This document shows, in pieces, positions 1 to 64,000 of a stretch of 64,000 bases of DNA. How positions within the stretch are numbered: the first letter of the stretch is position 1; each line of letters starts with the position of its first letter. Location: contig OX422189.1 in the NCBI GenBank assembly GCA_949130485.1, positions 9,842,492 through 9,906,491 on the forward strand, read 5' to 3'. The position numbers were made by a program, and so were the translations under genes. This stretch comes from Agelas oroides. Its lineage: Eukaryota > Porifera > Demospongiae > Agelasida > Agelasidae. The notes beneath the pieces were generated by a model, which saw only the letters and a program-made list of their open reading frames with translations, was not told the origin of the DNA and did not search any database.

Positions 1-285
1 GGCAACTCTCAGAAATGATAGACGGCCTAGACTCAATGATGGCAGATCTTCACACACAGTCGCTCACCAACGTAGACCAACCACCCACTGCTAGCTCCTC
101 CACCAAACAAGAGAAACGATTGTCCACCTCCAGTCCAGACCTCCTCCAAGACGGCACCATGAGACATACCAACGAGGACACCGGTCAAACTGGTTTGACA
201 GGTTCCCAACTGGCTCACGCACTTGGACACAGTGCCCTCTCCATCGCAGCCCCTTCTTTCAACGACCTCCTTACACAATCAGAAG

Positions 286-323
<38 letters not shown>

Positions 324-1916
324 GGTACTTGGAGAGCGACTGTTCGCACTTTGTCTTACAATTGACTTGACTGCAAAATTGTGATCATAAGAAAATTGGA
401 TCTTCCTATGGACTCTCGGCTAGTGTTGAGAATTCAGACTATACCTCTTCCTGCATGCATGATGGTTTCCTCTTTCCTCTAGACAACCTGGTGGATAGCT
501 TGCCAGCACAGAAGGTACAAGCTGCTGCTACATGTACATATACATCAAAAGCGCATAAGAACAGGTGGCTAGAGTAAGAGCATGTAACTCCAATATTGAA
601 GCCAGTAGTCCGGTCAAAATTATCGAACCATACTAAAAATAGAACACCTGGTCACGTGCTTAGCAACAATGGCTTATGTCTACGCAGCAGGCACAGTACG
701 TGTTACTATTTTTAGTATTGGCAGTAAATTCCGCCCAGTTTCGAATTTTACGGAGTTACACGCTCTTACTCTAGCCGCCCGTTCTTATGCGCTCTTGTAC
801 ATAATATACAGCACGGCATGTGACAGAGAATTTGGGCAGAAACTCACATCACTCAAATTAACGACCATATGTCTTAAGTTGCTTGTATAATTGTATAGCT
901 ACTTAACATAGCCTCATTCCCAGGCGCTCGAAAAATCGGAGGGAGTGCCTGGGAACGAGGCTACTACTTAACATTGAAGCATTTGGTCAAAATAGTTTAA
1001 CTAGTCTCGGTCCCAGGCCTTCCCATTGTCCAGTTTTCGATCGATTCCAGTATGCAAAAAACGGAAGGCATGGGAATGAGGCTAGTATCAGACCTTCTTT
1101 CACGTTAGCATCACACTAAACTGCATTACACGTTAGCATCACACTAAACTGCATTACACGTTAGCATCACACTAAACTGCATTACATATTTTTCTTTGAC
1201 AGAGGAAACAGAAGAAATCAGCACACAGCTCTCAACCTTACGTAAGCTACAGATATGATGTAATAGTTGACTGAAATTTATCAATCTGAAATTTATGAAC
1301 AGTTTGTCCACTCTCTTTCACACATTCATACACACCCTCACACAATCCCACACTCACTCTCCCCTCCCCCTCCACACACATGCACCTCCACACTCTCACA
1401 GCTGGTGGTGCCAGTGGAGGAGGGTGGGAGGGTGTGGGAGGTGAGGGTCAGGGAGAAGGCCCCTGTCATTACGCTCATGTTCAAGGTAGCCGAGGCAGCT
1501 GCAGTGACCCTCACTCTCACCTCCGCCATCTTCGAGATCTGCGAGACCCTCAAAATACGTACGTGAGAATAAATGTTTCGTGTATGAGTATGTGCGTATA
1601 CTATACTGTATGATGTTCAATTTTGTATTCTTGCAAATGCTGTCATTCAATGCATGTACGTGTATAAACTTGACAAACTGCCTTCCACCTCCACACCTCT
1701 CTCATCACACACTCACACCTCACACCCTCAGATCGTCCCCTGGAGGATCACGAACTTGTACGAGACGTCATGGCAGCTTGGCCGGCCAAGAACAAGCCGA
1801 AACTCGTCCTCAGACAGTTTGCCACTAAAAATATCCTCTGGTCTCCCAACCCACCGGTACGACCCATCACCCATCACCCCTCACCCTGTCACATCTTAGA
1901 TATCCCCTCCACCCCC

Positions 1917-1947
<31 letters not shown>

Positions 1948-3850
1948 CCTCCCACAGATCTCCAAGCACACCATCACAGACTATGTGAAGCACAACCATG
2001 TCCCGGACGTCACCTCCCTCCTCCTCCATAGCCAACATGGCTCCAAGCTAAACTGGAAGGAAGCCAGCTTCTCGATCAGAGGACTCGGAATATACATCAT
2101 CTCTGAATCAAAGGTAACTCTCTTGAGCAGTCACATGAGCAGTCACATGAGCAGTCACTCCCTTCCCCCTTACATGCACTGCTGGCAGATGCTTGCCCTA
2201 TGAAAATACTGTAGATCAGGAAATTTTCACGTTAAAAATTATTCGCTTAAAAAATTTCGTGATGTTAAATTTTCGCAGTTTCGTTCAGTCCGTGAAATTT
2301 TTTTGATGGTTGATAGTTACAATGGAAGAGCACCTGGAGCGTTAGCATTTAGTCAACTACCAGGTATTGGGAGAGACAGGTATCGCTGGCTGTAGTCGTC
2401 GATCGGACATTTACCTCAGGGGGTGTGGACTTGCGTGCACACTTATTCATTGATCATTGAAGTTGTTGTTGTTTTTTCGCGTGTTAAATTTTCACGGTTG
2501 GTCTCGACCGTGAAATTATTTTAACAGCGAAATTTTCCCAATCTACGGATGATAATATCATAATATGCTACACCTCCTTGTATCCTGCATACTCTTTAAC
2601 CCCTCCCCCCGCTCCCCGCAGCATGGCACTCAGATGGAGCTGTCTGCTGGTCTGGACCACCATCTGTACACACCACTCCCTGTGCGAGGGAGAACCATCC
2701 CCTCCCCTAACCCCTTCTGCTTCGTCATGAAGGTATGACACATCGTGGTAGTCAACAAGAGAAAGCCAGTGTAGCCACATTCCCTCCCCAGCTTTAGTTG
2801 CCTCTACTGTATGCAATCTTTCATGGATGACACAGTGTTCCTCAACAAAGCTATTGCTTCTACGAATATTGCAGTATGCAGCAATAGAGGAGGAGTCTGG
2901 CAACGAGGATAGAGGAGGCATACAGTATACGGTTTTGGTTGCTACAGTCAGACACACCTAGCCTGCTTGTGTTGCTTAGAAATTAAATGAGTCTGCATTG
3001 AGTACCTAGCTTACATATTGGCAGTGTGTAACTTGCCAGAGCATCTTGCCTCATGCTGGAATTTAGATGTTATGAGGCGAAAAAGTGAAAAAGGCCGGCA
3101 GCACTGGGCAGTCCTGGGTTTGACTCCCAGCGGCTGCCGGCCTTCAGTGTGTAACTTGTTGGTAGAACATTGGTAATGAGGATATTGATGTATGTGTGTG
3201 ACTTGTTAGCTGGTTTCTGCACACATATCCTCCCAACACACATCTCCTCCCCCCCTCCCCTCCCCCCTCCACACTCCAGCCCCCCTCCTCCTGGAGAGAG
3301 AAGGACATGAAGCTGTACTGTGCTCCCACTCTCAACTCCATGGCCCAGTGGGTACACACCATCCGACTACTCAAGGTAAACAGACAACCCGTCTAGTTTC
3401 CATGGAAACAGACTGCATGACTATGATGACCAACAATGTGTTGTTACTATAGCAACAAAAGTAATATTTCTCAATAACTTCCAGGCCTTCCCCATCTTTA
3501 TTCTTTGGTATGTATTGGTAAGTTAGCCCTCAGGGAGGGAAAATATCACAGTTAAACCCCACCTGTTGTATAGGCAAAACTATACTAGGTGGGATATGTG
3601 TTGATAATAATGCACAGAAGTGCAAGAGTAGCGAAACATCGTCATGTCAGAGCAAAGTGCAATTCAGGATAAAAAAGTATCTGCCAGTTGCAAGCAAAAA
3701 ATCTTCTACAGAATTCCCAGCAATATCTTTCATCTTATAGTGCACTCTTCTCTCTCACTGCAGCATGGTGCACAGCTAAAGGCTAACTACACTGCAATGA
3801 AGGACAGACTGCACAAGAGAACTGGGCAGCTGCATGACCAACGCTCATAG
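1..3850 (+). CDS. MRL-family adaptor (RIAM/lamellipodin-like), RA-PH, 5'-truncated by window edge
   Basis: MRL proteins link Ras-family GTPases to talin or Ena/VASP and actin at the membrane. Predicted exons are 3-285, 483-514, 1203-1241, 1402-1558, 1732-1856, 1958-2113, 2622-2732, 3280-3375 and 3764-3850; all have AG/GT borders and the phases sum to 361 in-frame codons plus TAG. The N-terminal stretch LSEMIDGLDSMMADLHTQSL resembles the RIAM/lamellipodin N-terminal (talin-binding type) helix. Exons 4-5 give IFEICETLKI-HRPLEDHELVRDVMAAW, matching the end of an MRL RA domain (LYEI..ELQIER..EDHE.VVEVL..W). Exons 6-8 form a PH domain (WKEASFSIRGLGIYII; CFVMK; MAQWVHTIRLLK). The short C-terminal exon (HGAQLKANYTAMKDRL) fits the segment after the PH domain. 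No long proline-rich tail is present, so it is closer to the core RA-PH module. Exon 3 (RKQKKSAHSSQPY) was chosen by phase and is the least certain. Confidence 0.8.
286..330. repeat. (CA)n microsatellite at start of intron
   Basis: A CA dinucleotide run of about 34 bp begins right after the donor site that ends the first visible MRL exon. Confidence 0.8.
909..963. mobile_element. TAGCCTC-ended foldback MITE
   Basis: A 55-bp palindromic element starts TAGCCTCATTCCCAGGC and ends GCCTGGGAACGAGGCTA. It is flanked by the direct repeat CTACTTAACA (899-908 and 964-973), a 9-10 bp target duplication. It lies in an intron of the MRL-like gene. Confidence 0.8.
1002..1084. mobile_element. TAGTCTCG/TAGCCTC-type foldback MITE
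   Basis: A second member of the same family, with inverted ends TAGTCTCGGTCCCAGGCCTT and a GGCATGGGAATGAGGCTA right end. I see no clear target duplication. Confidence 0.6.
1101..1184. repeat. 28-bp direct repeat, three exact copies
   Basis: The unit starting CACGTTAGCATCACACTAAA occurs three times head to tail (1101, 1129, 1157) just upstream of exon 3 of the MRL-like gene. Confidence 0.9.
1909..1950. repeat. poly-C followed by (CA)n
   Basis: A C homopolymer of about 24 bp is followed by CA repeats immediately before the acceptor of the exon at 1958. It is polypyrimidine-rich and may serve as the splice tract. Confidence 0.7.
2209..2548. mobile_element. non-autonomous DNA element with imperfect terminal inverted repeats
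   Basis: The left end (CTGTAGATCAGGAAATTTTC) and the reverse complement of the right end (CCGTAGATTGGGAAAATTTC) match over about 30 bp. Both subterminal regions are rich in AAATTTTCGC/AAATTTTCAC motifs. It lies in the intron between 2113 and 2622 and has no coding capacity. Confidence 0.5.
3091..3144 (+). other. 12-bp stem hairpin with a tRNA-like T-arm
   Basis: AAGGCCGGCAGC pairs perfectly with GCTGCCGGCCTT. Inside lies CTGGG-TTTGACT-CCCAG, a 5-bp stem with a 7-nt loop that resembles a tRNA T-arm (box B). It could be a tRNA-derived SINE remnant or a chance structure. There is no D-arm or anticodon arm of normal size, so it is not a functional tRNA. Confidence 0.35.
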
Positions 3851-3933
3851 ATTGTAGATATTGTGCATTACAGGAATATATACATGTACACAGGTGCAAG
3901 ATGTCTTGAACTGGTTGTTTTTATGCAGTAAGC

Positions 3934-3939
3934 AATAAA
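3934..3939 (+). promoter_or_regulatory. polyadenylation signal AATAAA
   Basis: A canonical AATAAA lies 84 nt after the MRL-like stop codon, which supports 3850 as the end of the coding region. Confidence 0.6.
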
Positions 3940-4132
3940 GTTATACATAGAAGTGTTGTTCTGGACATGATGGATCGATAATGTGCAGTCAAGGGCTATC
4001 TATGGCTTTGGCGGCTCGATGCACCTTTGGTTGTACGCTACAGAGAATACTGAAAAGAAGAAAGCTAGGTAGTGCATAAAATTTGTGCCATTGTGCCATT
4101 GTGCCTCTGCAGGGGCGAATTTCGGTTTTGGG

Positions 4133-4197
4133 CGCAGTTTATACTGAAATCCGTAAAATACCGCGTCATGCATTCCAACTTTGACCCTTACACGCAT
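4133..4197 (+). repeat. left arm of 65-bp inverted repeat enclosing the USP remnant
   Basis: This stretch, with CCGTAAAATACCGCGTCATG at its centre, matches the reverse complement of about 7437-7501 at roughly 85% by eye. The arms enclose 3.3 kb that holds the USP-like pseudogene. They may be the ends of a large transposon or just two oppositely oriented repeat copies. Confidence 0.5.
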
Positions 4198-4429
4198 CTG
4201 CGACTTTCCCGCGAAATTGCAAAAATGAAGAAATGCTTATCACTGTCTCGGTCGCAGAAGCGGTCCTATGCTGCAGCGCTAGGACGTGCAAACGGCAGTA
4301 GAAGGTTAGGGGAAGTCTGCAATGGTCAGCCAAAGAAGAAACCCAACGTTGCAGTGAGGCCGCCTGCAAGAAGCATGCAGTAGAAGGTTAGGGGAAGTCT
4401 ATAATGGAGACGTTCTCTACCCTACTGGG

Positions 4430-6250
4430 ATTGTAACGTGGCAGCAAACAATTGCTACATAAGTGCAATCATGCAGTGCCTGTCTAACCATCCAAAAATG
4501 ACATCTGTTGTTGACCAACTCACTGCAAGTCATCCCAGTCACTGCAAAAGCGAATGCTTGTATATCTGGTAAAATTAAGAATCAAGCTCTGCTGTTGCTG
4601 CATGCTATATTTATTCTTCGCCACACTGATAGGTCAAATATGCAGCCTTGCAGCATTTAGTACATTGTAGACTACCGATACTCTACAGTGTCAACCAATG
4701 CCATTTCACCAACTACAATGCTGGCTGCAATGAAAGGTAAAACAATGCATCCTGTACAGCAGAGTGGTGATCACTGTAATAGGGATGATGTCTTTATTTT
4801 ACCATGCAGACATATCACCACTACTTCATCGAGGCGAGCAGTGTGATGCTCATGAATTCTACATAGCACTGTTTTCAAGTCTGCTGAGCAAGAGCATTGT
4901 GATGTAATGACTTGATATATACTTTGTGGTATATGAATTGTGAATGCAAGCACGATAATGATTCTTGATTAGATGCTCTAAAGCTATCCAACGCCAGCTC
5001 TGTGTGGAAGCAACACAAAGAGGTATATTATTTTGTAGTTAAATAATGTCATGTATTAAAGTACTCATCTCTTCTACAGTGAGATGTAAGGAATGTGGAG
5101 AAATATCTGACCAACGAACACAAGATTTACATCTTCAGTTGTATACTGGAGTGAGTAGATAACTTTCTTTGTATCATTACTTGGACACTACGTATTTATC
5201 ACCATTTACTCTCTAACCTATTTACAGGAGAGACGTTCAGTGCACTGTAAAAAATTGGAGGTTGATTTAACCCAGAAAAGGTCATCTCAATTGCAGTCTA
5301 GATTCATCGAGGTCCAGGTGGTGGTCCACCTCCTTTTGCCATGGTTTAGGGTTACACCCCTTGTCCAGTGCATGTTTCTAGCAAACAATGAATTGGGTTG
5401 CAAATGAAATTCAATTTGTTATTACATTTTTGTGCCAAAAGGGGGTGGAACTCTCACTATATTCATGTATTATTGGATTGCCGCTGAAAAATATTCATGC
5501 ACTATTGGTTAACCTTTGGGCAGTATTTATGTGCTTTTATGCAAGTATTCATGCCATATTGGAACTTTGAGTACACAAACACTGTAACCCTACACTGTGG
5601 TAAAAGTGGGAGGTGGTATAGATCCTGCAACTGAGGTAACAACTGAATGATATCCAAACTGCAACTGAGATGACCTTTTCTGGGTTAAATTAACCTCCAA
5701 TTTTTTACAGTGTGCATCTCTTACTTGAATGGCTAGAAGAAGAAGAGGTCACTTCAGAGTGTGATCGGTAATCCAGTTTACAAAAGAAAATCTAAAATAG
5801 TGTTTATTAGTACTTGTATGGAATACACTATAGGTGTGATAACATATTCACCAGGAAAAGACAACGAAGTTGTCTTTACTACCCAAAGTACTATGCATTC
5901 ATGTGGGAAGACCCCCCACACATAAGCGATGTATACAGCTATACACAATAAAAAGTTTTTGTGTTATGTAAAATACTTTCCTATGTGAGAGGATCGACTA
6001 AAGTCCAAGTTCAGGTACATGCCATAACTCTGTAATTTACAGTCGACGTAAACATGACCGTATAGAAATCAACCCTGAGCATCCCAATGAGAGAAGAATT
6101 TACCAGCTGACTGGGATTGTTGTGTACACAGCTGGGATATGCAGCAACACTGGACACTACTTTGTTGTTCACTGAAACACAATAAATGGTGGTTCCATCT
6201 GAAAGACGCTGGTATTATAAAGAACTGTTGGTGCTCAATTTGGACTCTAC
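4430..6250 (+). pseudogene. ubiquitin-specific protease (peptidase C19)-like gene remnant
   Basis: USPs are cysteine proteases that remove ubiquitin. Ordered USP motifs are readable: the Cys box NNCYISAIMQCLSNHPKMT (4453-4509), ISPTTMLAAMK (about 4707-4736), the QDAQEF-like block EQCDAHEFYIALFSSLL (about 4838-4888), a zinc-knuckle block VRCKECGEISDQRTQDLHL (about 5080-5140), HLLLEWLEEEE (about 5715), CDNIFTRKRQ (about 5834), and the His box YQLTGIVVY...SNTGHYFVVH (about 6102-6177) with KWWFHLKDAG after it. Several blocks end at plausible GT donors, so the copy kept introns and is a duplicated rather than processed copy. A transposon at 5243-5712 splits one exon, and a frameshift with a stop separates GHYFVVH from KWWF, so it is probably non-functional. 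No reading frame of useful length survives. Confidence 0.7.
5243..5712. mobile_element. CACTG-ended DNA transposon (CACTA/EnSpm-like, non-autonomous)
   Basis: The 470-bp element begins CACTGTAAAAAATTGGAGGT and ends with its inverted complement (terminal repeats about 50 bp, ending TTTTTTACAGTG). It is flanked by TG/TG, a 2-bp target duplication. Removing it rejoins the USP reading ERRSV-HLLLEWLEEEE, which confirms the insertion point. It encodes no obvious protein. CACTG ends with 2-3 bp duplications are typical of CACTA-type elements. Confidence 0.75.
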
Positions 6251-6259
6251 AGTATAACA

Positions 6260-7436
6260 TTGTGTTTAGTGCATTTCAGATAATCCCAGTGAGCACTGCT
6301 ATTATCCTTCAACAAGACCCATACATACATTTATATGCTCTTCTATGAGTTAAAAGAGAGTATAACAATATTTGTATCATGATTATAAATTATATTATTC
6401 ATCTGTTGAAGAGAGACCAATAGTTCTACTGTTACATGCTTGTAGACTTCCGGGACCAACACAGCTTGATGACCAAGTACCTGACACACAACTGATCATG
6501 TTATTGATATAAAATAACACATGTCATTGCTACATACATGGACCTAATCCAGTAGGAAACTTCAGAGATAATCATACAGAATTCTATAATGACATGCTTC
6601 TATTATTAAATATTAGGCTGGCAAAACAAGTCCTGGTTTTGGGGTCCCAGTTCTTTAAAAATTCCAGCAACAAGGCTATGAAGATGTAGTCCTTTTAACC
6701 CACTGGGCAATGCTGGTGAGACTCCTCAGTTACTTTTATTTACAACATAATATACATGCACCCAAATCACTGAATTTTTGCTTTATTCAGCCAGGTGGTT
6801 GACATACATCAAAAATGCATAGAATGCTATGACTCAGGTAAATTCTATTATCTATGGACTCACCCTCAACATCCACATAATATTGTATGCTCAAACCAAA
6901 ATGACAGCACTACTGCATTCACAGATTGTTCCTAGATTCTCATGCAAGACATTTAGAACAGAAACCAAACGACAGAAAGCAGTGGCTCCAGTCTCTGTAA
7001 ATTCAACAGTGCCTACAAAAAAGAAATGCAAAAAGTGATCTACCTCAACAATTGCATTTCACAACTTTGGACGGCCTGATAGTCAGTTATGAGTAGAACA
7101 GCCTAAAGAGTGCTGTATTTATATGTCTATATTTCAAAGCATCTGTGTGGTCTCATGGCAGGAAGCGATGTATAAAGACCAACGAAGGAGGAGTTAAGAG
7201 AAGACAAGCCGGAATACCAAGAGGGTCAAGAATGGCTCTACAGCGATGGCCTAAATAAGAAAGATTGGTGCACAAAACCTGCCACTCCCTCTAAAGAGGC
7301 CCAGAAATCCACATAGTCTATCCAACAACATCAAATTATCAGGCATTAAACATTGTAAATAAAAACATCACCCTTATTGGTCTATTATACTTACTTCGAC
7401 TTGTTGCGTTGTCTCAGATGGACTTGAGTCTAAACA
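6260..7436. other. stretch with no gene I can support
   Basis: AT-rich sequence between the USP remnant and the right inverted-repeat arm. An open frame at 6829-7038 (+) ends in the basic tail TKKKCKK but has no recognisable domain; it could be the 3' end of the decayed USP gene. Confidence 0.4.
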
Positions 7437-7501
7437 GTGCGCTAGGGGTTAAAGTTGGATTGCGTGACGCGGTGTTTTACGGGTTTCCGTATATACTGCG
7501 A
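7437..7501 (-). repeat. right arm of 65-bp inverted repeat
   Basis: Reverse-complement partner of 4133-4197. It ends about 70 bp upstream of the ATG of the kinase gene at 7571 and so lies in that gene's presumed promoter region. Confidence 0.5.
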
Positions 7502-7505
7502 ACAT

Positions 7506-7554
7506 TAGCTTTGTTCCCAGACCCAAAGGTCTGGGATTCTGGGAACAAGACTTA
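7506..7554. mobile_element. small foldback element upstream of the kinase
   Basis: The inverted pair TTGTTCCCAGACC...GGTCTGGGATTCTGGGAACAA is flanked by GCGAACA on both sides. It resembles the TAGCCTCG family but has diverged ends. It sits within 65 bp of the kinase start codon. Confidence 0.5.
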
Positions 7555-7570
7555 GCGAACAACAATTTAA

Positions 7571-9232
7571 ATGGCGAAAGGAACAGCTGTTGTGGGTTTA
7601 GAACCTTACAAGCTAACTGGAGTTCATGTAACCGATCGTGAGCTGGGAACAGGGTCTTCTGCAACTGTGATTGAACTTGAGTATATGGGACTAAAATGTG
7701 CCGGCAAGAAGATCCATGAGGTACTTCTAAAATGTGGTGGTAGCGAATACGTTAAAGTAACTCGTAGGTTTAGTACAGAATGCCATTTTCTGAGTAGAAT
7801 CAATCATCCCAACATCGTCCAATTTTATGGAGTTTATTTCCAGCAAGGTGTCTCAATACCAATCCTAGTCATGGAGTTTCTGCCAACTGACTTACAATCA
7901 TGCATTGAGAAGCACGGCATTCTCCCAAAGGAGATCTGCTACTCCATCATTCGTGATATAGCTCAGGGTTTGCTGTACCTCCACAGCCAAACTCCTCCCA
8001 TCATTCACCGAGACCTTTCTTCAAACAATATCCTCCTCACTCCAATCTTGACAGCTAAGATAGCTGACCTGGGTGTGGCTAGGATTGTGAATATGAGTCC
8101 TCTGCAAGTCAGCAGCATGACACAGACCCCTGGCACCCTTGCTTACATGCCTCCTGAGGTCATGGTAGCACATCCACATTACGACACAAGCATTGATGAG
8201 TTTTCATATGGAGTTTTAATGATTCACATCTTGTGTGGTCAGTCACCAGAACCTCATGTTGCGCAAACTCGTAATGAGTCTGGGAAACTAATTGCAGTCT
8301 CAGAAGCAGAACGGCATAAAAAGTTTCTTCAAGTCATTGGAAGTGATCACCCTCTAATGGAACTCATTCTGAGGTGCATTGACAATGAGCCCAAACAGAG
8401 ACCTTCAGCTAGTGAGATTATGTGTCAGTTGAAGGCAAAAGTCTCGATTGTTCCACCTTCATTTGAACAGCGACTGGAAACAGTAAAGTATGCAGCAGAT
8501 AAGGAAGTGAAAAACAGACAAGAGAGAAAAGGTAAGGAAATGTCATTCAAAGTAAAAGATGGAAGAAAGGAGTCAAAATGGAGGACAAATATGGTCAATA
8601 TACCAACATGGTCTGTATGGATAGCAGTGATAGTACCTGTCATTGCTGTCATGTTTGCTTATAATGCCGGAAGACTGAATGAACGTAAGGAGTTTCAAAC
8701 AAGAAGGACTACTACGAAAACATGCATACAAACTGAGGTGGAACAACAAGCTCAGAACTTTGTGAACACAACATTTGAAGATTGCATGGTCAATGAGAAA
8801 ATAACGTGTGATAAATTGGTTCCAACAGTAATTCACAACCTGGGCCGCATTTCATGGACGAGTGGTCAAGATCTGCAGACTAGTATGAACCAGGAAGGAC
8901 AGTCAGTTGTAATCAATGGCAAAGTATATTATGGAGGTGGTTATGCAATTGAAGATAAACACAACTACATTGTCTACTGTTATCATCCAAGACTAGCTAC
9001 TTGGACTGCTTTAAAACCACTTCCTGTGAAGTCGTTTGGCCTGGGAAAATTTGATGGCAAGGTCATAGCAGTTGGTGGACGGACAGAAGAAGGTGAAGCT
9101 AGTAGTCTGGTTTACATGTTTGATGAAATAGCACAATCTTGGACGTCAACTGTGATCCCAAGCATGCAAACATTGATGATAAGGCCTGGAGTCTTAAGTC
9201 TCCCATCAGCATTGGTAGTTGCAAGTGGATGA
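7571..9232 (+). CDS. TKL-type protein kinase with transmembrane segment and truncated Kelch domain, intronless
   Basis: A 553-residue single-exon reading frame. The kinase domain spans about residues 20-290: glycine loop GTGSSATV, lysine in CAGKKIH, catalytic HRDLSSNN, DLG in place of DFG, and GTLAYMPPEV. HRDLSxNN with these spacings suits the tyrosine-kinase-like group. A basic linker follows, then a hydrophobic segment at about 345-365 (VWIAVIVPVIAVMFAY) and a Kelch region from about 430 (VYYGGGY; VIAVGGR). The two-exon relatives at 10.7 and 18.0 kb have a coiled coil where this gene has the membrane segment. The frame stops with TGA at 9230-9232 inside the Kelch region (VVASG-stop), about half the length of its relatives. 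It may be a truncated functional kinase or an early pseudogene. The lack of an intron suggests a retrocopy or intron loss. Confidence 0.75.
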   Translation: MAKGTAVVGLEPYKLTGVHVTDRELGTGSSATVIELEYMGLKCAGKKIHEVLLKCGGSEYVKVTRRFSTECHFLSRINHPNIVQFYGVYFQQGVSIPILVMEFLPTDLQSCIEKHGILPKEICYSIIRDIAQGLLYLHSQTPPIIHRDLSSNNILLTPILTAKIADLGVARIVNMSPLQVSSMTQTPGTLAYMPPEVMVAHPHYDTSIDEFSYGVLMIHILCGQSPEPHVAQTRNESGKLIAVSEAERHKKFLQVIGSDHPLMELILRCIDNEPKQRPSASEIMCQLKAKVSIVPPSFEQRLETVKYAADKEVKNRQERKGKEMSFKVKDGRKESKWRTNMVNIPTWSVWIAVIVPVIAVMFAYNAGRLNERKEFQTRRTTTKTCIQTEVEQQAQNFVNTTFEDCMVNEKITCDKLVPTVIHNLGRISWTSGQDLQTSMNQEGQSVVINGKVYYGGGYAIEDKHNYIVYCYHPRLATWTALKPLPVKSFGLGKFDGKVIAVGGRTEEGEASSLVYMFDEIAQSWTSTVIPSMQTLMIRPGVLSLPSALVVASG

Positions 9233-9590
9233 TCATTGCAGATTTATACACAGGAGTCAGGGTGGTATTGGAGTGATCAACCTTTGCCTTTTTCTTGTAG
9301 TGATGTGATACTGACAGAAACTGGAAACACTTATTTTACTAGGAGAATGTTTTCTCACATATTGGGACTGGATTTACTATGATCTTCCCTTTTCATTGTA
9401 TATCTCCATTGAAGATCTTTAATGGGCTAGAAACATTGAAGACTGTACCTGGTATGGCATAAGAGTATCGTGACAGTATACTTCCAAGCTTCAGGTGGAG
9501 GAAGTTCCCAGAAGGCACTAAAGCATACAGTTTAGCAGCAACAATACTGGCTGGTAATCTTATAACATGGCCAATGATATGATAATCAAG
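9233..9590 (+). pseudogene. decayed C-terminal half of the Kelch domain
   Basis: Reading on in frame after the TGA gives a Kelch-like stretch (GWYWSDQPLPFSCSD) that matches SQWHTADPLPVPCGGM of the intact relatives. After further stops, 9497-9580 reads RKFPEGTKAYSLAATILAGN, matching KTLPDTPLKWSTAASLSGS. The gene was once full length and lost its end through an in-frame stop plus later decay. Confidence 0.65.
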
Positions 9591-10668
9591 TGAGCATGTA
9601 TTCACTCATAGGCGAGAGGTGCAAGTGAGTGTGTGTTGCGACATGGCATCCTTTCCCTCATCAACTATGATGCTAAGAATGCAGTCATGCTAGGATCAAG
9701 TTGTTCACCTGTGAGAACCTTCTCTTGCCTGTGCTCACTCCATCCCTTCCACTGAAGGGTATGGGAATCAAAGGCAGAACCAAGTAGCCTTGTCCCTGTG
9801 TAGGTACTCCCCTGGGGCGTGATTTTTGTCAGGGCACAGAGGAGAGCTGGGGAATAAAGCTGAAGACCAAATACCTCTGTCTGCCGTTGACATGTCTGTC
9901 TGGCTCCTCTCAGCTGCAGTTTCTCCCAAACTCTGGGATCTTGTAGATGTGGTCTACATCATTGAAGCAGCACAGTAGCTAACAAGAACCCTCTTCCTAT
10001 GGGTGCATGTGAATCAAGCACTTCTACTTGGATGTGGCTGCTTGTACTTCCAATCCTGCAAGCAGCATTGCATCATCAGTATCTCCCTTCTTTTCTCCCT
10101 CACACCCCCCCCCCCCCCCCCCATACTTCTTTGACACTTATCTGTTTAAAATCGAAGACGAATTGGCCAAAAAGTATAGCTCTGCGTAGTTTTGATTCTC
10201 TGCGTATTAATTATACTATAGTGTGGTTTTTATGTATCTCAGATATTTAGTTCTAGCATAACCGACTCAAAGTTGCTGCACCTTCATGCCATTAGCCCTA
10301 CATTAGTAGAATTCAAATGCTGGTTGAAATGTAGCATTCTTTCCCTCATTGGCAGCATTCCAGCACTCAAGACATTTCCGGACAAGGTTTTTCACCAGAC
10401 CTTCCTCACCTGGCCAGAAGGGTCTGGAGGTGAAGACTAAGTTTACAGTGTCTGTATGTTCTTTCTCCTTACATGTTTGACATGTGAGCTTACTGTACAA
10501 AATTTTAGGCTGTTTGGATAATTAGAGGATCAGCCATATATATCTATATATTGTCTATTTCAATGCTGTTCGCTCTTCCGTTCACTCCATCCTCCTTGAA
10601 AGTACATGTACTTTATGCAGCAAACTAGTTGTACAATGGGGTCAGAGTATAAATTTCATTCTATATAG
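9591..10668. other. non-coding stretch with a foldback remnant and poly-C
   Basis: No gene recognised. It contains a C homopolymer at about 10107-10123. At 10310-10440 there is sequence related to the right part of the foldback element at 16240-16505 (GGCCAGAAGGGTCTGG). Confidence 0.5.
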
Positions 10669-12940
10669 CTAGATGGTGATGGATCCCAGGAATACAGTCT
10701 TGACACGCTTTCTCAGGTCATCCCTCCCACCAACCACTAACAGTCGGTTGGATGATAGCTGTACTGCGGTGCAGGCATAGCGTGGCTCTGGTAGATCCCC
10801 AGTGGCTCTGACCCAGGAGTTAGTGAGGGGGAGGAAAACGTGGACTGCTGGGAAGGCAGGGGGTTTGTCATCCCATCCTCCCACAGCTAAAAGGCTTCCA
10901 CTCAGGCTTGCTGCAGTGGACCACTTCAGTGGGGTGTCAGGGAGGGTCTTCCAGACTGACACGGGGCTAGCTGACTCGTGAGTGGGTGAGATGGCTTTCT
11001 GAATGAGGTCAGTAAGAGGAGTGTACTGGACTGTGGTTAGGGACTTACCACCGGAACCACCTCCCCCCAGTAGGTACCAGGTGTCCACAATGGTGACAGA
11101 GGTCATGCCCCCACAAGGTACAGGTAGTGGGTCAGCAGTGTGCCACTGAGAGGTTTCACTGCTGAACACCTCCACAGTGGTACAGGACACAGCCTTGTCA
11201 TCCTTGATACCAGTAGCTCCCCCACTGGCAACGATGGCAGACTTGGTGGTGGCAACTGAAAGGCGAAATCTAGCAGTTGGCATGGATTTGAGGAACTCCT
11301 CCCATTTGTGGGATTGTTGTTTGAAGCGATACAGCTTACCAGTGACACCAATACCTGGTTGTTCTTTGAAGCGATACACTTTACCAGTAAAACCACCCTT
11401 TCGTATCCTACCCCCCACTGTGATGAGGTTTCCTCCATACTGAGCCATGGCAAAGAAGATCACTTGGCAAGGAGGGAGACGGCTCCACTCATCCCTGGAT
11501 GTGTCATACTGGAATACCTGAACCTCAACATTCTCAGTAGCACCCCCTCCAACATAGACCTTCTCCCCTATCACAATAGCTTGTGGTTTGTCCATCCCCA
11601 CTGGCATATCAGCACACCTCTTCCACTGCAGCTTGGCCTGGGGGTGGAGGAGCTGGGGCTGGAGGGAAGGAAAACATTAGTATATTGTAGCTAACTCCTT
11701 TTAATATATAGTTATGTCTTGGTAGCTAACTTGTGTCACTTGTAACACAACTACTTCCCTGTATGTACTCGTGTACCTGGATTTGTATATCAGGCTCTCT
11801 GGTATGGCTGTGGTGACTGTGTGTCTGTTGTGAGTGTCTTCGAACTGATAGTGACTCAATTTCTGATCGGTTTGCCAGATTTGCAGCAGCCTCAAGACAC
11901 TTGATTTCTGATTGACTTCTTTGTGTGAGGGAGTCAATTTCTGACTGGTATGTATCAGTGAGGGTCTGAATACGTGCTTCAAACTGGTGAACCATCGTCT
12001 GGAGCTGCTGAAGCATTTCGACTCGGTTGGTGAATGGCTGAGGGAGTGCTGATAGAATGGTGTTGATTTGATCAAGGAGGGCTGGAGCCTCAGGTCTTTG
12101 AGCTGGCATGTTGCTGAGGCACTGGTGAATCACGGCCATGAGAGGATGATCATTACCAATCTCCTTGAGATACTCTGCCCAGTGCTCGACTTCAGAGAGA
12201 GGGATGATTGCATCTGTGCTTTGTGGATCAGGACGAAAAGCATCCTCAGGAAATGGCCACCTTCCACAGAGGGTGTGGATGATCAGGACACCATAGGAGT
12301 AGATGTCAATCTTTGTAGTGTACTTTGGTTTTGTTGTGAGAGCCTCTGGTGGCATGTAGCAGGGGGTGCCCGGTGCTTTGGTCTGTGTCATCTGGGTCAT
12401 TCGGGCAGGAGTTAGGTTAAGGATCTTTGCTACCCCCAGGTCTGAGAGTTTGGCATTCATGTTGGATGTGAGAAGCACATTATTGGCTGAGAGATCACGG
12501 TGTATTATCGGTGGGGATCTCTCGTGCAAGAAGCACAGGCCAAGGGCGACGTCACGCAGTATTCCATAGCTGATCTCCTCAGGTAGGACACCATACCTTT
12601 CCAAACAGGCAGACAGTGTGGTGTGGAGGTACTCCATCACCAGTACAGGTAGCTGGGAGCCCCGCTCAAACCACACACCAAGGAACTGCACAACACACGG
12701 ATGGTGCAGTCCACCTAGGAGTTCACATTCTTCTACAAACCGCTCCAACATGGCTGCCTTTTCATGGGGTGTGGCTGATTCGAACAAAATGCCATGGATC
12801 TTCTTGCCCACACATTTCAGACGGCGATACTCAAGTTCTTTCATCACTGCATAGGACCCATGCCCCACCTCTCTACCTGTATCACAAACCTCATCAAGTT
12901 CAAACCGTCTCAGAGTACCACCTGTACCTCCTGTGGCCAT
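10669..12940 (-). CDS. TKL-type kinase with coiled coil and C-terminal Kelch propeller
   Basis: Exon 1 is 12940-11777 (388 codons) and exon 2 is 11658-10669. The 118-bp intron has GT-AG ends and phase 0, and joins IQIQ to PQLLHPQAKLQWKRCAD, giving 717 residues. Kinase domain about 18-295: VGHGSYAV loop, VGKKIH lysine, HRDLSANN, DLG for DFG, APGTPCYMPPEAL. Residues about 300-375 form a heptad-rich coiled coil (EMLQQLQTMVHQFEARIQTL). The second exon encodes Kelch repeats with GG pairs (YVGGGA, LITVGGR, IVASGGA, YLLGGGG, LLAVGGW, LLVVGGR). Catalytic residues are kept, so it is probably an active Ser/Thr or dual-specificity kinase with a protein-binding Kelch domain. A small in-frame duplication in the Kelch part repeats GKVYRFK/GKLYRFK (11318-11395). 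Confidence 0.85.
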
Positions 12941-13167
12941 CTTTGTGCTTCACCAAACACGGCAGAGAAATTTGAACTACATAAAGTGCCAAAAATGGAG
13001 CCTGCACAAAAGCAGGAGTGGTTTCCATGGCCAGAGAGTGGATTAATAACGTTAGCAATCTGTGAGTGGAATAATGAAGTCATGATGAATGTCTTAAGCA
13101 TATTCATAACATGTTTGGTAGTACTAAGGACAGCAATTTTGAAAAAAAATTTTAAGTGATGTGTCAT

Positions 13168-13508
13168 GTGATCAGAACATTAATTACATTCATAACCAAG
13201 TAGTTAACACAAAGGCTAGCTCAATACCAAATCAGGGGCGGATCCAGGATGTTCACAAAGGGTGGGGGGCTGGTGCATGGTGATGGAACATGCTTAGGTG
13301 GCCGATATCTGTGCAATTGCCTTATCTGTAGTTTAAAACCATAATGGTTACTATAGGCAAGAAAGCACCGGGGTACACAGACTCAACATCACAGAACACT
13401 GTTCACACCAGTAGAAGAGGAGATCATACAATCCCAATATAGTGGAAGAAGACTTGTCACGCGAAAATCAAATGCCAAAAATGGTCCTCTCTTGCCAACA
13501 ATCCTAGA
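13168..13508. other. intergenic stretch, nothing recognised
   Basis: Between the kinase-Kelch start and the end of the NERD-helicase gene (both minus strand). No open frame or repeat of note was seen. Confidence 0.4.
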
Positions 13509-15575
13509 TTAATCCCACATCCACTCAATTATAATCAGTCTGGTCACAGCGCGTGAACTTGGGATGTAAACCACTTCAGGCATCATGCAGACAACAATCA
13601 CTACTGGCCACTCATAAGATCGAGCATTGTCACCCTCGTCAACCACCACTGCATTCTCAGTACTCCCAATACAACATACTGGTATTCCAGCCTTCTCTAA
13701 GAAAGATGAAAGCTCATCAATCGGGCAGGTTCCAGCCTCTAACAAGACGGCAACTTTGTAGTAGTAATAATTGTCATCCTCCTTAGCCCACATATTGATT
13801 TCATCCTGGACAATTTTGCTGCAATAAAGGTAGCGACTTTCATCTGAGCCTATTGCTTCTTTTTTCGTGACTTGTGGCCCACTAACACGGTGACCTAGGT
13901 GGACAGGATGATCCCAGAATTTCCTAAAATCATCTGCTGCTTGCTGTGAAACACCTGCTCTAGGCTGATCGGTCATTTCAGAAGAAAGATCGCTGAAAGA
14001 GTTCCTGGTTAGGGGCTGCTGCAGAAATTTATACACCTCAGAAGTACACCTCATAACTGTGGTCAGGCTTGGGACATGAGTGCAACCATGGTCTTTGTGC
14101 AATGTTGAAAGAAAATCGGGAACATTAAACGAAAATTTAAATCCAGAAGGAAATTGATTAACATCATACGCAATCCACTGGTAGCATTGAACATCATTGT
14201 GTTTTGCTAAGAAACTTTTGAAAGAATCCAATAATTCTTGTTTTCTTATGTTGAGAAGTACTTGAAACTCATCAACGAAAACATGAAGTTTTATATGCTC
14301 TGGATACTTGATATCCATGTTAGCAAATCCTGTGTAATCAACAACATCTACATTCTCGGAAACCTTATTTCGTGCAAAAAATTCAGCGTACAACTTATCG
14401 AGGGGAGATGGTACAATCACCACCACCTTTTCTTGGTGCTTTGCACATTCCAGTGCTTTGTGCTGCAACAGAATAGTTTTCCCGCTACCTGGAGCTCCAC
14501 AGAATATTTGCCGGGTTGGACCCTCCCATATCCTTAGCTGCTCTGGATTCAAGAACAGAAACTGCTTTGTCAAGATGGCTAATTCCGGCCTTTCAGTCTT
14601 CACAACAGCTGAAACTACATCAATGGGCTTGCCTTGCCTCCTCTTCTTTTCTTGTTGATTGTAGCTTTTCTCAAGAAACTTTTGCTTATCAATCTTTTCA
14701 AAGACCTCTGTACATGCATCCCTGGGTATCAGTGCCATGGCATTAATGACACTTCTTTGGCCCACTAATACAGCAACCAACTTCAGCATTTCACCTTCTT
14801 CCTCTTTGTTAAAACATTTCTCACCAAAATGCTCTGTCCACCACTGTTCAAAGGCGTTTGGATGGTCATGATTTCCTAAATTTTCACGTCGAAGGTCGAT
14901 GTATCCATCTATAGATTTTTGACGATGTGCACTCATATTGGGAAAAGCAACAACTTTGTAGACAGGAATATGCCTGCCTGCAGCTGTAGCATGTAAGAGT
15001 GCCAGAATGAATTGCTCTCCCACTTGCAGCTGCTCCATAGCTTTTTCATATCGGTCCTTTTTGAAGATCCCTCTTGCTTTCACTTCAAGGAGAATGATAC
15101 CCACACGTTTGTGTACCACAATGAAGTCAACTTCTCGTGTAAGATCGTTTTTCATGAGATCTGCCTGAAGTGATTGCTCCAAGTCTTTTGCTCCTTTTCT
15201 GGAAAGAACTTCTTTGGTAAAGTCCTTGAATTCAAACTTTGTGAACACAAACATTGGCTGCCTCTTTTCTCTTCCAAACTTCTCAAGGGGGCGGAAAATT
15301 TTCAGTTCAGCTTCGTCTCCCTTTAAATCAGCCTTTAAATCCTTATTGAAAGGAAGAGCGCCAGATGCTTTACCAGTAGGAGATAGATAACGATATTGAA
15401 ACCAAGGGGGGAACATGCGTGTCTCATCGGCTGACTTCCAATCGGGAAAGATCCTATCAAGGTGTGCAACACAGGCATCTTCAAACTCGCTCTGACTGAA
15501 GTATTCGTTAGAGGGTCCTTTCACTACAGCATCAGGCATACCCGTTCCTTCCTCGTGCTTTCGTTCTCGCGACAT
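13509..15575 (-). CDS. NERD nuclease-like domain fused to SF1 (UvrD-like) helicase, intronless
   Basis: 688 residues in one exon, starting with ATG at 15575. The N-terminal half carries a NERD-type core: REVDFIVVH followed by IILLEVKARG (about residues 147-169), the D...E-x-K signature of restriction-like nucleases. The C-terminal half has Walker A GAPGSGKT (about 360-367), Walker B HVFVDEFQ (about 437) and a C-terminal SRAVTRLIII that resembles helicase motif VI. NERD-helicase fusions are common in bacteria, sometimes in defence or plasmid contexts; the role in animals is unknown to me. A long intronless frame among spliced neighbours is compatible with horizontal transfer or retroposition, but neither is shown. 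It ends shortly after motif VI, somewhat shorter than a full UvrD helicase. It is divergently oriented to the SnoaL-like gene, with about 400 bp between starts. Confidence 0.75.
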   Translation of the reverse strand: MSRERKHEEGTGMPDAVVKGPSNEYFSQSEFEDACVAHLDRIFPDWKSADETRMFPPWFQYRYLSPTGKASGALPFNKDLKADLKGDEAELKIFRPLEKFGREKRQPMFVFTKFEFKDFTKEVLSRKGAKDLEQSLQADLMKNDLTREVDFIVVHKRVGIILLEVKARGIFKKDRYEKAMEQLQVGEQFILALLHATAAGRHIPVYKVVAFPNMSAHRQKSIDGYIDLRRENLGNHDHPNAFEQWWTEHFGEKCFNKEEEGEMLKLVAVLVGQRSVINAMALIPRDACTEVFEKIDKQKFLEKSYNQQEKKRRQGKPIDVVSAVVKTERPELAILTKQFLFLNPEQLRIWEGPTRQIFCGAPGSGKTILLQHKALECAKHQEKVVVIVPSPLDKLYAEFFARNKVSENVDVVDYTGFANMDIKYPEHIKLHVFVDEFQVLLNIRKQELLDSFKSFLAKHNDVQCYQWIAYDVNQFPSGFKFSFNVPDFLSTLHKDHGCTHVPSLTTVMRCTSEVYKFLQQPLTRNSFSDLSSEMTDQPRAGVSQQAADDFRKFWDHPVHLGHRVSGPQVTKKEAIGSDESRYLYCSKIVQDEINMWAKEDDNYYYYKVAVLLEAGTCPIDELSSFLEKAGIPVCCIGSTENAVVVDEGDNARSYEWPVVIVVCMMPEVVYIPSSRAVTRLIIIEWMWD

Positions 15576-15982
15576 ATTTGAAGAAGACTATTTAACAGTC
15601 AGCTTCTCCCTCAAAAATCGGAAAATCTTCGCTGAGACCCTATGAACACTCAATACACTCACTGCAGTCCGTGTTTCATCCGACCGCTAGTAGTACCGCG
15701 TGGCCAGACGATCTGGCCATTGCTGTCAAGTTAGACAGGGATTGCCTTACAAGCGCGCGCCGCACTAGCTAGCTCCACCCATCATTTTGACCATCACATG
15801 TGACCGAGAACTTCCGAGAAGTCAGAAGAACCATGAGTAGTAAGCTACAGCAGTTCTGTGTAGTTCTAGAGCTACTACTTGTTGTTGAAAAGCTCACGCT
15901 AGTCTTATGATGTCGTTTTTTGTAGCCGTTCCTCCGTTTATATTATAGCGCACACACACTGCCACGCCCTCTCCTAGATCTG
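15576..15982. promoter_or_regulatory. shared upstream region between two divergent genes
   Basis: This 407-bp gap separates the NERD-helicase start (minus) from the SnoaL-like start (plus) and would hold both promoters. No clear TATA box was seen. Confidence 0.35.
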
Positions 15983-17395
15983 ATGAGCGAGATTGAGGCA
16001 GCCAACCTCAAGTTTATGACTGCCTTCGGCAAGCAGGACGCCACCGGCCTCTCTGAACTCTACACAGAGGACTGCAAGCTCATGCCAACTGGCACCGATG
16101 TGCTCTTTGGGAGAGAAGGTGCATATGTCTGTGTAGTCTCGCAGAGCTAGACTCTCACCTTTTGTGTGAGAGTCTGGCTCCGCGAGACTAATGTCTGTGT
16201 GCGGTCATCTTGAATACCAGAATGGAATCCCATACACTAGTCTGGACCCCAGACCCTTCTGGCTACGCAAGGAAGAGTCTGGGGGATAACTTTGCCCAGA
16301 AGTGTCTTGAACGCTGGAATGCTGCCGTCAGTGTTGATGAGGGAAATAACGCCACTTTGTGACATGACAGTTTGAAAATTGGAGTAGTACCTGACCAATT
16401 GCGTTGAAGATCTGAGAACGAACTTTACAGGTTTTAAAAACTATGGCATTAAGGTTATTCCCCACTTCCTCACACGGCCAGAAGGGTCTGGGGTCCAGAC
16501 TAGGCTGTGCCACTGAGTAGTAGCCCAACCTTTCTGTGTGTGGGGAGGAGAGGAAAGGTCTGGTGGTGAATAACTTATATGCAGTCATTGCGACAGATCC
16601 ACATTCTGCCATATATTGACAAAGTGCTTCCTTTGCTTCAGTAAATCGAAGTTAGTCTGGTGCCCAAACCCCAAGACTAGCACACACCATTCTTTCCCTC
16701 ACTTCCTTCCTCCAATCCTTTGTCCCCACTCTCCCTCACAGGTGTTGTCAGTGTGTTTTCGGGCGTGATGAAGTCTGCTACCAGCGTCCTCCTAAAGATT
16801 GACGAGGTCGGCCCTATGGACTCCGCTGGGGATATGGCGTACGAGAGGAGCCACTACACCTTCTATGACAAAGACGGAAATGTCTTTGACCATGGCAAGT
16901 GAGTGCTGTCATCTCCTACCAGTGACCCTACTCTCCACTTACTTCATGAACTCATAGAAAGAAGTGCAGTTTTATGACACTGCTTAATATTTTTGTTAGC
17001 ACATGCATGTACACACATACACATACCTGCGTACACACACAACTATAGCCTTTCCCCACCTGTTGTCACACATTTAGTATGCAACAAAACTTTAGTCTCG
17101 TTCCCAGACCTACCCAGCTGTCTAGCTCTCACTTGCTGTTGACAAGTGGGAAGAGCCTGGGAATGATGCTAACAAAACCAAACCAAGAAACAATCAAGGC
17201 TACCCATGGATCAGACTAGACACATACAAACTTGCACACGTACTACATGTGCATATAAGCATACCACACACATGCACAGTATTTATATTATGCTACATTA
17301 CACACAGGTATGTTGTGATCTGGAAGAAGGTGCAATCGACCTGGTATCTCTACATTGACATCTTCAATAGCAACACGCCTCCCTCCACCCAGTGA
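15983..17395 (+). CDS. SnoaL/DUF4440-like (NTF2-fold) small protein
   Basis: Three exons, 15983-16118, 16742-16898 and 17308-17395, join in phases 1 and 2 to give 126 residues plus TGA. The sequence MSEIEAANLKFMTAFGKQDA followed by GLSELYTEDCKLMPTG is typical of the SnoaL/DUF4440 NTF2-like fold: helix, then the LYTEDx-MPTG motif. Later come a strand with YERSHYTFYDKDGNV and a closing YVVIWKKVQSTWYLYIDIFN, the usual W-K...W.i..D.fN ending. Family members are small cone-shaped proteins that bind hydrophobic ligands or isomerise substrates; the substrate is not predictable here. Splice borders are canonical. Intron 1 holds two foldback elements. A partial copy of exon 2 and its donor lies at 21955-22050. 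Confidence 0.8.
16134..16190. mobile_element. TAGTCTCG-ended foldback MITE with 9-bp duplication
   Basis: A 57-bp element from TAGTCTCGCAGAG to CTCCGCGAGACTA, flanked by perfect ATGTCTGTG repeats (16125-16133 and 16191-16199). It lies in intron 1 of the SnoaL-like gene. Confidence 0.85.
16240..16505. mobile_element. foldback element with AGTCTGGACCCCAGACCCTT ends
   Basis: The left arm AGTCTGGACCCCAGACCCTT and the right arm's reverse complement agree over about 24 bp. The interior has no coding potential. Related sequence occurs at 10310-10440. Confidence 0.6.
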
Positions 17396-17584
17396 GGAGG
17401 AGGAGAGGCTGTGAACTCTGAACCATACATCTGTCTAGACTTGTGTATGTGTGTCTCTATGATGGCATAATATTGTTCCCATGCCTCCCCCATTCTGTAG
17501 CAGCTGTGTTGTGTTGACCTTGGACGAGTGGTAGCTAACATTGGTTTCTTTATTTGGTGATTTTTCTCTTTTTACTTGTTGAAA

Positions 17585-17825
17585 TTGTGAGGTTTATACT
17601 GGATGATGTTTGCAGAATAGCATCTCAGAAGATGTTAATTCAAGGCACTGCTGACCAAAATGTAAGGTGGATACTGGCTGTGTCTAGCCTCATTCCCGCC
17701 CAGCTTTCCGTCACTTGCAGTACAAGGTTTATACCGGCTGAAATTAGATATATGTTTGCAGCAAAGCATACAACAAATTCAAGGCACTGCTCACCAAAAT
17801 GTAAGGTAGACACTGGCTGTATCTA
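17585..17825 (+). repeat. two diverged ~100-bp direct repeats split by a MITE half
   Basis: About 17588-17690 and 17726-17825 share AGGTTTATAC, TCAAGGCACTGCTSACCAAA and GTGGATACTGGCTGTGTCTA-like blocks. Between them is half of a TAGCCTCAT-type foldback element (CCGCCCAGCTTTCCGTC). Confidence 0.5.
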
Positions 17826-18019
17826 TTAGTTACTTACTATGCCAAATTCAAAATAACCAAGTACCCTGTATACATATACCAAGTGGCAATTATAAAATTT
17901 CAGGCTGTTTGATAATTGGAGTGAGTAAGAGTTACAGTCAATTACAGGCAATGGCAACCTTCTAAGGCCACCTCCCAATTGCATCGGCAAGCAGGAGTTC
18001 TATAAATGGTTTCTAAGTG

Positions 18020-18025
18020 TTTATT
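18020..18025 (-). promoter_or_regulatory. polyadenylation signal AATAAA
   Basis: TTTATT on the plus strand reads AATAAA on the minus strand, 19 nt past the stop codon of the kinase-Kelch gene. Confidence 0.5.
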
Positions 18026-18043
18026 AGTAGCTAGTACACTATC

Positions 18044-20931
18044 CTAGAGGGTGATGGATCCCAGAAATACAGTCTTGGTGATCTTGCCCTGGTTATCTCT
18101 CCCACCAACCACTAACAGTTGGTTGGATGATAGCAGTACTGCAGTGCAGTTATAGCATGGCTCTGGTAGATCCCCAGTGGTGACCCTGACCCAAGAGTTG
18201 GTGAGGGGGAAGAAGACATGGACTGCGTGGGAGGCAGAGGTTTTGTCACTTCTCCCTCCCAATGCTAGGAGGTTTCCACTCAGGCTTGCTGCAGCAGAAC
18301 TCTTCAGTGGGGTGTCAGGGAGGGTCTTCCAGACTAACATGTGGCTAGCTGGTGGGGTGAATCTCTGAACAGCAAGAGGATTCTGAACAAGAGTGGCAAG
18401 AGGGTTGTACAGCACACCGGTTATGTCTTTACCATCAGTACCGGTTCCCCCTAGTAGGTACCAGATGTCTGCAATGGTGACAGAAGTCCTACCCCAACAA
18501 GGTACAGGTAGGGGATCAGCAGTGTGCCACTGAAAGGTTTCACTGCTGTACACCTCCACAGTGGCACAGAGCACAGGCTTGCCATCCCTGACGTCAGTGA
18601 CACCCCCACTGGCAACAATGGCAGACTGGGTGGTGGCAACTGAAAGGTGAGCTCTAGCAGTCGGCATGGGTTTGAGCAACTCCTCCCATTTCTGAGATTC
18701 TTCTTTGAAGCGGTACACCTTCCCACAGATAGTACCATTTTGCATCACACCTCCCACTGTAATGAGGCTTCCCATGAATTGGGCCATGGCAAAACCAACC
18801 ATGTGGTGGTGAGGGAGACGGCTCCACTCATTCCTGGATGGGTCATACTGGAAGACCTGTTTACGATCCTCACTAAGCTCAGTACCTCCCCCTCCAATGT
18901 AGACCTTCTCCCCCGTCACAACAGCCTGTGTCTTGGTCATCCCTACTGGCATGTCAGCACACTTTTTCCACCGTAGCTTGGCCTGGGGGTGGAGGAGCTG
19001 GGGCTGGAGGGAGGGAACAATGTTGGTATAGTAGTAGGCTAGTAGGCTATTCTGAATCTCACTGTTTATAATGACATTTTAAAATTCACAATCCAATTCA
19101 CATTCGGAAGTAACAACAGTGACGTATCTAGGGTGTATACGTATATTGGTGTGGCTTAACAAAGTGCGCAAAGCACACGATGCAGGTGGTTCTGGAGGTA
19201 TGCTTCCCCAGGAAACTTTGAAATCTACACACTCTGAGATCACTTCTGGTGACTTTTGACCCTGCCTGGACGAATTCTTCAGGGCATCCATTTTCTGATG
19301 CTGTGAAGCTTTTCCTGTGTTTTATAGGCTAACAAAGTGCATCTCATTGCAACAGAGATGGACTCCAATGCAAAAGCCTCCTGTAGGCCGTGTAAAGTAA
19401 TGTTATGTCCTATTAGCCCCTCCCACGTGCTGCTTAGTTAATTAGCTAGGCAAAGGTCAGGAGACTTATTGGTGTGGCTTCAGCCATACCAAGAGTCTAT
19501 TACAATAATAAACTCTTGGCCATAGCTACTTAGCCACCACACTACTGGGTAACAATGATATTGGAACCAACCAGACTGTTTTCCCACTCAGCAAAAGTTA
19601 GTCTGACCATGCATGTGACTACTGTCATACATATCATGAACTACTGTTCTACTTCAGTGTAGCTAACATGCTAAAGACACAATACTACTTCAACTTCCCT
19701 GTATGTACTCGTGTACCTGGATTTGTATATCAGGGTCTCTGGTATGGCTGTGGTGACTGTGTGTCTGTTGTGAGGGGCTTTGAACAGATAGTCCCTCCAC
19801 CTCTGCCCTCAGTGACTCAATTTCTGATCGTTTTGCCAGATTTGTATCAGTGATGTGTGCTTCAAGAGACTTGATTTCTGATTGACTTGATTCAATTACA
19901 GATTGACTTCTTTGTGTGAGGGAGTCAATTTCTGAATGGTATGTATCAGTGAGGGTCTGAATACGTGCTTCAAACTGGTGAACCATCATCTGGAGCTGTT
20001 GAAGCATTTCGACTCGATTGGTGAATGGCTGAGGGAGTGCTGATAGAATTGTGTTGATCCGATTGAGAAGGGCTGAAGCCTCAGGTCTCTGAACTGGCGC
20101 ATTGCTGAGGCACTGGCGAACCAGAGTCGTGAGGGGATGGTCATTACCAATCTCCTGGAGATATTCTGCCCTGCGCTCAACTTCAGAGATTGGAATCACT
20201 GTATCTGGGTTTCGTGGATCAGGATGAAATGCATTCCCGGGAAATGGCCACCTTCCACAGAGGGTGTGGATGATCAAGACACCATAGGAGTAGATGTCGA
20301 TCTTTGAGGTGTACTTTGGTTTTGCTGTGAGAGCCTCTGGTGGCATGTAGCAGGGGGTGCCAGGTGCTTTGGTCTGTGTCATCTGGGTCATTCGGGCGGG
20401 GGTCAGGTTGAGGATCTTTGCCACCCCCAGGTCTGAAAGCTTGGCATTCATGTTGGATGTGAGAAGCACATTATTGGCTGAGAGATCACGGTGTATAATT
20501 GGTGGGGATCTTTCATGCAAGTAGCACAGCCCAAGGGCCACATCTCGCAGTATTTCAAAGCTGATCTCTTTGGGTAGGATGCCATACCTCTCCAGGCAGG
20601 CAGACAGGGTGGTGTGGAGGTACTCCATCACCAGTACAGGCAGCCTGGGGCCCTGTTCATACCACACACCGAGGAACTGCACGATACACGGGTGATGCAG
20701 ACCACTAAGGAGTTCACATTCACCTGCAAATCGCTCCAACATGGAAGCCTTCTCATGGGGCATGGCTGATTCAAACAAAACGCCATGGATCTTCTTGCCC
20801 ACACATTTCAGACCATGATACTCAAGCTCTTTCACCACAGCATATGACCCATGTCCCACCTCCCTACCTGTAACATGAACACCATCAAGTTCAAACCGTC
20901 TCAGAGCACCAGCTGCACCTCCTGTGGCCAT
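18044..20931 (-). CDS. TKL-type kinase with coiled coil and Kelch propeller (paralogue of the 10.7 kb gene)
   Basis: Exon 1 is 20931-19717 and exon 2 is 19003-18044, with a 713-bp GT-AG phase-0 intron, giving 724 residues. The ATG at 20931 (MATGGAAGALRRFELDGVHV) matches the paralogue; a GTG just upstream is not used. Kinase features: VGHGSYAV, VGKKIH, HRDLSANN, DLG, APGTPCYMPPEAL. The coiled coil is longer than in the paralogue (repeated SEIxSL heptads), followed by five or six Kelch GG repeats (YIGGGG, LITVGGV, IVASGGV, YLLGGTG, LLALGGR, LLVVGGR). The high kinase similarity to the 10.7 kb gene shows recent tandem duplication. The intron is six times longer than in the paralogue. Confidence 0.85.
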
Positions 20932-20939
20932 CACTGTGC

Positions 20940-21774
20940 TCCACTGACAGACAGATGCATCATATGATCTATGAAGCAGGAAGTGGTTATGAAGCTATGC
21001 ATAATAATGAAGGTCTCGGATATTAAATTACCTTCCAGGGTGCCCTTTACGAGAAAACCTAGATGCTCATTCGCTGGCCACAATCTTGTTTGTTACTAGA
21101 CTTGTTTTTGATACGTGACTGCTAATTGCTGTCTCGTTAGTTACAAATACTTGACTCTTTTCTCAGATTACAACAATGAAGCCATGCATTTTCCATGTAA
21201 GGTAATATATGGTATGTCATCTGTTGAAGTCCCCTAAATGTATGCATCCAACACAGCAGGGTAACTCCGTATAATGTCAATGTCTAAGGTCTGCCATTTA
21301 GTAGGGAGATTTACCCACACATGTACAATACAGTCTCACTAGTGTGGGGCTTGCTCAGGCTTGCCCTAATAAGGAATGTTTTTTTTTAACAAACAAACAA
21401 ACAACATAAGATAGGTACGCTGGTCAGATACTCCTTGTATTATTACACACTAACTATACGTATTTGTGTACAGTATATAAGCTATGTTGTTTGTGCAGAC
21501 TATATATTTGTTACAGTTTTACAATGACTTCAGAGTTAGTGTGTGGTTCAATTATACCACAGTTTATAGCTAGTCTAAATGATACCTGTGAGATAACAGA
21601 GAAAGTGATTAATTTATTGGGTTAGCCCATTCTGGTTCAGAGCCCTTCAATAAAGGATTAGATTTATAGCTATTTGGACCCTCCTTACCTCCCTCTTCCT
21701 TTTGGAAAGAGTTGGGGAGTTGCAATGAATATGATTAGTTTTTGCACCCCTTGTCTATACAGACAGGTCTAAAC
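20940..21774. other. intergenic stretch without a gene
   Basis: AT-rich. At about 21345-21372 there is a short GTGGGGCTTGCTCAGGCTTG copy of the end sequence of the 44-49 kb repeat units. Otherwise nothing was recognised. Confidence 0.4.
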
Positions 21775-21873
21775 TAGCCTCGAACCTGACTTTCCATTCC
21801 GGATTTTGTCTCGCAGATTTTTCTCCAAAGCTGCGAGACAAAAATCCGGAATGGAAAGCCGGGTTCGAGGCTA
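21775..21873. mobile_element. TAGCCTCG-ended foldback MITE with 9-bp duplication
   Basis: A 99-bp near-perfect palindrome (TAGCCTCGAACCTGACTTTC ... CGAGGCTA) flanked by perfect GGTCTAAAC repeats (21766-21774 and 21874-21882). Confidence 0.85.
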
Positions 21874-21954
21874 GGTCTAAACCACATTTGCCACCACCTT
21901 TGACCTTTGACCTTTTGCAGTGGGAGTAGTGTTTTATGTACAAACACATCACTC

Positions 21955-22050
21955 AGTCCAGAGGAGCCACTTCTATGACAAAGACGGAAATGTCTTTGAC
22001 CATGGCAAGTGAGTGTGGTCATCTCCTAGGAGTGACCCTACCCTCCACCA
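21955..22050 (+). pseudogene. copy of SnoaL-like exon 2 end and its donor
   Basis: The sequence for FYDKDGNVFDHG and the following GTGAGTG donor and intron start (matching about 16850-16950) is repeated here, out of context. It is a partial duplication without the other exons. Confidence 0.75.
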
Positions 22051-22251
22051 TGCTTACTTCATGAACTCACAAAGAGGCTGTCATTTATACTAAGGGATAG
22101 CTTCTTTCTCAGGCCTGGAAATGAGGCAAACTAGGGAGATGTTTGGTGTTATAGAGATTTTATAAGCACACACACGCACATTGATAAAAGTGCAAAATGG
22201 TTATTGTTATATATAATGAGGATTGGGGTCACAAAGAAAAGGTCAACTGCT

Positions 22252-23720
22252 CTAACTGGTAGAGGACCCCAGGAATACAGTCTTGGTTTCTGGGCCATAC
22301 TTCACTCCAAACCCAGCAGCCACTAGCGCTTGGTTGGATGATAGCAGTACTGCGGTGCAGTTATAGCGTGGTTCTGGTAGATCGCCAGTGACCCTGACCC
22401 AGGAGTTGGTGTTTGGGAGAAAATTGTAGACAGCTGGGGAGACAGAGTTGTCGTCATACCCTCCTACAGCTAGGAGGTTTCCACTCAGGCTTGCTGCAGC
22501 AGACCCAAGCAGTGGGGTGTCAGGGAGTGTCTTCCAGACTGACATGGGGCTAGCTGACTGGTGAGTAGGTGAGGCAGCTTTCTGAATGAGGTCGGTAAGA
22601 GGTGCGTACAGGACGGTGGACATGCCATTTTTGGGACCATTTCCACCCAGTTGGTACCAGATATCTTCGATGGTGACAGAGGTCATGACCCAACAAGGTA
22701 CAGGTAGGGAGTCAGCAGTGTGCCACTGATCAGTTCCACTGCTGTACACCTCCACAGTGGCAGAAGGTAAAGGGGTATCCTCCTTGACAGTAAACCCCCC
22801 ACTAGTGACAACAGCAGACTGGGTGGTGGCAGCTGAATGGTAATATCTAGCACTCAGCATGGGTTTGAGAAGCTCCTCCCATTTCTGGGATTGCTCATCA
22901 AAGCAGTAAACATTACCAGTGACTGCAGTTTCATCTTGAATCAGACCCCCCACCGTGATGAGCTTTCCCATGAACTCGACCATGGCAAACCAGGTTACGT
23001 TGTTAGGAGGGAGACTGCTCCACTTATCCTGAGAGGGGTCATACTGGAAGACCTGAGCCCCACCAGCCCCATTAAGTCCCCCTCCAATGTAGACCTTCTC
23101 TCCCATCACAACAGCCTGTGACATGGCCCTCCCCACTGGCATATCAGCACATCTCTTCCACTCCAGATTAGCCTAGGAGGTGGAGAAGGAGGGAGGGAAC
23201 AATGTTGGTACACACTTTACCAATATTGTACATGAAAACATTTGTGATTTTGCTGCCAACTGAAGTACCTTGCAACCTTATCTTCGCATGCATGCAAAAA
23301 TGCTCAGTCCTTCCTCCAACAAGTCAAGAGTGCATTTATTTCGCTATCTGTACAAACTTCTCAAAAGTAAAGTGTAGCACACACAAAATATTGTAACGAT
23401 ACATAGTACATAGCTACTTCAATCCTTAGCACCATCAATTTTTATTCTAGTTATGGGGCACCTATTGTGGTACACTCCTACAGTAGCTAGAACTGTGTGA
23501 CTATTTACTAGCGGAAACAGACTGTCCATGGTAATAGTCAGTGTGTCCATGATAAATTTTTTTTTTTTAAATCTACTGCATATACCCTATCCTCAGTCCT
23601 AGCTTCTCCCCTCACAAACCAGGAGGAGGAGAGAGCCTGGGGCCATAGCTATAATTATGACCCATGCCCCACCTCTCTACCTGAATCACATACCTGTCCA
23701 GCTGCACCTTCTGTGGCCAT
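22252..23720 (-). CDS. Kelch-only protein derived from the kinase-Kelch family
   Basis: Exon 1 is 23720-23694, encoding MATEGAAGQ; exon 2 is 23172-22252, with a phase-0 intron of 521 bp and AG acceptor CCTAG. The joined protein is 315 residues of Kelch repeats (YIGGGLN, LITVGGL, VVTSGGF, YQLGGNG, LLAVGGY). The start of the intron still resembles the kinase codons for VCDTGREVGHGS, so the kinase and coiled coil were lost and former coding sequence now supplies the GTATGT donor. The product would be a free Kelch propeller that could compete for the partners of the kinase-Kelch proteins; that role is inference. The open frame is intact. Confidence 0.65.
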
Positions 23721-24197
23721 CTCTCTCTGTACTTCACAAACACCGTAGATCAGAGAAAATGGGTGGATGTGTGAAAACTGTGGGTCTACTATGGTATGCA
23801 GGAAATGGATGAATGTCATCAGTACATCCATCTTACGTATGCTTGATTATCCATGAATCACTCACCAAGGGCTGATTACTTTTGTTGCAGTTTCTTCAGG
23901 AGAAATTAAGAATAGAAAAATTGGAGCATAATGTCCACAAACCTAGAAAATTGCCACAATATTCTGCTGGGGGCTAATAGCTTCAGCTACTTTATAATCA
24001 GCTAAGTCTTTTCCAATTAGTTTATTTTGGCTGTTTGAGTGAGTAGTGCAATTTGGGTGATCATCCCAGCCCTGTTTGTTCCTCAGCGTCTCTCTTTCCT
24101 TCACACACCTCACCCCACCTTCCATGCAATTTTCTTTCAAAGTAATAACAAAACATGAGGCTAGGGGGCACAAAGAAAACTACAGTACTCAGATGCT

Positions 24198-26417
24198 TTA
24201 GCTGGTGGTGGATCCCAGGTATACAGTCTTGGAAATTTCCTGGTCATCCCCACCGACCACTAACACTCGATTGGATGATAGCTGTACTGCAGCACAGCTA
24301 TAGTGTTGCTCCGGTAGGTCCCCAGTGGTGGCCCTGACCCAGGAGTTAGTGTCGGGGAGAAAAACGTAGACAGCTGGGGAGACAGAGTCTAGACCATAGA
24401 ACCCTCCCACAGCTAAGAGGGCTCCACTCAGGCTTGCTGCAGCAGATGCCATCAGTGGGGTGTCAGGGAGGGTCTTCCAGACTGACATGGGGCTAGCTGA
24501 CTGGTGAGTAGGTGAGGTGGCTTTCTGAATGAGGTCGGTAAGAGGAGTGTACATGACAGTTGTTAGGGACTTGCCTTCATGGTCACCACCATTTCCCCCC
24601 AGTTGGTACCAGGTGTCCGCAATGGTGACAGAGGTCATGCCCCCACAAGGCACAGGTAGGGGGTCAGCAGTGTGCCACTGAGAGGTTTTATTGCTGTACA
24701 CCTCAACGGTAGAACAGTACACATAGTCGGCAGTGTTTCCCCCACTGACAACAATGGCAGACTGAATGGTGGCAACCGAGAGGTAGTATCTGGCAGTTGG
24801 CATGGGTTTGAGGAACTCCTCCCATTTCTGGGACTCTTCTATGAAGCGATACACCTTACCAGTGTTACCACCACCATGTGGTATCAAACCCCCCACTGTA
24901 ATGAGGTTTCCTTCAAACTGAGCCATGGCAAAGTAGGTCACTTGACAGGGAGGGAGACGGCTCCACTCATCCTGCAATGGGTCGTACTGAAGGACCTGGA
25001 GACGATTCTCCTCATGGACAGTCTGTCCCCCTCCAACATAGACTTTCTCTCCCATCACAGCAGCCTGTGCGTATGTCATTTCCACTGGCATATTGGCACA
25101 CTTCTTCCATTGCAGCTTCACCTGGGGATGGAGGAAGAGGGAGGAAGCAGTGTTTGTATGTACTTTGCCCTATAAAACTTCTTCACTTATTTTTCCCCAC
25201 TCCCCCTCAACAATAACAGTCAAAAATCCACTGCCGAGTGTACATGTCTTCTGGGATCTAGTTTACAAATTCAGGTTTAGACATGTATACCAGTACAGTA
25301 GGAAGTCACGTATCCGAACTTCAGTTATCCGAATCTTCACTTATCCAACCCCCTAAAATTAATAAATATATTGCTGTGCATTAAAAGGAAAGCACTTTGC
25401 TTTGCATACAAATTTCATTTATCCAAACAATTCAGTTATCTGAACACCCCTTGGTCCCAGCGTGTTCGGATACGTGACTTCCTACTGTATATACCAGTGC
25501 CGTACATAACTTTTTCCATCTGGGGGGGCAATGTCATTAGCTGAAGTAGAGAACATGGCCGCCTTGCAGTCGTTCACTCTAGAGCAGTCTATGGGCATGC
25601 TCCTCCAGGAAATTTTGGCACATTCTGGTGCATTCTGAGGCATGCAGAGAAGCACACAGAGCTTCTTGAGAAGAGGCTTATCATCAAAATCATCATTGCT
25701 TGCTGAGCTACTGGAACACTGGAAACCATCTCCATCGGGTCTATACTATTATCTATGCCTATACCATAGTACTGGTATGCATGCACAAGTGAACGCATGC
25801 ATGCACAATGCATGCACGCATAGCTGACTGGTCGTGTGATAGTACGCATTAGAAAGCCACTGCATAGTCACCACTAGGCTCTCAATAGTCCAGCTAGCTT
25901 AGACCCAATCAACCACAGCGCGGATCGCTTTCATTATAGAGCACGGGGCACGTATGCTCGAAGCGATCCGCGCTGAGTTTGGTGTGTCTGGCTTGCGAGA
26001 CTAGCAAACAGTAACACAGCCATCAGTAAGCACGGCGAGTCAGTAAGTGTGGAACAAGTTCTCAACTGCCCCCCACCCCTAGTCTCGCAGGCCCAACCCA
26101 CTTCCGCAAACGAAGGGAAGGGTCTGCATTCTGGTGAACTGCATAAACAAGCCGTGTGGGTCGGGCTTGTGAGACTACCCCCCCCCCCCCCCCTGCCCCT
26201 ATGCTAGGTACAGCACTGTATATGATTTGTGATGTTCTAAGCACTTGCAATGTTCTCTAAAAGGTAGCTACATGCCTAACATTGTAACAATACTGTATGC
26301 CTTTAGCATCCTCTGACAATTTTCTTCTTAAAAACAGGGAGATTCAGTTAAATTTGACCCATGCTCCACCTCTCTACCTGAACCACGAACCTGTGTAGCT
26401 TCCCCCACTGTGGCCAC
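24198..26417 (-). CDS. Kelch-only gene copy with damaged first exon
   Basis: The Kelch exon 25121-24198 is open for 307 residues (VKLQWKKCANMPVEM to the stop) after a CCCCAG acceptor. The expected short first exon is at 26417-26391, but its initiator has become GTG (VATVGEATQ) and the donor is GTTCGT, weaker than in its relatives. The intron, about 1.27 kb, has gained a pogo-like MITE and a hairpin. Either another start is used or the gene is losing function. Repeats: YVGGGQT, LITVGGL, IVVSGGN, YQLGGNG, LLAVGGF, VLVVGGD. Confidence 0.5.
25296..25487. mobile_element. pogo/Tigger-like MITE
   Basis: A 192-bp element with inverted ends CAGTAGGAAGTCACGTATCC and its complement, flanked by TA on both sides (25294-25295 and 25488-25489). 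The interior has repeated TTATCCGAA motifs. CAGT ends with a TA duplication are diagnostic of the pogo/Tigger branch of Tc1/mariner. Confidence 0.8.
25916..25975. repeat. perfect 15-bp stem hairpin
   Basis: CAGCGCGGATCGCTT (25916-25930) pairs with AAGCGATCCGCGCTG (25961-25975) across a 30-nt loop. It is probably another foldback element. Confidence 0.6.
26080..26177. mobile_element. TAGTCTCG-ended foldback MITE
   Basis: Ends TAGTCTCGCAGGCCCAACCC and GGGTCGGGCTTGTGAGACTA. The flanks CCCCACCCC and CCCCCCCCC match 8 of 9, but they are low complexity. Confidence 0.65.
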
Positions 26418-26455
26418 GAACACTGCAGAGAAAAGGGGTGGATACTATGGAATGC

Positions 26456-26517
26456 TAGCCTCGTACCCAGGCTCCTCCCATGTAGAAAAACATGGGAGGA
26501 GCCTGGCTACGAGGCTA
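26456..26517. mobile_element. TAGCCTCG-ended foldback MITE
   Basis: A 62-bp near-perfect palindrome (TAGCCTCGTACCCAGGCTCC ... CGAGGCTA) flanked by ATGGAATGC and ATGGTATGC (8 of 9 identical). Confidence 0.8.
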
Positions 26518-26711
26518 ATGGTATGCAGGAAATGAATGAATCATTCATAATTGTAGTGAACTACTCACCAAAAGGCTATATGAAGTGTAGCAGTGAATGA
26601 CGAAGGGTACCGCAATGCTATTATGTTTGCGTGTGAGAAACCTTTGCGATTTTGCCATTTTTTGGGCTAATTTAAGTAATTTGCGATCTTATCTTTGCGA
26701 ATGAGCAGTAC

Positions 26712-26948
26712 CTATCTTAGCCCCTCCCTCAATTTTTTAATACAGGCATGCGCGTAGTAACAATAATAGTCATGATATCGGCCGATCTCGGCTCTATCGG
26801 TGTCAGGGAAGTTGGTATATCGTTTCCGCTTCTTAGCGTTCTGTTGGCTGGCTTGCTTCTCCAACACACGCTTCACGCCTCCGTTTGCTTCGCGAGTTGC
26901 AACCGCTCCGATCCCAGTGTCCTTGTGGCTGGGAAGTCGCGTAGTCAT
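26712..26948 (-). pseudogene. possible transposon-protein N-terminal fragment
   Basis: An open frame reads TRLPSHKDTGIGAVATREAN, later AKKRKRYTNFPDTDRAEIGRY. A basic patch followed by YTxF...RAxIGRY looks like the helix-turn-helix start of a transposable-element protein. It ends abruptly and no catalytic part follows. The assignment is by pattern only. Confidence 0.35.
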
Positions 26949-27226
26949 ACTGGCGAATACCGGTAGTCATCTTGAAGAAAAAAAACAGCTTCTGAAGAAC
27001 ATTGGAACTTATTCTGCCACCTTCACTGTTGTTATACTACACAAGGCCGGAAACATCCATTACCGCTGCTTCTCCTGGAACAGCCAGCTAACGTTCGTTG
27101 GTTCGACGTCAACGTGTCCACCACGCCACACCCACAAGTTTTAATTATTGCTTTCTTTGCGATCCCGTCGAACTCGCAAAATTCGAAAAAGTAAAGTTCA
27201 CGCAAAATATTATAGCATTATACGGG

Positions 27227-30200
27227 GGTAGTAGTGAATGATGAAGTGTAGTACAAAATGATGAAGGTGCAGAAGGGTAGTAGTCAATGATGAAGGGTAG
27301 TAGTGAATGCTGAAGGGTAGTAGTGAATGCTGAAGTGTAGTAGTAAATGATGAAGGGTAGTAGTGAATGCTGAAGGGTAGTAGTGAATGATGAAATTGTA
27401 GTAGTGAATGATGCAGTGTAGTAGTTAATGCTGAAGTGTAGTAATAAAAGATGAAGGGTAGTATAGAGAATGATGAAGGGTAGTAGTAAATGATGAAGGG
27501 TAGTAGTGAATAATGAAGTGTAGTAGTCAATGATGAAGGGTAGTAGTGAATGATGAAGGGTAGTAGTGAATGATCAAGTGTAGTAGTGAATGATGAAGGG
27601 TAGTAGTGAATGATGAAGTATAGTAGTAAATGATGAAGGGTAGTAGTGAATGCTGAAGGGTAGTAGTGAATGATGAAGGGTAGTAGTGAATGATGAAGGG
27701 TAGTAGTGAATGATGAAGGGTAGTAGTGAATGATGAAGGGTAGTAGTGAATGATGAAGGGTAGTAGTGAATGATGAAGGGTAGTAGTGAATGATGCAGTG
27801 TAGTAGTTAATGCTGAAGTGTAGTAATAAATGATGAAGGGTTGTAGCGAATGATGAAGGGTAGTAGAGAATGATGAAGGGTAGTAGTGAATGATGAAGGG
27901 TAGTAAATAATGAAGTGTATTAGTGAATGCTGAAGTGTAGCATTAAATGATGAAGTGCAGTAGTGATTGATGAAGGGCAGTAGTGAATGCTGAAGGGTAG
28001 TAGTGAATGATGAAGGATAGTAGTGAATGATGAAGTGTAGCAGTGAATGTTGAAGTGTAGCAGAGAATGATGAAGATAGTAGTTAATGATGAAGGGTGGT
28101 AGTGAATGATGAAGTGTAGTAGTGAATGATGAAGGGTAGTAGTGAATGCTGAAGGGTAGGAGTGAATGATGAAGGGTAGTAGTGAATGATGAAGTGTAGT
28201 AGTGAATGATGAAGGATAGTAGTGAATGATGGAATGTAGCTGTGAATGTTGAAGTGTAGCAGAGAATGATGAAGTGTAGTAGTGAATGATGAAGTGTAGT
28301 AGTGAATGATGAAGGGTAGTAGTCAATGATGAAGGTTAGTAGTTAATAATGAACTGTAGTAGTGAAAGCTGAAAAGTAGCAGTGAATGATGAAGGGTAGT
28401 AGTGAATGATGAAGGGTAGTGGTGAATGATGAAGTGTAGTAGTGAATGATGAAATGTAGTAGTGAATGATGAAGGGTAGTAGTCAATGATGAAGGTTAGT
28501 AGTTAATAATGAACTGTAGTAGTGAAAGCTGAAAAGTAGCAGTGAATGATGAAGGGTAGTAGTGAATGATGAAGTGTAGTAGTGAATGCCGAAGGGTAGT
28601 AGTGAATGCTGAAAAGTAGTAGTAAAAAATGAAGGGTAGTAGTGAATGATGAAGGTGCAGAAGGGTGGTAGTGAATGATGAAGGGTAGTAGCGAATGCTG
28701 AAGTGTAGTAGTAAATGATGAAGGGTAGTAGTGGATGATGAAGTGTAGTAGTGAATGTTGAAGTGTGCTAGTGAATGATGAAGTGTAGAAGTGAATGATG
28801 AAGGTTATAGTAGTGAATGCTGAAGGGTAGTAGTGAATGATGAAGGGTAGTAGTGAATGCTGAAGGGTAGCAGTGAATGCTGAAGCGTAGTAGTAAATGA
28901 TGAAGTGTAGTAGTGAATTATCAAGGGTAGTTGTAAATTCAGAAAGGTAGTAGTGAATGTTGAAGGATATAGTAGTGAATGATGAAGGGTAGTAGCGAAT
29001 GATGAAGTGTAGTAGTGAATGATGAAGGTATTAGTGAATGCTGAAGGGTAGTAGTGAATGATCAAGTGCAGTAGTGAATGCTGAAGTGTAGTAGTGAATG
29101 ATGAAGGGTAGTAGTGATTGCTGAAGTGTAGTAGTGAAATGTGAAGGGTAGTAGTGAATGATGAAGTGTAGTAGTGAATGATGAAGGGTAGTAGTGAATG
29201 ATCAAGTGTAGTAGTGAATGATGAAGGGTAGTAGTAAATGATGAAGGGTAGCAGTGGATGATGAAGTGTAGTAGTGAATGTTGAAGTGTGCTAGTGAATG
29301 ATGAAGTGTAGAAGTGAATGATGAAGGTTATAGTAGTGAATGCTGAAGGGTAGTAGTGAATGATGAAGGGTAGTAGTGAATGCTGAAGTGTAGTAGTGAA
29401 TGATGAAGGGTAGTAGTGATTGCTGAAGTGTAGTAGTGAAATGTGAAGGGTAGTAGTGAATGACGAAGTGTAGTAGTGAATGATGAAGGGTATAGTCAAT
29501 GATGAAGGGTAGTAGTGAATAATGAACTGTAGTAGTGAAAGCTGAAGTTTGGTAGTGAATGATGAAGGGTAGTAGTGAATGCTGAAGGGTAGTAGTGAAT
29601 GATGAAGGGTAGTAGTGAATGATGAAGGGTAATAGTGAATAATGAAGTGTAGTAGTGAATGATGAAGGGTAGTAGTGAATGCTGAAGTGTAGTAATAAAT
29701 GATGAAGGGAAGTAGCGAATGATGAAGTGTAGTAGTCAATGATGAAGGGTAGCAGTGAATGATGAAGGGTAGTAGTGAATAAAGAAGTGTTGTAGTGAAC
29801 GATGAAGGGTAGTAGTGAATGATGAAGTGTCGTAGTGAATGATGAAGGGTAGTAGTGAAGGGTGAAGTGTAGTAGTGAATGATGAAGGGAAGTAGTGAAT
29901 GATGAAGTGTAGTGGTGAATGATGAAGTGTAGTAGTGAATGCTGAAGTGTAGCATTAAATGAAGAAGTGCAGTAGTGATTGATGAAGGGCAGTAGTGAAT
30001 GCTGAAGGGTAGTAGTGAATGATGAAGGATAGTAGTGAATGATGAAGTGTAGCAGTGAATGTTGAAGTGTAGCAGAGAATGATGAAGATAGTAGTTAATG
30101 ATGAAGGGTGGTAGTGAATGATGAAGTGTAGTAGTGAATGATGAAGGGTAGTAGTGGATGATGAAGTGTAGTAGTGAATAACGAAGGGTAGTAGTGAATA

Positions 30201-31329
30201 ATGAAGTGTAGTAGTGAATGATGAAGGTTATAGTAGTGAATGCTGAAGGGTAGTAGTGAATGCTGAAGGGTAGTAGTGAAAAATGAAGGGTAGTAGAGAA
30301 TGATGAAGGTGCAGAAGGGTAGTAGTCAATGATGAAGGGTAGTAGTGAATGCTGAAGTGTAGTAGTAAATGATGAAGGGTAGTAGTGAATGATGAAGGGT
30401 AGTAGTGAATGCTGAAGGGTAGTAGTGAATGATGAAGGGTAGTAGTGAATGATGAAGGGTAGTAGTGAATGATGCAGTGTAGTAGTTAATGCTGAAGTGT
30501 AGTAATAAATGATGAAGGGTAGTAGCGAACGATGAAGGGTAGTAGTGAATAATGAAGTGTAGTAGTAAATGATGAAGGGTATATAGTAGTCAATGATGAA
30601 GGGTAGTAGTGAATAATGAACTGTAGTAGTGAAAGCTGAAGTGTGGTAGTGAATGATGAAGGGTACTAGTGAATGATGAAAAGTAGTAGTGAATGATGAA
30701 GGGTAGTAGTGAATGATGAAGTGTAGTAGTGAATGCTGCAGGGTAGTAGTGAAAGCTGAAGGGTAGTAGTGAAAAATGTAGGGTAGTAGAGAATGATGAA
30801 GGGTATATTAGTGAATGATGAAGGGTGGTAGTGAATGATGAAGTGTAGTGGTGAATGATGAAGGTAGTAGTGAATGATCAAGTGTAGTAGTCAACAATGA
30901 AGGGTGGTAGTCAATGATGAATGGTAGTAGTGAATAATGAACTGTAGTAGTGAAAGCTGAAGTGTGGTAGTGAATGCTGAAGGGTAGTAGTGAATGCTGA
31001 AGGGTAGTAGTAAATGCTGAAGTGTAGTAGTAAATGATGAAGGGTAGTAGTGGATGATGAAGTGTAGTAGTGAATAACGAAGGGTAGTAGTGAATAATGA
31101 AGTGTAGTAGTGAATGATGAAGGGGAGTAGTGAATGCTGAAGGGTAGTAGTGAATGCTGAAGTGTAGTAGTAAATGATGAAGGGTAGTAGTCAATGATGA
31201 AGTGTAGTAGTGAATCATGACGGGTAGTAGTGGATGATGAATGGTAGTAGTGGATGTTGAAGGGTAGTAGTGAATGATGAAGGGGAGTAGTGAATGATGA
31301 AGGGTAGTAAATGCTGAAGGGTAGTAGAG
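27227..31329. repeat. 4.1-kb minisatellite, 20-bp unit, about 205 copies
   Basis: The consensus unit is TAGTAGTGAATGATGAAGGG with frequent variants (GCTGAAGTG, AATGAAGTG). The array is uninterrupted. Longer blocks recur inside it, for example the variant string at about 27940-28135 is repeated at about 29940-30150, giving a roughly 2-kb higher-order period. Because 20 is not a multiple of 3, the unit reads as a 20-residue period (YYPSSFTTTLHHSLLPFIIH-like) on the minus strand with few stops. The resulting long open frames (up to 297 codons) are artefacts. Confidence 0.95.
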
Positions 31330-32707
31330 TATAATACTGCATGAATTGGCTTTTGGATTTTCCAGGTGCAATCATACCTCAAATAAAACGCATGCAAATT
31401 AATTTGAGTTGGCATGTGTTAGTTAAATCCACCCATAAATTCCAGGAATGGAATTTCTTGCGATCATGCGTTGCAATGGGTGACCACCTTTGTTGGGGCA
31501 GATGGAAAAGCATGAAATGGGAAAGAAATGGAAACTGGAAATGGAAATTGGAAACGGAAATGAAACAAAAAAAGCACCATTGGCAGGTGCAGTGTTAGAT
31601 TAGCTAGATCATGCATTGCTTTTTTTGCTTCCATTTCTGTTTCCAATACAGACTCATGAGTAGTGTGTTTTGTCATTACTCTTGTATTCTATTTAGCAAT
31701 GGTTATAGGACGGGCTTTATGAGTCATGTGCTTTGCCTTTACTCTTGTACTGTGCTTCGTGATTGTGTATTCATTGTGATTGACTAGTGCTCATGCATGT
31801 GGCAAGCAACATTGCAATCTAGTCTGGTTCACATGTGAGAGGGTCTGGCTATGAGAAAATTTCACTTGGTCTTGGAACAAGGCCAACATTCCTATACTGT
31901 CGCAGCCTCGTTCCCAGACCTTCCCCCACTTCCAGTTTTGATCGCTTGTGGTATGTGAAGCGAATAATGTCTTCATACCCAGCCCCTATTTTACACAAGC
32001 ACCTGATACGATAGCCCATTTGCCAATACAGAAATACTGGTACTGGGGGCGGCAAAGGCCTGAGAATGAGGCTAGGCCAGCAAAGCAAGCAATCAAAAAC
32101 TGGAGGAGAGGAGAGCTCTGAGACGCTTAGGAACAAAAGCCAACAGCACGCGAATCTTTCTAGGACTACAACAGCTAAAAGGCTGCGTTTCCATTTCTGT
32201 TTCCAGTTCTGTTTCCAGTTTTCCAGTTCCTGCTATTCCATATGCCTCCTTTGTTGTTGCAAAATGAACTGACTGGGACAACTGAGAGGCTTCATTCCTG
32301 GTATTGTACCAACCCAAAATTAATTAGTGGCAGCTTGCGCTAAGTTGGATCCACCCATAAATTCTCAGAATTGAATTTCTCTTGCTAGACTGGATCATGA
32401 AAAAAAAAAAAAAGTCCCATTAAAAATGTCATTTTGCCCTGCATTATCTAATATTAGTATTCCTGTATTACCTTATTTACAACTTATACCTGTCTCCCAA
32501 TGACTTTTTTCTTATTTGGTCAATGTTTATAGTTTATGTACCCAAGCAGCAGTTTACAAACAGCAGTCAAGATGTCAGTGAAGCCAATACCCTTCTGTCC
32601 GGTCAGGGGATGCAAATCACCTATCTTGACGAGTTACCCCCCTTCAGCTGCAGCCAAACCACACATCACTTGGACATCGGGAACAGGAGTGATCTTTCAG
32701 AGGCACT

Positions 32708-32757
32708 GGAAAAGAGTGGAAAAGAGTGGAAAAGAGTGGAAAAGAGTGGAAAAGAGT
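32708..32757 (+). repeat. 10-bp tandem repeat, five copies
   Basis: The unit AAAGAGTGGA is repeated head to tail with almost no variation. Confidence 0.9.
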
Positions 32758-33029
32758 AGAATCATCTCCTTGGATCTTTCGGACTCAACATTTGACCCCA
32801 CTACTGTGGTTCTCTGGTGGCTTCTTGTCATTTCAGTTTGTGCTGCAACCACTTAACAAATGAATTCTGTTTCTGCCAGACAGGCGACATAAGGATTCCT
32901 GGGAACTTGATTTTACCACAAACTTTGAACAACTGATAACCTTTCCCTGTTAATTGTATGCTCTAAACTTTGTTCTTTTGTGTATTTTGTTTTTATATAT
33001 ATTTTGTAGGTATTTTTGTTTGTAGTCCA

Positions 33030-33095
33030 GTAAGCCTAACCAGGCTGGCTACGCCTTGCGTAGGGACTTAAAAATAAAACTGAAATTGAAATTGC
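33030..33095 (+). mobile_element. possible 3' end of a non-LTR retrotransposon or SINE
   Basis: GGCTACGCCTTGCGTAGGGA is followed by CTTAAAAATAAAACTGAAAT and a TGAAATTGAAATTG tail. Short microsatellite tails of this kind end many LINE or SINE copies. No reverse transcriptase frame was seen upstream. Confidence 0.4.
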
Positions 33096-33633
33096 GTTTT
33101 ATTTGAATAAATATGGTATAAAATATTGCCTGTACATAGTATTACTACATAAAAATTGTTATTACAGTGAAACTTGTCTGTTAGTCAGTGTTGAAGACAA
33201 CCACCTCTATATTATTATGCTCACTGACCTCATTCGGTGTGTATATCGCTTCCAGGATAACGTGCAATATTAAAGCAATCTGTGCTGGGGTTGGTTTGGG
33301 GTCTGGGAATGAGACTGTAGACACTAATAACTCAAGCTCAAGCAGTGCACCCCCCACCATGAAGAACAACACCATGTGAAGTGACCACTCCCAGAGAAGG
33401 ATCACCATAATTATTCAAATGTTCTAGCTAACAGCGTAATCAACCAACTAGTATGTGACGGTTGAAACATTCTATTTCTGGCTGTTTAACTGCATGAGTG
33501 AGGTAATTATCATCTGAGTCTCTTGCAACCTCTTTGAAAGTACAAAAGTTTGATAAAGTCCAAAATACTTTTACAACATGTCAGAAAATGAGGAAAGGGG
33601 ACACAGTGAAACACTCACAAGCAGTCAATGGCT

Positions 33634-35012
33634 CTAGCTGCTAGCGGATCCCAGGAATACAGTCTTGGTATTCAGGTTATTGTTCTCACCAAGCCCACCA
33701 ACAACTAACACTTGATTGGATGATAGTTGTGCTGCAGCACAAGCATAGCGTGGTTCTGGTAGATCCCCAGTGGTGACCCTGACCCAGGAGTTGGTATCTG
33801 GGAGAAAAACATAAACAGCTGGGGAGGGAGAGTTGTACCCTCCCACAGCTAGGAGGTTTCCATTCACGCTTGCTGCAGCAGATTCCTTCAGTGGGGTGTC
33901 AGAGAGTGTCTTCCAGACCGATATGGGGCTAGCTGACTGGTGAGTAGGTGAGGTGGCTTTCTGAATGAGGTCAGTCAGAGGAGCGGACAGGACAGTGAGT
34001 ATGGCATCATCAATACCAATTCCCCCAGTTGGTACCAGGTGTCTGCAATGGTGACAGAGGTCATGGACGTATAAGGTACAGGTAGGGGGTCAGCAGTGTG
34101 CCACTGAGAGGTTTCACTGCTGTACACCTCCACAGCGGTAGTGGGTAAAGTGTTGCCATCGTTGTCACCAGTACCTCCTCCACTGACAACAATGGCAGAC
34201 TGAGTGGTGGCAACTGCAGGTGAAAATCTAGCAGTTGGCATGGGTTTGAGGAACTCATCCCATTTCTGGGTCTCTTCCACGAAGCGATACACCTTAGCAT
34301 TGACACCATCTTGTACCACACCCCCCACTGTGATGAGGTTTCCTATGAATTGTGCGATGGCAAACACAATCACGTCACAGGGAGGGAGACGGCTCCACTC
34401 ATCCTGGGATGGGTCGTACTGGAAGACCTGCCGCATATCCTCAAGGTTTTGGGTATTTCCCCCTCCAATGTAAACCTTCTCTCCCATCTCAACAGCCTGT
34501 GCCCATGCTACTCCCTCTGGCATATCAGCACATCTCTTCCACTGCAAATCGACCTGGGGGTGAAGGAGGAGGGAGCGAACAATGTAAGTAAATTATACTG
34601 TGCATAAAAACCTTTCTTGCTGCTTGGAGTACTTTGTACTTATCTTTGCAAAAGTGAACTAGCCTTCTCTGATGCTGTAAGCACTCCCAAACTCCCCAAA
34701 AGTAATTTAAAAGTATGGTACACACAAAACACAGCTAATTCCTAATGGCACCCTCAATTTTGTTCACTGGTTATGGGGCACCTAGTGGTACACTCCTACA
34801 GTAGCTAGTATAAATGTGTGACTAAACTAGCAGAAACAGACTGTCAGTGTGTCCATGGTAATAAACAAAGTACTGCATATACCCTATTCTCAGTCCCAGG
34901 CTCTCCCCTCACAAAGAGGAGAGAGCCTGGGGTCGAGGCTACATAATTATGTCCCATGCCCCACCTCTCTGCCTGTATTGCTTACCTGTCCAGCTTCACC
35001 TCCTGTGGCCAT
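33634..35012 (-). pseudogene. Kelch-only gene copy with single-base frameshift
   Basis: Exon 1 is 35012-34986 (MATGGEAGQ) with a strong GTAAGC donor; exon 2 runs from 34553 (CCCCCAG acceptor, VDLQWKRCADMPEG) to 33634, with a 432-bp phase-0 intron. The reading frame breaks at about 34022-34026, where a run of five G (minus strand) replaces the six G seen in the relative at 24.6 kb (YQLGGNG). After one restored base the frame continues to LLAVGGY and the normal end. Apart from this it is a full Kelch-only gene. The difference is in a homopolymer, so a sequencing error must be excluded. Confidence 0.65.
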
Positions 35013-35464
35013 ATCTCTCTGTGCTTCACAAACACTGCAGAGAAAAGGGGTGGATGTGTGAAAAAACTGTGGTATGCAGGAAATGGATGAATGTCTTGAG
35101 TACATTCATCTTACATATGCTTGAAAATCCATGAATCACTCACCAAGTACTGTACTTCTGTTGCAGTTCTTCAGGAGAAATTCAGAATAAAAAATTGGAC
35201 CATAATGTCCACAAACCTAGAAAATTGTCACAATTGTTCAAATGTTCTTCTGGGGGCTAATAACTTTAATTTATGTACGTGACAACTTATTTTGGCTGTT
35301 TGAGTGAGTAGTGCAATTTGGGTGATCATCCCAGCCCTGTTTGTTCCTCAGCGTCTCTCTTTCCTTCACACACCTCACCCAACTTTCCATGCAATCCTCT
35401 TTCAAAATACAAAACTGAAATAGCTACACAAAATGAGGCTAGGGGGTACAAAGAAAACTAAAGT

Positions 35465-36205
35465 ACTCAGATGCAGTCAACTGTTCTAGCTGGTAGCGAA
35501 CCCCAGGTTTTATCGTCTTGCTCATCGTTCCCACCAACCACTAGTACTTGGTTGGATGATAGCACTGTACTGTAGCACAGGTAGCATGGCTGGTAGATTC
35601 CCTGTGTTGGAGCCACTGCTGACTATGTGCCCTGTACGACCCATCGCAGGATGAGTGGAGCCGTCTCCCTCCCTGCCAAGTGCCTTTCTCTGCCATGGCT
35701 TGGTTTGAAGGAGATCTCATCACAGCAGGAGGTTGGATACCATATAATGGTGTCACAGGTAAGGTGTATCGCTTAGAAGAAGAGTCCCAGAAATGGGAGG
35801 AGTCCCTCAAACCCATGCCAACTGCCAGATCTTCCGTGTCAGTTGCCACCACCCAGTCCTGCCATTGTTGCCAGTGGGGGAAATACTGCTGACTATGTGT
35901 ACTGTTCCGCCGTGGAGGTGCACAGCAGTGAAACCTATCAGTAGTACACTGCTGACCCCTTACCTGTGCATTGTGGAGGCATGACCTCTGTCACCATCGC
36001 AGACATCTGGTCCCAACTTAGGGAAAGTGGTGCTTATCATGAAGGCAATTCCGTTACAACTGTCCTGTGTGCTTCTCTTACCACCCTCATTCAGAAAGCC
36101 ACCTCACCTACTCACCAATCAGCTAGCCCCATATCAGTCTGGAAGACCCTCCCTGACACCCCACTGGTGGTTTCTGCTGCAGCATGTCAGTGGTGTTGCA
36201 GGGAC
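35465..36205 (+). pseudogene. rearranged Kelch pseudogene with inverted halves
   Basis: 35465-35600 is the last part of a Kelch exon on the minus strand. 35637-36190 is the middle of a Kelch exon on the plus strand (FEGDLITAGGW; SQKWEESLKPMPTARSS; GGMTSVTIADIWSQL; SASPISVWKTLPDTPL), with several frameshifts. The two parts are in opposite orientation, so an inversion broke the gene. It lies directly 3' of the first VioB-like gene. Confidence 0.75.
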
Positions 36206-36493
36206 CAATAAAGTTGGTCTTGATTACAATAATTATATTGTTTATTCGAGCAAAGTAACCGCACCCCAAGATGCTTATAAGAGGTAATGTTTGCTGGTAG
36301 GCCACTGCTACTTAGCTACAAGACCTGAAGTAGGTTTTAGAGATCAGGATTTTAATAGGACCACAAAAAGTACAAGCATGCTACATTGTAGTTACAATCA
36401 CATGGTGCTTAGTACAATCGAAATTGCCCGTACTGCAATTGTACTTAGTCAGTTTAGCTATCAATCGCATAATTGTCCTTCAATGGGTTAATT

Positions 36494-39400
36494 TTACTCC
36501 CATTCATAGTCCCAGACAGGACCACAAGTGCGTGTTTTATCATACGGAGTCCACATTGTCTTCTTGGCATGGACCTGAAGCGCCTCCATCAGCTCTACTG
36601 CCTCTGTTATCTTCTCTGGAGAACCACTAAAAGTTTTCTGCATAACACGCAAGAAATTTCGATAGACCTGGTGGAATGCTCTTGCCTGTGTGTGACATTC
36701 TGTGCCAGGCACAATGAACTCTTTGCTTGGATTGTCCCTCATAGGCCACACCCCCTGTGGATTGTATGGAATGGGATCTCCATCGTATGCATAGCCTGAT
36801 TCCGATTCAGTAAGTTTCCTTTGGCAAACAATCTCTTCAAAGCGATAGAAGTGTGCATATTGGTTGGTGGTCGCATCATTGGGGTTACACGGGCTTGCTC
36901 CTTCTCCCTGTTCAACTATTTGATTAATAGCCTGTTCTGCTGATTCGAGATCTGTGACTTTGTACAATTCACCAACATCCTCGGATTCATTCCATGGCCA
37001 CTCTACCTGTTTATCTACACTGGTTGGATCACAGATGCCGTCTCCTAGAGTCTTCATGCACGACAGTATTTCTTCATAGAACTGTCCAATAGTGTTCAAT
37101 GTGCATTCAGGCTTATGCTGAGCAACATATGTCAATGCAGGTGTTTCCAAACCCATGCAATTAGAGTAGACATGGGACAGTACAAATTTCTTCAGACTAA
37201 CCATAAGGTTTGGCAGAACACCACCAGGAAGACCTACTGTGGGGTATGATGGAACAATGTGTGGATAGTCAATTTTCACATTTCCTCCAACTGCAATTAA
37301 CATGTTTGCTGCTTGAGCAAAGTGGAGCATCTCTTGCATTGCAATATTTCTTATGACACGATAGGCTTCAGTGTTACAATCTTCCATGATGGAATATAGA
37401 GAAGTCAGGTAGAGAGGAAGTGTGGAAAACTCAAGCTGTATGGCCAGCTGAAGTTGCTCTCTCAGGTTCTCCACAGAACAGATCGGAAAAAATGGGATTG
37501 TTTTCAACAAGTTTGAAATTTCAGTCTTTTCTTGCTCACTTTCAAAACCAAAGAGAGGGCGAGGAGGATGCTCTGCAGCTAAACTAAAATTTATGGGGTG
37601 CTCATTGCAAACAATCTTTTTGAAATATTGGTCCTCTTCCTCTTGGTAAACTTTGAAGGGAATGTACTTACGCCGGCATATAGGTGGCCAAAAATAATCG
37701 GGAGGTGTTGCTCCTCTCAGTGGGGTGGGAGAGGGGGGAGGTGTCTGGCAGATAGGATCAGATGGCTGACCTGGAGGACTGCTAGATGTGGCATCATAAA
37801 GAGGATTTTGATTTTTAAGCCATTCTAGTATCATTAAACACTTTGTGGGAGATAAGTCCCTTGTGACTGGCATGTAGTTTGGATCAGTTGTTTCTTTCTC
37901 AAATGAGATACGTAGAAGCTCCTTATTGTGAGAACTAGTGACTTCTGTGAAGTTACTTAAGTCTAGGATGGTTCGCATGATGTAATGAAGGTGATGGAAC
38001 TGCTCAAAAATTGGTTGCACATGGTCCACCCAAGTATAAGGGCGTGTGTAGTTTGTTGTGGAGAAAGCAAGAAATGTGAGCAGAACATTAGAGTGTTGAT
38101 TGTCAGGCGGCTTACAATTTCCTGGTACAGCCACGCAGAAATAGAAATTGTACACTTGGCCATCAATCGGTAGGGTGAATATGCCATTACTGTCAGGCTC
38201 TGTGCTCTGCTCTATGTCTTGCTTGTTGTGATTCCGTACATCCTGTCCGGTTTGTTGTGATTCTGTATATCCTGTCCGGTTTGTTGTAGATTCCTGTGAA
38301 CTCACCTGAGTTATGTTATATTCATAACACCTCTGAGTTGTGTTATAGAGACGAGGAAATGGAATATGAGAAGCCACTTGAAAAGTGAAGGTGACGAGTC
38401 CATTGCTGTCTGTCTGCTTTGTATCTTGGACAGCTGCCACTCCATCTCTAGGGAGAACCGTTAACACTGGTGGTATTCCAACCCTCACAGTGGCACCTTC
38501 GACAGGTTTTCCATACCTTGTAACAAGAAGAGTCATGTCACTAGTATCCTTCACTGAGTACTGTAGTCTATCCAGGTAGTATCCTGTAGGACGAATGTAG
38601 TAGAGTGACTCTTTCAAAAAGAGCTGCACTTTGTTATTCGTACTCTTCAGGGCTGGAAATGCTTCCCTCAGAGGATAAACGTTATCTCCAACCATTTCAT
38701 CTTGGTGAATTTCCTTTACAATTACTAGTAATGAAGCGTCCAGAGTGCCACTGTCAATCTTTTGTTCTATAATACCTCCACGATTTTGTAGGTTGGGATC
38801 AAGGTATGGAATGGAGTCACCAAAGATGGAGACACTACCATCATCCCCTAAGACTCCAAGCCAGAGCTCACCCAAGTCAATTGGCTTATTATCACCTGTA
38901 ATTGAAAATGCATTGCTAATATCCATTACTAAAACATTCCGAGATTCGTCTATTGTGAATGGAGCATAATTGGTCCAAGGGTGTGTCTGATTGTTAACCT
39001 CTGACCCCTTGCATGGGTGGCCTGGTGGGAATATAACGGCTGGCTTGGTTGTCTCAAGGTGTCTATCTCCACCTGCGTTAAGAGGCTCCCCAGACTTGGC
39101 AACTCCGATAGTCCCAAGTATACTTCCAATAGTAAAGGTTTCCTCACTGTACAGATAGAGAGTAATGGACACTGCCAGATCACCTGTGCAGTCTGGACAT
39201 CTTGTGGCTTCTTGAAGCCCTTGAATCACTGGTGAGGATGACCACAATATGTCTGTTATTCTGCTTGTACTTAGCGTTCCATATTGGCCAATATGGTGTC
39301 GAGGCACCGCACACTTCGACTTGTTCCACATTTCACGAACAATTACAGATAGCGACCACTTTCCCCAAAGTACTGTCTCGTCTCCTACCCTTAATCCAAT

Positions 39401-41859
39401 ATCCAGTCCATAAAGAGTAGATTTTTGAAAATCAACATCGAGATCAACAATTTTTGCCAGAGGCCTTTCCTGGTTGCTAAACAGTTCTGCCCCAAGCAGT
39501 GGACTGTTAGATACTTTCTTGCCATCTCGATCCACCACAGACGTGACAACAGTATCAACTAACTCCCATTCTGAAGTTCCATTGAAGTTCCATTCCTTCG
39601 GTGAATAGAGTGGGAGACTGGGGTCAAAGTTACATTTCCAATTGTTGCGTGAATTGACGTCTGCCCTGTACTTTCCACGGAAGTGTATGCGAGGCACATC
39701 CAGGTAAGAGCTATTCACCGTATCCAGGCTGAGGGATAAGTGTAAGTTATATTATGATAATGCCTATGTATGAAGTGCAGGAGAAAATCACATTTGCTTA
39801 TTTCTATCACTCATGCAATTACTTTGTCCATGGATAATACACTGCTTATATTAGTATGAATTATCCATGCAATGGCTGATCTAAGATGGGGCCTAGAGTC
39901 CCCTCTCCTCTCCTCCCCTTCTGTAACTCCCCAAAATCACTCAAAATCACACAACAACAGTCAAAAAGTAGCTGCTAAGAGACTCCATTCCATGGATAGA
40001 CATCATAGGCTACCGAAACTAAGATGCTTTTCTGACTTTCTTCCAACCAAGCCCACTCATTTCTTCTTGGCTAGATCCACACCCTCCCATGCTTTGACTA
40101 AACCACACTTGCATACAATCGGCGCACTGCACTGGTGAGGCACGTACCCCATGCCCTGCTACAAGTTAGGTAATCGCATGTATGCAGTCTCCTACCCTCT
40201 CTTCACCTCGCTGTTTGTGACTTTGCCGCCGCCTATACTACGTGCACGCATACCTATACCGGTAGCTGATTCGGTCTCGATTCGGCGATGCCAGTCACCT
40301 AGAAATAGCCAAGACTGACCTTACCCTTAGAGGATCTAAAAAATAAAATAATTTCCATGAGGGAGCATGCCCCCAGACCCCCCTAGTTGCTTTTGCGCTC
40401 CACGCAGTAGCGCGCCGGAAATTTTTGGGGTTGCCACGCCCACTTTCGGTCACGTGAACGCATTCATACAAAATAATAGCTGGATGGCCGAACCGAGGGG
40501 TCCGTCACAACAGAAATCTCGTACACTGTCCGACGGTGTTGTTTTGGTTAACTATAACTTTAACTAAATACATTTAGTATGGCCTTTTTAAAACTTAGTT
40601 AACCAAAACTACAACTAACTAAAATTTTTTGCCAAGCTGGGAACTATAACTAAAATATCCAAGAACATACAAGAAGAAACCTGTCGGCAGAAATCCAAAC
40701 TGAAATCCAGAAATCCACTGTGAAATCCAGAAATCCACTCTGAAATCCGAAATCTACGTGAAATCCAGTGGATTTCGAAATCTCGTACGCCGAAGTAGCC
40801 TCGTACCCAGGCCGTTAATTAGGAAAAACGGCCTGGCAACTTACCCGGGTTCAAACTGTATACGGATGTGACGTAAAAAAGATTACAGCTGCACCCATAC
40901 AAGCCATGAATATTGGATAATGCATGTGATATTTAATCGTAGCCACGTGACTGTTCGTAATTGTGCAAGCGCGTTGTTGTTGCCAGTAGACTCGTTACAG
41001 GCTTATATTGGATGGTTACTGTCTTACTTGTCATCTGTAGACGAACTGCTTGCAGTAGACTCGCTCTTGCTCACCGATGTCGATGTGTCCGACTGACAGT
41101 AAGTACTAAACTAGTACCTGACACTGCTACTCTCGAACTGGTCCTTTTTTATAAAGAATCCGTTTTGTCCGCAGGCACTGTAGTTGTTGCACACAAGTCA
41201 ACGGAAGGAGTTCGAACAAAAGCGTCATTCCAAGCGCTAGCGGTACCACGGGACGGGTATATTAATACTGTGATGTATTTATGACGCAATTAAAATTCTG
41301 TACAACTGTCACGTGAAGTGTTCTGAAATCTGATTGGTACTGACAACTCCAGTGCAGCGGAAGTCAACAGTTTGAACTCGGAGAAGTTGCCAGGCCGTTT
41401 TTCCTAATTAACGGCCGGGGTACGAGGCTAACGCCGAAGGGGCGCTGTGGCGGACTCCTCGGGCCGAACTGAAAATCTCGAAGCAACTCTAGGCCTAGTC
41501 AAACGTCTGGAGATCAGTTCCTTAACTGATACGTGAGTGTGTAACTGTGCCTGGTTGTTGTTGCTGCATGCCACTGCTGCATAATCATTTGATGGACTCG
41601 TGCAGTTATGTACGCAAAATACATTACTAGCCGCCAAAGGGGGGTGCATTTGCACCCCCCTTACCCCCCCTAAATCCGCCACTGCACAGAAACCAGACAC
41701 TTGGAAAGGTGTTTATACATTAAGTGTCAATCTGCAGTTCTGGATACACAATGACATACATGTATAAATTAAACATGGTGTACAGTTCCTCATTTTTTTA
41801 GGTTACACATACTTGGACTGAAGTGTGCTCAGCAGGATCAGAAGAAGAAGACTCTTCAT
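36494..41859 (-). CDS. secreted VioB-like protein with ferritin-like domain, copy 1
   Basis: Exon 1 is 41859-41813 (47 nt, MKSLLLLILLSTLQS plus two bases); exon 2 is 39728-36494. The phase-2 junction gives N then LDTVNSSYLDVPRIHFRGK. The model has 1,093 residues with a 2.1-kb intron. The N-terminal DVPRIHFRG and C-terminal ferritin-like block match bacterial VioB, the iminophenyl-pyruvate dimer synthase of violacein synthesis, over a similar length. Putative metal ligands are E782 (QLEFSTLPLY), E815 and H818 (MQEMLHFAQAANML), with a later HFYRFEEIV. The N-terminal hydrophobic run predicts secretion, and many NxS/T sites and cysteines fit that. The main exon has no ATG of its own near the start, so the upstream exon is needed. 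Whether it has VioB-type activity is unknown; no VioA-like oxidase is in the window. Copy-specific short repeats lie at about 38230-38290. Confidence 0.8.
39840..40795. other. intron of VioB-like copy 1, non-coding
   Basis: Contains short direct repeats of GAAATCCA (40690-40780) and low-complexity sequence. No exon was recognised between the signal-peptide exon and the main exon. Confidence 0.4.
40796..41430. mobile_element. 635-bp TAGCCTCG-ended transposon, possible parent of the small foldbacks
   Basis: Terminal inverted repeats of about 65 bp (TAGCCTCGTACCCAGGCCGT inward), with a perfect 9-bp target duplication ACGCCGAAG (40787-40795 and 41431-41439). The interior has a 107-codon open frame (40961-41284, +) with no recognised domain. 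It lies in the intron of the first VioB-like gene. Confidence 0.85.
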
Positions 41860-42406
41860 GGTCTTCCTCGTAGCTCACACCTACAAAAAACAATGTATAT
41901 ACAATTACAAGCAAATTAATCACTGCAAAAACAAATTGGTTAACCACAATGTGGTTGCCCTTTTTGAGATCAAGCTAAAGAGATACCCCAGTAGTGGTTA
42001 CAGAAGTTTGCAGGTTGCTACTCTGTAACAATTTCCCTCAACCAACCTGCAAACCTCAACAAGACAATCAAAGAGCAAGTTATCTACATCATCTTTATAC
42101 AACCATAATCAGTAACCACTAAACATCCGTGATTGAAACAAAAAGAGAACCTAAAACAATTAGTGTGGCAGGACTGAATCTGTAACTTCTGGTTGTCAGC
42201 AAGTCAGTAGGTAATTAAGTAGGTGCGAACAAGTGTGCGATTGACAGGGAAGTCATGGAAGTGACATTGAAGCCAGACCACTTTGCCGCTCTAACCTACT
42301 TATGGTCAATTATCGCCCACAGAAATTCCGTGGCCTATTAGCACCAACTCAATATGCGAGTGTCACCAGACTCTCTCCCGCTTTTCGTGTGAGAGTCTGG
42401 CTCCGC

Positions 42407-42433
42407 GAGACTAGCTTCACCTCCGGTGGCCAT
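42407..42433 (-). pseudogene. orphan first exon of a Kelch-only gene
   Basis: ATGGCCACCGGAGGTGAAGC (MATGGEA) and the upstream flank (TGCAGAGAAAAGGGGTGGATG on the plus strand) match the Kelch-only first exons. A TAGTCTCG-type foldback (about 42365-42411) sits where the donor should be. No Kelch exon follows. Confidence 0.65.
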
Positions 42434-42668
42434 CTCTCTGTGCTGCAGAGAAAAGGGGTGGATGTTTGACCTACTATGGAATGCAGGAAATGAATGAATC
42501 ATTGCTGAACGCCTTAGCGTGCGCACGGCTGTTTTCTGTTGATTTCAAATGAGCGTGGCGTGAGCATCAGTGTGCATATGTTTGTACAAGTACAGGCGTG
42601 TACTTGTACTAGTACGCTGAGCGGTAACACTCCACACGCTCACGCTCATTCGAAGTGAGGTGAAATCA

Positions 42669-42751
42669 TAGTTCGTCGCTTGCAGTACAAAATTCTGCGC
42701 GAATTTCGTACTGCAAGCGACGAACGCGCGCAGGGCCTGGGAACGAGGCTA
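42669..42751. mobile_element. foldback MITE with 9-bp duplication
   Basis: The interior palindrome GTTCGTCGCTTGCAGTAC... ends CGAGGCTA, flanked by perfect GTGAAATCA repeats (42660-42668 and 42752-42760). Confidence 0.8.
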
Positions 42752-42760
42752 GTGAAATCA

Positions 42761-44010
42761 ACAGTTCCGTACATTCACGCGTGGGCACGCCCCCCAAATT
42801 TTTCCTGCGGTTACCTGCAGTACAGGCGCGTGAGGCACATAATCATGCGGGCGCGGCGGGCGCTTATGGGGCCTAAGTATGAGGTTGTGCTTGTATGTAT
42901 GTAATGTATGTCTGTCTTTCCTCTTTGAAAGCACAAACATTAACTAGGGGAATGCAGTGCATTGTGGGGCGAGCGTGAGGGAGTGTATGGTGCATTAGCG
43001 TTCCATGTGCATTACCTTTTCCCACTTCTGTGACAATAGTCTCATTTCCAGGCCTTCCCCACCTCCAACTGTAGCCTGTAAAACTACAGGTGGATAACAC
43101 CTGGGGAAGAGGCTACGCAGGATAGGTGGAGAACGCCTGGGGAAGAGGCTACGTAGGATAGGTGGAGAACGCCTGGGGAAGAGGCTACGTAGGATAGGTG
43201 GAGAACGCCTGGGGAAGAGGTTATGTAGAATATCAAATGTATGCCAGTGTTCGTGGAGCAATATAACTTGGGTATGTCCTAATCTTGGGTTCATTGTACA
43301 CACTCTGTGTCATTACTGCATGTGGAATGATAGCTACTGCTGCAGACAACAAGGTCTCAAAGCATTTGGAAGCGGTTTGAAGAGTTGCAAGTTAAGTGTG
43401 AGGGTTGAACATCTTGGTACAAATACATTCCGCTGGTTTCCTGTGTCTCAAACTTGTTCACATCTTGGCACTGTCTCCTCAAGTCACGGTCTATAGTGCA
43501 TGGATATTTGCTGAGCACATACAGCTGTGGAATCAGAATTCTCTCAGCTTTGGGGCATGGAGTCAGGGTGGTGTAGACTATAATATTGTCAGCCCTTTTC
43601 ACAGCACAATTACTGGAGTTGTGGTAAGAGGGGGGGGGTTAAGAAGCTCTTCCGTAGCTGTTGCTCACGATGGTTATTTGGTCCAGTCACGCAGACCTCT
43701 CTGGTTCGGGTCCTCACAAGCTAATCGCTCTGTCTTTAATACACTGAGCACTCCCCGTTGGCGGCAGTGTCACGCAGCATGTTAATAATCAGTCTCCGTC
43801 TTGCTAGTCGAGCCTCCCTTTCCTCACCGTTTTCAAGTCCCTGTTACGTTGGTTCTCACTGTTCAGCCTTTCTGCCCTGCTAGTCTTCTCTCTTGAACAA
43901 CAGTGGTCAACATGCATCAACATGCAATGTGGAAATATTGCATCGCGCACAAATGGGGCAGGATGTGTATATACGGAATACGCACGTACCATATATATAT
44001 ATATATATAA
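42761..44010. other. non-coding stretch with a tandem repeat
   Basis: Between the MITE and the large repeat array. A copy of the array's end motif (GTGGGGCGAGCGTGAGG) lies at about 42964, a 36-bp repeat at 43087-43230 and an (AT)n run at 43991-44009. Open frames at 43357-43785 show no domain. Confidence 0.5.
43087..43230 (+). repeat. 36-bp tandem repeat, four copies
   Basis: The unit AGGTGGAGAACGCCTGGGGA plus AGAGGCTACGTAGGAT is repeated with few changes. It contains the GAGGCTA end of the foldback family, so it may have grown from a MITE end. Confidence 0.8.
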
Positions 44011-45150
44011 ACTAGAGGAATGCAGGGCATTGTGGGGCGAGCCTGAGCAAGCAGTATGCCAAGGACTACAATTGCGCATGCGCAGTTCGTACACACGCGC
44101 GCGTACCCCTTCGCACTTGTGTCGAAGTTGGCGTGGCGTTTAGTAAGAAGTAAAGTGCTGTTTGCTTACTATGCCTCATCCAAGTGTAGAAATGACAAAG
44201 GCAGCGTTGTACATTATTCACACAGGAATGACCTCGTAATTGAAAGTCTTCAATTCTTGGCCAACCCACATCTAGTTTTCTGCTTAGGGGTGAGAAACAA
44301 TGAATTGGTTTGGAAGAGGCTAACATGCAATTTTTTGTGTACACAATCACCGTTATGGTTTATCAATTTTTGTTGTAAACAACATGACATTACACTAATA
44401 ACAATATAAAAGTGATGACATAATATTTCCTGTTTGCATGAGAGCTTACATTGGAGTTTCTATCAACCAAATGAGCTTCAAATGGTAGTTTTTTTACACA
44501 TTGCCAGTGAGTTAGTGGATGTTGGTTGGTTCAGTTTTTCCATTAGGGCTGTGTCATTGCTATCTCAACACCATTGTTGGTAGCCACAAAAGTTTTCCAT
44601 TTTTTCTATGACATTTTCTCTGAGAGTTTCTACTCCAGGTTGCTGAACGTCGTGCTGGCTAGAAAAGTCTATATTTGCATCATCATTGTCTCTGGCAGAT
44701 TGTGTAGTGGAGACAATTGTGGCAAATGCTTCCCATTCTTGCTTACCTGGGTAGCCTCGTTCCCAGGCTCTCCCCGCTAAGAAGGGCCCTCCCCCCTCTT
44801 AGTGGGGAGAGCCTGGGAATTAAAGATCACCTGACGGATGGTGTCCTTTTCCTCCTTGACGTCGGCTTCTTCTCTTGCGGTCACGGAAGCCATGTATGCT
44901 AATGCGCTATTGGAAGCCCTACATACTTCATGCGACCAAGCGCGGCGCGCGGGTGATTCTCTTGCGGTCACGGAAGCCATGTATGCGAATGCGAAGCCCT
45001 ACATACTTCGTGCGACCAAGCGCGGCGCGCGGGTGACGGTCGTACGATAATGATAATAATGATAATAATGATAATAATGATAATACATATATGAAATCTC
45101 CCAGTTGTACCGTCTATGTGGGGCTCGCTCAGGCTCGCCCCAATAAATAT
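44011..45150. repeat. repeat unit A of a four-copy array
   Basis: Starts ACTAGAGGAATGCAGGGCAT, then GTGGGGCGAGCCTGAGC; ends GTGGGGCTCGCTCAGGCTCG plus CCCCAATAAATAT. The end motifs are inverted copies of each other. It contains a foldback MITE (from about 44753, right end deleted), an 85-bp internal direct repeat ending GACCAAGCGCGGCGCGCGGG, and a GATAAT microsatellite. It is most like unit B. Confidence 0.85.
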
Positions 45151-46350
45151 ACTAGATGAATGCAGGGCATTGTGGGGCGAGCCTGAGCAAGCAGTAGGCC
45201 AAGGACTACAATTGCGCATGCGCAGTTCGTACACACGTGCGCGTACCCTTTCGCACTTGTCGAGGTGTCGAAGTTGGCGTGGTGTTTAGTAAGAAGTAAA
45301 GTTGCTGTTTGCTTACTGTGCCTCATCCAAGTGTAGAAATGACAAAGGCAGCGTTGTACATTATTCACACAGGAATGACCTCGTAATTGAAAGTCTTCAA
45401 TTCTTGGCCAACCCACATCTAGTTTTCTGCCTAGGGGTGAGAAACAATGAATTGGTTTGGAAGAGGCTAACATGCAATTTTTTGTGTACACAATCACCGT
45501 TATGGTTTATCAATTTTTGTTGTAAACAACATGACATTACACTAATAATGATATAAAAGTGATGACATAATATTTCCTGTTTGCATGAGAGCTTACATTG
45601 GAGTTTCTATCGACCAGATGAGCTTCAAATGGTAGTTTTTTACACATTGCCAGTGAGTTAGTGGATGTTGGTTGGTTCAGTTTTTCCATTAGGGCTGTGT
45701 CATTGCTATCTCAACACCATTGTTGGTAGCCACAAAAGTTTTCCATTTTTTCTATGACATTTTCTCTGAGAGTTTCTACTCCAGGTTGCTGAACGTCGTG
45801 CTGGCTAGAAGAGTCTATATTTTGCATCATCATTGTCTCTGGCAGATTGTGTAGTGGAGACAATTGTGGCAAATGCTTCCCATTCTTGCTTACCTGGGTA
45901 GCCTCGTTCCCAGGCTCTCCCCACTAAGAAGGGCCTTCCCCCCTCTTAGTTGGGAGAGCCTGGGAACGAGGCTACACCTGGGTACAGTTCACTGAAATCA
46001 CACAGCTATTGCTTGAATTCTTTGTTGTTAAAGATCACCTGACGGATGGTGTCCTTTTCCTCCTTGACGTCGGCTTCTTCTCTTGCGGTCACGGAAGCCA
46101 TGTACGCTAATGCGCTATTGGAAGCCCTACATACTTCATGCGACCAAGCGCGGCGCGCGGGTGATTCTCTTGCGGTCACGGAAGCCATGTATGCGAATGC
46201 GAAGCCCTACATACTTCGTGCGACCAAGCGCGGCGCGCGGGTGACGGTCGTACGATAATGATAATAATAATAATAATAATAATAATGATAATACATATAT
46301 GAAATCTCCCAGCTGTACCGTCTATGTGGGGCTCGCTCAGGCTCGCCCCA
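45151..46350. repeat. repeat unit B
   Basis: Same order of parts as unit A, with a complete internal MITE (about 45899-45974) and the extra sequence after it that unit A has lost. Ends in the same CTCAGGCTCGCCCCA motif. Confidence 0.85.
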
Positions 46351-47620
46351 ACTAGATGAATGCAGGGCATTGTGGGGCGAGCCTGAGCAAGCAGCATGCC
46401 AAGGACTAAAATTGTGCATACGCAGTTCGTATACACGCGTGCCCTTTCGCACTTCTTGTCGAGGTGTCGAAGTTGGCGTGGCGTTTAGTAAGAAGTGAAG
46501 TTGCTGTTTGTCTACTGTGCCTCATCTGAGTGTATAAATGACAAAGGCAGTGTTGTACATTATTCACACAGGAATGACCTCGTAATTGAAAGTCTTCAAT
46601 TCCATTGGCCAACCCACATCTAGTTTTCTGCTTAGGGATGAGAAACAATGAACTGATTTGGAAGAGGCTAACATGCAATTTTTTGTGTACACAATCACCG
46701 TTATGGTTTTATCAATTTTTGTTGTAAACAACATGACATTAGTGTGATATAAAAGTGATGACATAATATTTCCTGTTTACATGAGAGCTTACATTGGAGT
46801 TTCTATTGACCAAATGAGCTTCAAATGGTGTATGGTGGTAGTTTTTATACACATTGCCAGTGAGTTAGTGGATGTTGGTTGGTTCAGTTTTTCCATTAGG
46901 GCTGTGTCATTGCTATCTCAACACCATTGTTGGTAGCCACAAAAGTTTTCCATATTTTCTGTGACATCATATGGTTTGAAGTTGCAAGGCCTATTAAAGA
47001 TCACATGAATCATTCCATTTTCTCTGAGAGTTTCAACTCAAGGTTGCTGAACGTCGTGCTGGCTAGAAGAGTCTACATTTTGCATCATGATTGTGTCTGG
47101 CAGATTGTGTAGTGGAGACAACCGTGGCAAATGCTTCTCATTCTTGCTTACCTGGGTAGCCTCGTTCCCAGGCTCTCCCCGCTAAGAAGGGCCCTCCCCC
47201 CTCTTAGTGGGGAGAGCCTGGGAACGAGGCTACACCTGGGTACAGTTCACTGAAATCACACAGCTATTGCTTGAATTCTTTGTTGTTAAAGATCACCTGA
47301 CGGATGGCGTCCTTTTCCTCCTTGACGTCGTCTTCTCTAGCGATCACGGAAGCCATGTACGCTAATGCGATATTGGAAGCCCTACATCTTCGTGCGACCA
47401 AGCGCGGCGCGCGGGTGATTCTCTTGCGGTTACGGAAGCCATGTATGCGAATGCGATATTGGAAGCCCTACATACTTCGTGCGACCAAGCGCGGCGCGCG
47501 GGTGACGGTCGTACGATAATGATAATAATAATAATAATAATAATGATGATAATACATATATGATTTCGTCCAGCTGTACCGTCTATGTGGGGCTCGCTCA
47601 GGCTCGCCCCAATAAATATA
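46351..47620. repeat. repeat unit C
   Basis: More diverged from A and B, closely matching D. It has extra text (ATATGGTTTGAAGTTGCAAG region, about 46970-47030) absent from A and B, and the same MITE, internal direct repeat and microsatellite. Confidence 0.85.
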
Positions 47621-47740
47621 TAGACAAATTTTCGTTTTATCCACAAGTGTGGGGCTCGCTCACGCTCGCCCCAATAAAACTGAAATAGCTACACAAAATG
47701 AGGCTAGGGGGCACAAAGAAAACTGAAGTACTCAGATGCA

Positions 47741-47804
47741 AGTGTACAACAGCATATAGGTATGACAACAGTGAAACCTCACAGTGGCACACTGCTGACT
47801 CCCT
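47741..47804 (+). pseudogene. tiny Kelch exon fragment
   Basis: Reads YDNSETSQWHTADSL-like codons in the plus orientation after sequence that elsewhere follows Kelch genes (AAAATGAGGCTAGGGGGCAC). It is wedged between repeat units C and D. Confidence 0.6.
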
Positions 47805-48975
47805 ACTAGATGAATGCAGGGCATTGTGGGGCGAGCCTGAGCAAGCAGCATGCCAAGGACTAAAATTGTGCATACGCAGTTCGTATACACGCGTGCCCTT
47901 TCGCACTTCTTGTCGAGGTGTCGAAGTTGGCGTGGCGTTTAGTAAGAAGTGAAGTCGCTGTTTGTCTACTGTGCCTCATCCGAGTGTATAAATGACAAAG
48001 GCAGTGTTGTACATTATTCACACAGGAATGACCTCGTAATTGAAAGTCTTCAATTCCGTTGGCCAACCCACATCTAGTTTTCTGCTTAGGGATGAGAAAC
48101 AATGAACTGATTTGGAAGAGGCTAACATGCAATTTTTTGTGTACACAATCACCGTTATGGTTTTATCAATTTTTGTTGTAAACAACATGACATTAGTGTG
48201 ATATAAAAGTGATGACATAATATTTCCTGTTTACATGAGAGCTTACATTGGAGTTTCTATTGACCAAATGAGCTTCAAATGGTGTATGGTGGTAGTTTTT
48301 ATACACATTGCCAGTGAGTTAGTGGATGTTGGTTGGTTCAGTTTTTCCATTAGGGCTGTGTCATTGCTATCTCAACACCATTGTTGGTAGCCACAAAAGT
48401 TTTCCATATTTTCTATGACATCATATGGTTTGAAGTTGCAAGGCCTATTAAAGATCACATGAATCATTCCATTTTCTCAGAGAGTTTCAACTCAAGGTTG
48501 CTGAACGTCGTGCTGGCTAGAAGAGTCTACATTTTGCATCATGATTGTGTCTGGCAGATTGTGTAGTGGAGACAACTGTGGCAAATGCTTCTCATTCTTG
48601 CTTACCTGGGTAGCCTCGTTCCTAGGCTCTCCCCGCTAAGAAGGGCCCTCCCCCCTCTTAGTGGGGAGAGCCTGGGAACGAGGCTACACCTGGGTACAGT
48701 TCACTGAAATCACACAGCTATTGCTTGAATTCTTTGTTGTTAAAGATCACCTGACGGATGGCGTCCTTTTCCTCCTTGACGTCGTCTTCTCTAGCGATCA
48801 CGGAAGCCATGTACGCTAATGCGATATTGGAAGCCCTTCATCTTCGTGCGACCAAGCGCGGCGCGCGGGTGATTCTCTTGCGGTTACGGAAGCCATGTAT
48901 GCGAATGCGATATTGGAAGCCCTACATACTTCGTGCGACCAAGCGCGGCGCGCGGGTGACGGTCGTACGATAATG

Positions 48976-49006
<31 letters not shown>

Positions 49007-49072
49007 TAATACATATATGATTTCGTCCAGTTGTACCGTCTATGTGGGGCTCGCTCAGGCTCGCCCCAATAA
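47805..49072. repeat. repeat unit D
   Basis: Nearly identical to unit C by eye along its whole length; ends GCTCGCCCCAATAAGTATAT. The C/D and A/B pairs suggest two rounds of duplication. Confidence 0.85.
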
Positions 49073-49104
49073 GTATATAATATTATATACCTCTACCGTG
49101 TAGG

Positions 49105-49545
49105 GCCATGACCTCTGTCATCGTTGAAGATACCTTCTACCAACTTGGGGAAAGTCGGGTGGTGATCATGAAGCTCTTACCGCCCTCATTCAGAAAGCCA
49201 CCTCACCTACTCACCAGTCGGCTAGCCGCACATCAGTCTGGAAGACCCTCCCTGACACCCCACTGCTTGGGTCTGCTGCAGCAAGCCTGAGTGGAATCCT
49301 CTTAGCCGTGGGGGGGTTCTATGGTGAAGACTCTGTCTCCCCAGCTGTCTATGATTTTCTCCCAGACACTAACTCCAGGGTCACCACTGGGGACAATGAC
49401 AGACTGAGTGCTGGCAACCGAGAGGCAACATCTAGCAGTTGGGATGGGTTTGAGGAACTCTTCCCATTTCTGTGACTCTTCTATGAAGCGATACACCTCA
49501 GTTACCAGTGACACCATTTTGCATCACCCCACCCCCCCCCTCCTG
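49105..49545 (+). pseudogene. Kelch pseudogene with inverted parts near VioB-like copy 2
   Basis: 49105-49377 is plus-strand Kelch sequence (MTSVIVEDTFYQLGES; SGRPSLTPHCLGLLQQA is a shifted frame of VWKTLPDTPLLGSAAAS). 49378-49545 is the earlier part of a Kelch exon on the minus strand (VYRFIEESQKWEEFLKPIPT). This repeats the inverted arrangement seen at 35.5-36.2 kb. Confidence 0.7.
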
Positions 49546-50056
49546 CAAACTGAATTAGGTGCAATCAAACTATAAAATATCTATGTGTACACATTACTAC
49601 ATCAAATGCCACTGTGTGACCGAAAGAACACATTAAAAATACTGCAAAATTGCAGTTGATCCATACGGCCTACCTAGGTGTGTCTATTTATACTGTAAAA
49701 ACCACATAGCTAGTCCGTGGTGTTGGAAGGACCAATGAAGTTGGTCATCATTACAATTGTTTCTTGCACCAGCAACTGGCCATGCTTGGAACATTGTCTG
49801 ATCACAGTCACAAACAATTAGCATAAAGTTTAGACAGTGATCCGTTTAGACAGGCTAGCTTGCTGTGACAGCATTTCCCTGGCTTGACATCACCACACTA
49901 GACAAAAGCACAGTAATGTGCTTACCACAAACAAACCACTAAAGTACAAGCATGCTACATTGTAGTTATAGTCACATGGTGCTTAGTAGCTACACTCAAA
50001 ATTGCCATAATTGTAGTTAGCTATCAATCACATAATTGTCCTTCAATGGGTTCATT

Positions 50057-53000
50057 TTACTCCCATTCATAGTCCCAGACAGGACCACAAGTGTGCGTTT
50101 CATCATATGGAGTCTGCATTGTCTCAATGGCCTCTTGCTGAAGGGCATACATTTGCCCTACTGCGTCGCTTATCTTCTCTGGAGAACCACTATAAGTTTC
50201 CTGCATAACACGCAAGAAATCTCGATAGGTCTCGTGAAATGCTTTTGCCTTTTCGTAACATTCGGTGCCAGGCACAATGCTCTCTGCGCTTGGATTGTTT
50301 ATCATAGGCCACACCCCCTCTGGATCGTATGGAATGGGATCTCCATCATATGCATAGCCTGATTCCGATACAGTAAGTTTCCTTTGGCAGACAATCTCTT
50401 CAAAGCGGTAGAAGTGTGCGTATTGGTCAGTGGTTGCATCATTGGGGTTACATGGGCTTGCTCCTTCTCCCTGTTCAACTATTTGATTAATAGCCTGTTC
50501 TGCTGATTCGAGATCTGTGACTTTGTACAATTCACCAACATTTTCACTCCAAGACCACTCTACCTGTTTATCTACACTGCTTAGATCAAAGATGCTGTCT
50601 CCTTTTCCTTCTAGAAATTTCATGCACAATGTTATTTCTTTATAGAACTGTCCGATAGTGTTCAAAGTGTATTCAGGTTCAGGCCGAGCAACAGATGTCA
50701 GCATAGGAGTTTCCACACTCATGAAATTATAGTAGACATGGGACAGTTCGAACTTCTTCAGACTAACCGTAAGGTTTGGCAGAACACCACCAGGAAGACC
50801 TACTGTGGGGTACGATGGAACGACTTCTGGGTAGTCAATTTTCACATTTCCTCCAACAGCAATTAAGATATTTGCTGCTAGAGCAAAGTGGTTCATCTCT
50901 TGCAATGCAATATTTCTGATCTGTTGATAAGCTTCAGTGTTATAACCTTCCTTAATGGAATATAAAGAAGTCAGGTAGAGAGGAATGGTAGCAAACTCAA
51001 GCTGTATAGCCAGCTGAAGTTGATCTCTCAGGTCCTCCACAGAACAGATCGGAGTATATTGGATTGTTTTCATCAATTTTGAAATTTCAGTCTTTTCTTG
51101 CTCACTTTCAAAACCAAAGAGAGGGCGAGGAGGATGCTCTGCAGCTAATCTAAAAGTTGGAAACCGCGGATTGTAAAAAATCTCTCGGAAATAGGGGTCC
51201 TCTTTCTCTGGGTCAACGTTGAAGGGAATGTTGTTACATTGGCACCTAGGTGGATTGAGAAGTGGTGCTGCTTTCAACAGTGTGGGTGAGGGAGGTGTCT
51301 GGCAGATAGGATCAGACGGTGGACATGGAGGACTGCTAGATGTGGCATTATAAAGAGGATTTTGAAGCCATTCCAGTATCATTGAACGCTTTGTGGGAGA
51401 TAAATCCCTTGTGACTGGCATGTAGTTGGGATCAGTGATTTCTTTACTAAATGAGATACGTAGAAGCTCCTTATTGTGAGAACTAGTGACTTCTGTGAAG
51501 TTACTTAAGTCTAGGATGGTTCTCATGTTGTAATGGAGGTGATAGAACTGCTCAAAAATTGGCTGCACATGGTCCACCCAAGTATAAGGTCGTGTGTAGT
51601 TTGTTGTGGAGAAAGCAAGAAATGTGAGCAGAACATTAGAGTGTTGATTGTCAGGCGGCTTACAATTTCCTGGCGGTACATCCACACAGAAATAGAAATT
51701 GTACACTTGACCATCGATTGGTAGGGTGTGTACGTCGTTACTGTCAGGTTCTGTGTTCTGCTCTTGCTTGTTGTGTTTCTGTTCAGACTTCGGTGCACAT
51801 TGTTGAGGTTTGATATAGCGGCGAGGAAACGGAATTGGAGAAGCCACTTGAAAAGTGAAGGTGACGAGTCCATTGCTGTCTGTCTGCTTTGTATCTTGGA
51901 CAGCAGCCACTCCATCTCTAGGAAGAACCGTTAACACTGGTGGTATTCCAACCCTCACAGTGGCACCTTCGACAGGTTTTCCATACCTTGTAACAAGAAG
52001 AGTCATGTCACTTGTATCCTTCACTGAGTAATGTAGTCTATCCAGGTAGTATCCTGTAGGACGAATGTAGTAGAGTGGCTCTTTCAAAAACAGCTGCACT
52101 TTGTTATTCGTACTCTTCAGGGCTGGAAATGCTTCCTTCAGAGGATAAACGTTATCTCCACCCACTTCACCTTCGAGAATTTCCTTTACAATTACTAGCA
52201 ATGAAGCGTCTAGAGTGCCACTGTCAATCTTTTGTTCTATAATACCTCCACGACTTTGTAGGTCGGGATCAAGGTATGGAATGGACTCACCAAAAATAGA
52301 CACACTACCATCATCCCCTAAGACTCCAAGCCAGAGCTCACCCAAGTCAATTGGCTTATTATCACCTGTAATTGGAAATGCATTGCCAATATCCATTACT
52401 AAAACATTCCGAGATTCGTCTATTGTGAATGGAGCATAATTGGTCCAAGGGTCTGTCTGATCGTCAACCTCTGACTCCTTGCATGGGTGGTCTGGTGGGA
52501 ATATAATGGCTGGCTTGGTTGTCTCAAGGTGTCTATCTCCACCTGCGTTAAGAGGCTCTCCAGACTTGGCGACTCCGATAGTCCCAAGTATACTTCCAAT
52601 AGTAAAGGTTTCCTCACTGTACAGATAGAGAGTAATGGACACTGCCAGATCACCTGTGCAGTCTGGACATCTTGTCGCTTCTTGAAGCCCTTGAGTCACT
52701 GGTGATGATGACCACACAATGTCTGTTATTCTGCTTGTACTTAGCGTTCCACGTATGGCATCATGGTGGTGTTGAGGCTCCGCACACTTCAACTTGTTCC
52801 ATACTTCACGAGTAATTACAGATAGCGACCAATTTCCCCAAAGTACAGTCTCGTCTCCTACCCTTAATCCAATATTCAGCCCATAAAGAGTGGATATTTG
52901 AAAATCAACATCAAGATCGACAATTTTTGCCAGAGGCCTTTCCTGGTTGCTAAACAATTCTGCCCCAAGTAGTGGACTGTTAGATACTTCCTTGCCATCT

Positions 53001-55950
53001 CGGTCCACCACAGACATGACAACAGTATCAATTAACTCCCATTCCGAAGTTCCATTGGAGTTCCATTCCTGCGGTTGATAGAGTGGGAGACTGGGGTCAA
53101 AGTTACAGTTCCAATTGTTGCGTGAATTCACGTCTGCCCTGTACTTTCCACGGAAGTGTATGCGAGGCACATCCAGGTAAGAGCCATTCACCGTATCCAG
53201 GCTGAGAGGTAAGTACAAGTTATACATGTGATAAAACCAAGGGCTTTTATACAGCCCTGCAGAAACATATATTGACACCTACGTATTGACACCTACGTAT
53301 AGTAAATACACAATGTCATGTGATTACTTGCACATGTAGTGAATATCTGACTTGTAGCAAGGTATGAGCCTCTTTGTGAGCGTCTGGTTTCCATGGTAAC
53401 ACATTATATATTGGGATAAAAGAACAACATGCAATTGCAGTGAGTGAGTGTGTGCACAATCAAAGCCTCTGACTTACAGTAGCAAATCACTCACGTGTGT
53501 GACGTAGAAGGGTAGAGAGGACTTAATTGAGCATAGGCGGATCGTCGATGTGCCCACGCACGTAGTTGATCGATAATTGACAGTTCACGTAGCTGTGTTT
53601 TAGTAGGAGCCCGTTCTGACAGTTTTTTCGAAACAATAAGCGCAGAGAAAACTTGAGCAAAGCCTAGGAAAGGGCCGCCTTGGCGTTTAATAGCGCCTTG
53701 AAAGCCATTCTCCGGGGTGTACAGCGGTCAGTTTGCCAGGTAAGCGAGTATGTTAGCGTGATTTTCGAATGTACGGGTCTGTGTATGCTCACCATAGCTT
53801 TCCGTACTTCTAGGTAATGTAGCATAGTGCCATCTAGTCCCATTCTGTCGGCAATATAAAAGCTATCGCAACTGAACAAATGTATTTTGTCCATACAGCG
53901 TGGGCGAGTTTCATTCGTTCGCCCACATGTAATTAAGTTCTCTCTACCTATGACGTTTCTCACGTGATAAATTTTACCAGGCTCTCCCCTTTCCTTTCGA
54001 TTTTTCGTTCGCGCACGTGGAGAGCCTGGGAATGAGGCTAGTGATTTGCTACTCCCCCACCATGCAACCTGAAACCACTCTCTGTCTAAAGAGTCACTGT
54101 AGCTACAATGTATTCAGTGAAACTTAGCAGGTAGAGCCATCCTATCCTTGTTCCCAGGCCCCGCCCAGCTTTCCGTCGCTTGCAGTACGGAACATCCCGC
54201 TTTACCGTACTAATAAGCGATGGAAAGCTGGGCGGGGCCTGGGAATGAGGCTAGAGCCATCCTAGGTTCTAGTGTACATTAGGTATGTGAACACTGTAGC
54301 AAAAGCCAGGTGTCACTAATCACTGGACTGAAGTGGACTGGACTGGACTCGTCAGAAATAAGTTAATAAACCACCGGAAACAAAATTGAGCATACGTACA
54401 AGACCAGCCGCTGACAACAACAGATCAATGGTATTGGGCTTATTGGATGCTGTGTAAATCCTTGCTCTCACCCCGGACTTGCATCCTGTAACTGGCCGTG
54501 AGTAAACACTCTTTCTAGCGAGTGACTCATTGGGGTGACCTGCGTACTCTGACCATTGACCGAGCGAGTAGAGTACAATTGTGAGAGCATTCATGCAAGC
54601 CCCTTGGCATGCACACAATCTATGTAACCAATCTTGCACAATTGCACACGTAGTCTCCCTCCTAGGCCCTCCATACACGCGTAGTACAAGCGATGGAAAG
54701 CTGTGCGGGGCTTGGGAATAAGGCCAGGAGAGCTGTTGGTTTAGTCTCGCGTAGCCTGACCAGCGAGACTACTGTTGGCTACATGTAACAAGTACCCTGT
54801 TGACATAGCAGGACTATAAACCCTGTGTTCCATCGTGTTTGATTTTTGAAAGTCCTTAATTTTGTTTCCGGTGGTTTATTAACTTATTTCTGACGTTTTC
54901 ATGAGTCCAGTCCTAGGGGGGGTAGGACAAGCTCACGTGCACTCAGATATCTGATGATGTAATGCCTAGTGAAATCGTCTGATTCCATGCGCTGCAGCCT
55001 TTATTGAGTACTTTTTGTGCAGTTTTAGAGAGTAGTTTGCCGCGCTAAAGCTAAACATGCACTTTGGTTTCCTGCTGCAATCGGCAGCATGGAGTTTTCT
55101 CGGCAAGGAAGGTGAGCTCACCCATATCCAGGGATTTCTCCGACTTTCTGACAATGTAGGGATGTTCTACCCTTAGAACAAAAGTGTTCCAAGCATTGAA
55201 CCCCATTGAACCCCGGCTAACTTGGATGCTGCGAGCGCTTACTTGTTTAATCTCTGTAAATCCCCGTGAACTTTCCGCATACCTAAGAATGGAATGTAAT
55301 TTTTTTACGTGCTTCTTAGAGCTTGTCCTACCCCCCCTGGTCCAGTCCAGTCCAGTCCACTTCAGTCCAGTGATTAGTTACGCCCCTCCCGCAAAAGCCT
55401 GCCTCTTTACTGCTGTGTTTTCACAGCTAAGCATATTCACTGCTGATTGCCTATTCATACTGTCCAGATGGCAGGTATAGAAACCATATGGGAGTTGCAC
55501 ACTCTAGCTGTAATAAACTGTTGGTTCATTTCACCCGTAAACACTCTACAGGTCAGTACTGAATTTGATGCCTAGTGCTTCATCTCCAATAGAAAGGGTA
55601 CCACAGAAACCAGACACTTAGAAAGGTATCTATAGACTAACTGCATGTCAATCTGCAGTTCTGGATACACATATAAAATACTTTAGTCTAGACCTCGAAC
55701 AACCTGTCTCTCAGGCCGAAGATTGTGTGGGTACAAAATCTATTTTGTAAAAGCATGTCTCCAGTCTTGTATTGCCTGAAGAAGACCCCTTGGTGTTGAA
55801 ATGTTGCAAAAAGTATGATGTAGTTTTGTGCATTCGAAGATTGCTCAGATTATTCACTCACAAATAGCTATCTACGCCTCAGTATTTTTTAGGTTACACA
55901 TACTTGGACTGAAGTGTGCTCAACAACATCAGAAGGAGAAGACGTTTCAT
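50057..55950 (-). CDS. secreted VioB-like protein with ferritin-like domain, copy 2
   Basis: Exon 1 is 55950-55904 (MKRLLLLMLLSTLQS plus two bases); exon 2 is 53201-50057, joined in phase 2 to LDTVNGSYLDVPRIHFRGK. The model has 1,063 residues with a 2.7-kb intron. The ferritin-like signature is kept: QLEFATIPLYLTSLYSI, then IALQEMNHFALAANIL, then HFYRFEEIV. The variable linker after RYIKPQQCAP is about 30 residues shorter than in copy 1. The C-terminus (TYRDFLRVMQETYSG) is the most diverged of the three. An ATG inside the intron at 53227 is in frame but not conserved in the other copies. The intron holds a MITE with a 9-bp duplication and a nested foldback. Confidence 0.8.
54143..54253. mobile_element. 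foldback MITE with 9-bp duplication
   Basis: A 111-bp palindrome (TATCCTTGTTCCCAGGCCCC ... GGGGCCTGGGAATGAGGCTA) flanked by perfect GAGCCATCC repeats (54134-54142 and 54254-54262), in the intron of VioB-like copy 2. Confidence 0.85.
54315..55378. mobile_element. 1.06-kb nested foldback element
   Basis: Outer inverted ends ACTAATCACTGGACTGAAGT at 54315 and their complement ending at 55378. Inside, GTCAGAAATAAGTTAATAAA (about 54352) is inverted at about 54857-54892, and TAGGACAAGCTC (about 54923) is inverted at about 55320. No coding frame was recognised. Confidence 0.65.
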
Positions 55951-56040
55951 GGTCTTCCTCGTAGCTCACACCTACAAAAAAAAATGTAACCAAGGAAATC
56001 AATTGCTGCAAAAGCATGTACAAATTGGTCATTGATTTAA

Positions 56041-57585
56041 CAGTGTGGTTGTCCTAGCCTGCTTGAGATCAAGCTGAAGAGGCCATGGTTACCGGTTTAC
56101 AGGTTTGCAGTTGAATGATCATGATTTGAGATTCCCTCAACCAAGCTATAAACCTCTACATTAGCAACTATACACACCATCAAAGTACAACCATGCACAT
56201 ATATGCATAACCGGCACTATATACAGACATCTGTGATTGAAACACCTGGATGCTGTAACTGATAAGGGTTCCGTCACTTGCATCTTGTCCGTAACTAGAA
56301 GCATTTGCAAAACCATGCTTCCTGATCTTCGGCAAAGAAAAAAATTCGTTTACCGTCTTGCGACGTCCAGGTACGCAAAATGCGTGCGCCCGTCGTGAAA
56401 TAGTTATGCCAACGATATATACTTGGTTACTCTTGATTTATACTCTTGATTAGCTACTAGCCCTAAAGTAATCGAGTAACCTGGAATAACCTATACCTTG
56501 ATTATGCGTATGAAATGCACACGGAGACGAAATGCTGCATGCAGCCTAGGAATGAGTCCAAAATACTGTCAGTATCTGTGTGCTGGGACCTGAGCAGCTT
56601 CCAGAAACCTCCGCTGGCCAAATCGACGGATGTCTCGCTGGACTGGAATATGGAATGAGTCCAAAATACTGTCAGTATCTGTGTGCTGGGACCTGAGCAG
56701 CTTCCAGAAACCTCCGCTGGCCAAATCGACGGATGTCTCGCTGGACTGGAATATGGAATGAGTCCAAAATACTGTCAGTATCTGTGTGCTGTGGACCTGA
56801 GCAGCTTCCAGAAACCTCCGCTGGCCAAATCGACGGATGTCTCGCTGGACTGGAAAATGGAATGGAACGGTGAAATGGAAAATGGAATGGAACAGTGAAT
56901 AATAGCTAGTTGCAGCTTATAGTATTATTAATTTAACTGGCGCTGCTCAATGTTGAACTACCTAGTGTACCGCCTCTATTACTGCTATCTCACCACAGAC
57001 GCTTTATGAGACATTACTTTTCTGCAAGGCCCGCTTATTACTGCAGCTAAGAGCCATGCACATTTAGCACAATAAGCTGTAGCATAATGTCTATGTAGTT
57101 GCTGCTGTGTGCAGTAGCCCCACTCCCCCACAATTTTGAGTCTTTCTTTTGATCCACATGCATGAGTAGTCATAGCTACCATACTTCGCAAGCTTCATGT
57201 TTCTGTCACAGTGGGCATGCAGGTATCAACACAAACAGTTGCTTGTAGTGCGTTCACCGTTTGATGGAGTGTTGTATGTTGAGGCATGCAGGTACATACT
57301 CTTTCTTGTTTGGACGTTCTGTTATTCGGAAAATCAATGCCCCTAGCAGGCCCATCATCGTGGTTGTAGGGGAGTCACTCAGTTTTGTAGCAGGCCCATC
57401 ATCATGGTTGTAGGGGAGAAGCATGATACTTGATACGTCAGTAATCAAGTATCTTGGGTACATTGCTGATTTCCGGCACAGATTGGTTGTAACAACCACA
57501 CAACGGTTACCATGACAAGATGAAGTGATAGTAGGTTTTAAGTTGGGGTCCAGAGATCTAGAAGACTGAAACAGTATAGCTACTG
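56041..57585. other. intergenic stretch with tandem repeats
   Basis: No gene recognised. It contains the 103-bp triple repeat listed separately and a short direct repeat around AGGCCCATCATCRTGGTTGT (about 57345-57410). Confidence 0.45.
56549..56860 (+). repeat. 103-bp tandem repeat, three copies
   Basis: The unit starting GGAATGAGTCCAAAATACTG and ending TCGCTGGACTGGAATAT occurs at 56549, 56652 and 56755, almost identical. Confidence 0.9.
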
Positions 57586-57589
57586 TTCT

Positions 57590-58320
57590 AGATGGTTGTA
57601 CCAGTACATATGTGACCCAGGAACATAGTTTTGATATACTTGTCATAGCCCCTTCCACCAACCACTAACATTCTGTTGGGTGACTGCAGTGTAGTTCTTC
57701 CATGGTTCTGGTAGATTCCAGTGGTGGCCCTGACCCAGGAGTTGGTGAGCAGAAGGGATCTGGACAGCTGGGAAGACACCGGTTTCATCATCTCTCCCTT
57801 CCACAGCCAGGTTTCCACTCAAGCTTGCTGCAGCAGAGTCCATCAGTGGAGTGTCAGGGAGGATCTTCCCGACCAACATGGGGCTAGCTGACTGGTGAGT
57901 AGGTGAGATGGCTTTCTTAATGAGGGCAGTAAGAGGAGCGTACAGAACAGTGTGGTATTCTCTTGTTGTCAGTACCATATCCCCCATGCAGTTGGTACCA
58001 CTGAGGTGTCTGCAATGGTCATGGCACAACAAAGTAGAGGTAGGGGGTCAGCAGTGTCCCACTGAGAGTTTTCACTGCTGTACAGTGAACAGTACACATA
58101 GTCGGCAGTGTTTCCCCCACTGGCAACAATGGCAGACTGAGTGGTGACAACCGAGAGGCAACATCTAGGGTGATCTAGCAGTTGGCATGGGTTTGAGGAA
58201 TTCCTCCCATTTCTGGGACTCTTTTATAAAGCGATACACCTTACCAGTGACACGATTTTGCATCACACCCCCCACTGTGATATGGCTTCCTGCAAACTGA
58301 ATTAGAAACTATAAAATATT
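57590..58320 (-). pseudogene. decayed Kelch exon 3' of VioB-like copy 3
   Basis: Minus-strand fragments match the Kelch exon in order: RFIKESQKWEEFLKPMPT near 58200, SPTHQSASPMLVGKILPDTPL near 57870, SAAASLSGNLAVEGRDDETG and a final VVGGRGYDKYIKTMFLG. Several frameshifts and deletions. Unlike the other two copies it is not inverted. Confidence 0.75.
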
Positions 58321-58445
58321 GTCTAGCATTACTACATATATTAAACATATGCCGTAAATATTAAAGTTCAACTTACCAAAAGAACACATTAAAAATACTA
58401 CAAAAATTGATGATGGATGTGTGGTATCAGTTGATCCATACGGCC

Positions 58446-58695
58446 CAGAGGAGGTCGGACACGGTTGAACTTTACTAACTAAAATGGCTGAGGTCACGCT
58501 AATTGATCTTGGATATTGTAAGGTAGAAAGCTTTTTAGTTTTTTCTATGACTTGCCCCAGCCTTGAATCTTGATTTTAAAACTGGGCCCCCCTCAGTAAA
58601 CGTCAAGAGAGCTAGTCCGTTGAGATACGAAAAAGCAATTAGTGTGACCTCAGCCATTTTAATTAGTAAAGTTCAATCGTGTCCGACCTCCTCTG
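58446..58695. mobile_element. 250-bp MITE with 60-bp inverted ends and 9-bp duplication
   Basis: Ends CAGAGGAGGTCGGACACGGT and its complement, with about 60 bp of matching arms. It is flanked by perfect CATACGGCC repeats (58437-58445 and 58696-58704). The paralogous site downstream of VioB-like copy 2 (about 49660-49675) has a single uninterrupted CATACGGCCTAC. Confidence 0.9.
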
Positions 58696-59136
58696 CATAC
58701 GGCCTACTTTATGCTCTAAATGTCTATTTATACTGTACAAACCACAGGTGTATAGCTAGTCAGTGGTGTTGCAAGGACCAATGGTCTTCATTACAATCGT
58801 TTCTTGCAGCAGCAACTGGCTATGCTTGGAACGTTGTCTGATCACAGTCAATTAACAAACATCACCAGCAAACAATTGCCTCTAAATTAGCATCAAGTTT
58901 AGACAGTGATCCCCCAGTTTAGCTTGCTGTGACAGCATTTCCCTGGCTTGACATCACCACACTAGATAAATAAGGATAGTAATTTGCTTAATAGGACCAC
59001 AAACAAACCACTAAAGTACAAGCATGCTACATTGTAGTTATAGTCACATGGTGCTTAGTAGCTACACTCAAAATTGCCATAATTGTACTTAGTCAGTTAG
59101 CTATCAATCACATAATTGTCCTTCAATGGGTTAATT

Positions 59137-62100
59137 TTACTCCCATTCATAGTCCCAGACAGGACCACAAGTGTGCGTTTTATCATATGGAGTCCACATC
59201 GTCTTCTTGGCGTGGACCTGAAGCGCCTCCATCAGTTCTACTGCCTCTGTTATCTTCTCTGGAGAACCACTGAAAGTTTTCTGCATAACACGCAAGAAAT
59301 TTCGATAGACCCGGTGGAATGCTCTTGCCTGTGTGTGACATTCTGTGCCAGGCACAATGAACTCTTTGCTTGGATTGTCCCTCATAGGCCACACCCCCTG
59401 TGGATTGTATGGAATGGGATCTCCATCGTATGCATAGCCTGATTCGGATACAGTAAGTTTCCTTCGGCACACAATTTCTTCAAAGCGGTAGAAGTGTGCA
59501 TATTGGTCGGTGGTTTCATCGTTAGGGTTAAATGGGCTTGCTCCTTCTCCCTGTTCGACAATTTGATTAATAGCCTTTCTTGCTGATGTGAAATCTGTGA
59601 CCTTGTACAATTGACCAACATCCTCGGATTCATTCCATGGCCACTCTACCTGTTTATCTACACTGGTTGGATCATAGATGCCGTCTCCTAGAGTCTTCAT
59701 GCAAAACTGTAATTCTTTATAGAACTGTCCGATAGTGTTTAGTGTGTATTCAGGTTCAGGCCGAGCGACATATGTTAATGCAGGAGTTTCCACACCCATG
59801 AAATTAGAGTAGACATGGAACAGTTCGAATTTCTTCAAGCTAACATAAAGGCTTGGCAGAACACCACCAGGAAGACCTACTGTCGGGTACGATGGAACGA
59901 TGTCTGGATAGTCAATTCTCACATTTCCTCCAACCGCAATTAACATGTTTGCTGCTTGAGCAAAATGGAGCATCTCTTGCATTGCAATATTTCTCATCAG
60001 TTGATAGGCTTCAGTGTTACAATCTTCCATGATGGAATATAGAGAAGTCAGGTAGAGAGGAATAGTAGCAAACTCAAGCTGTATGGCCAGCTGAAGTTGC
60101 TCTCTCAGGTCCTCCACAGAACAGATCGGAACAAATGGGATTGTTTTCAACAAGTTTGAAATTTCTGTCTTTTCTTGCTCACTTTCAAAACCAAAGAGAG
60201 GGCGAGGAGGATGCTCTGCAGCTAAAATAAAAGTTGGAAACCGCTGATTGTAAAAAATCTCTCGGAAGTACGGGTCCTCCTTCTCTGGGTCAACTTTGAA
60301 GGGAATGTTCTCAAGTAGGCACCTAGGTGGCTTAAAATGATCGGGAAGTGTTGCTCCTCTCAGTAGGGTGGGAGAGGGAGGTATCTGGCAGATAGGATCA
60401 GATGGCTGACCTGGAGGATGGCTAGATGTGGCATCATAAAGAGGATTTTCAAGCCATTCTAGTATCATTAAACGCTTTGTGGGAGATAAATCCCTTGTGA
60501 CTGGCATGTAGTTTGGATCAGTTATTTCTTTAGCAAATGAGATACGTAGAAGCTCCCTGTTGTAAGAGCTAGTGACTTCTGTGAAGTTGCTTAAGTCTAG
60601 GATGGTTCGCATGATGTAATGAAGGTGATGAACCTGTTCAAAAATTGGTTGCACATTGTCCACCCAAGTATAAGGACGTGTGTAGTCTGTTGTGGTGAAA
60701 GCAAGAAATGTGAGCAGAACATTCGAGAGTAGACTGTCAGGTGGCTTACAGTTTCCTGGTACATCCACGCAGAAATAGAAATTGTACACTTGGCCATCGA
60801 TTGGTAGGGTATGTATGTCATTACTGTCAGTCTCTGTGTTCTGCTTTACGTCTTGCTTGTTGTGTTTCCGTACATCCTTTCCTGACAGAGTTCCCTGGTT
60901 TGTTGTAGATTCCTGTGTACACGGTTGAGGCGTGATATAGCGACGAGGAAATGGAATTTGTGAAGCCACTTGAAAAGTGAAAGTGACGAGTCCATTGCTG
61001 TCTGTCTGCTTTGTATCTTGGACAGCAGCTATTCCATCTCTAGGAAGAACAGGGAACACTGGACCAACGTTCACAGTGGCACCTTCGACAGTTTTTCCAT
61101 ACCTTGTAACAAGAAGAGTCATGTCACTTGTGTCCTTCACTGAGTACTGTAGTCTATCCAGGTAGTATCCTGTAGGGCGAATGTAGTAGAGTGACTCAAT
61201 TAAAAACAGCTGCACTTTGTTATTCGTACTCTTCAGGGCTGGAAATGCTTCCCTCAGAGGATAAACGTTATCTCCACCCACTTCACCTTCGAGAATTTCC
61301 TTTACAATTACTAGCAATGAAGCGTCTAGAGTGCCACTGTCAATATTTTGTTCTATAATACCTCCACGATTTTGTAGGTCTGGATCAAGATATGGAATGG
61401 ACTCACCAAAAATAGAGACACTACCATCATCCCCTAAGACTCCAAGCCAGAGCTCACCCAAGTCAATTGGCTTATTATCACCTGTAATTGGAAATGCATT
61501 GCTAATATCCATTACTAAAATGTTCCGAGATTCGTCTATTGTGAATGGAGCATAATTGGTCCAAGGGTCTGTCTGATCGTTACCCTCTGACTCCTTGCAT
61601 GGGTGGTCTGGTGGGAATATAATGGCTGGCTTGGTTGACTCAAGGTGTCTATCTCCACCTGCGTTAAGAGGCTCCCCAGACTTGGCGACTCCGATAGTCC
61701 CAAGTATACTTCCAATAGTAAAGGTTTCCCCACTGTACAGATAGAGAGTAATGGACACTGCCAGATCACCTGTGCAGTCTGGACATCTTGTGGCTTCTTG
61801 AAGCCCTTGAATCACTGGTGATGATGACCACACAATGTCTGTTATTCTGCTTGTACTTAGCGTTCCATATATGGCATCATGATGTTGAGGCTCCGCACAC
61901 TTCAACTTGTTCCACATTTCACGTACAATTACGGATGGCGACCACTTTCCCCAAAGTACAGTCTCGTCTCCTACCCTTAATCCAATATTCAGCCCATAAA
62001 GAGTGGATATTTGAAAATCAACATCGAGATCAACAATTTTTGCCAGAGGCCTTTTCCGGTTGCTAAACAGTTCTGCCCCAAGCAGTGGACTGTTAGATAC

Positions 62101-63935
62101 TTCCTTGCCATCTCGGTCCACCACATACGTGACAACAGTATCAATTAGCTCCCATTCCGCAGTTCCATTGGAGTTCCATTCCTGCGGTTGATAGAGTGGG
62201 AGACTGGGGTCAAAGTTACAGTTCCAATTGTTGCGTGAATTCACGTCTGCCCTGTACTTTCCACGGAAGTGTATGCGAGGCACGTCCAGGTAAGAGCCAT
62301 CCACCGTATCCAGGCTGAGGGGTAAGTGTAAGTATGCATGATAAAAACAAGGACTCTATACCATATAGCGGGGAGCATGCCCCCAGACCCCCCTAGATAC
62401 TTCTGCGCTCCACCCAGTACCCCACGGTTTTCAGAAATACAGTGTGCCCATGCTGTGTCCTGGCATCGTCGCCAGTGACCTGGCTATGCCACTGTAGCAG
62501 GGTATGAACATTTTTCCAAGCATCTGGTTTTAATGCATGGTAATACATCATGTATGAGTCAAGAAGCAACATGCGATGTTGTGAGTGAGTGTGCATGAAA
62601 TCAGTGAAAAGTTGCAGTGAGAAAGCTGTGACTTACCCTGTCTTAAGGTGGCGGGGAAGTCTTTCGGCGGAGGTTAACGAAAACATAAACTTGGGTTACA
62701 GTCAGGACCAGGGTTACTCCTAGTTTCAGGGTTAGGGTTTGCTTTAGGGAAATCTTGCTTTGCCTAATTTTAAAAAGGGTTTAGTGGCTCATTAATATAT
62801 TCATGAACCCAAAATTGCCACTCGATGGGCGCCTCTACACACTCACTCTAGGTAGCGTCCTATCCACCAATGTATCTCAAATCAATCTGTGCCAGCTTTT
62901 GTTCAGAGCTACTCTCAAAGTCAGGCTAGACTCGTGTTTGTCACTACTCTTGGAATGGACAACTTTGACTGCACCAAAATGAATGCACATTTCAAAAAAT
63001 TCACAGCTTGTCTACGGGAGTGGCTCATTCACGAGTGGAAGCAAGCATTACTAGCCCCACCTCTCCCCCTTATGTCGCTAAACAACTCACGGTTCTGTTC
63101 CACACACAACTCCTCTGGAGCTTTCTTCTCTACGGCAGCATGGTACCAACGATATATTGCGCATTCTAGTTAAAGCTCAGCCCGGCACTCGGAGCACCAG
63201 GCCACGGTCACCTACTAGGCTTGGCATACGATCGCAAGACCTGGGCCTACCCAGTGAGTCCAGTCTTGGCCACTGTAGCCTTTCTGCTGCTTCTAGACAC
63301 AAGCTAGCTTTCACAAGCAGGCATTACGCACTACTCACAGCTACTGACACTACAGCACTCTACTAAAACTCCTCTGTTTTTTTTTGTTTTTTTTTTGTTT
63401 TTTAAGTCGATCTAAGCTTATCTTCAAAGTTCCGACCACTACATGAGGGGTTCCACCAGGCCACATCTTAACTAACTTAATTATAAACTGATTATTGGAT
63501 GTCAATGCCAACAGGAAATGGGGAAAATCCCCAATTTTACGGACAGTGAACGGATGAAGACTCCCAAAACGGACTGTGCGCTAAATGTTTACAAAGACAA
63601 AGAATTCTATCAGCTTGGATTCCAGGTTTGTTGACCTTGAAAATGCAGGGTTCCCTGCCACCTTAAGAGTTGCTGTACGGCTGTAGCTACACTGTGTTCA
63701 TGTCATGTAAACACTCTACCAAGCCTGTACTGAACTTGATGCTTATAATAGTGCTTGATCTCCAATAAGAAAAATGAGTACCACAGAAACCAGACACCTG
63801 GAAAGCTGTTTATAGATTAAGTGTCAATCTGCAGTTCTGGATATACATAAATTAAACATGGTGCACAGTTCTTTTAGGTTACACATACTTGGACTGAAGT
63901 GTGCTCAGCAGGATCAGAAGAAGAAGACTCTTCAT
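59137..63935 (-). CDS. secreted VioB-like protein with ferritin-like domain, copy 3
   Basis: Exon 1 is 63935-63889 (MKSLLLLILLSTLQS plus two bases); exon 2 is 62314-59137, joined in phase 2 to LDTVDGSYLDVPRIHFRGK. The model has 1,074 residues with a 1.6-kb intron. Ferritin-like signature: QLEFATIPLYLTSLYSI, IAMQEMLHFAQAANML, HFYRFEEIV. The N-terminal part follows copy 2 (LPLYQPQEWNSNGT; DPEKEDPYFREIFYN), while the last 70 residues match copy 1 almost exactly (RNFLRVMQKTFSGSPEKI). N-glycosylation sequons and cysteines are frequent. A different upstream ATG (62686) also fits the phase but is not conserved, so the signal-peptide exon is preferred. Confidence 0.8.
63378..63404. repeat. poly-T tract
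   Basis: An interrupted T homopolymer in the intron of VioB-like copy 3. Confidence 0.7.
63514..63625 (+). other. unassigned exon-like open stretch
   Basis: After a CCAACAG acceptor, a clean open frame reads EMGKIPNFTDSERMKTPKTD then CALNVYKDKEFYQLGFQ before a GTTTGT donor-like site. I do not recognise it. It lies in the intron of VioB-like copy 3 on the other strand and may be a transposon gene fragment. Confidence 0.3.
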
Positions 63936-64000
63936 GGTCTTCCTCGTAGCTCACACCTACAAAAAAAAGTATATACAATTACAAGCAAATTAATCACTGC

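What the first reader, a model, noticed from the sequence alone, without database searches (positions are those of the whole stretch)
36494..63935. Three tandem animal genes for secreted VioB-like, ferritin-fold proteins
Each copy has the start (DVPRIHFRG), length and C-terminal ferritin-like block (E...ExxH, HFxRFEE) of bacterial VioB, which couples two aryl-pyruvate imines in violacein synthesis. Here the genes are spliced, triplicated and predicted secreted. Bisindole alkaloids are known from sponges, so a role in aromatic dimer chemistry is an attractive but untested idea. A non-enzymatic or metal-binding role is equally open.
Basis: partly seen in the sequence, partly recalled or inferred. 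Interest (0 to 1): 0.9.

Follow-up and report, generated by a model that had tools for sequence, protein, structure and literature searches.

The report
Animal genes resembling bacterial pigment enzyme
An animal genome, probably a sponge's, carries a family of proteins, at least some with an export signal, built along their length like VioB, the bacterial enzyme that joins two tryptophan-derived molecules to make the pigment violacein, and the bacterial relatives often sit beside genes tied to exporting such molecules, so animals may do related chemistry outside their cells.

Summary
Three tandem minus-strand genes (41859-36494, 55950-50057, 63935-59137) each have a 47-nt hydrophobic leader exon and one exon of 1047-1077 codons; the genome has nine PF12902 loci on six contigs. 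VioB kinship is real but distant: hhalign E=5e-32 over 778 collinear columns; N-terminal, middle and ferritin-like segments match VioB separately, reversed VioB does not. They fail the VioB equivalog test (17-18 against 1250 bits). Six candidate metal ligands (4 Glu, 2 His) and a YMP..R.L box are invariant in 44 of 44 rows, VioB included. Cysteine is threefold that of bacterial relatives; glycosylation sequons exceed chance in the family, not in the three window copies. [quoted passage not shown] 5 of 8 plasmid records repeat this. Best reading: a secreted, probably diiron, VioB-superfamily enzyme acting on aromatic metabolites outside the cell. Superfamily membership is near certain; the chemistry is inferred. 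Structure prediction was off, so metal-site geometry is untested.

The parts
41813..41859 (-). copy 1, coding part of exon 1: leader MKSLLLLILLSTLQS plus 2 bases of the joining codon; donor GTATGT follows
36494..39728 (-). copy 1, exon 2 with stop codon (1077 full codons)
36827..37453 (-). copy 1, PF12902 ferritin-like domain, E 8.8e-48
   Evidence: residues 767-975 of the stop-to-stop frame converted to bases
55904..55950 (-). copy 2, coding part of exon 1: leader MKRLLLLMLLSTLQS
50057..53201 (-). copy 2, exon 2 with stop codon (1047 full codons)
50390..51019 (-). copy 2, PF12902 domain, E 3.2e-52; holds candidate ligands E735, E768, H771, E830, E912, H929 (exon-2 numbering)
63889..63935 (-). 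copy 3, coding part of exon 1: leader MKSLLLLILLSTLQS
59137..62314 (-). copy 3, exon 2 with stop codon (1058 full codons)
59470..60096 (-). copy 3, PF12902 domain, E 3.6e-48
   Evidence: converted to bases

Best explanation
SHOWN: a metazoan multi-gene branch of the VioB superfamily, three members of which have a hydrophobic leader exon. The full-length members are single-chain counterparts of a bacterial pair: an N-terminal protein beginning SYL..PR..F.G plus a C-terminal ferritin-like protein, which in some bacteria are also fused. INFERRED: the ferritin-like half holds a carboxylate-His metal site (E735, E768xxH771, E830, E912, H929 in copy 2), most likely diiron, which uses O2 or peroxide to oxidise and couple, or otherwise remodel, an aromatic amino-acid-derived substrate, with help of the N-terminal half and the YMPVTRDLS box. 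In bacteria substrate or product would be handed across the membrane by the ebo system. In the sponge the enzyme itself would be exported, so the reaction would occur in the ER, the mesohyl or outside. Superfamily membership about 0.95; metal-dependent enzyme about 0.6; aromatic oxidative coupling in the VioB manner about 0.35.
For: PF12902 in all 3 copies, 9 loci in the genome. Profile match to VioB E 5.3e-32 over 778 columns; from the nine animal sequences alone E 1.1e-15. Separately N part 1.5e-11, middle 7.2e-8, C part 9.9e-16, each at the matching VioB place; reversed VioB gives 0.14-0.5. Invariant in 44 of 44 rows including 2 VioB: E735, E768, M769, H771, E830, G911-E912-G913, H929, Y593-M594-P595, R598, L600. 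In the profile alignment to bacterioferritin 1nf4, E735/E768/H771 fall on E23/E56/H59, iron ligands there (recalled). 39 bacterial loci; 13 of 39 have ebo genes within 6 kb, 12 of these with both EboD and EboE. On plasmids, 5 of 8 near-full-length records have EboD within 3 kb (positions), with annotated ebo genes in Mycetohabitans and Aureibacter. A LodA/GoxA amino-acid oxidase lies beside the pair in Mycetohabitans and Symploca. Symploca's C protein carries a signal-like leader (by eye). Leader exon in 3 of 3 window copies; Cys 18.3 against 5.9 per 1000 residues in 33 bacterial relatives; sequons 58 against 32.9 +/- 5.4 in shuffles for six animal rows that are not near-copies.
Against: The TIGR04492 cut-off is missed about seventyfold in bits. 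26 of 39 bacterial loci show no ebo gene in the stretch held, though 8 of the 39 are stretches under 7 kb. In a class sample of 369 genomes the two further genomes with strong N and C matches (G118, G371) lack ebo near by, one on a 6.5-kb contig. The animal genome shows no PF01761 (EboD type) and no PF18417 (LodA_C) match. Sequon excess is absent from the three window copies themselves: 21 seen, about 20 expected. VioB, taken as cytoplasmic, also has fairly high Cys, 12.5 per 1000. SignalP was not available. No structure, metal or expression data; dN/dS 0.45-0.58 is loose. Ferritin-like folds serve many roles.
Confidence: 0.4

Rival explanations
1. Secreted metal-binding or iron-handling protein without VioB-like coupling: the ferritin-like domain stores, buffers or detoxifies iron or peroxide at the sponge surface.
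For: PF12902 is a ferritin-like fold and the family profile reaches bacterioferritin 1nf4 and 9viw; ligand set conserved; leader exon; a sub-threshold Ferritin_2 hit in copy 2, E 0.019.
Against: The long N-terminal half and the YMPVTRDLS box are conserved as in VioB, which plain iron storage would not need; no Pfam match over cut-off other than PF12902; ebo linkage of bacterial relatives points to small-molecule metabolism.
Confidence: 0.25
2. Defence or redox enzyme working with amino-acid oxidases: it consumes or tunes peroxide, or matures a quinone-cofactor oxidase, as ferritin-like genes beside lodA/lodB suggest.
For: LodA/GoxA and a LodB-like flavoprotein next to the pair in Mycetohabitans and Symploca, and next to a C-only gene in G244; PF12902 genes beside fungal lodA-like genes (PMC4417212, passages).
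Against: LodA is seen in 1 of the 39 genome loci (L052), in plasmid locus L072 and in one C-only locus; a LodB-like match alone in L024. No LodA_C family match in the animal genome.
Confidence: 0.15
3. Structural glycoprotein derived from a bacterial-type enzyme: now a matrix or adhesion component with the metal site kept only for folding.
For: Leader, high Cys, nine loci, dN/dS 0.45-0.58.
Against: Six candidate ligands invariant in 9 of 9 animal sequences across a deep clade.
Confidence: 0.12
4. Bacterial contamination or a symbiont gene misassembled into the host.
Against: Spliced leader exons, contigs of 7-26 Mb, nine members in one clade at 100/99 support, high Cys, kinase and Kelch genes in the same window.
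Confidence: 0.01

Closest known systems
Bacterial N+C pair / fused ferritin-like proteins (annotated 'hypothetical protein' + 'ferritin-like protein'; e.g. Photobacterium, Chromobacterium, Undibacterium, Mycetohabitans, Aureibacter), partly ebo-linked
   Same: Collinear homology, same start motif, same YMPVTRDLS box, same invariant ligand set
   Different: Mostly two genes, fewer cysteines; no signal prediction was run on them. The window proteins are one chain behind a leader exon, with a longer stretch before the ferritin-like domain, and belong to nine paralogous loci
VioB, iminophenyl-pyruvate dimer synthase (TIGR04492)
   Same: Order of all three segments, PF12902, invariant E/ExxH/E/GEG/H and YMP..R.L
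   Different: 15-27% identity by segment; equivalog cut-off not met; VioB lacks the Glu that follows AH..RF in most of the family
RebD / StaD chromopyrrolate synthases
   Same: Recalled as VioB relatives; not fetched or compared here
   Different: Not tested
3hl1, Caulobacter ferritin-like protein (solved structure; species recalled)
   Same: Ferritin-like domain, E 1.7e-20 with the profile; E, ExxH, IE.P and QGEG conserved
   Different: 317 residues, no N-terminal half
ebo cluster (PMC5133447, PMC6282210)
   Same: Genomic neighbour of part of the bacterial relatives
   Different: No EboD-type PF01761 match in the animal genome. Word counts for ferritin and VioB are zero in both ebo papers; passages read

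Membership tests
PF12902 Ferritin-like | Score above curated cut-off 22.3 bits | tested here: met
   163.5, 178 and 164.8 bits; 9 of 9 genome loci over the cut-off
VioB superfamily (VioB-type architecture) | Collinear homology over N-terminal, middle and ferritin-like parts | tested here: met
   with reversed-sequence control
VioB equivalog TIGR04492 | Score above 1250 bits | tested here: not met
   17.0-18.4 bits
VioB equivalog TIGR04492 | Dimerisation of indole-3-pyruvate imine | not testable with these tools
   needs an assay
VioB equivalog TIGR04492 | Partner amino-acid oxidase (vioA) and vioC-E in a cluster | tested here: inconclusive
   six other window frames scanned by Pfam are kinase, Kelch and NERD; the rest of the window and genome was not searched for vioA, C, D or E
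Carboxylate-His diiron ferritin-like enzymes | Four carboxylates and two His from four helices in one site | tested here: inconclusive
   residues invariant in 44 of 44 rows; three align with 1nf4 E23, E56, H59; geometry not testable, structure prediction off
Secreted proteins | N-terminal signal peptide and ER-type features | tested here: inconclusive
   hydrophobic leader in 3 of 3 window copies; high Cys; sequon excess in the family but not in the window copies; no SignalP; in 4 other paralogues searched, two unsupported leader candidates for L011 and none for three
Bacterial N+C family | Homology over the length of both proteins | tested here: met
   35 of 39 loci matched from residue 1-3 to at least 985 of the 1013-residue query (pieces joined)
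Bacterial N+C family | ebo genes nearby (only part of the bacterial members) | tested here: not met
   no PF01761 match in the animal genome; other ebo genes were not searched there. In bacteria 13 of 39 loci

The most novel reading that the evidence does not exclude
Animals make bis-aromatic (for example bis-indole) alkaloids with their own genes: the sponge secretes VioB-superfamily diiron enzymes that oxidatively couple tryptophan- or tyrosine-derived monomers outside the cell. In bacteria the same enzyme family works with the ebo export system as a general aromatic-coupling module, of which VioB is a specialised offshoot.
Probability: 0.15. Interest if true: 0.95.

Novelty: new variant of a known kind. 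Interest (0 to 1): 0.76.

Why it matters
Sponge alkaloids are often credited to symbionts (general knowledge). An animal-encoded, leader-bearing branch of the VioB superfamily would be a direct and testable candidate for host-made aromatic dimers. [quoted passage not shown]

Tried and rejected
Phage origin (no match to paralogue P0007 in 50,697 phage records) and viral contigs (17 pattern hits, 0 confirmed) gave nothing. A cytochrome-c-like reading of the VQPIF..MP region was dropped: no CxxCH in the bacterial frames listed, and the region aligns with VioB. Chance placing of the N-terminal similarity was tested with reversed VioB. A trp link (trpA directly before the pair in Chitinophaga) was seen once and not used. 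The Schistosoma report of PF12902 (PMC7563238, passages) discusses ordinary ferritins and was set aside. My first sequon count over nine rows (91 against 51.4 +/- 6.6) was inflated by near-copies; the recount keeps the excess for six distinct rows and removes it for the window copies. The tree does not place the animal clade among bacteria; long branches meet, so no donor is named. Papers: PMC5133447, PMC6282210, PMC9655573, PMC4417212, PMC7563238, PMC4784904, PMC4633127 and PMC8395497 were seen as passages or word counts only; Zhou 2022 (PMC9328163) and Burlinson 2013 (PMC3660686) are not held and are known only through PMC9655573 and PMC6282210. That the ebo link or an animal VioB relative is not in print rests on searches of open-licence papers only.
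Full report
What is there. The three genes exist at the stated coordinates. Each has a small exon that seems to start after a TTTTGTAG acceptor with 21 bases before the ATG, then a hydrophobic leader (MKSLLLLILLSTLQS in copies 1 and 3, MKRLLLLMLLSTLQS in copy 2), a donor GTATGT, an intron of 2.1, 2.7 and 1.6 kb in copies 1, 2 and 3, and one exon of 1047-1077 codons. The coding exons differ with dS 0.15-0.17 and dN 0.07-0.09. DNA blocks over exon 2 are 86-94% identical between copies.

Genome context. The window lies in contig 7 of a 259-Mb, 141-contig assembly; PF12902 is found at nine places on six contigs, three of them the window copies. I fetched the other six. Two (L011, L015) have one long exon like the window copies; in two (L010, L012) the N-terminal part is a separate exon; in two (L013, L014) I read only the C-terminal exon and did not identify the N-terminal ones. 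Wnt genes are present, so the host is an animal; sponge is my inference.

Kinship. Pfam recognises only the ferritin-like block over its cut-off and NCBIfam gives VioB weakly. One scan of prokaryote genomes with the nine-paralogue alignment found 39 loci that encode relatives, 35 of them matched from residue 1-3 to at least 985 of the 1013-residue query. In most the protein is split into an N gene of about 580-670 residues and a C gene of about 340-390; in nine loci used here it is one frame of about 890-980 residues (from the SYL start). The record titles span Pseudomonadota, Bacteroidota, Acidobacteriota, Myxococcota, Verrucomicrobiota, Actinomycetota and Cyanobacteria. VioB genes came from the genomes of two Chromobacterium species; the VioB family itself also rang on a Sorangium N gene, E 5.9e-9. 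The profile of 55 rows (9 animal, 9 fused, 19 N and 18 C) aligns with VioB from end to end, E 5.3e-32. To exclude that the ferritin-like part carries the rest, I cut a family alignment made without VioB into three: N 1.5e-11, middle 7.2e-8, C 9.9e-16, each at its own place in VioB, against 0.14-0.5 for reversed VioB.

Active-site reading. In an alignment of 44 rows (9 animal, 33 bacterial, 2 VioB; 6 of the 39 bacterial loci, L026, L030, L050, L052, L053 and L054, were left out as partial or awkward to pair) the columns E735, E768, M769, H771, E830, G911, E912, G913, H929 and Y593, M594, P595, R598, L600 never vary. Four Glu and two His is the make-up of a carboxylate diiron site (general knowledge). 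E735, E768 and H771 line up with E23, E56 and H59 of bacterioferritin 1nf4; that these are its iron ligands is recalled. The geometry could not be tested. No PDB chain found by sequence covers the N-terminal half convincingly.

A new link: the ebo cluster. Genes beside the bacterial pair in Undibacterium, Flavicella and Photobacterium gave Pfam hits to TatD, UbiA, DHQ synthase, the AP_endonuc_2 TIM barrel and PF01663 (not each in every locus), the make-up published for eboB-F (PMC5133447, passages). Searching five Undibacterium Ebo proteins over the 39 loci found at least one in 13 and EboD with EboE in 12. The 13 lie in Oxalobacteraceae, Flavobacteriaceae, Vibrionaceae, Chromobacteriaceae, Nitrospirillum, a Lysobacterales MAG (EboF only, at a contig end) and the cyanobacterium Symploca. 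The 11 that are in the tree form four separate clusters among rows without ebo in view; the deep branches are unresolved, so one old association with losses is as possible as several gains. Eight of the 39 are held as stretches under 7 kb. In the plasmid collection EboD has 16 records at E up to 1e-40 and the pair has 8 near-full-length records (H1-H8, found with paralogue P0007; 7 cover at least 80%, one 79%); in 5 of the 8 the two lie within 3 kb of each other, and in a sixth (Azospirillum B510, H1) on the same plasmid far apart. Annotated ebo genes follow the pair in Mycetohabitans and Aureibacter; Gloeothece shows TatD and EboD types. Against: in a sample of 369 genomes of the class of Chromobacterium subtsugae, 9 had any match; 3 had strong matches to both parts (a fourth, G237, weak pieces only), and of these only C. 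subtsugae itself, already among the 39, showed ebo genes near by. [quoted passage not shown] The words ferritin and VioB do not occur in the two ebo papers; PMC5133447 says that extra genes inserted in ebo operons were not analysed.

Other neighbours. A LodA/GoxA-type oxidase with a halogenase-like flavoprotein precedes the pair in Mycetohabitans and similar genes lie in the Symploca locus, which mirrors the VioA-VioB logic of oxidase plus coupling enzyme; this is seen in few loci. In Photobacterium a gene with a signal-like leader follows the pair; in Symploca its homologue is fused to the C protein, which so carries a leader itself. This hints that part of the bacterial system also acts outside the cytoplasm.

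Secretion in the animal. The window copies have the leader exon and 16-22 cysteines each. The nine animal proteins have 18.3 Cys per 1000 residues against 5.9 in 33 bacterial relatives, but VioB has 12.5. N-glycosylation sequons exceed shuffles in six distinct animal rows (58 against 32.9 +/- 5.4), driven by L013, L015 and L011; the three window copies show none (21 against about 20 expected). So secretion of the window genes rests on the leader and cysteines.

Origin. The nine animal sequences form one clade (100/99) in a tree whose other rows are bacterial. Branches inside the clade are long, so the ancestry is old. Where it attaches is not resolved, and other eukaryotes could not be searched.

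How it most likely works. I commit to a secreted metal-dependent oxidative enzyme for aromatic metabolites. Shown: family, architecture, invariant residues, leader exon, ebo linkage of part of the bacterial kin. Inferred: diiron, O2 or peroxide use, coupling, substrate class. Unknown: substrate source, since neither the EboD-type cyclase nor LodA_C was found in the animal genome; diet, symbionts or host metabolism could supply it.

Noticed in passing
window 27226-31327: A 20-bp tandem repeat, about 203 copies, with extreme GC skew (0.72 over 28001-32000).
   Followed up: partly
window 44003-49079: Direct repeats of about 0.2-1.3 kb, 90-99% identical, between copies 1 and 2.
   Followed up: no
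window 7571-25169: Repeated protein kinase and Kelch genes; one open frame (7571-9232) joins a kinase domain with Kelch motifs, others lie as neighbouring kinase and Kelch frames.
   Followed up: partly
window 13509-15587: A 692-residue minus-strand frame with a weak NERD (nuclease-related) hit and a P-loop-like GAPGSGKT seen by eye.
   Followed up: no
L022:3073-5913: In Chitinophaga the bacterial pair directly follows IGPS, a PALP enzyme and trpA, a possible tryptophan link.
   Followed up: no
L052:5071-6996: Cyanobacterial ferritin-like protein fused to a leader-bearing domain whose separate homologue follows the pair in Photobacterium (L021:9783-10847).
   Followed up: partly
L072:904-2445 and 7495-10556: Mycetohabitans megaplasmid: a second ferritin-like gene and a LodA/GoxA oxidase with a halogenase-like flavoprotein upstream of the pair and ebo cluster.
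   Followed up: partly
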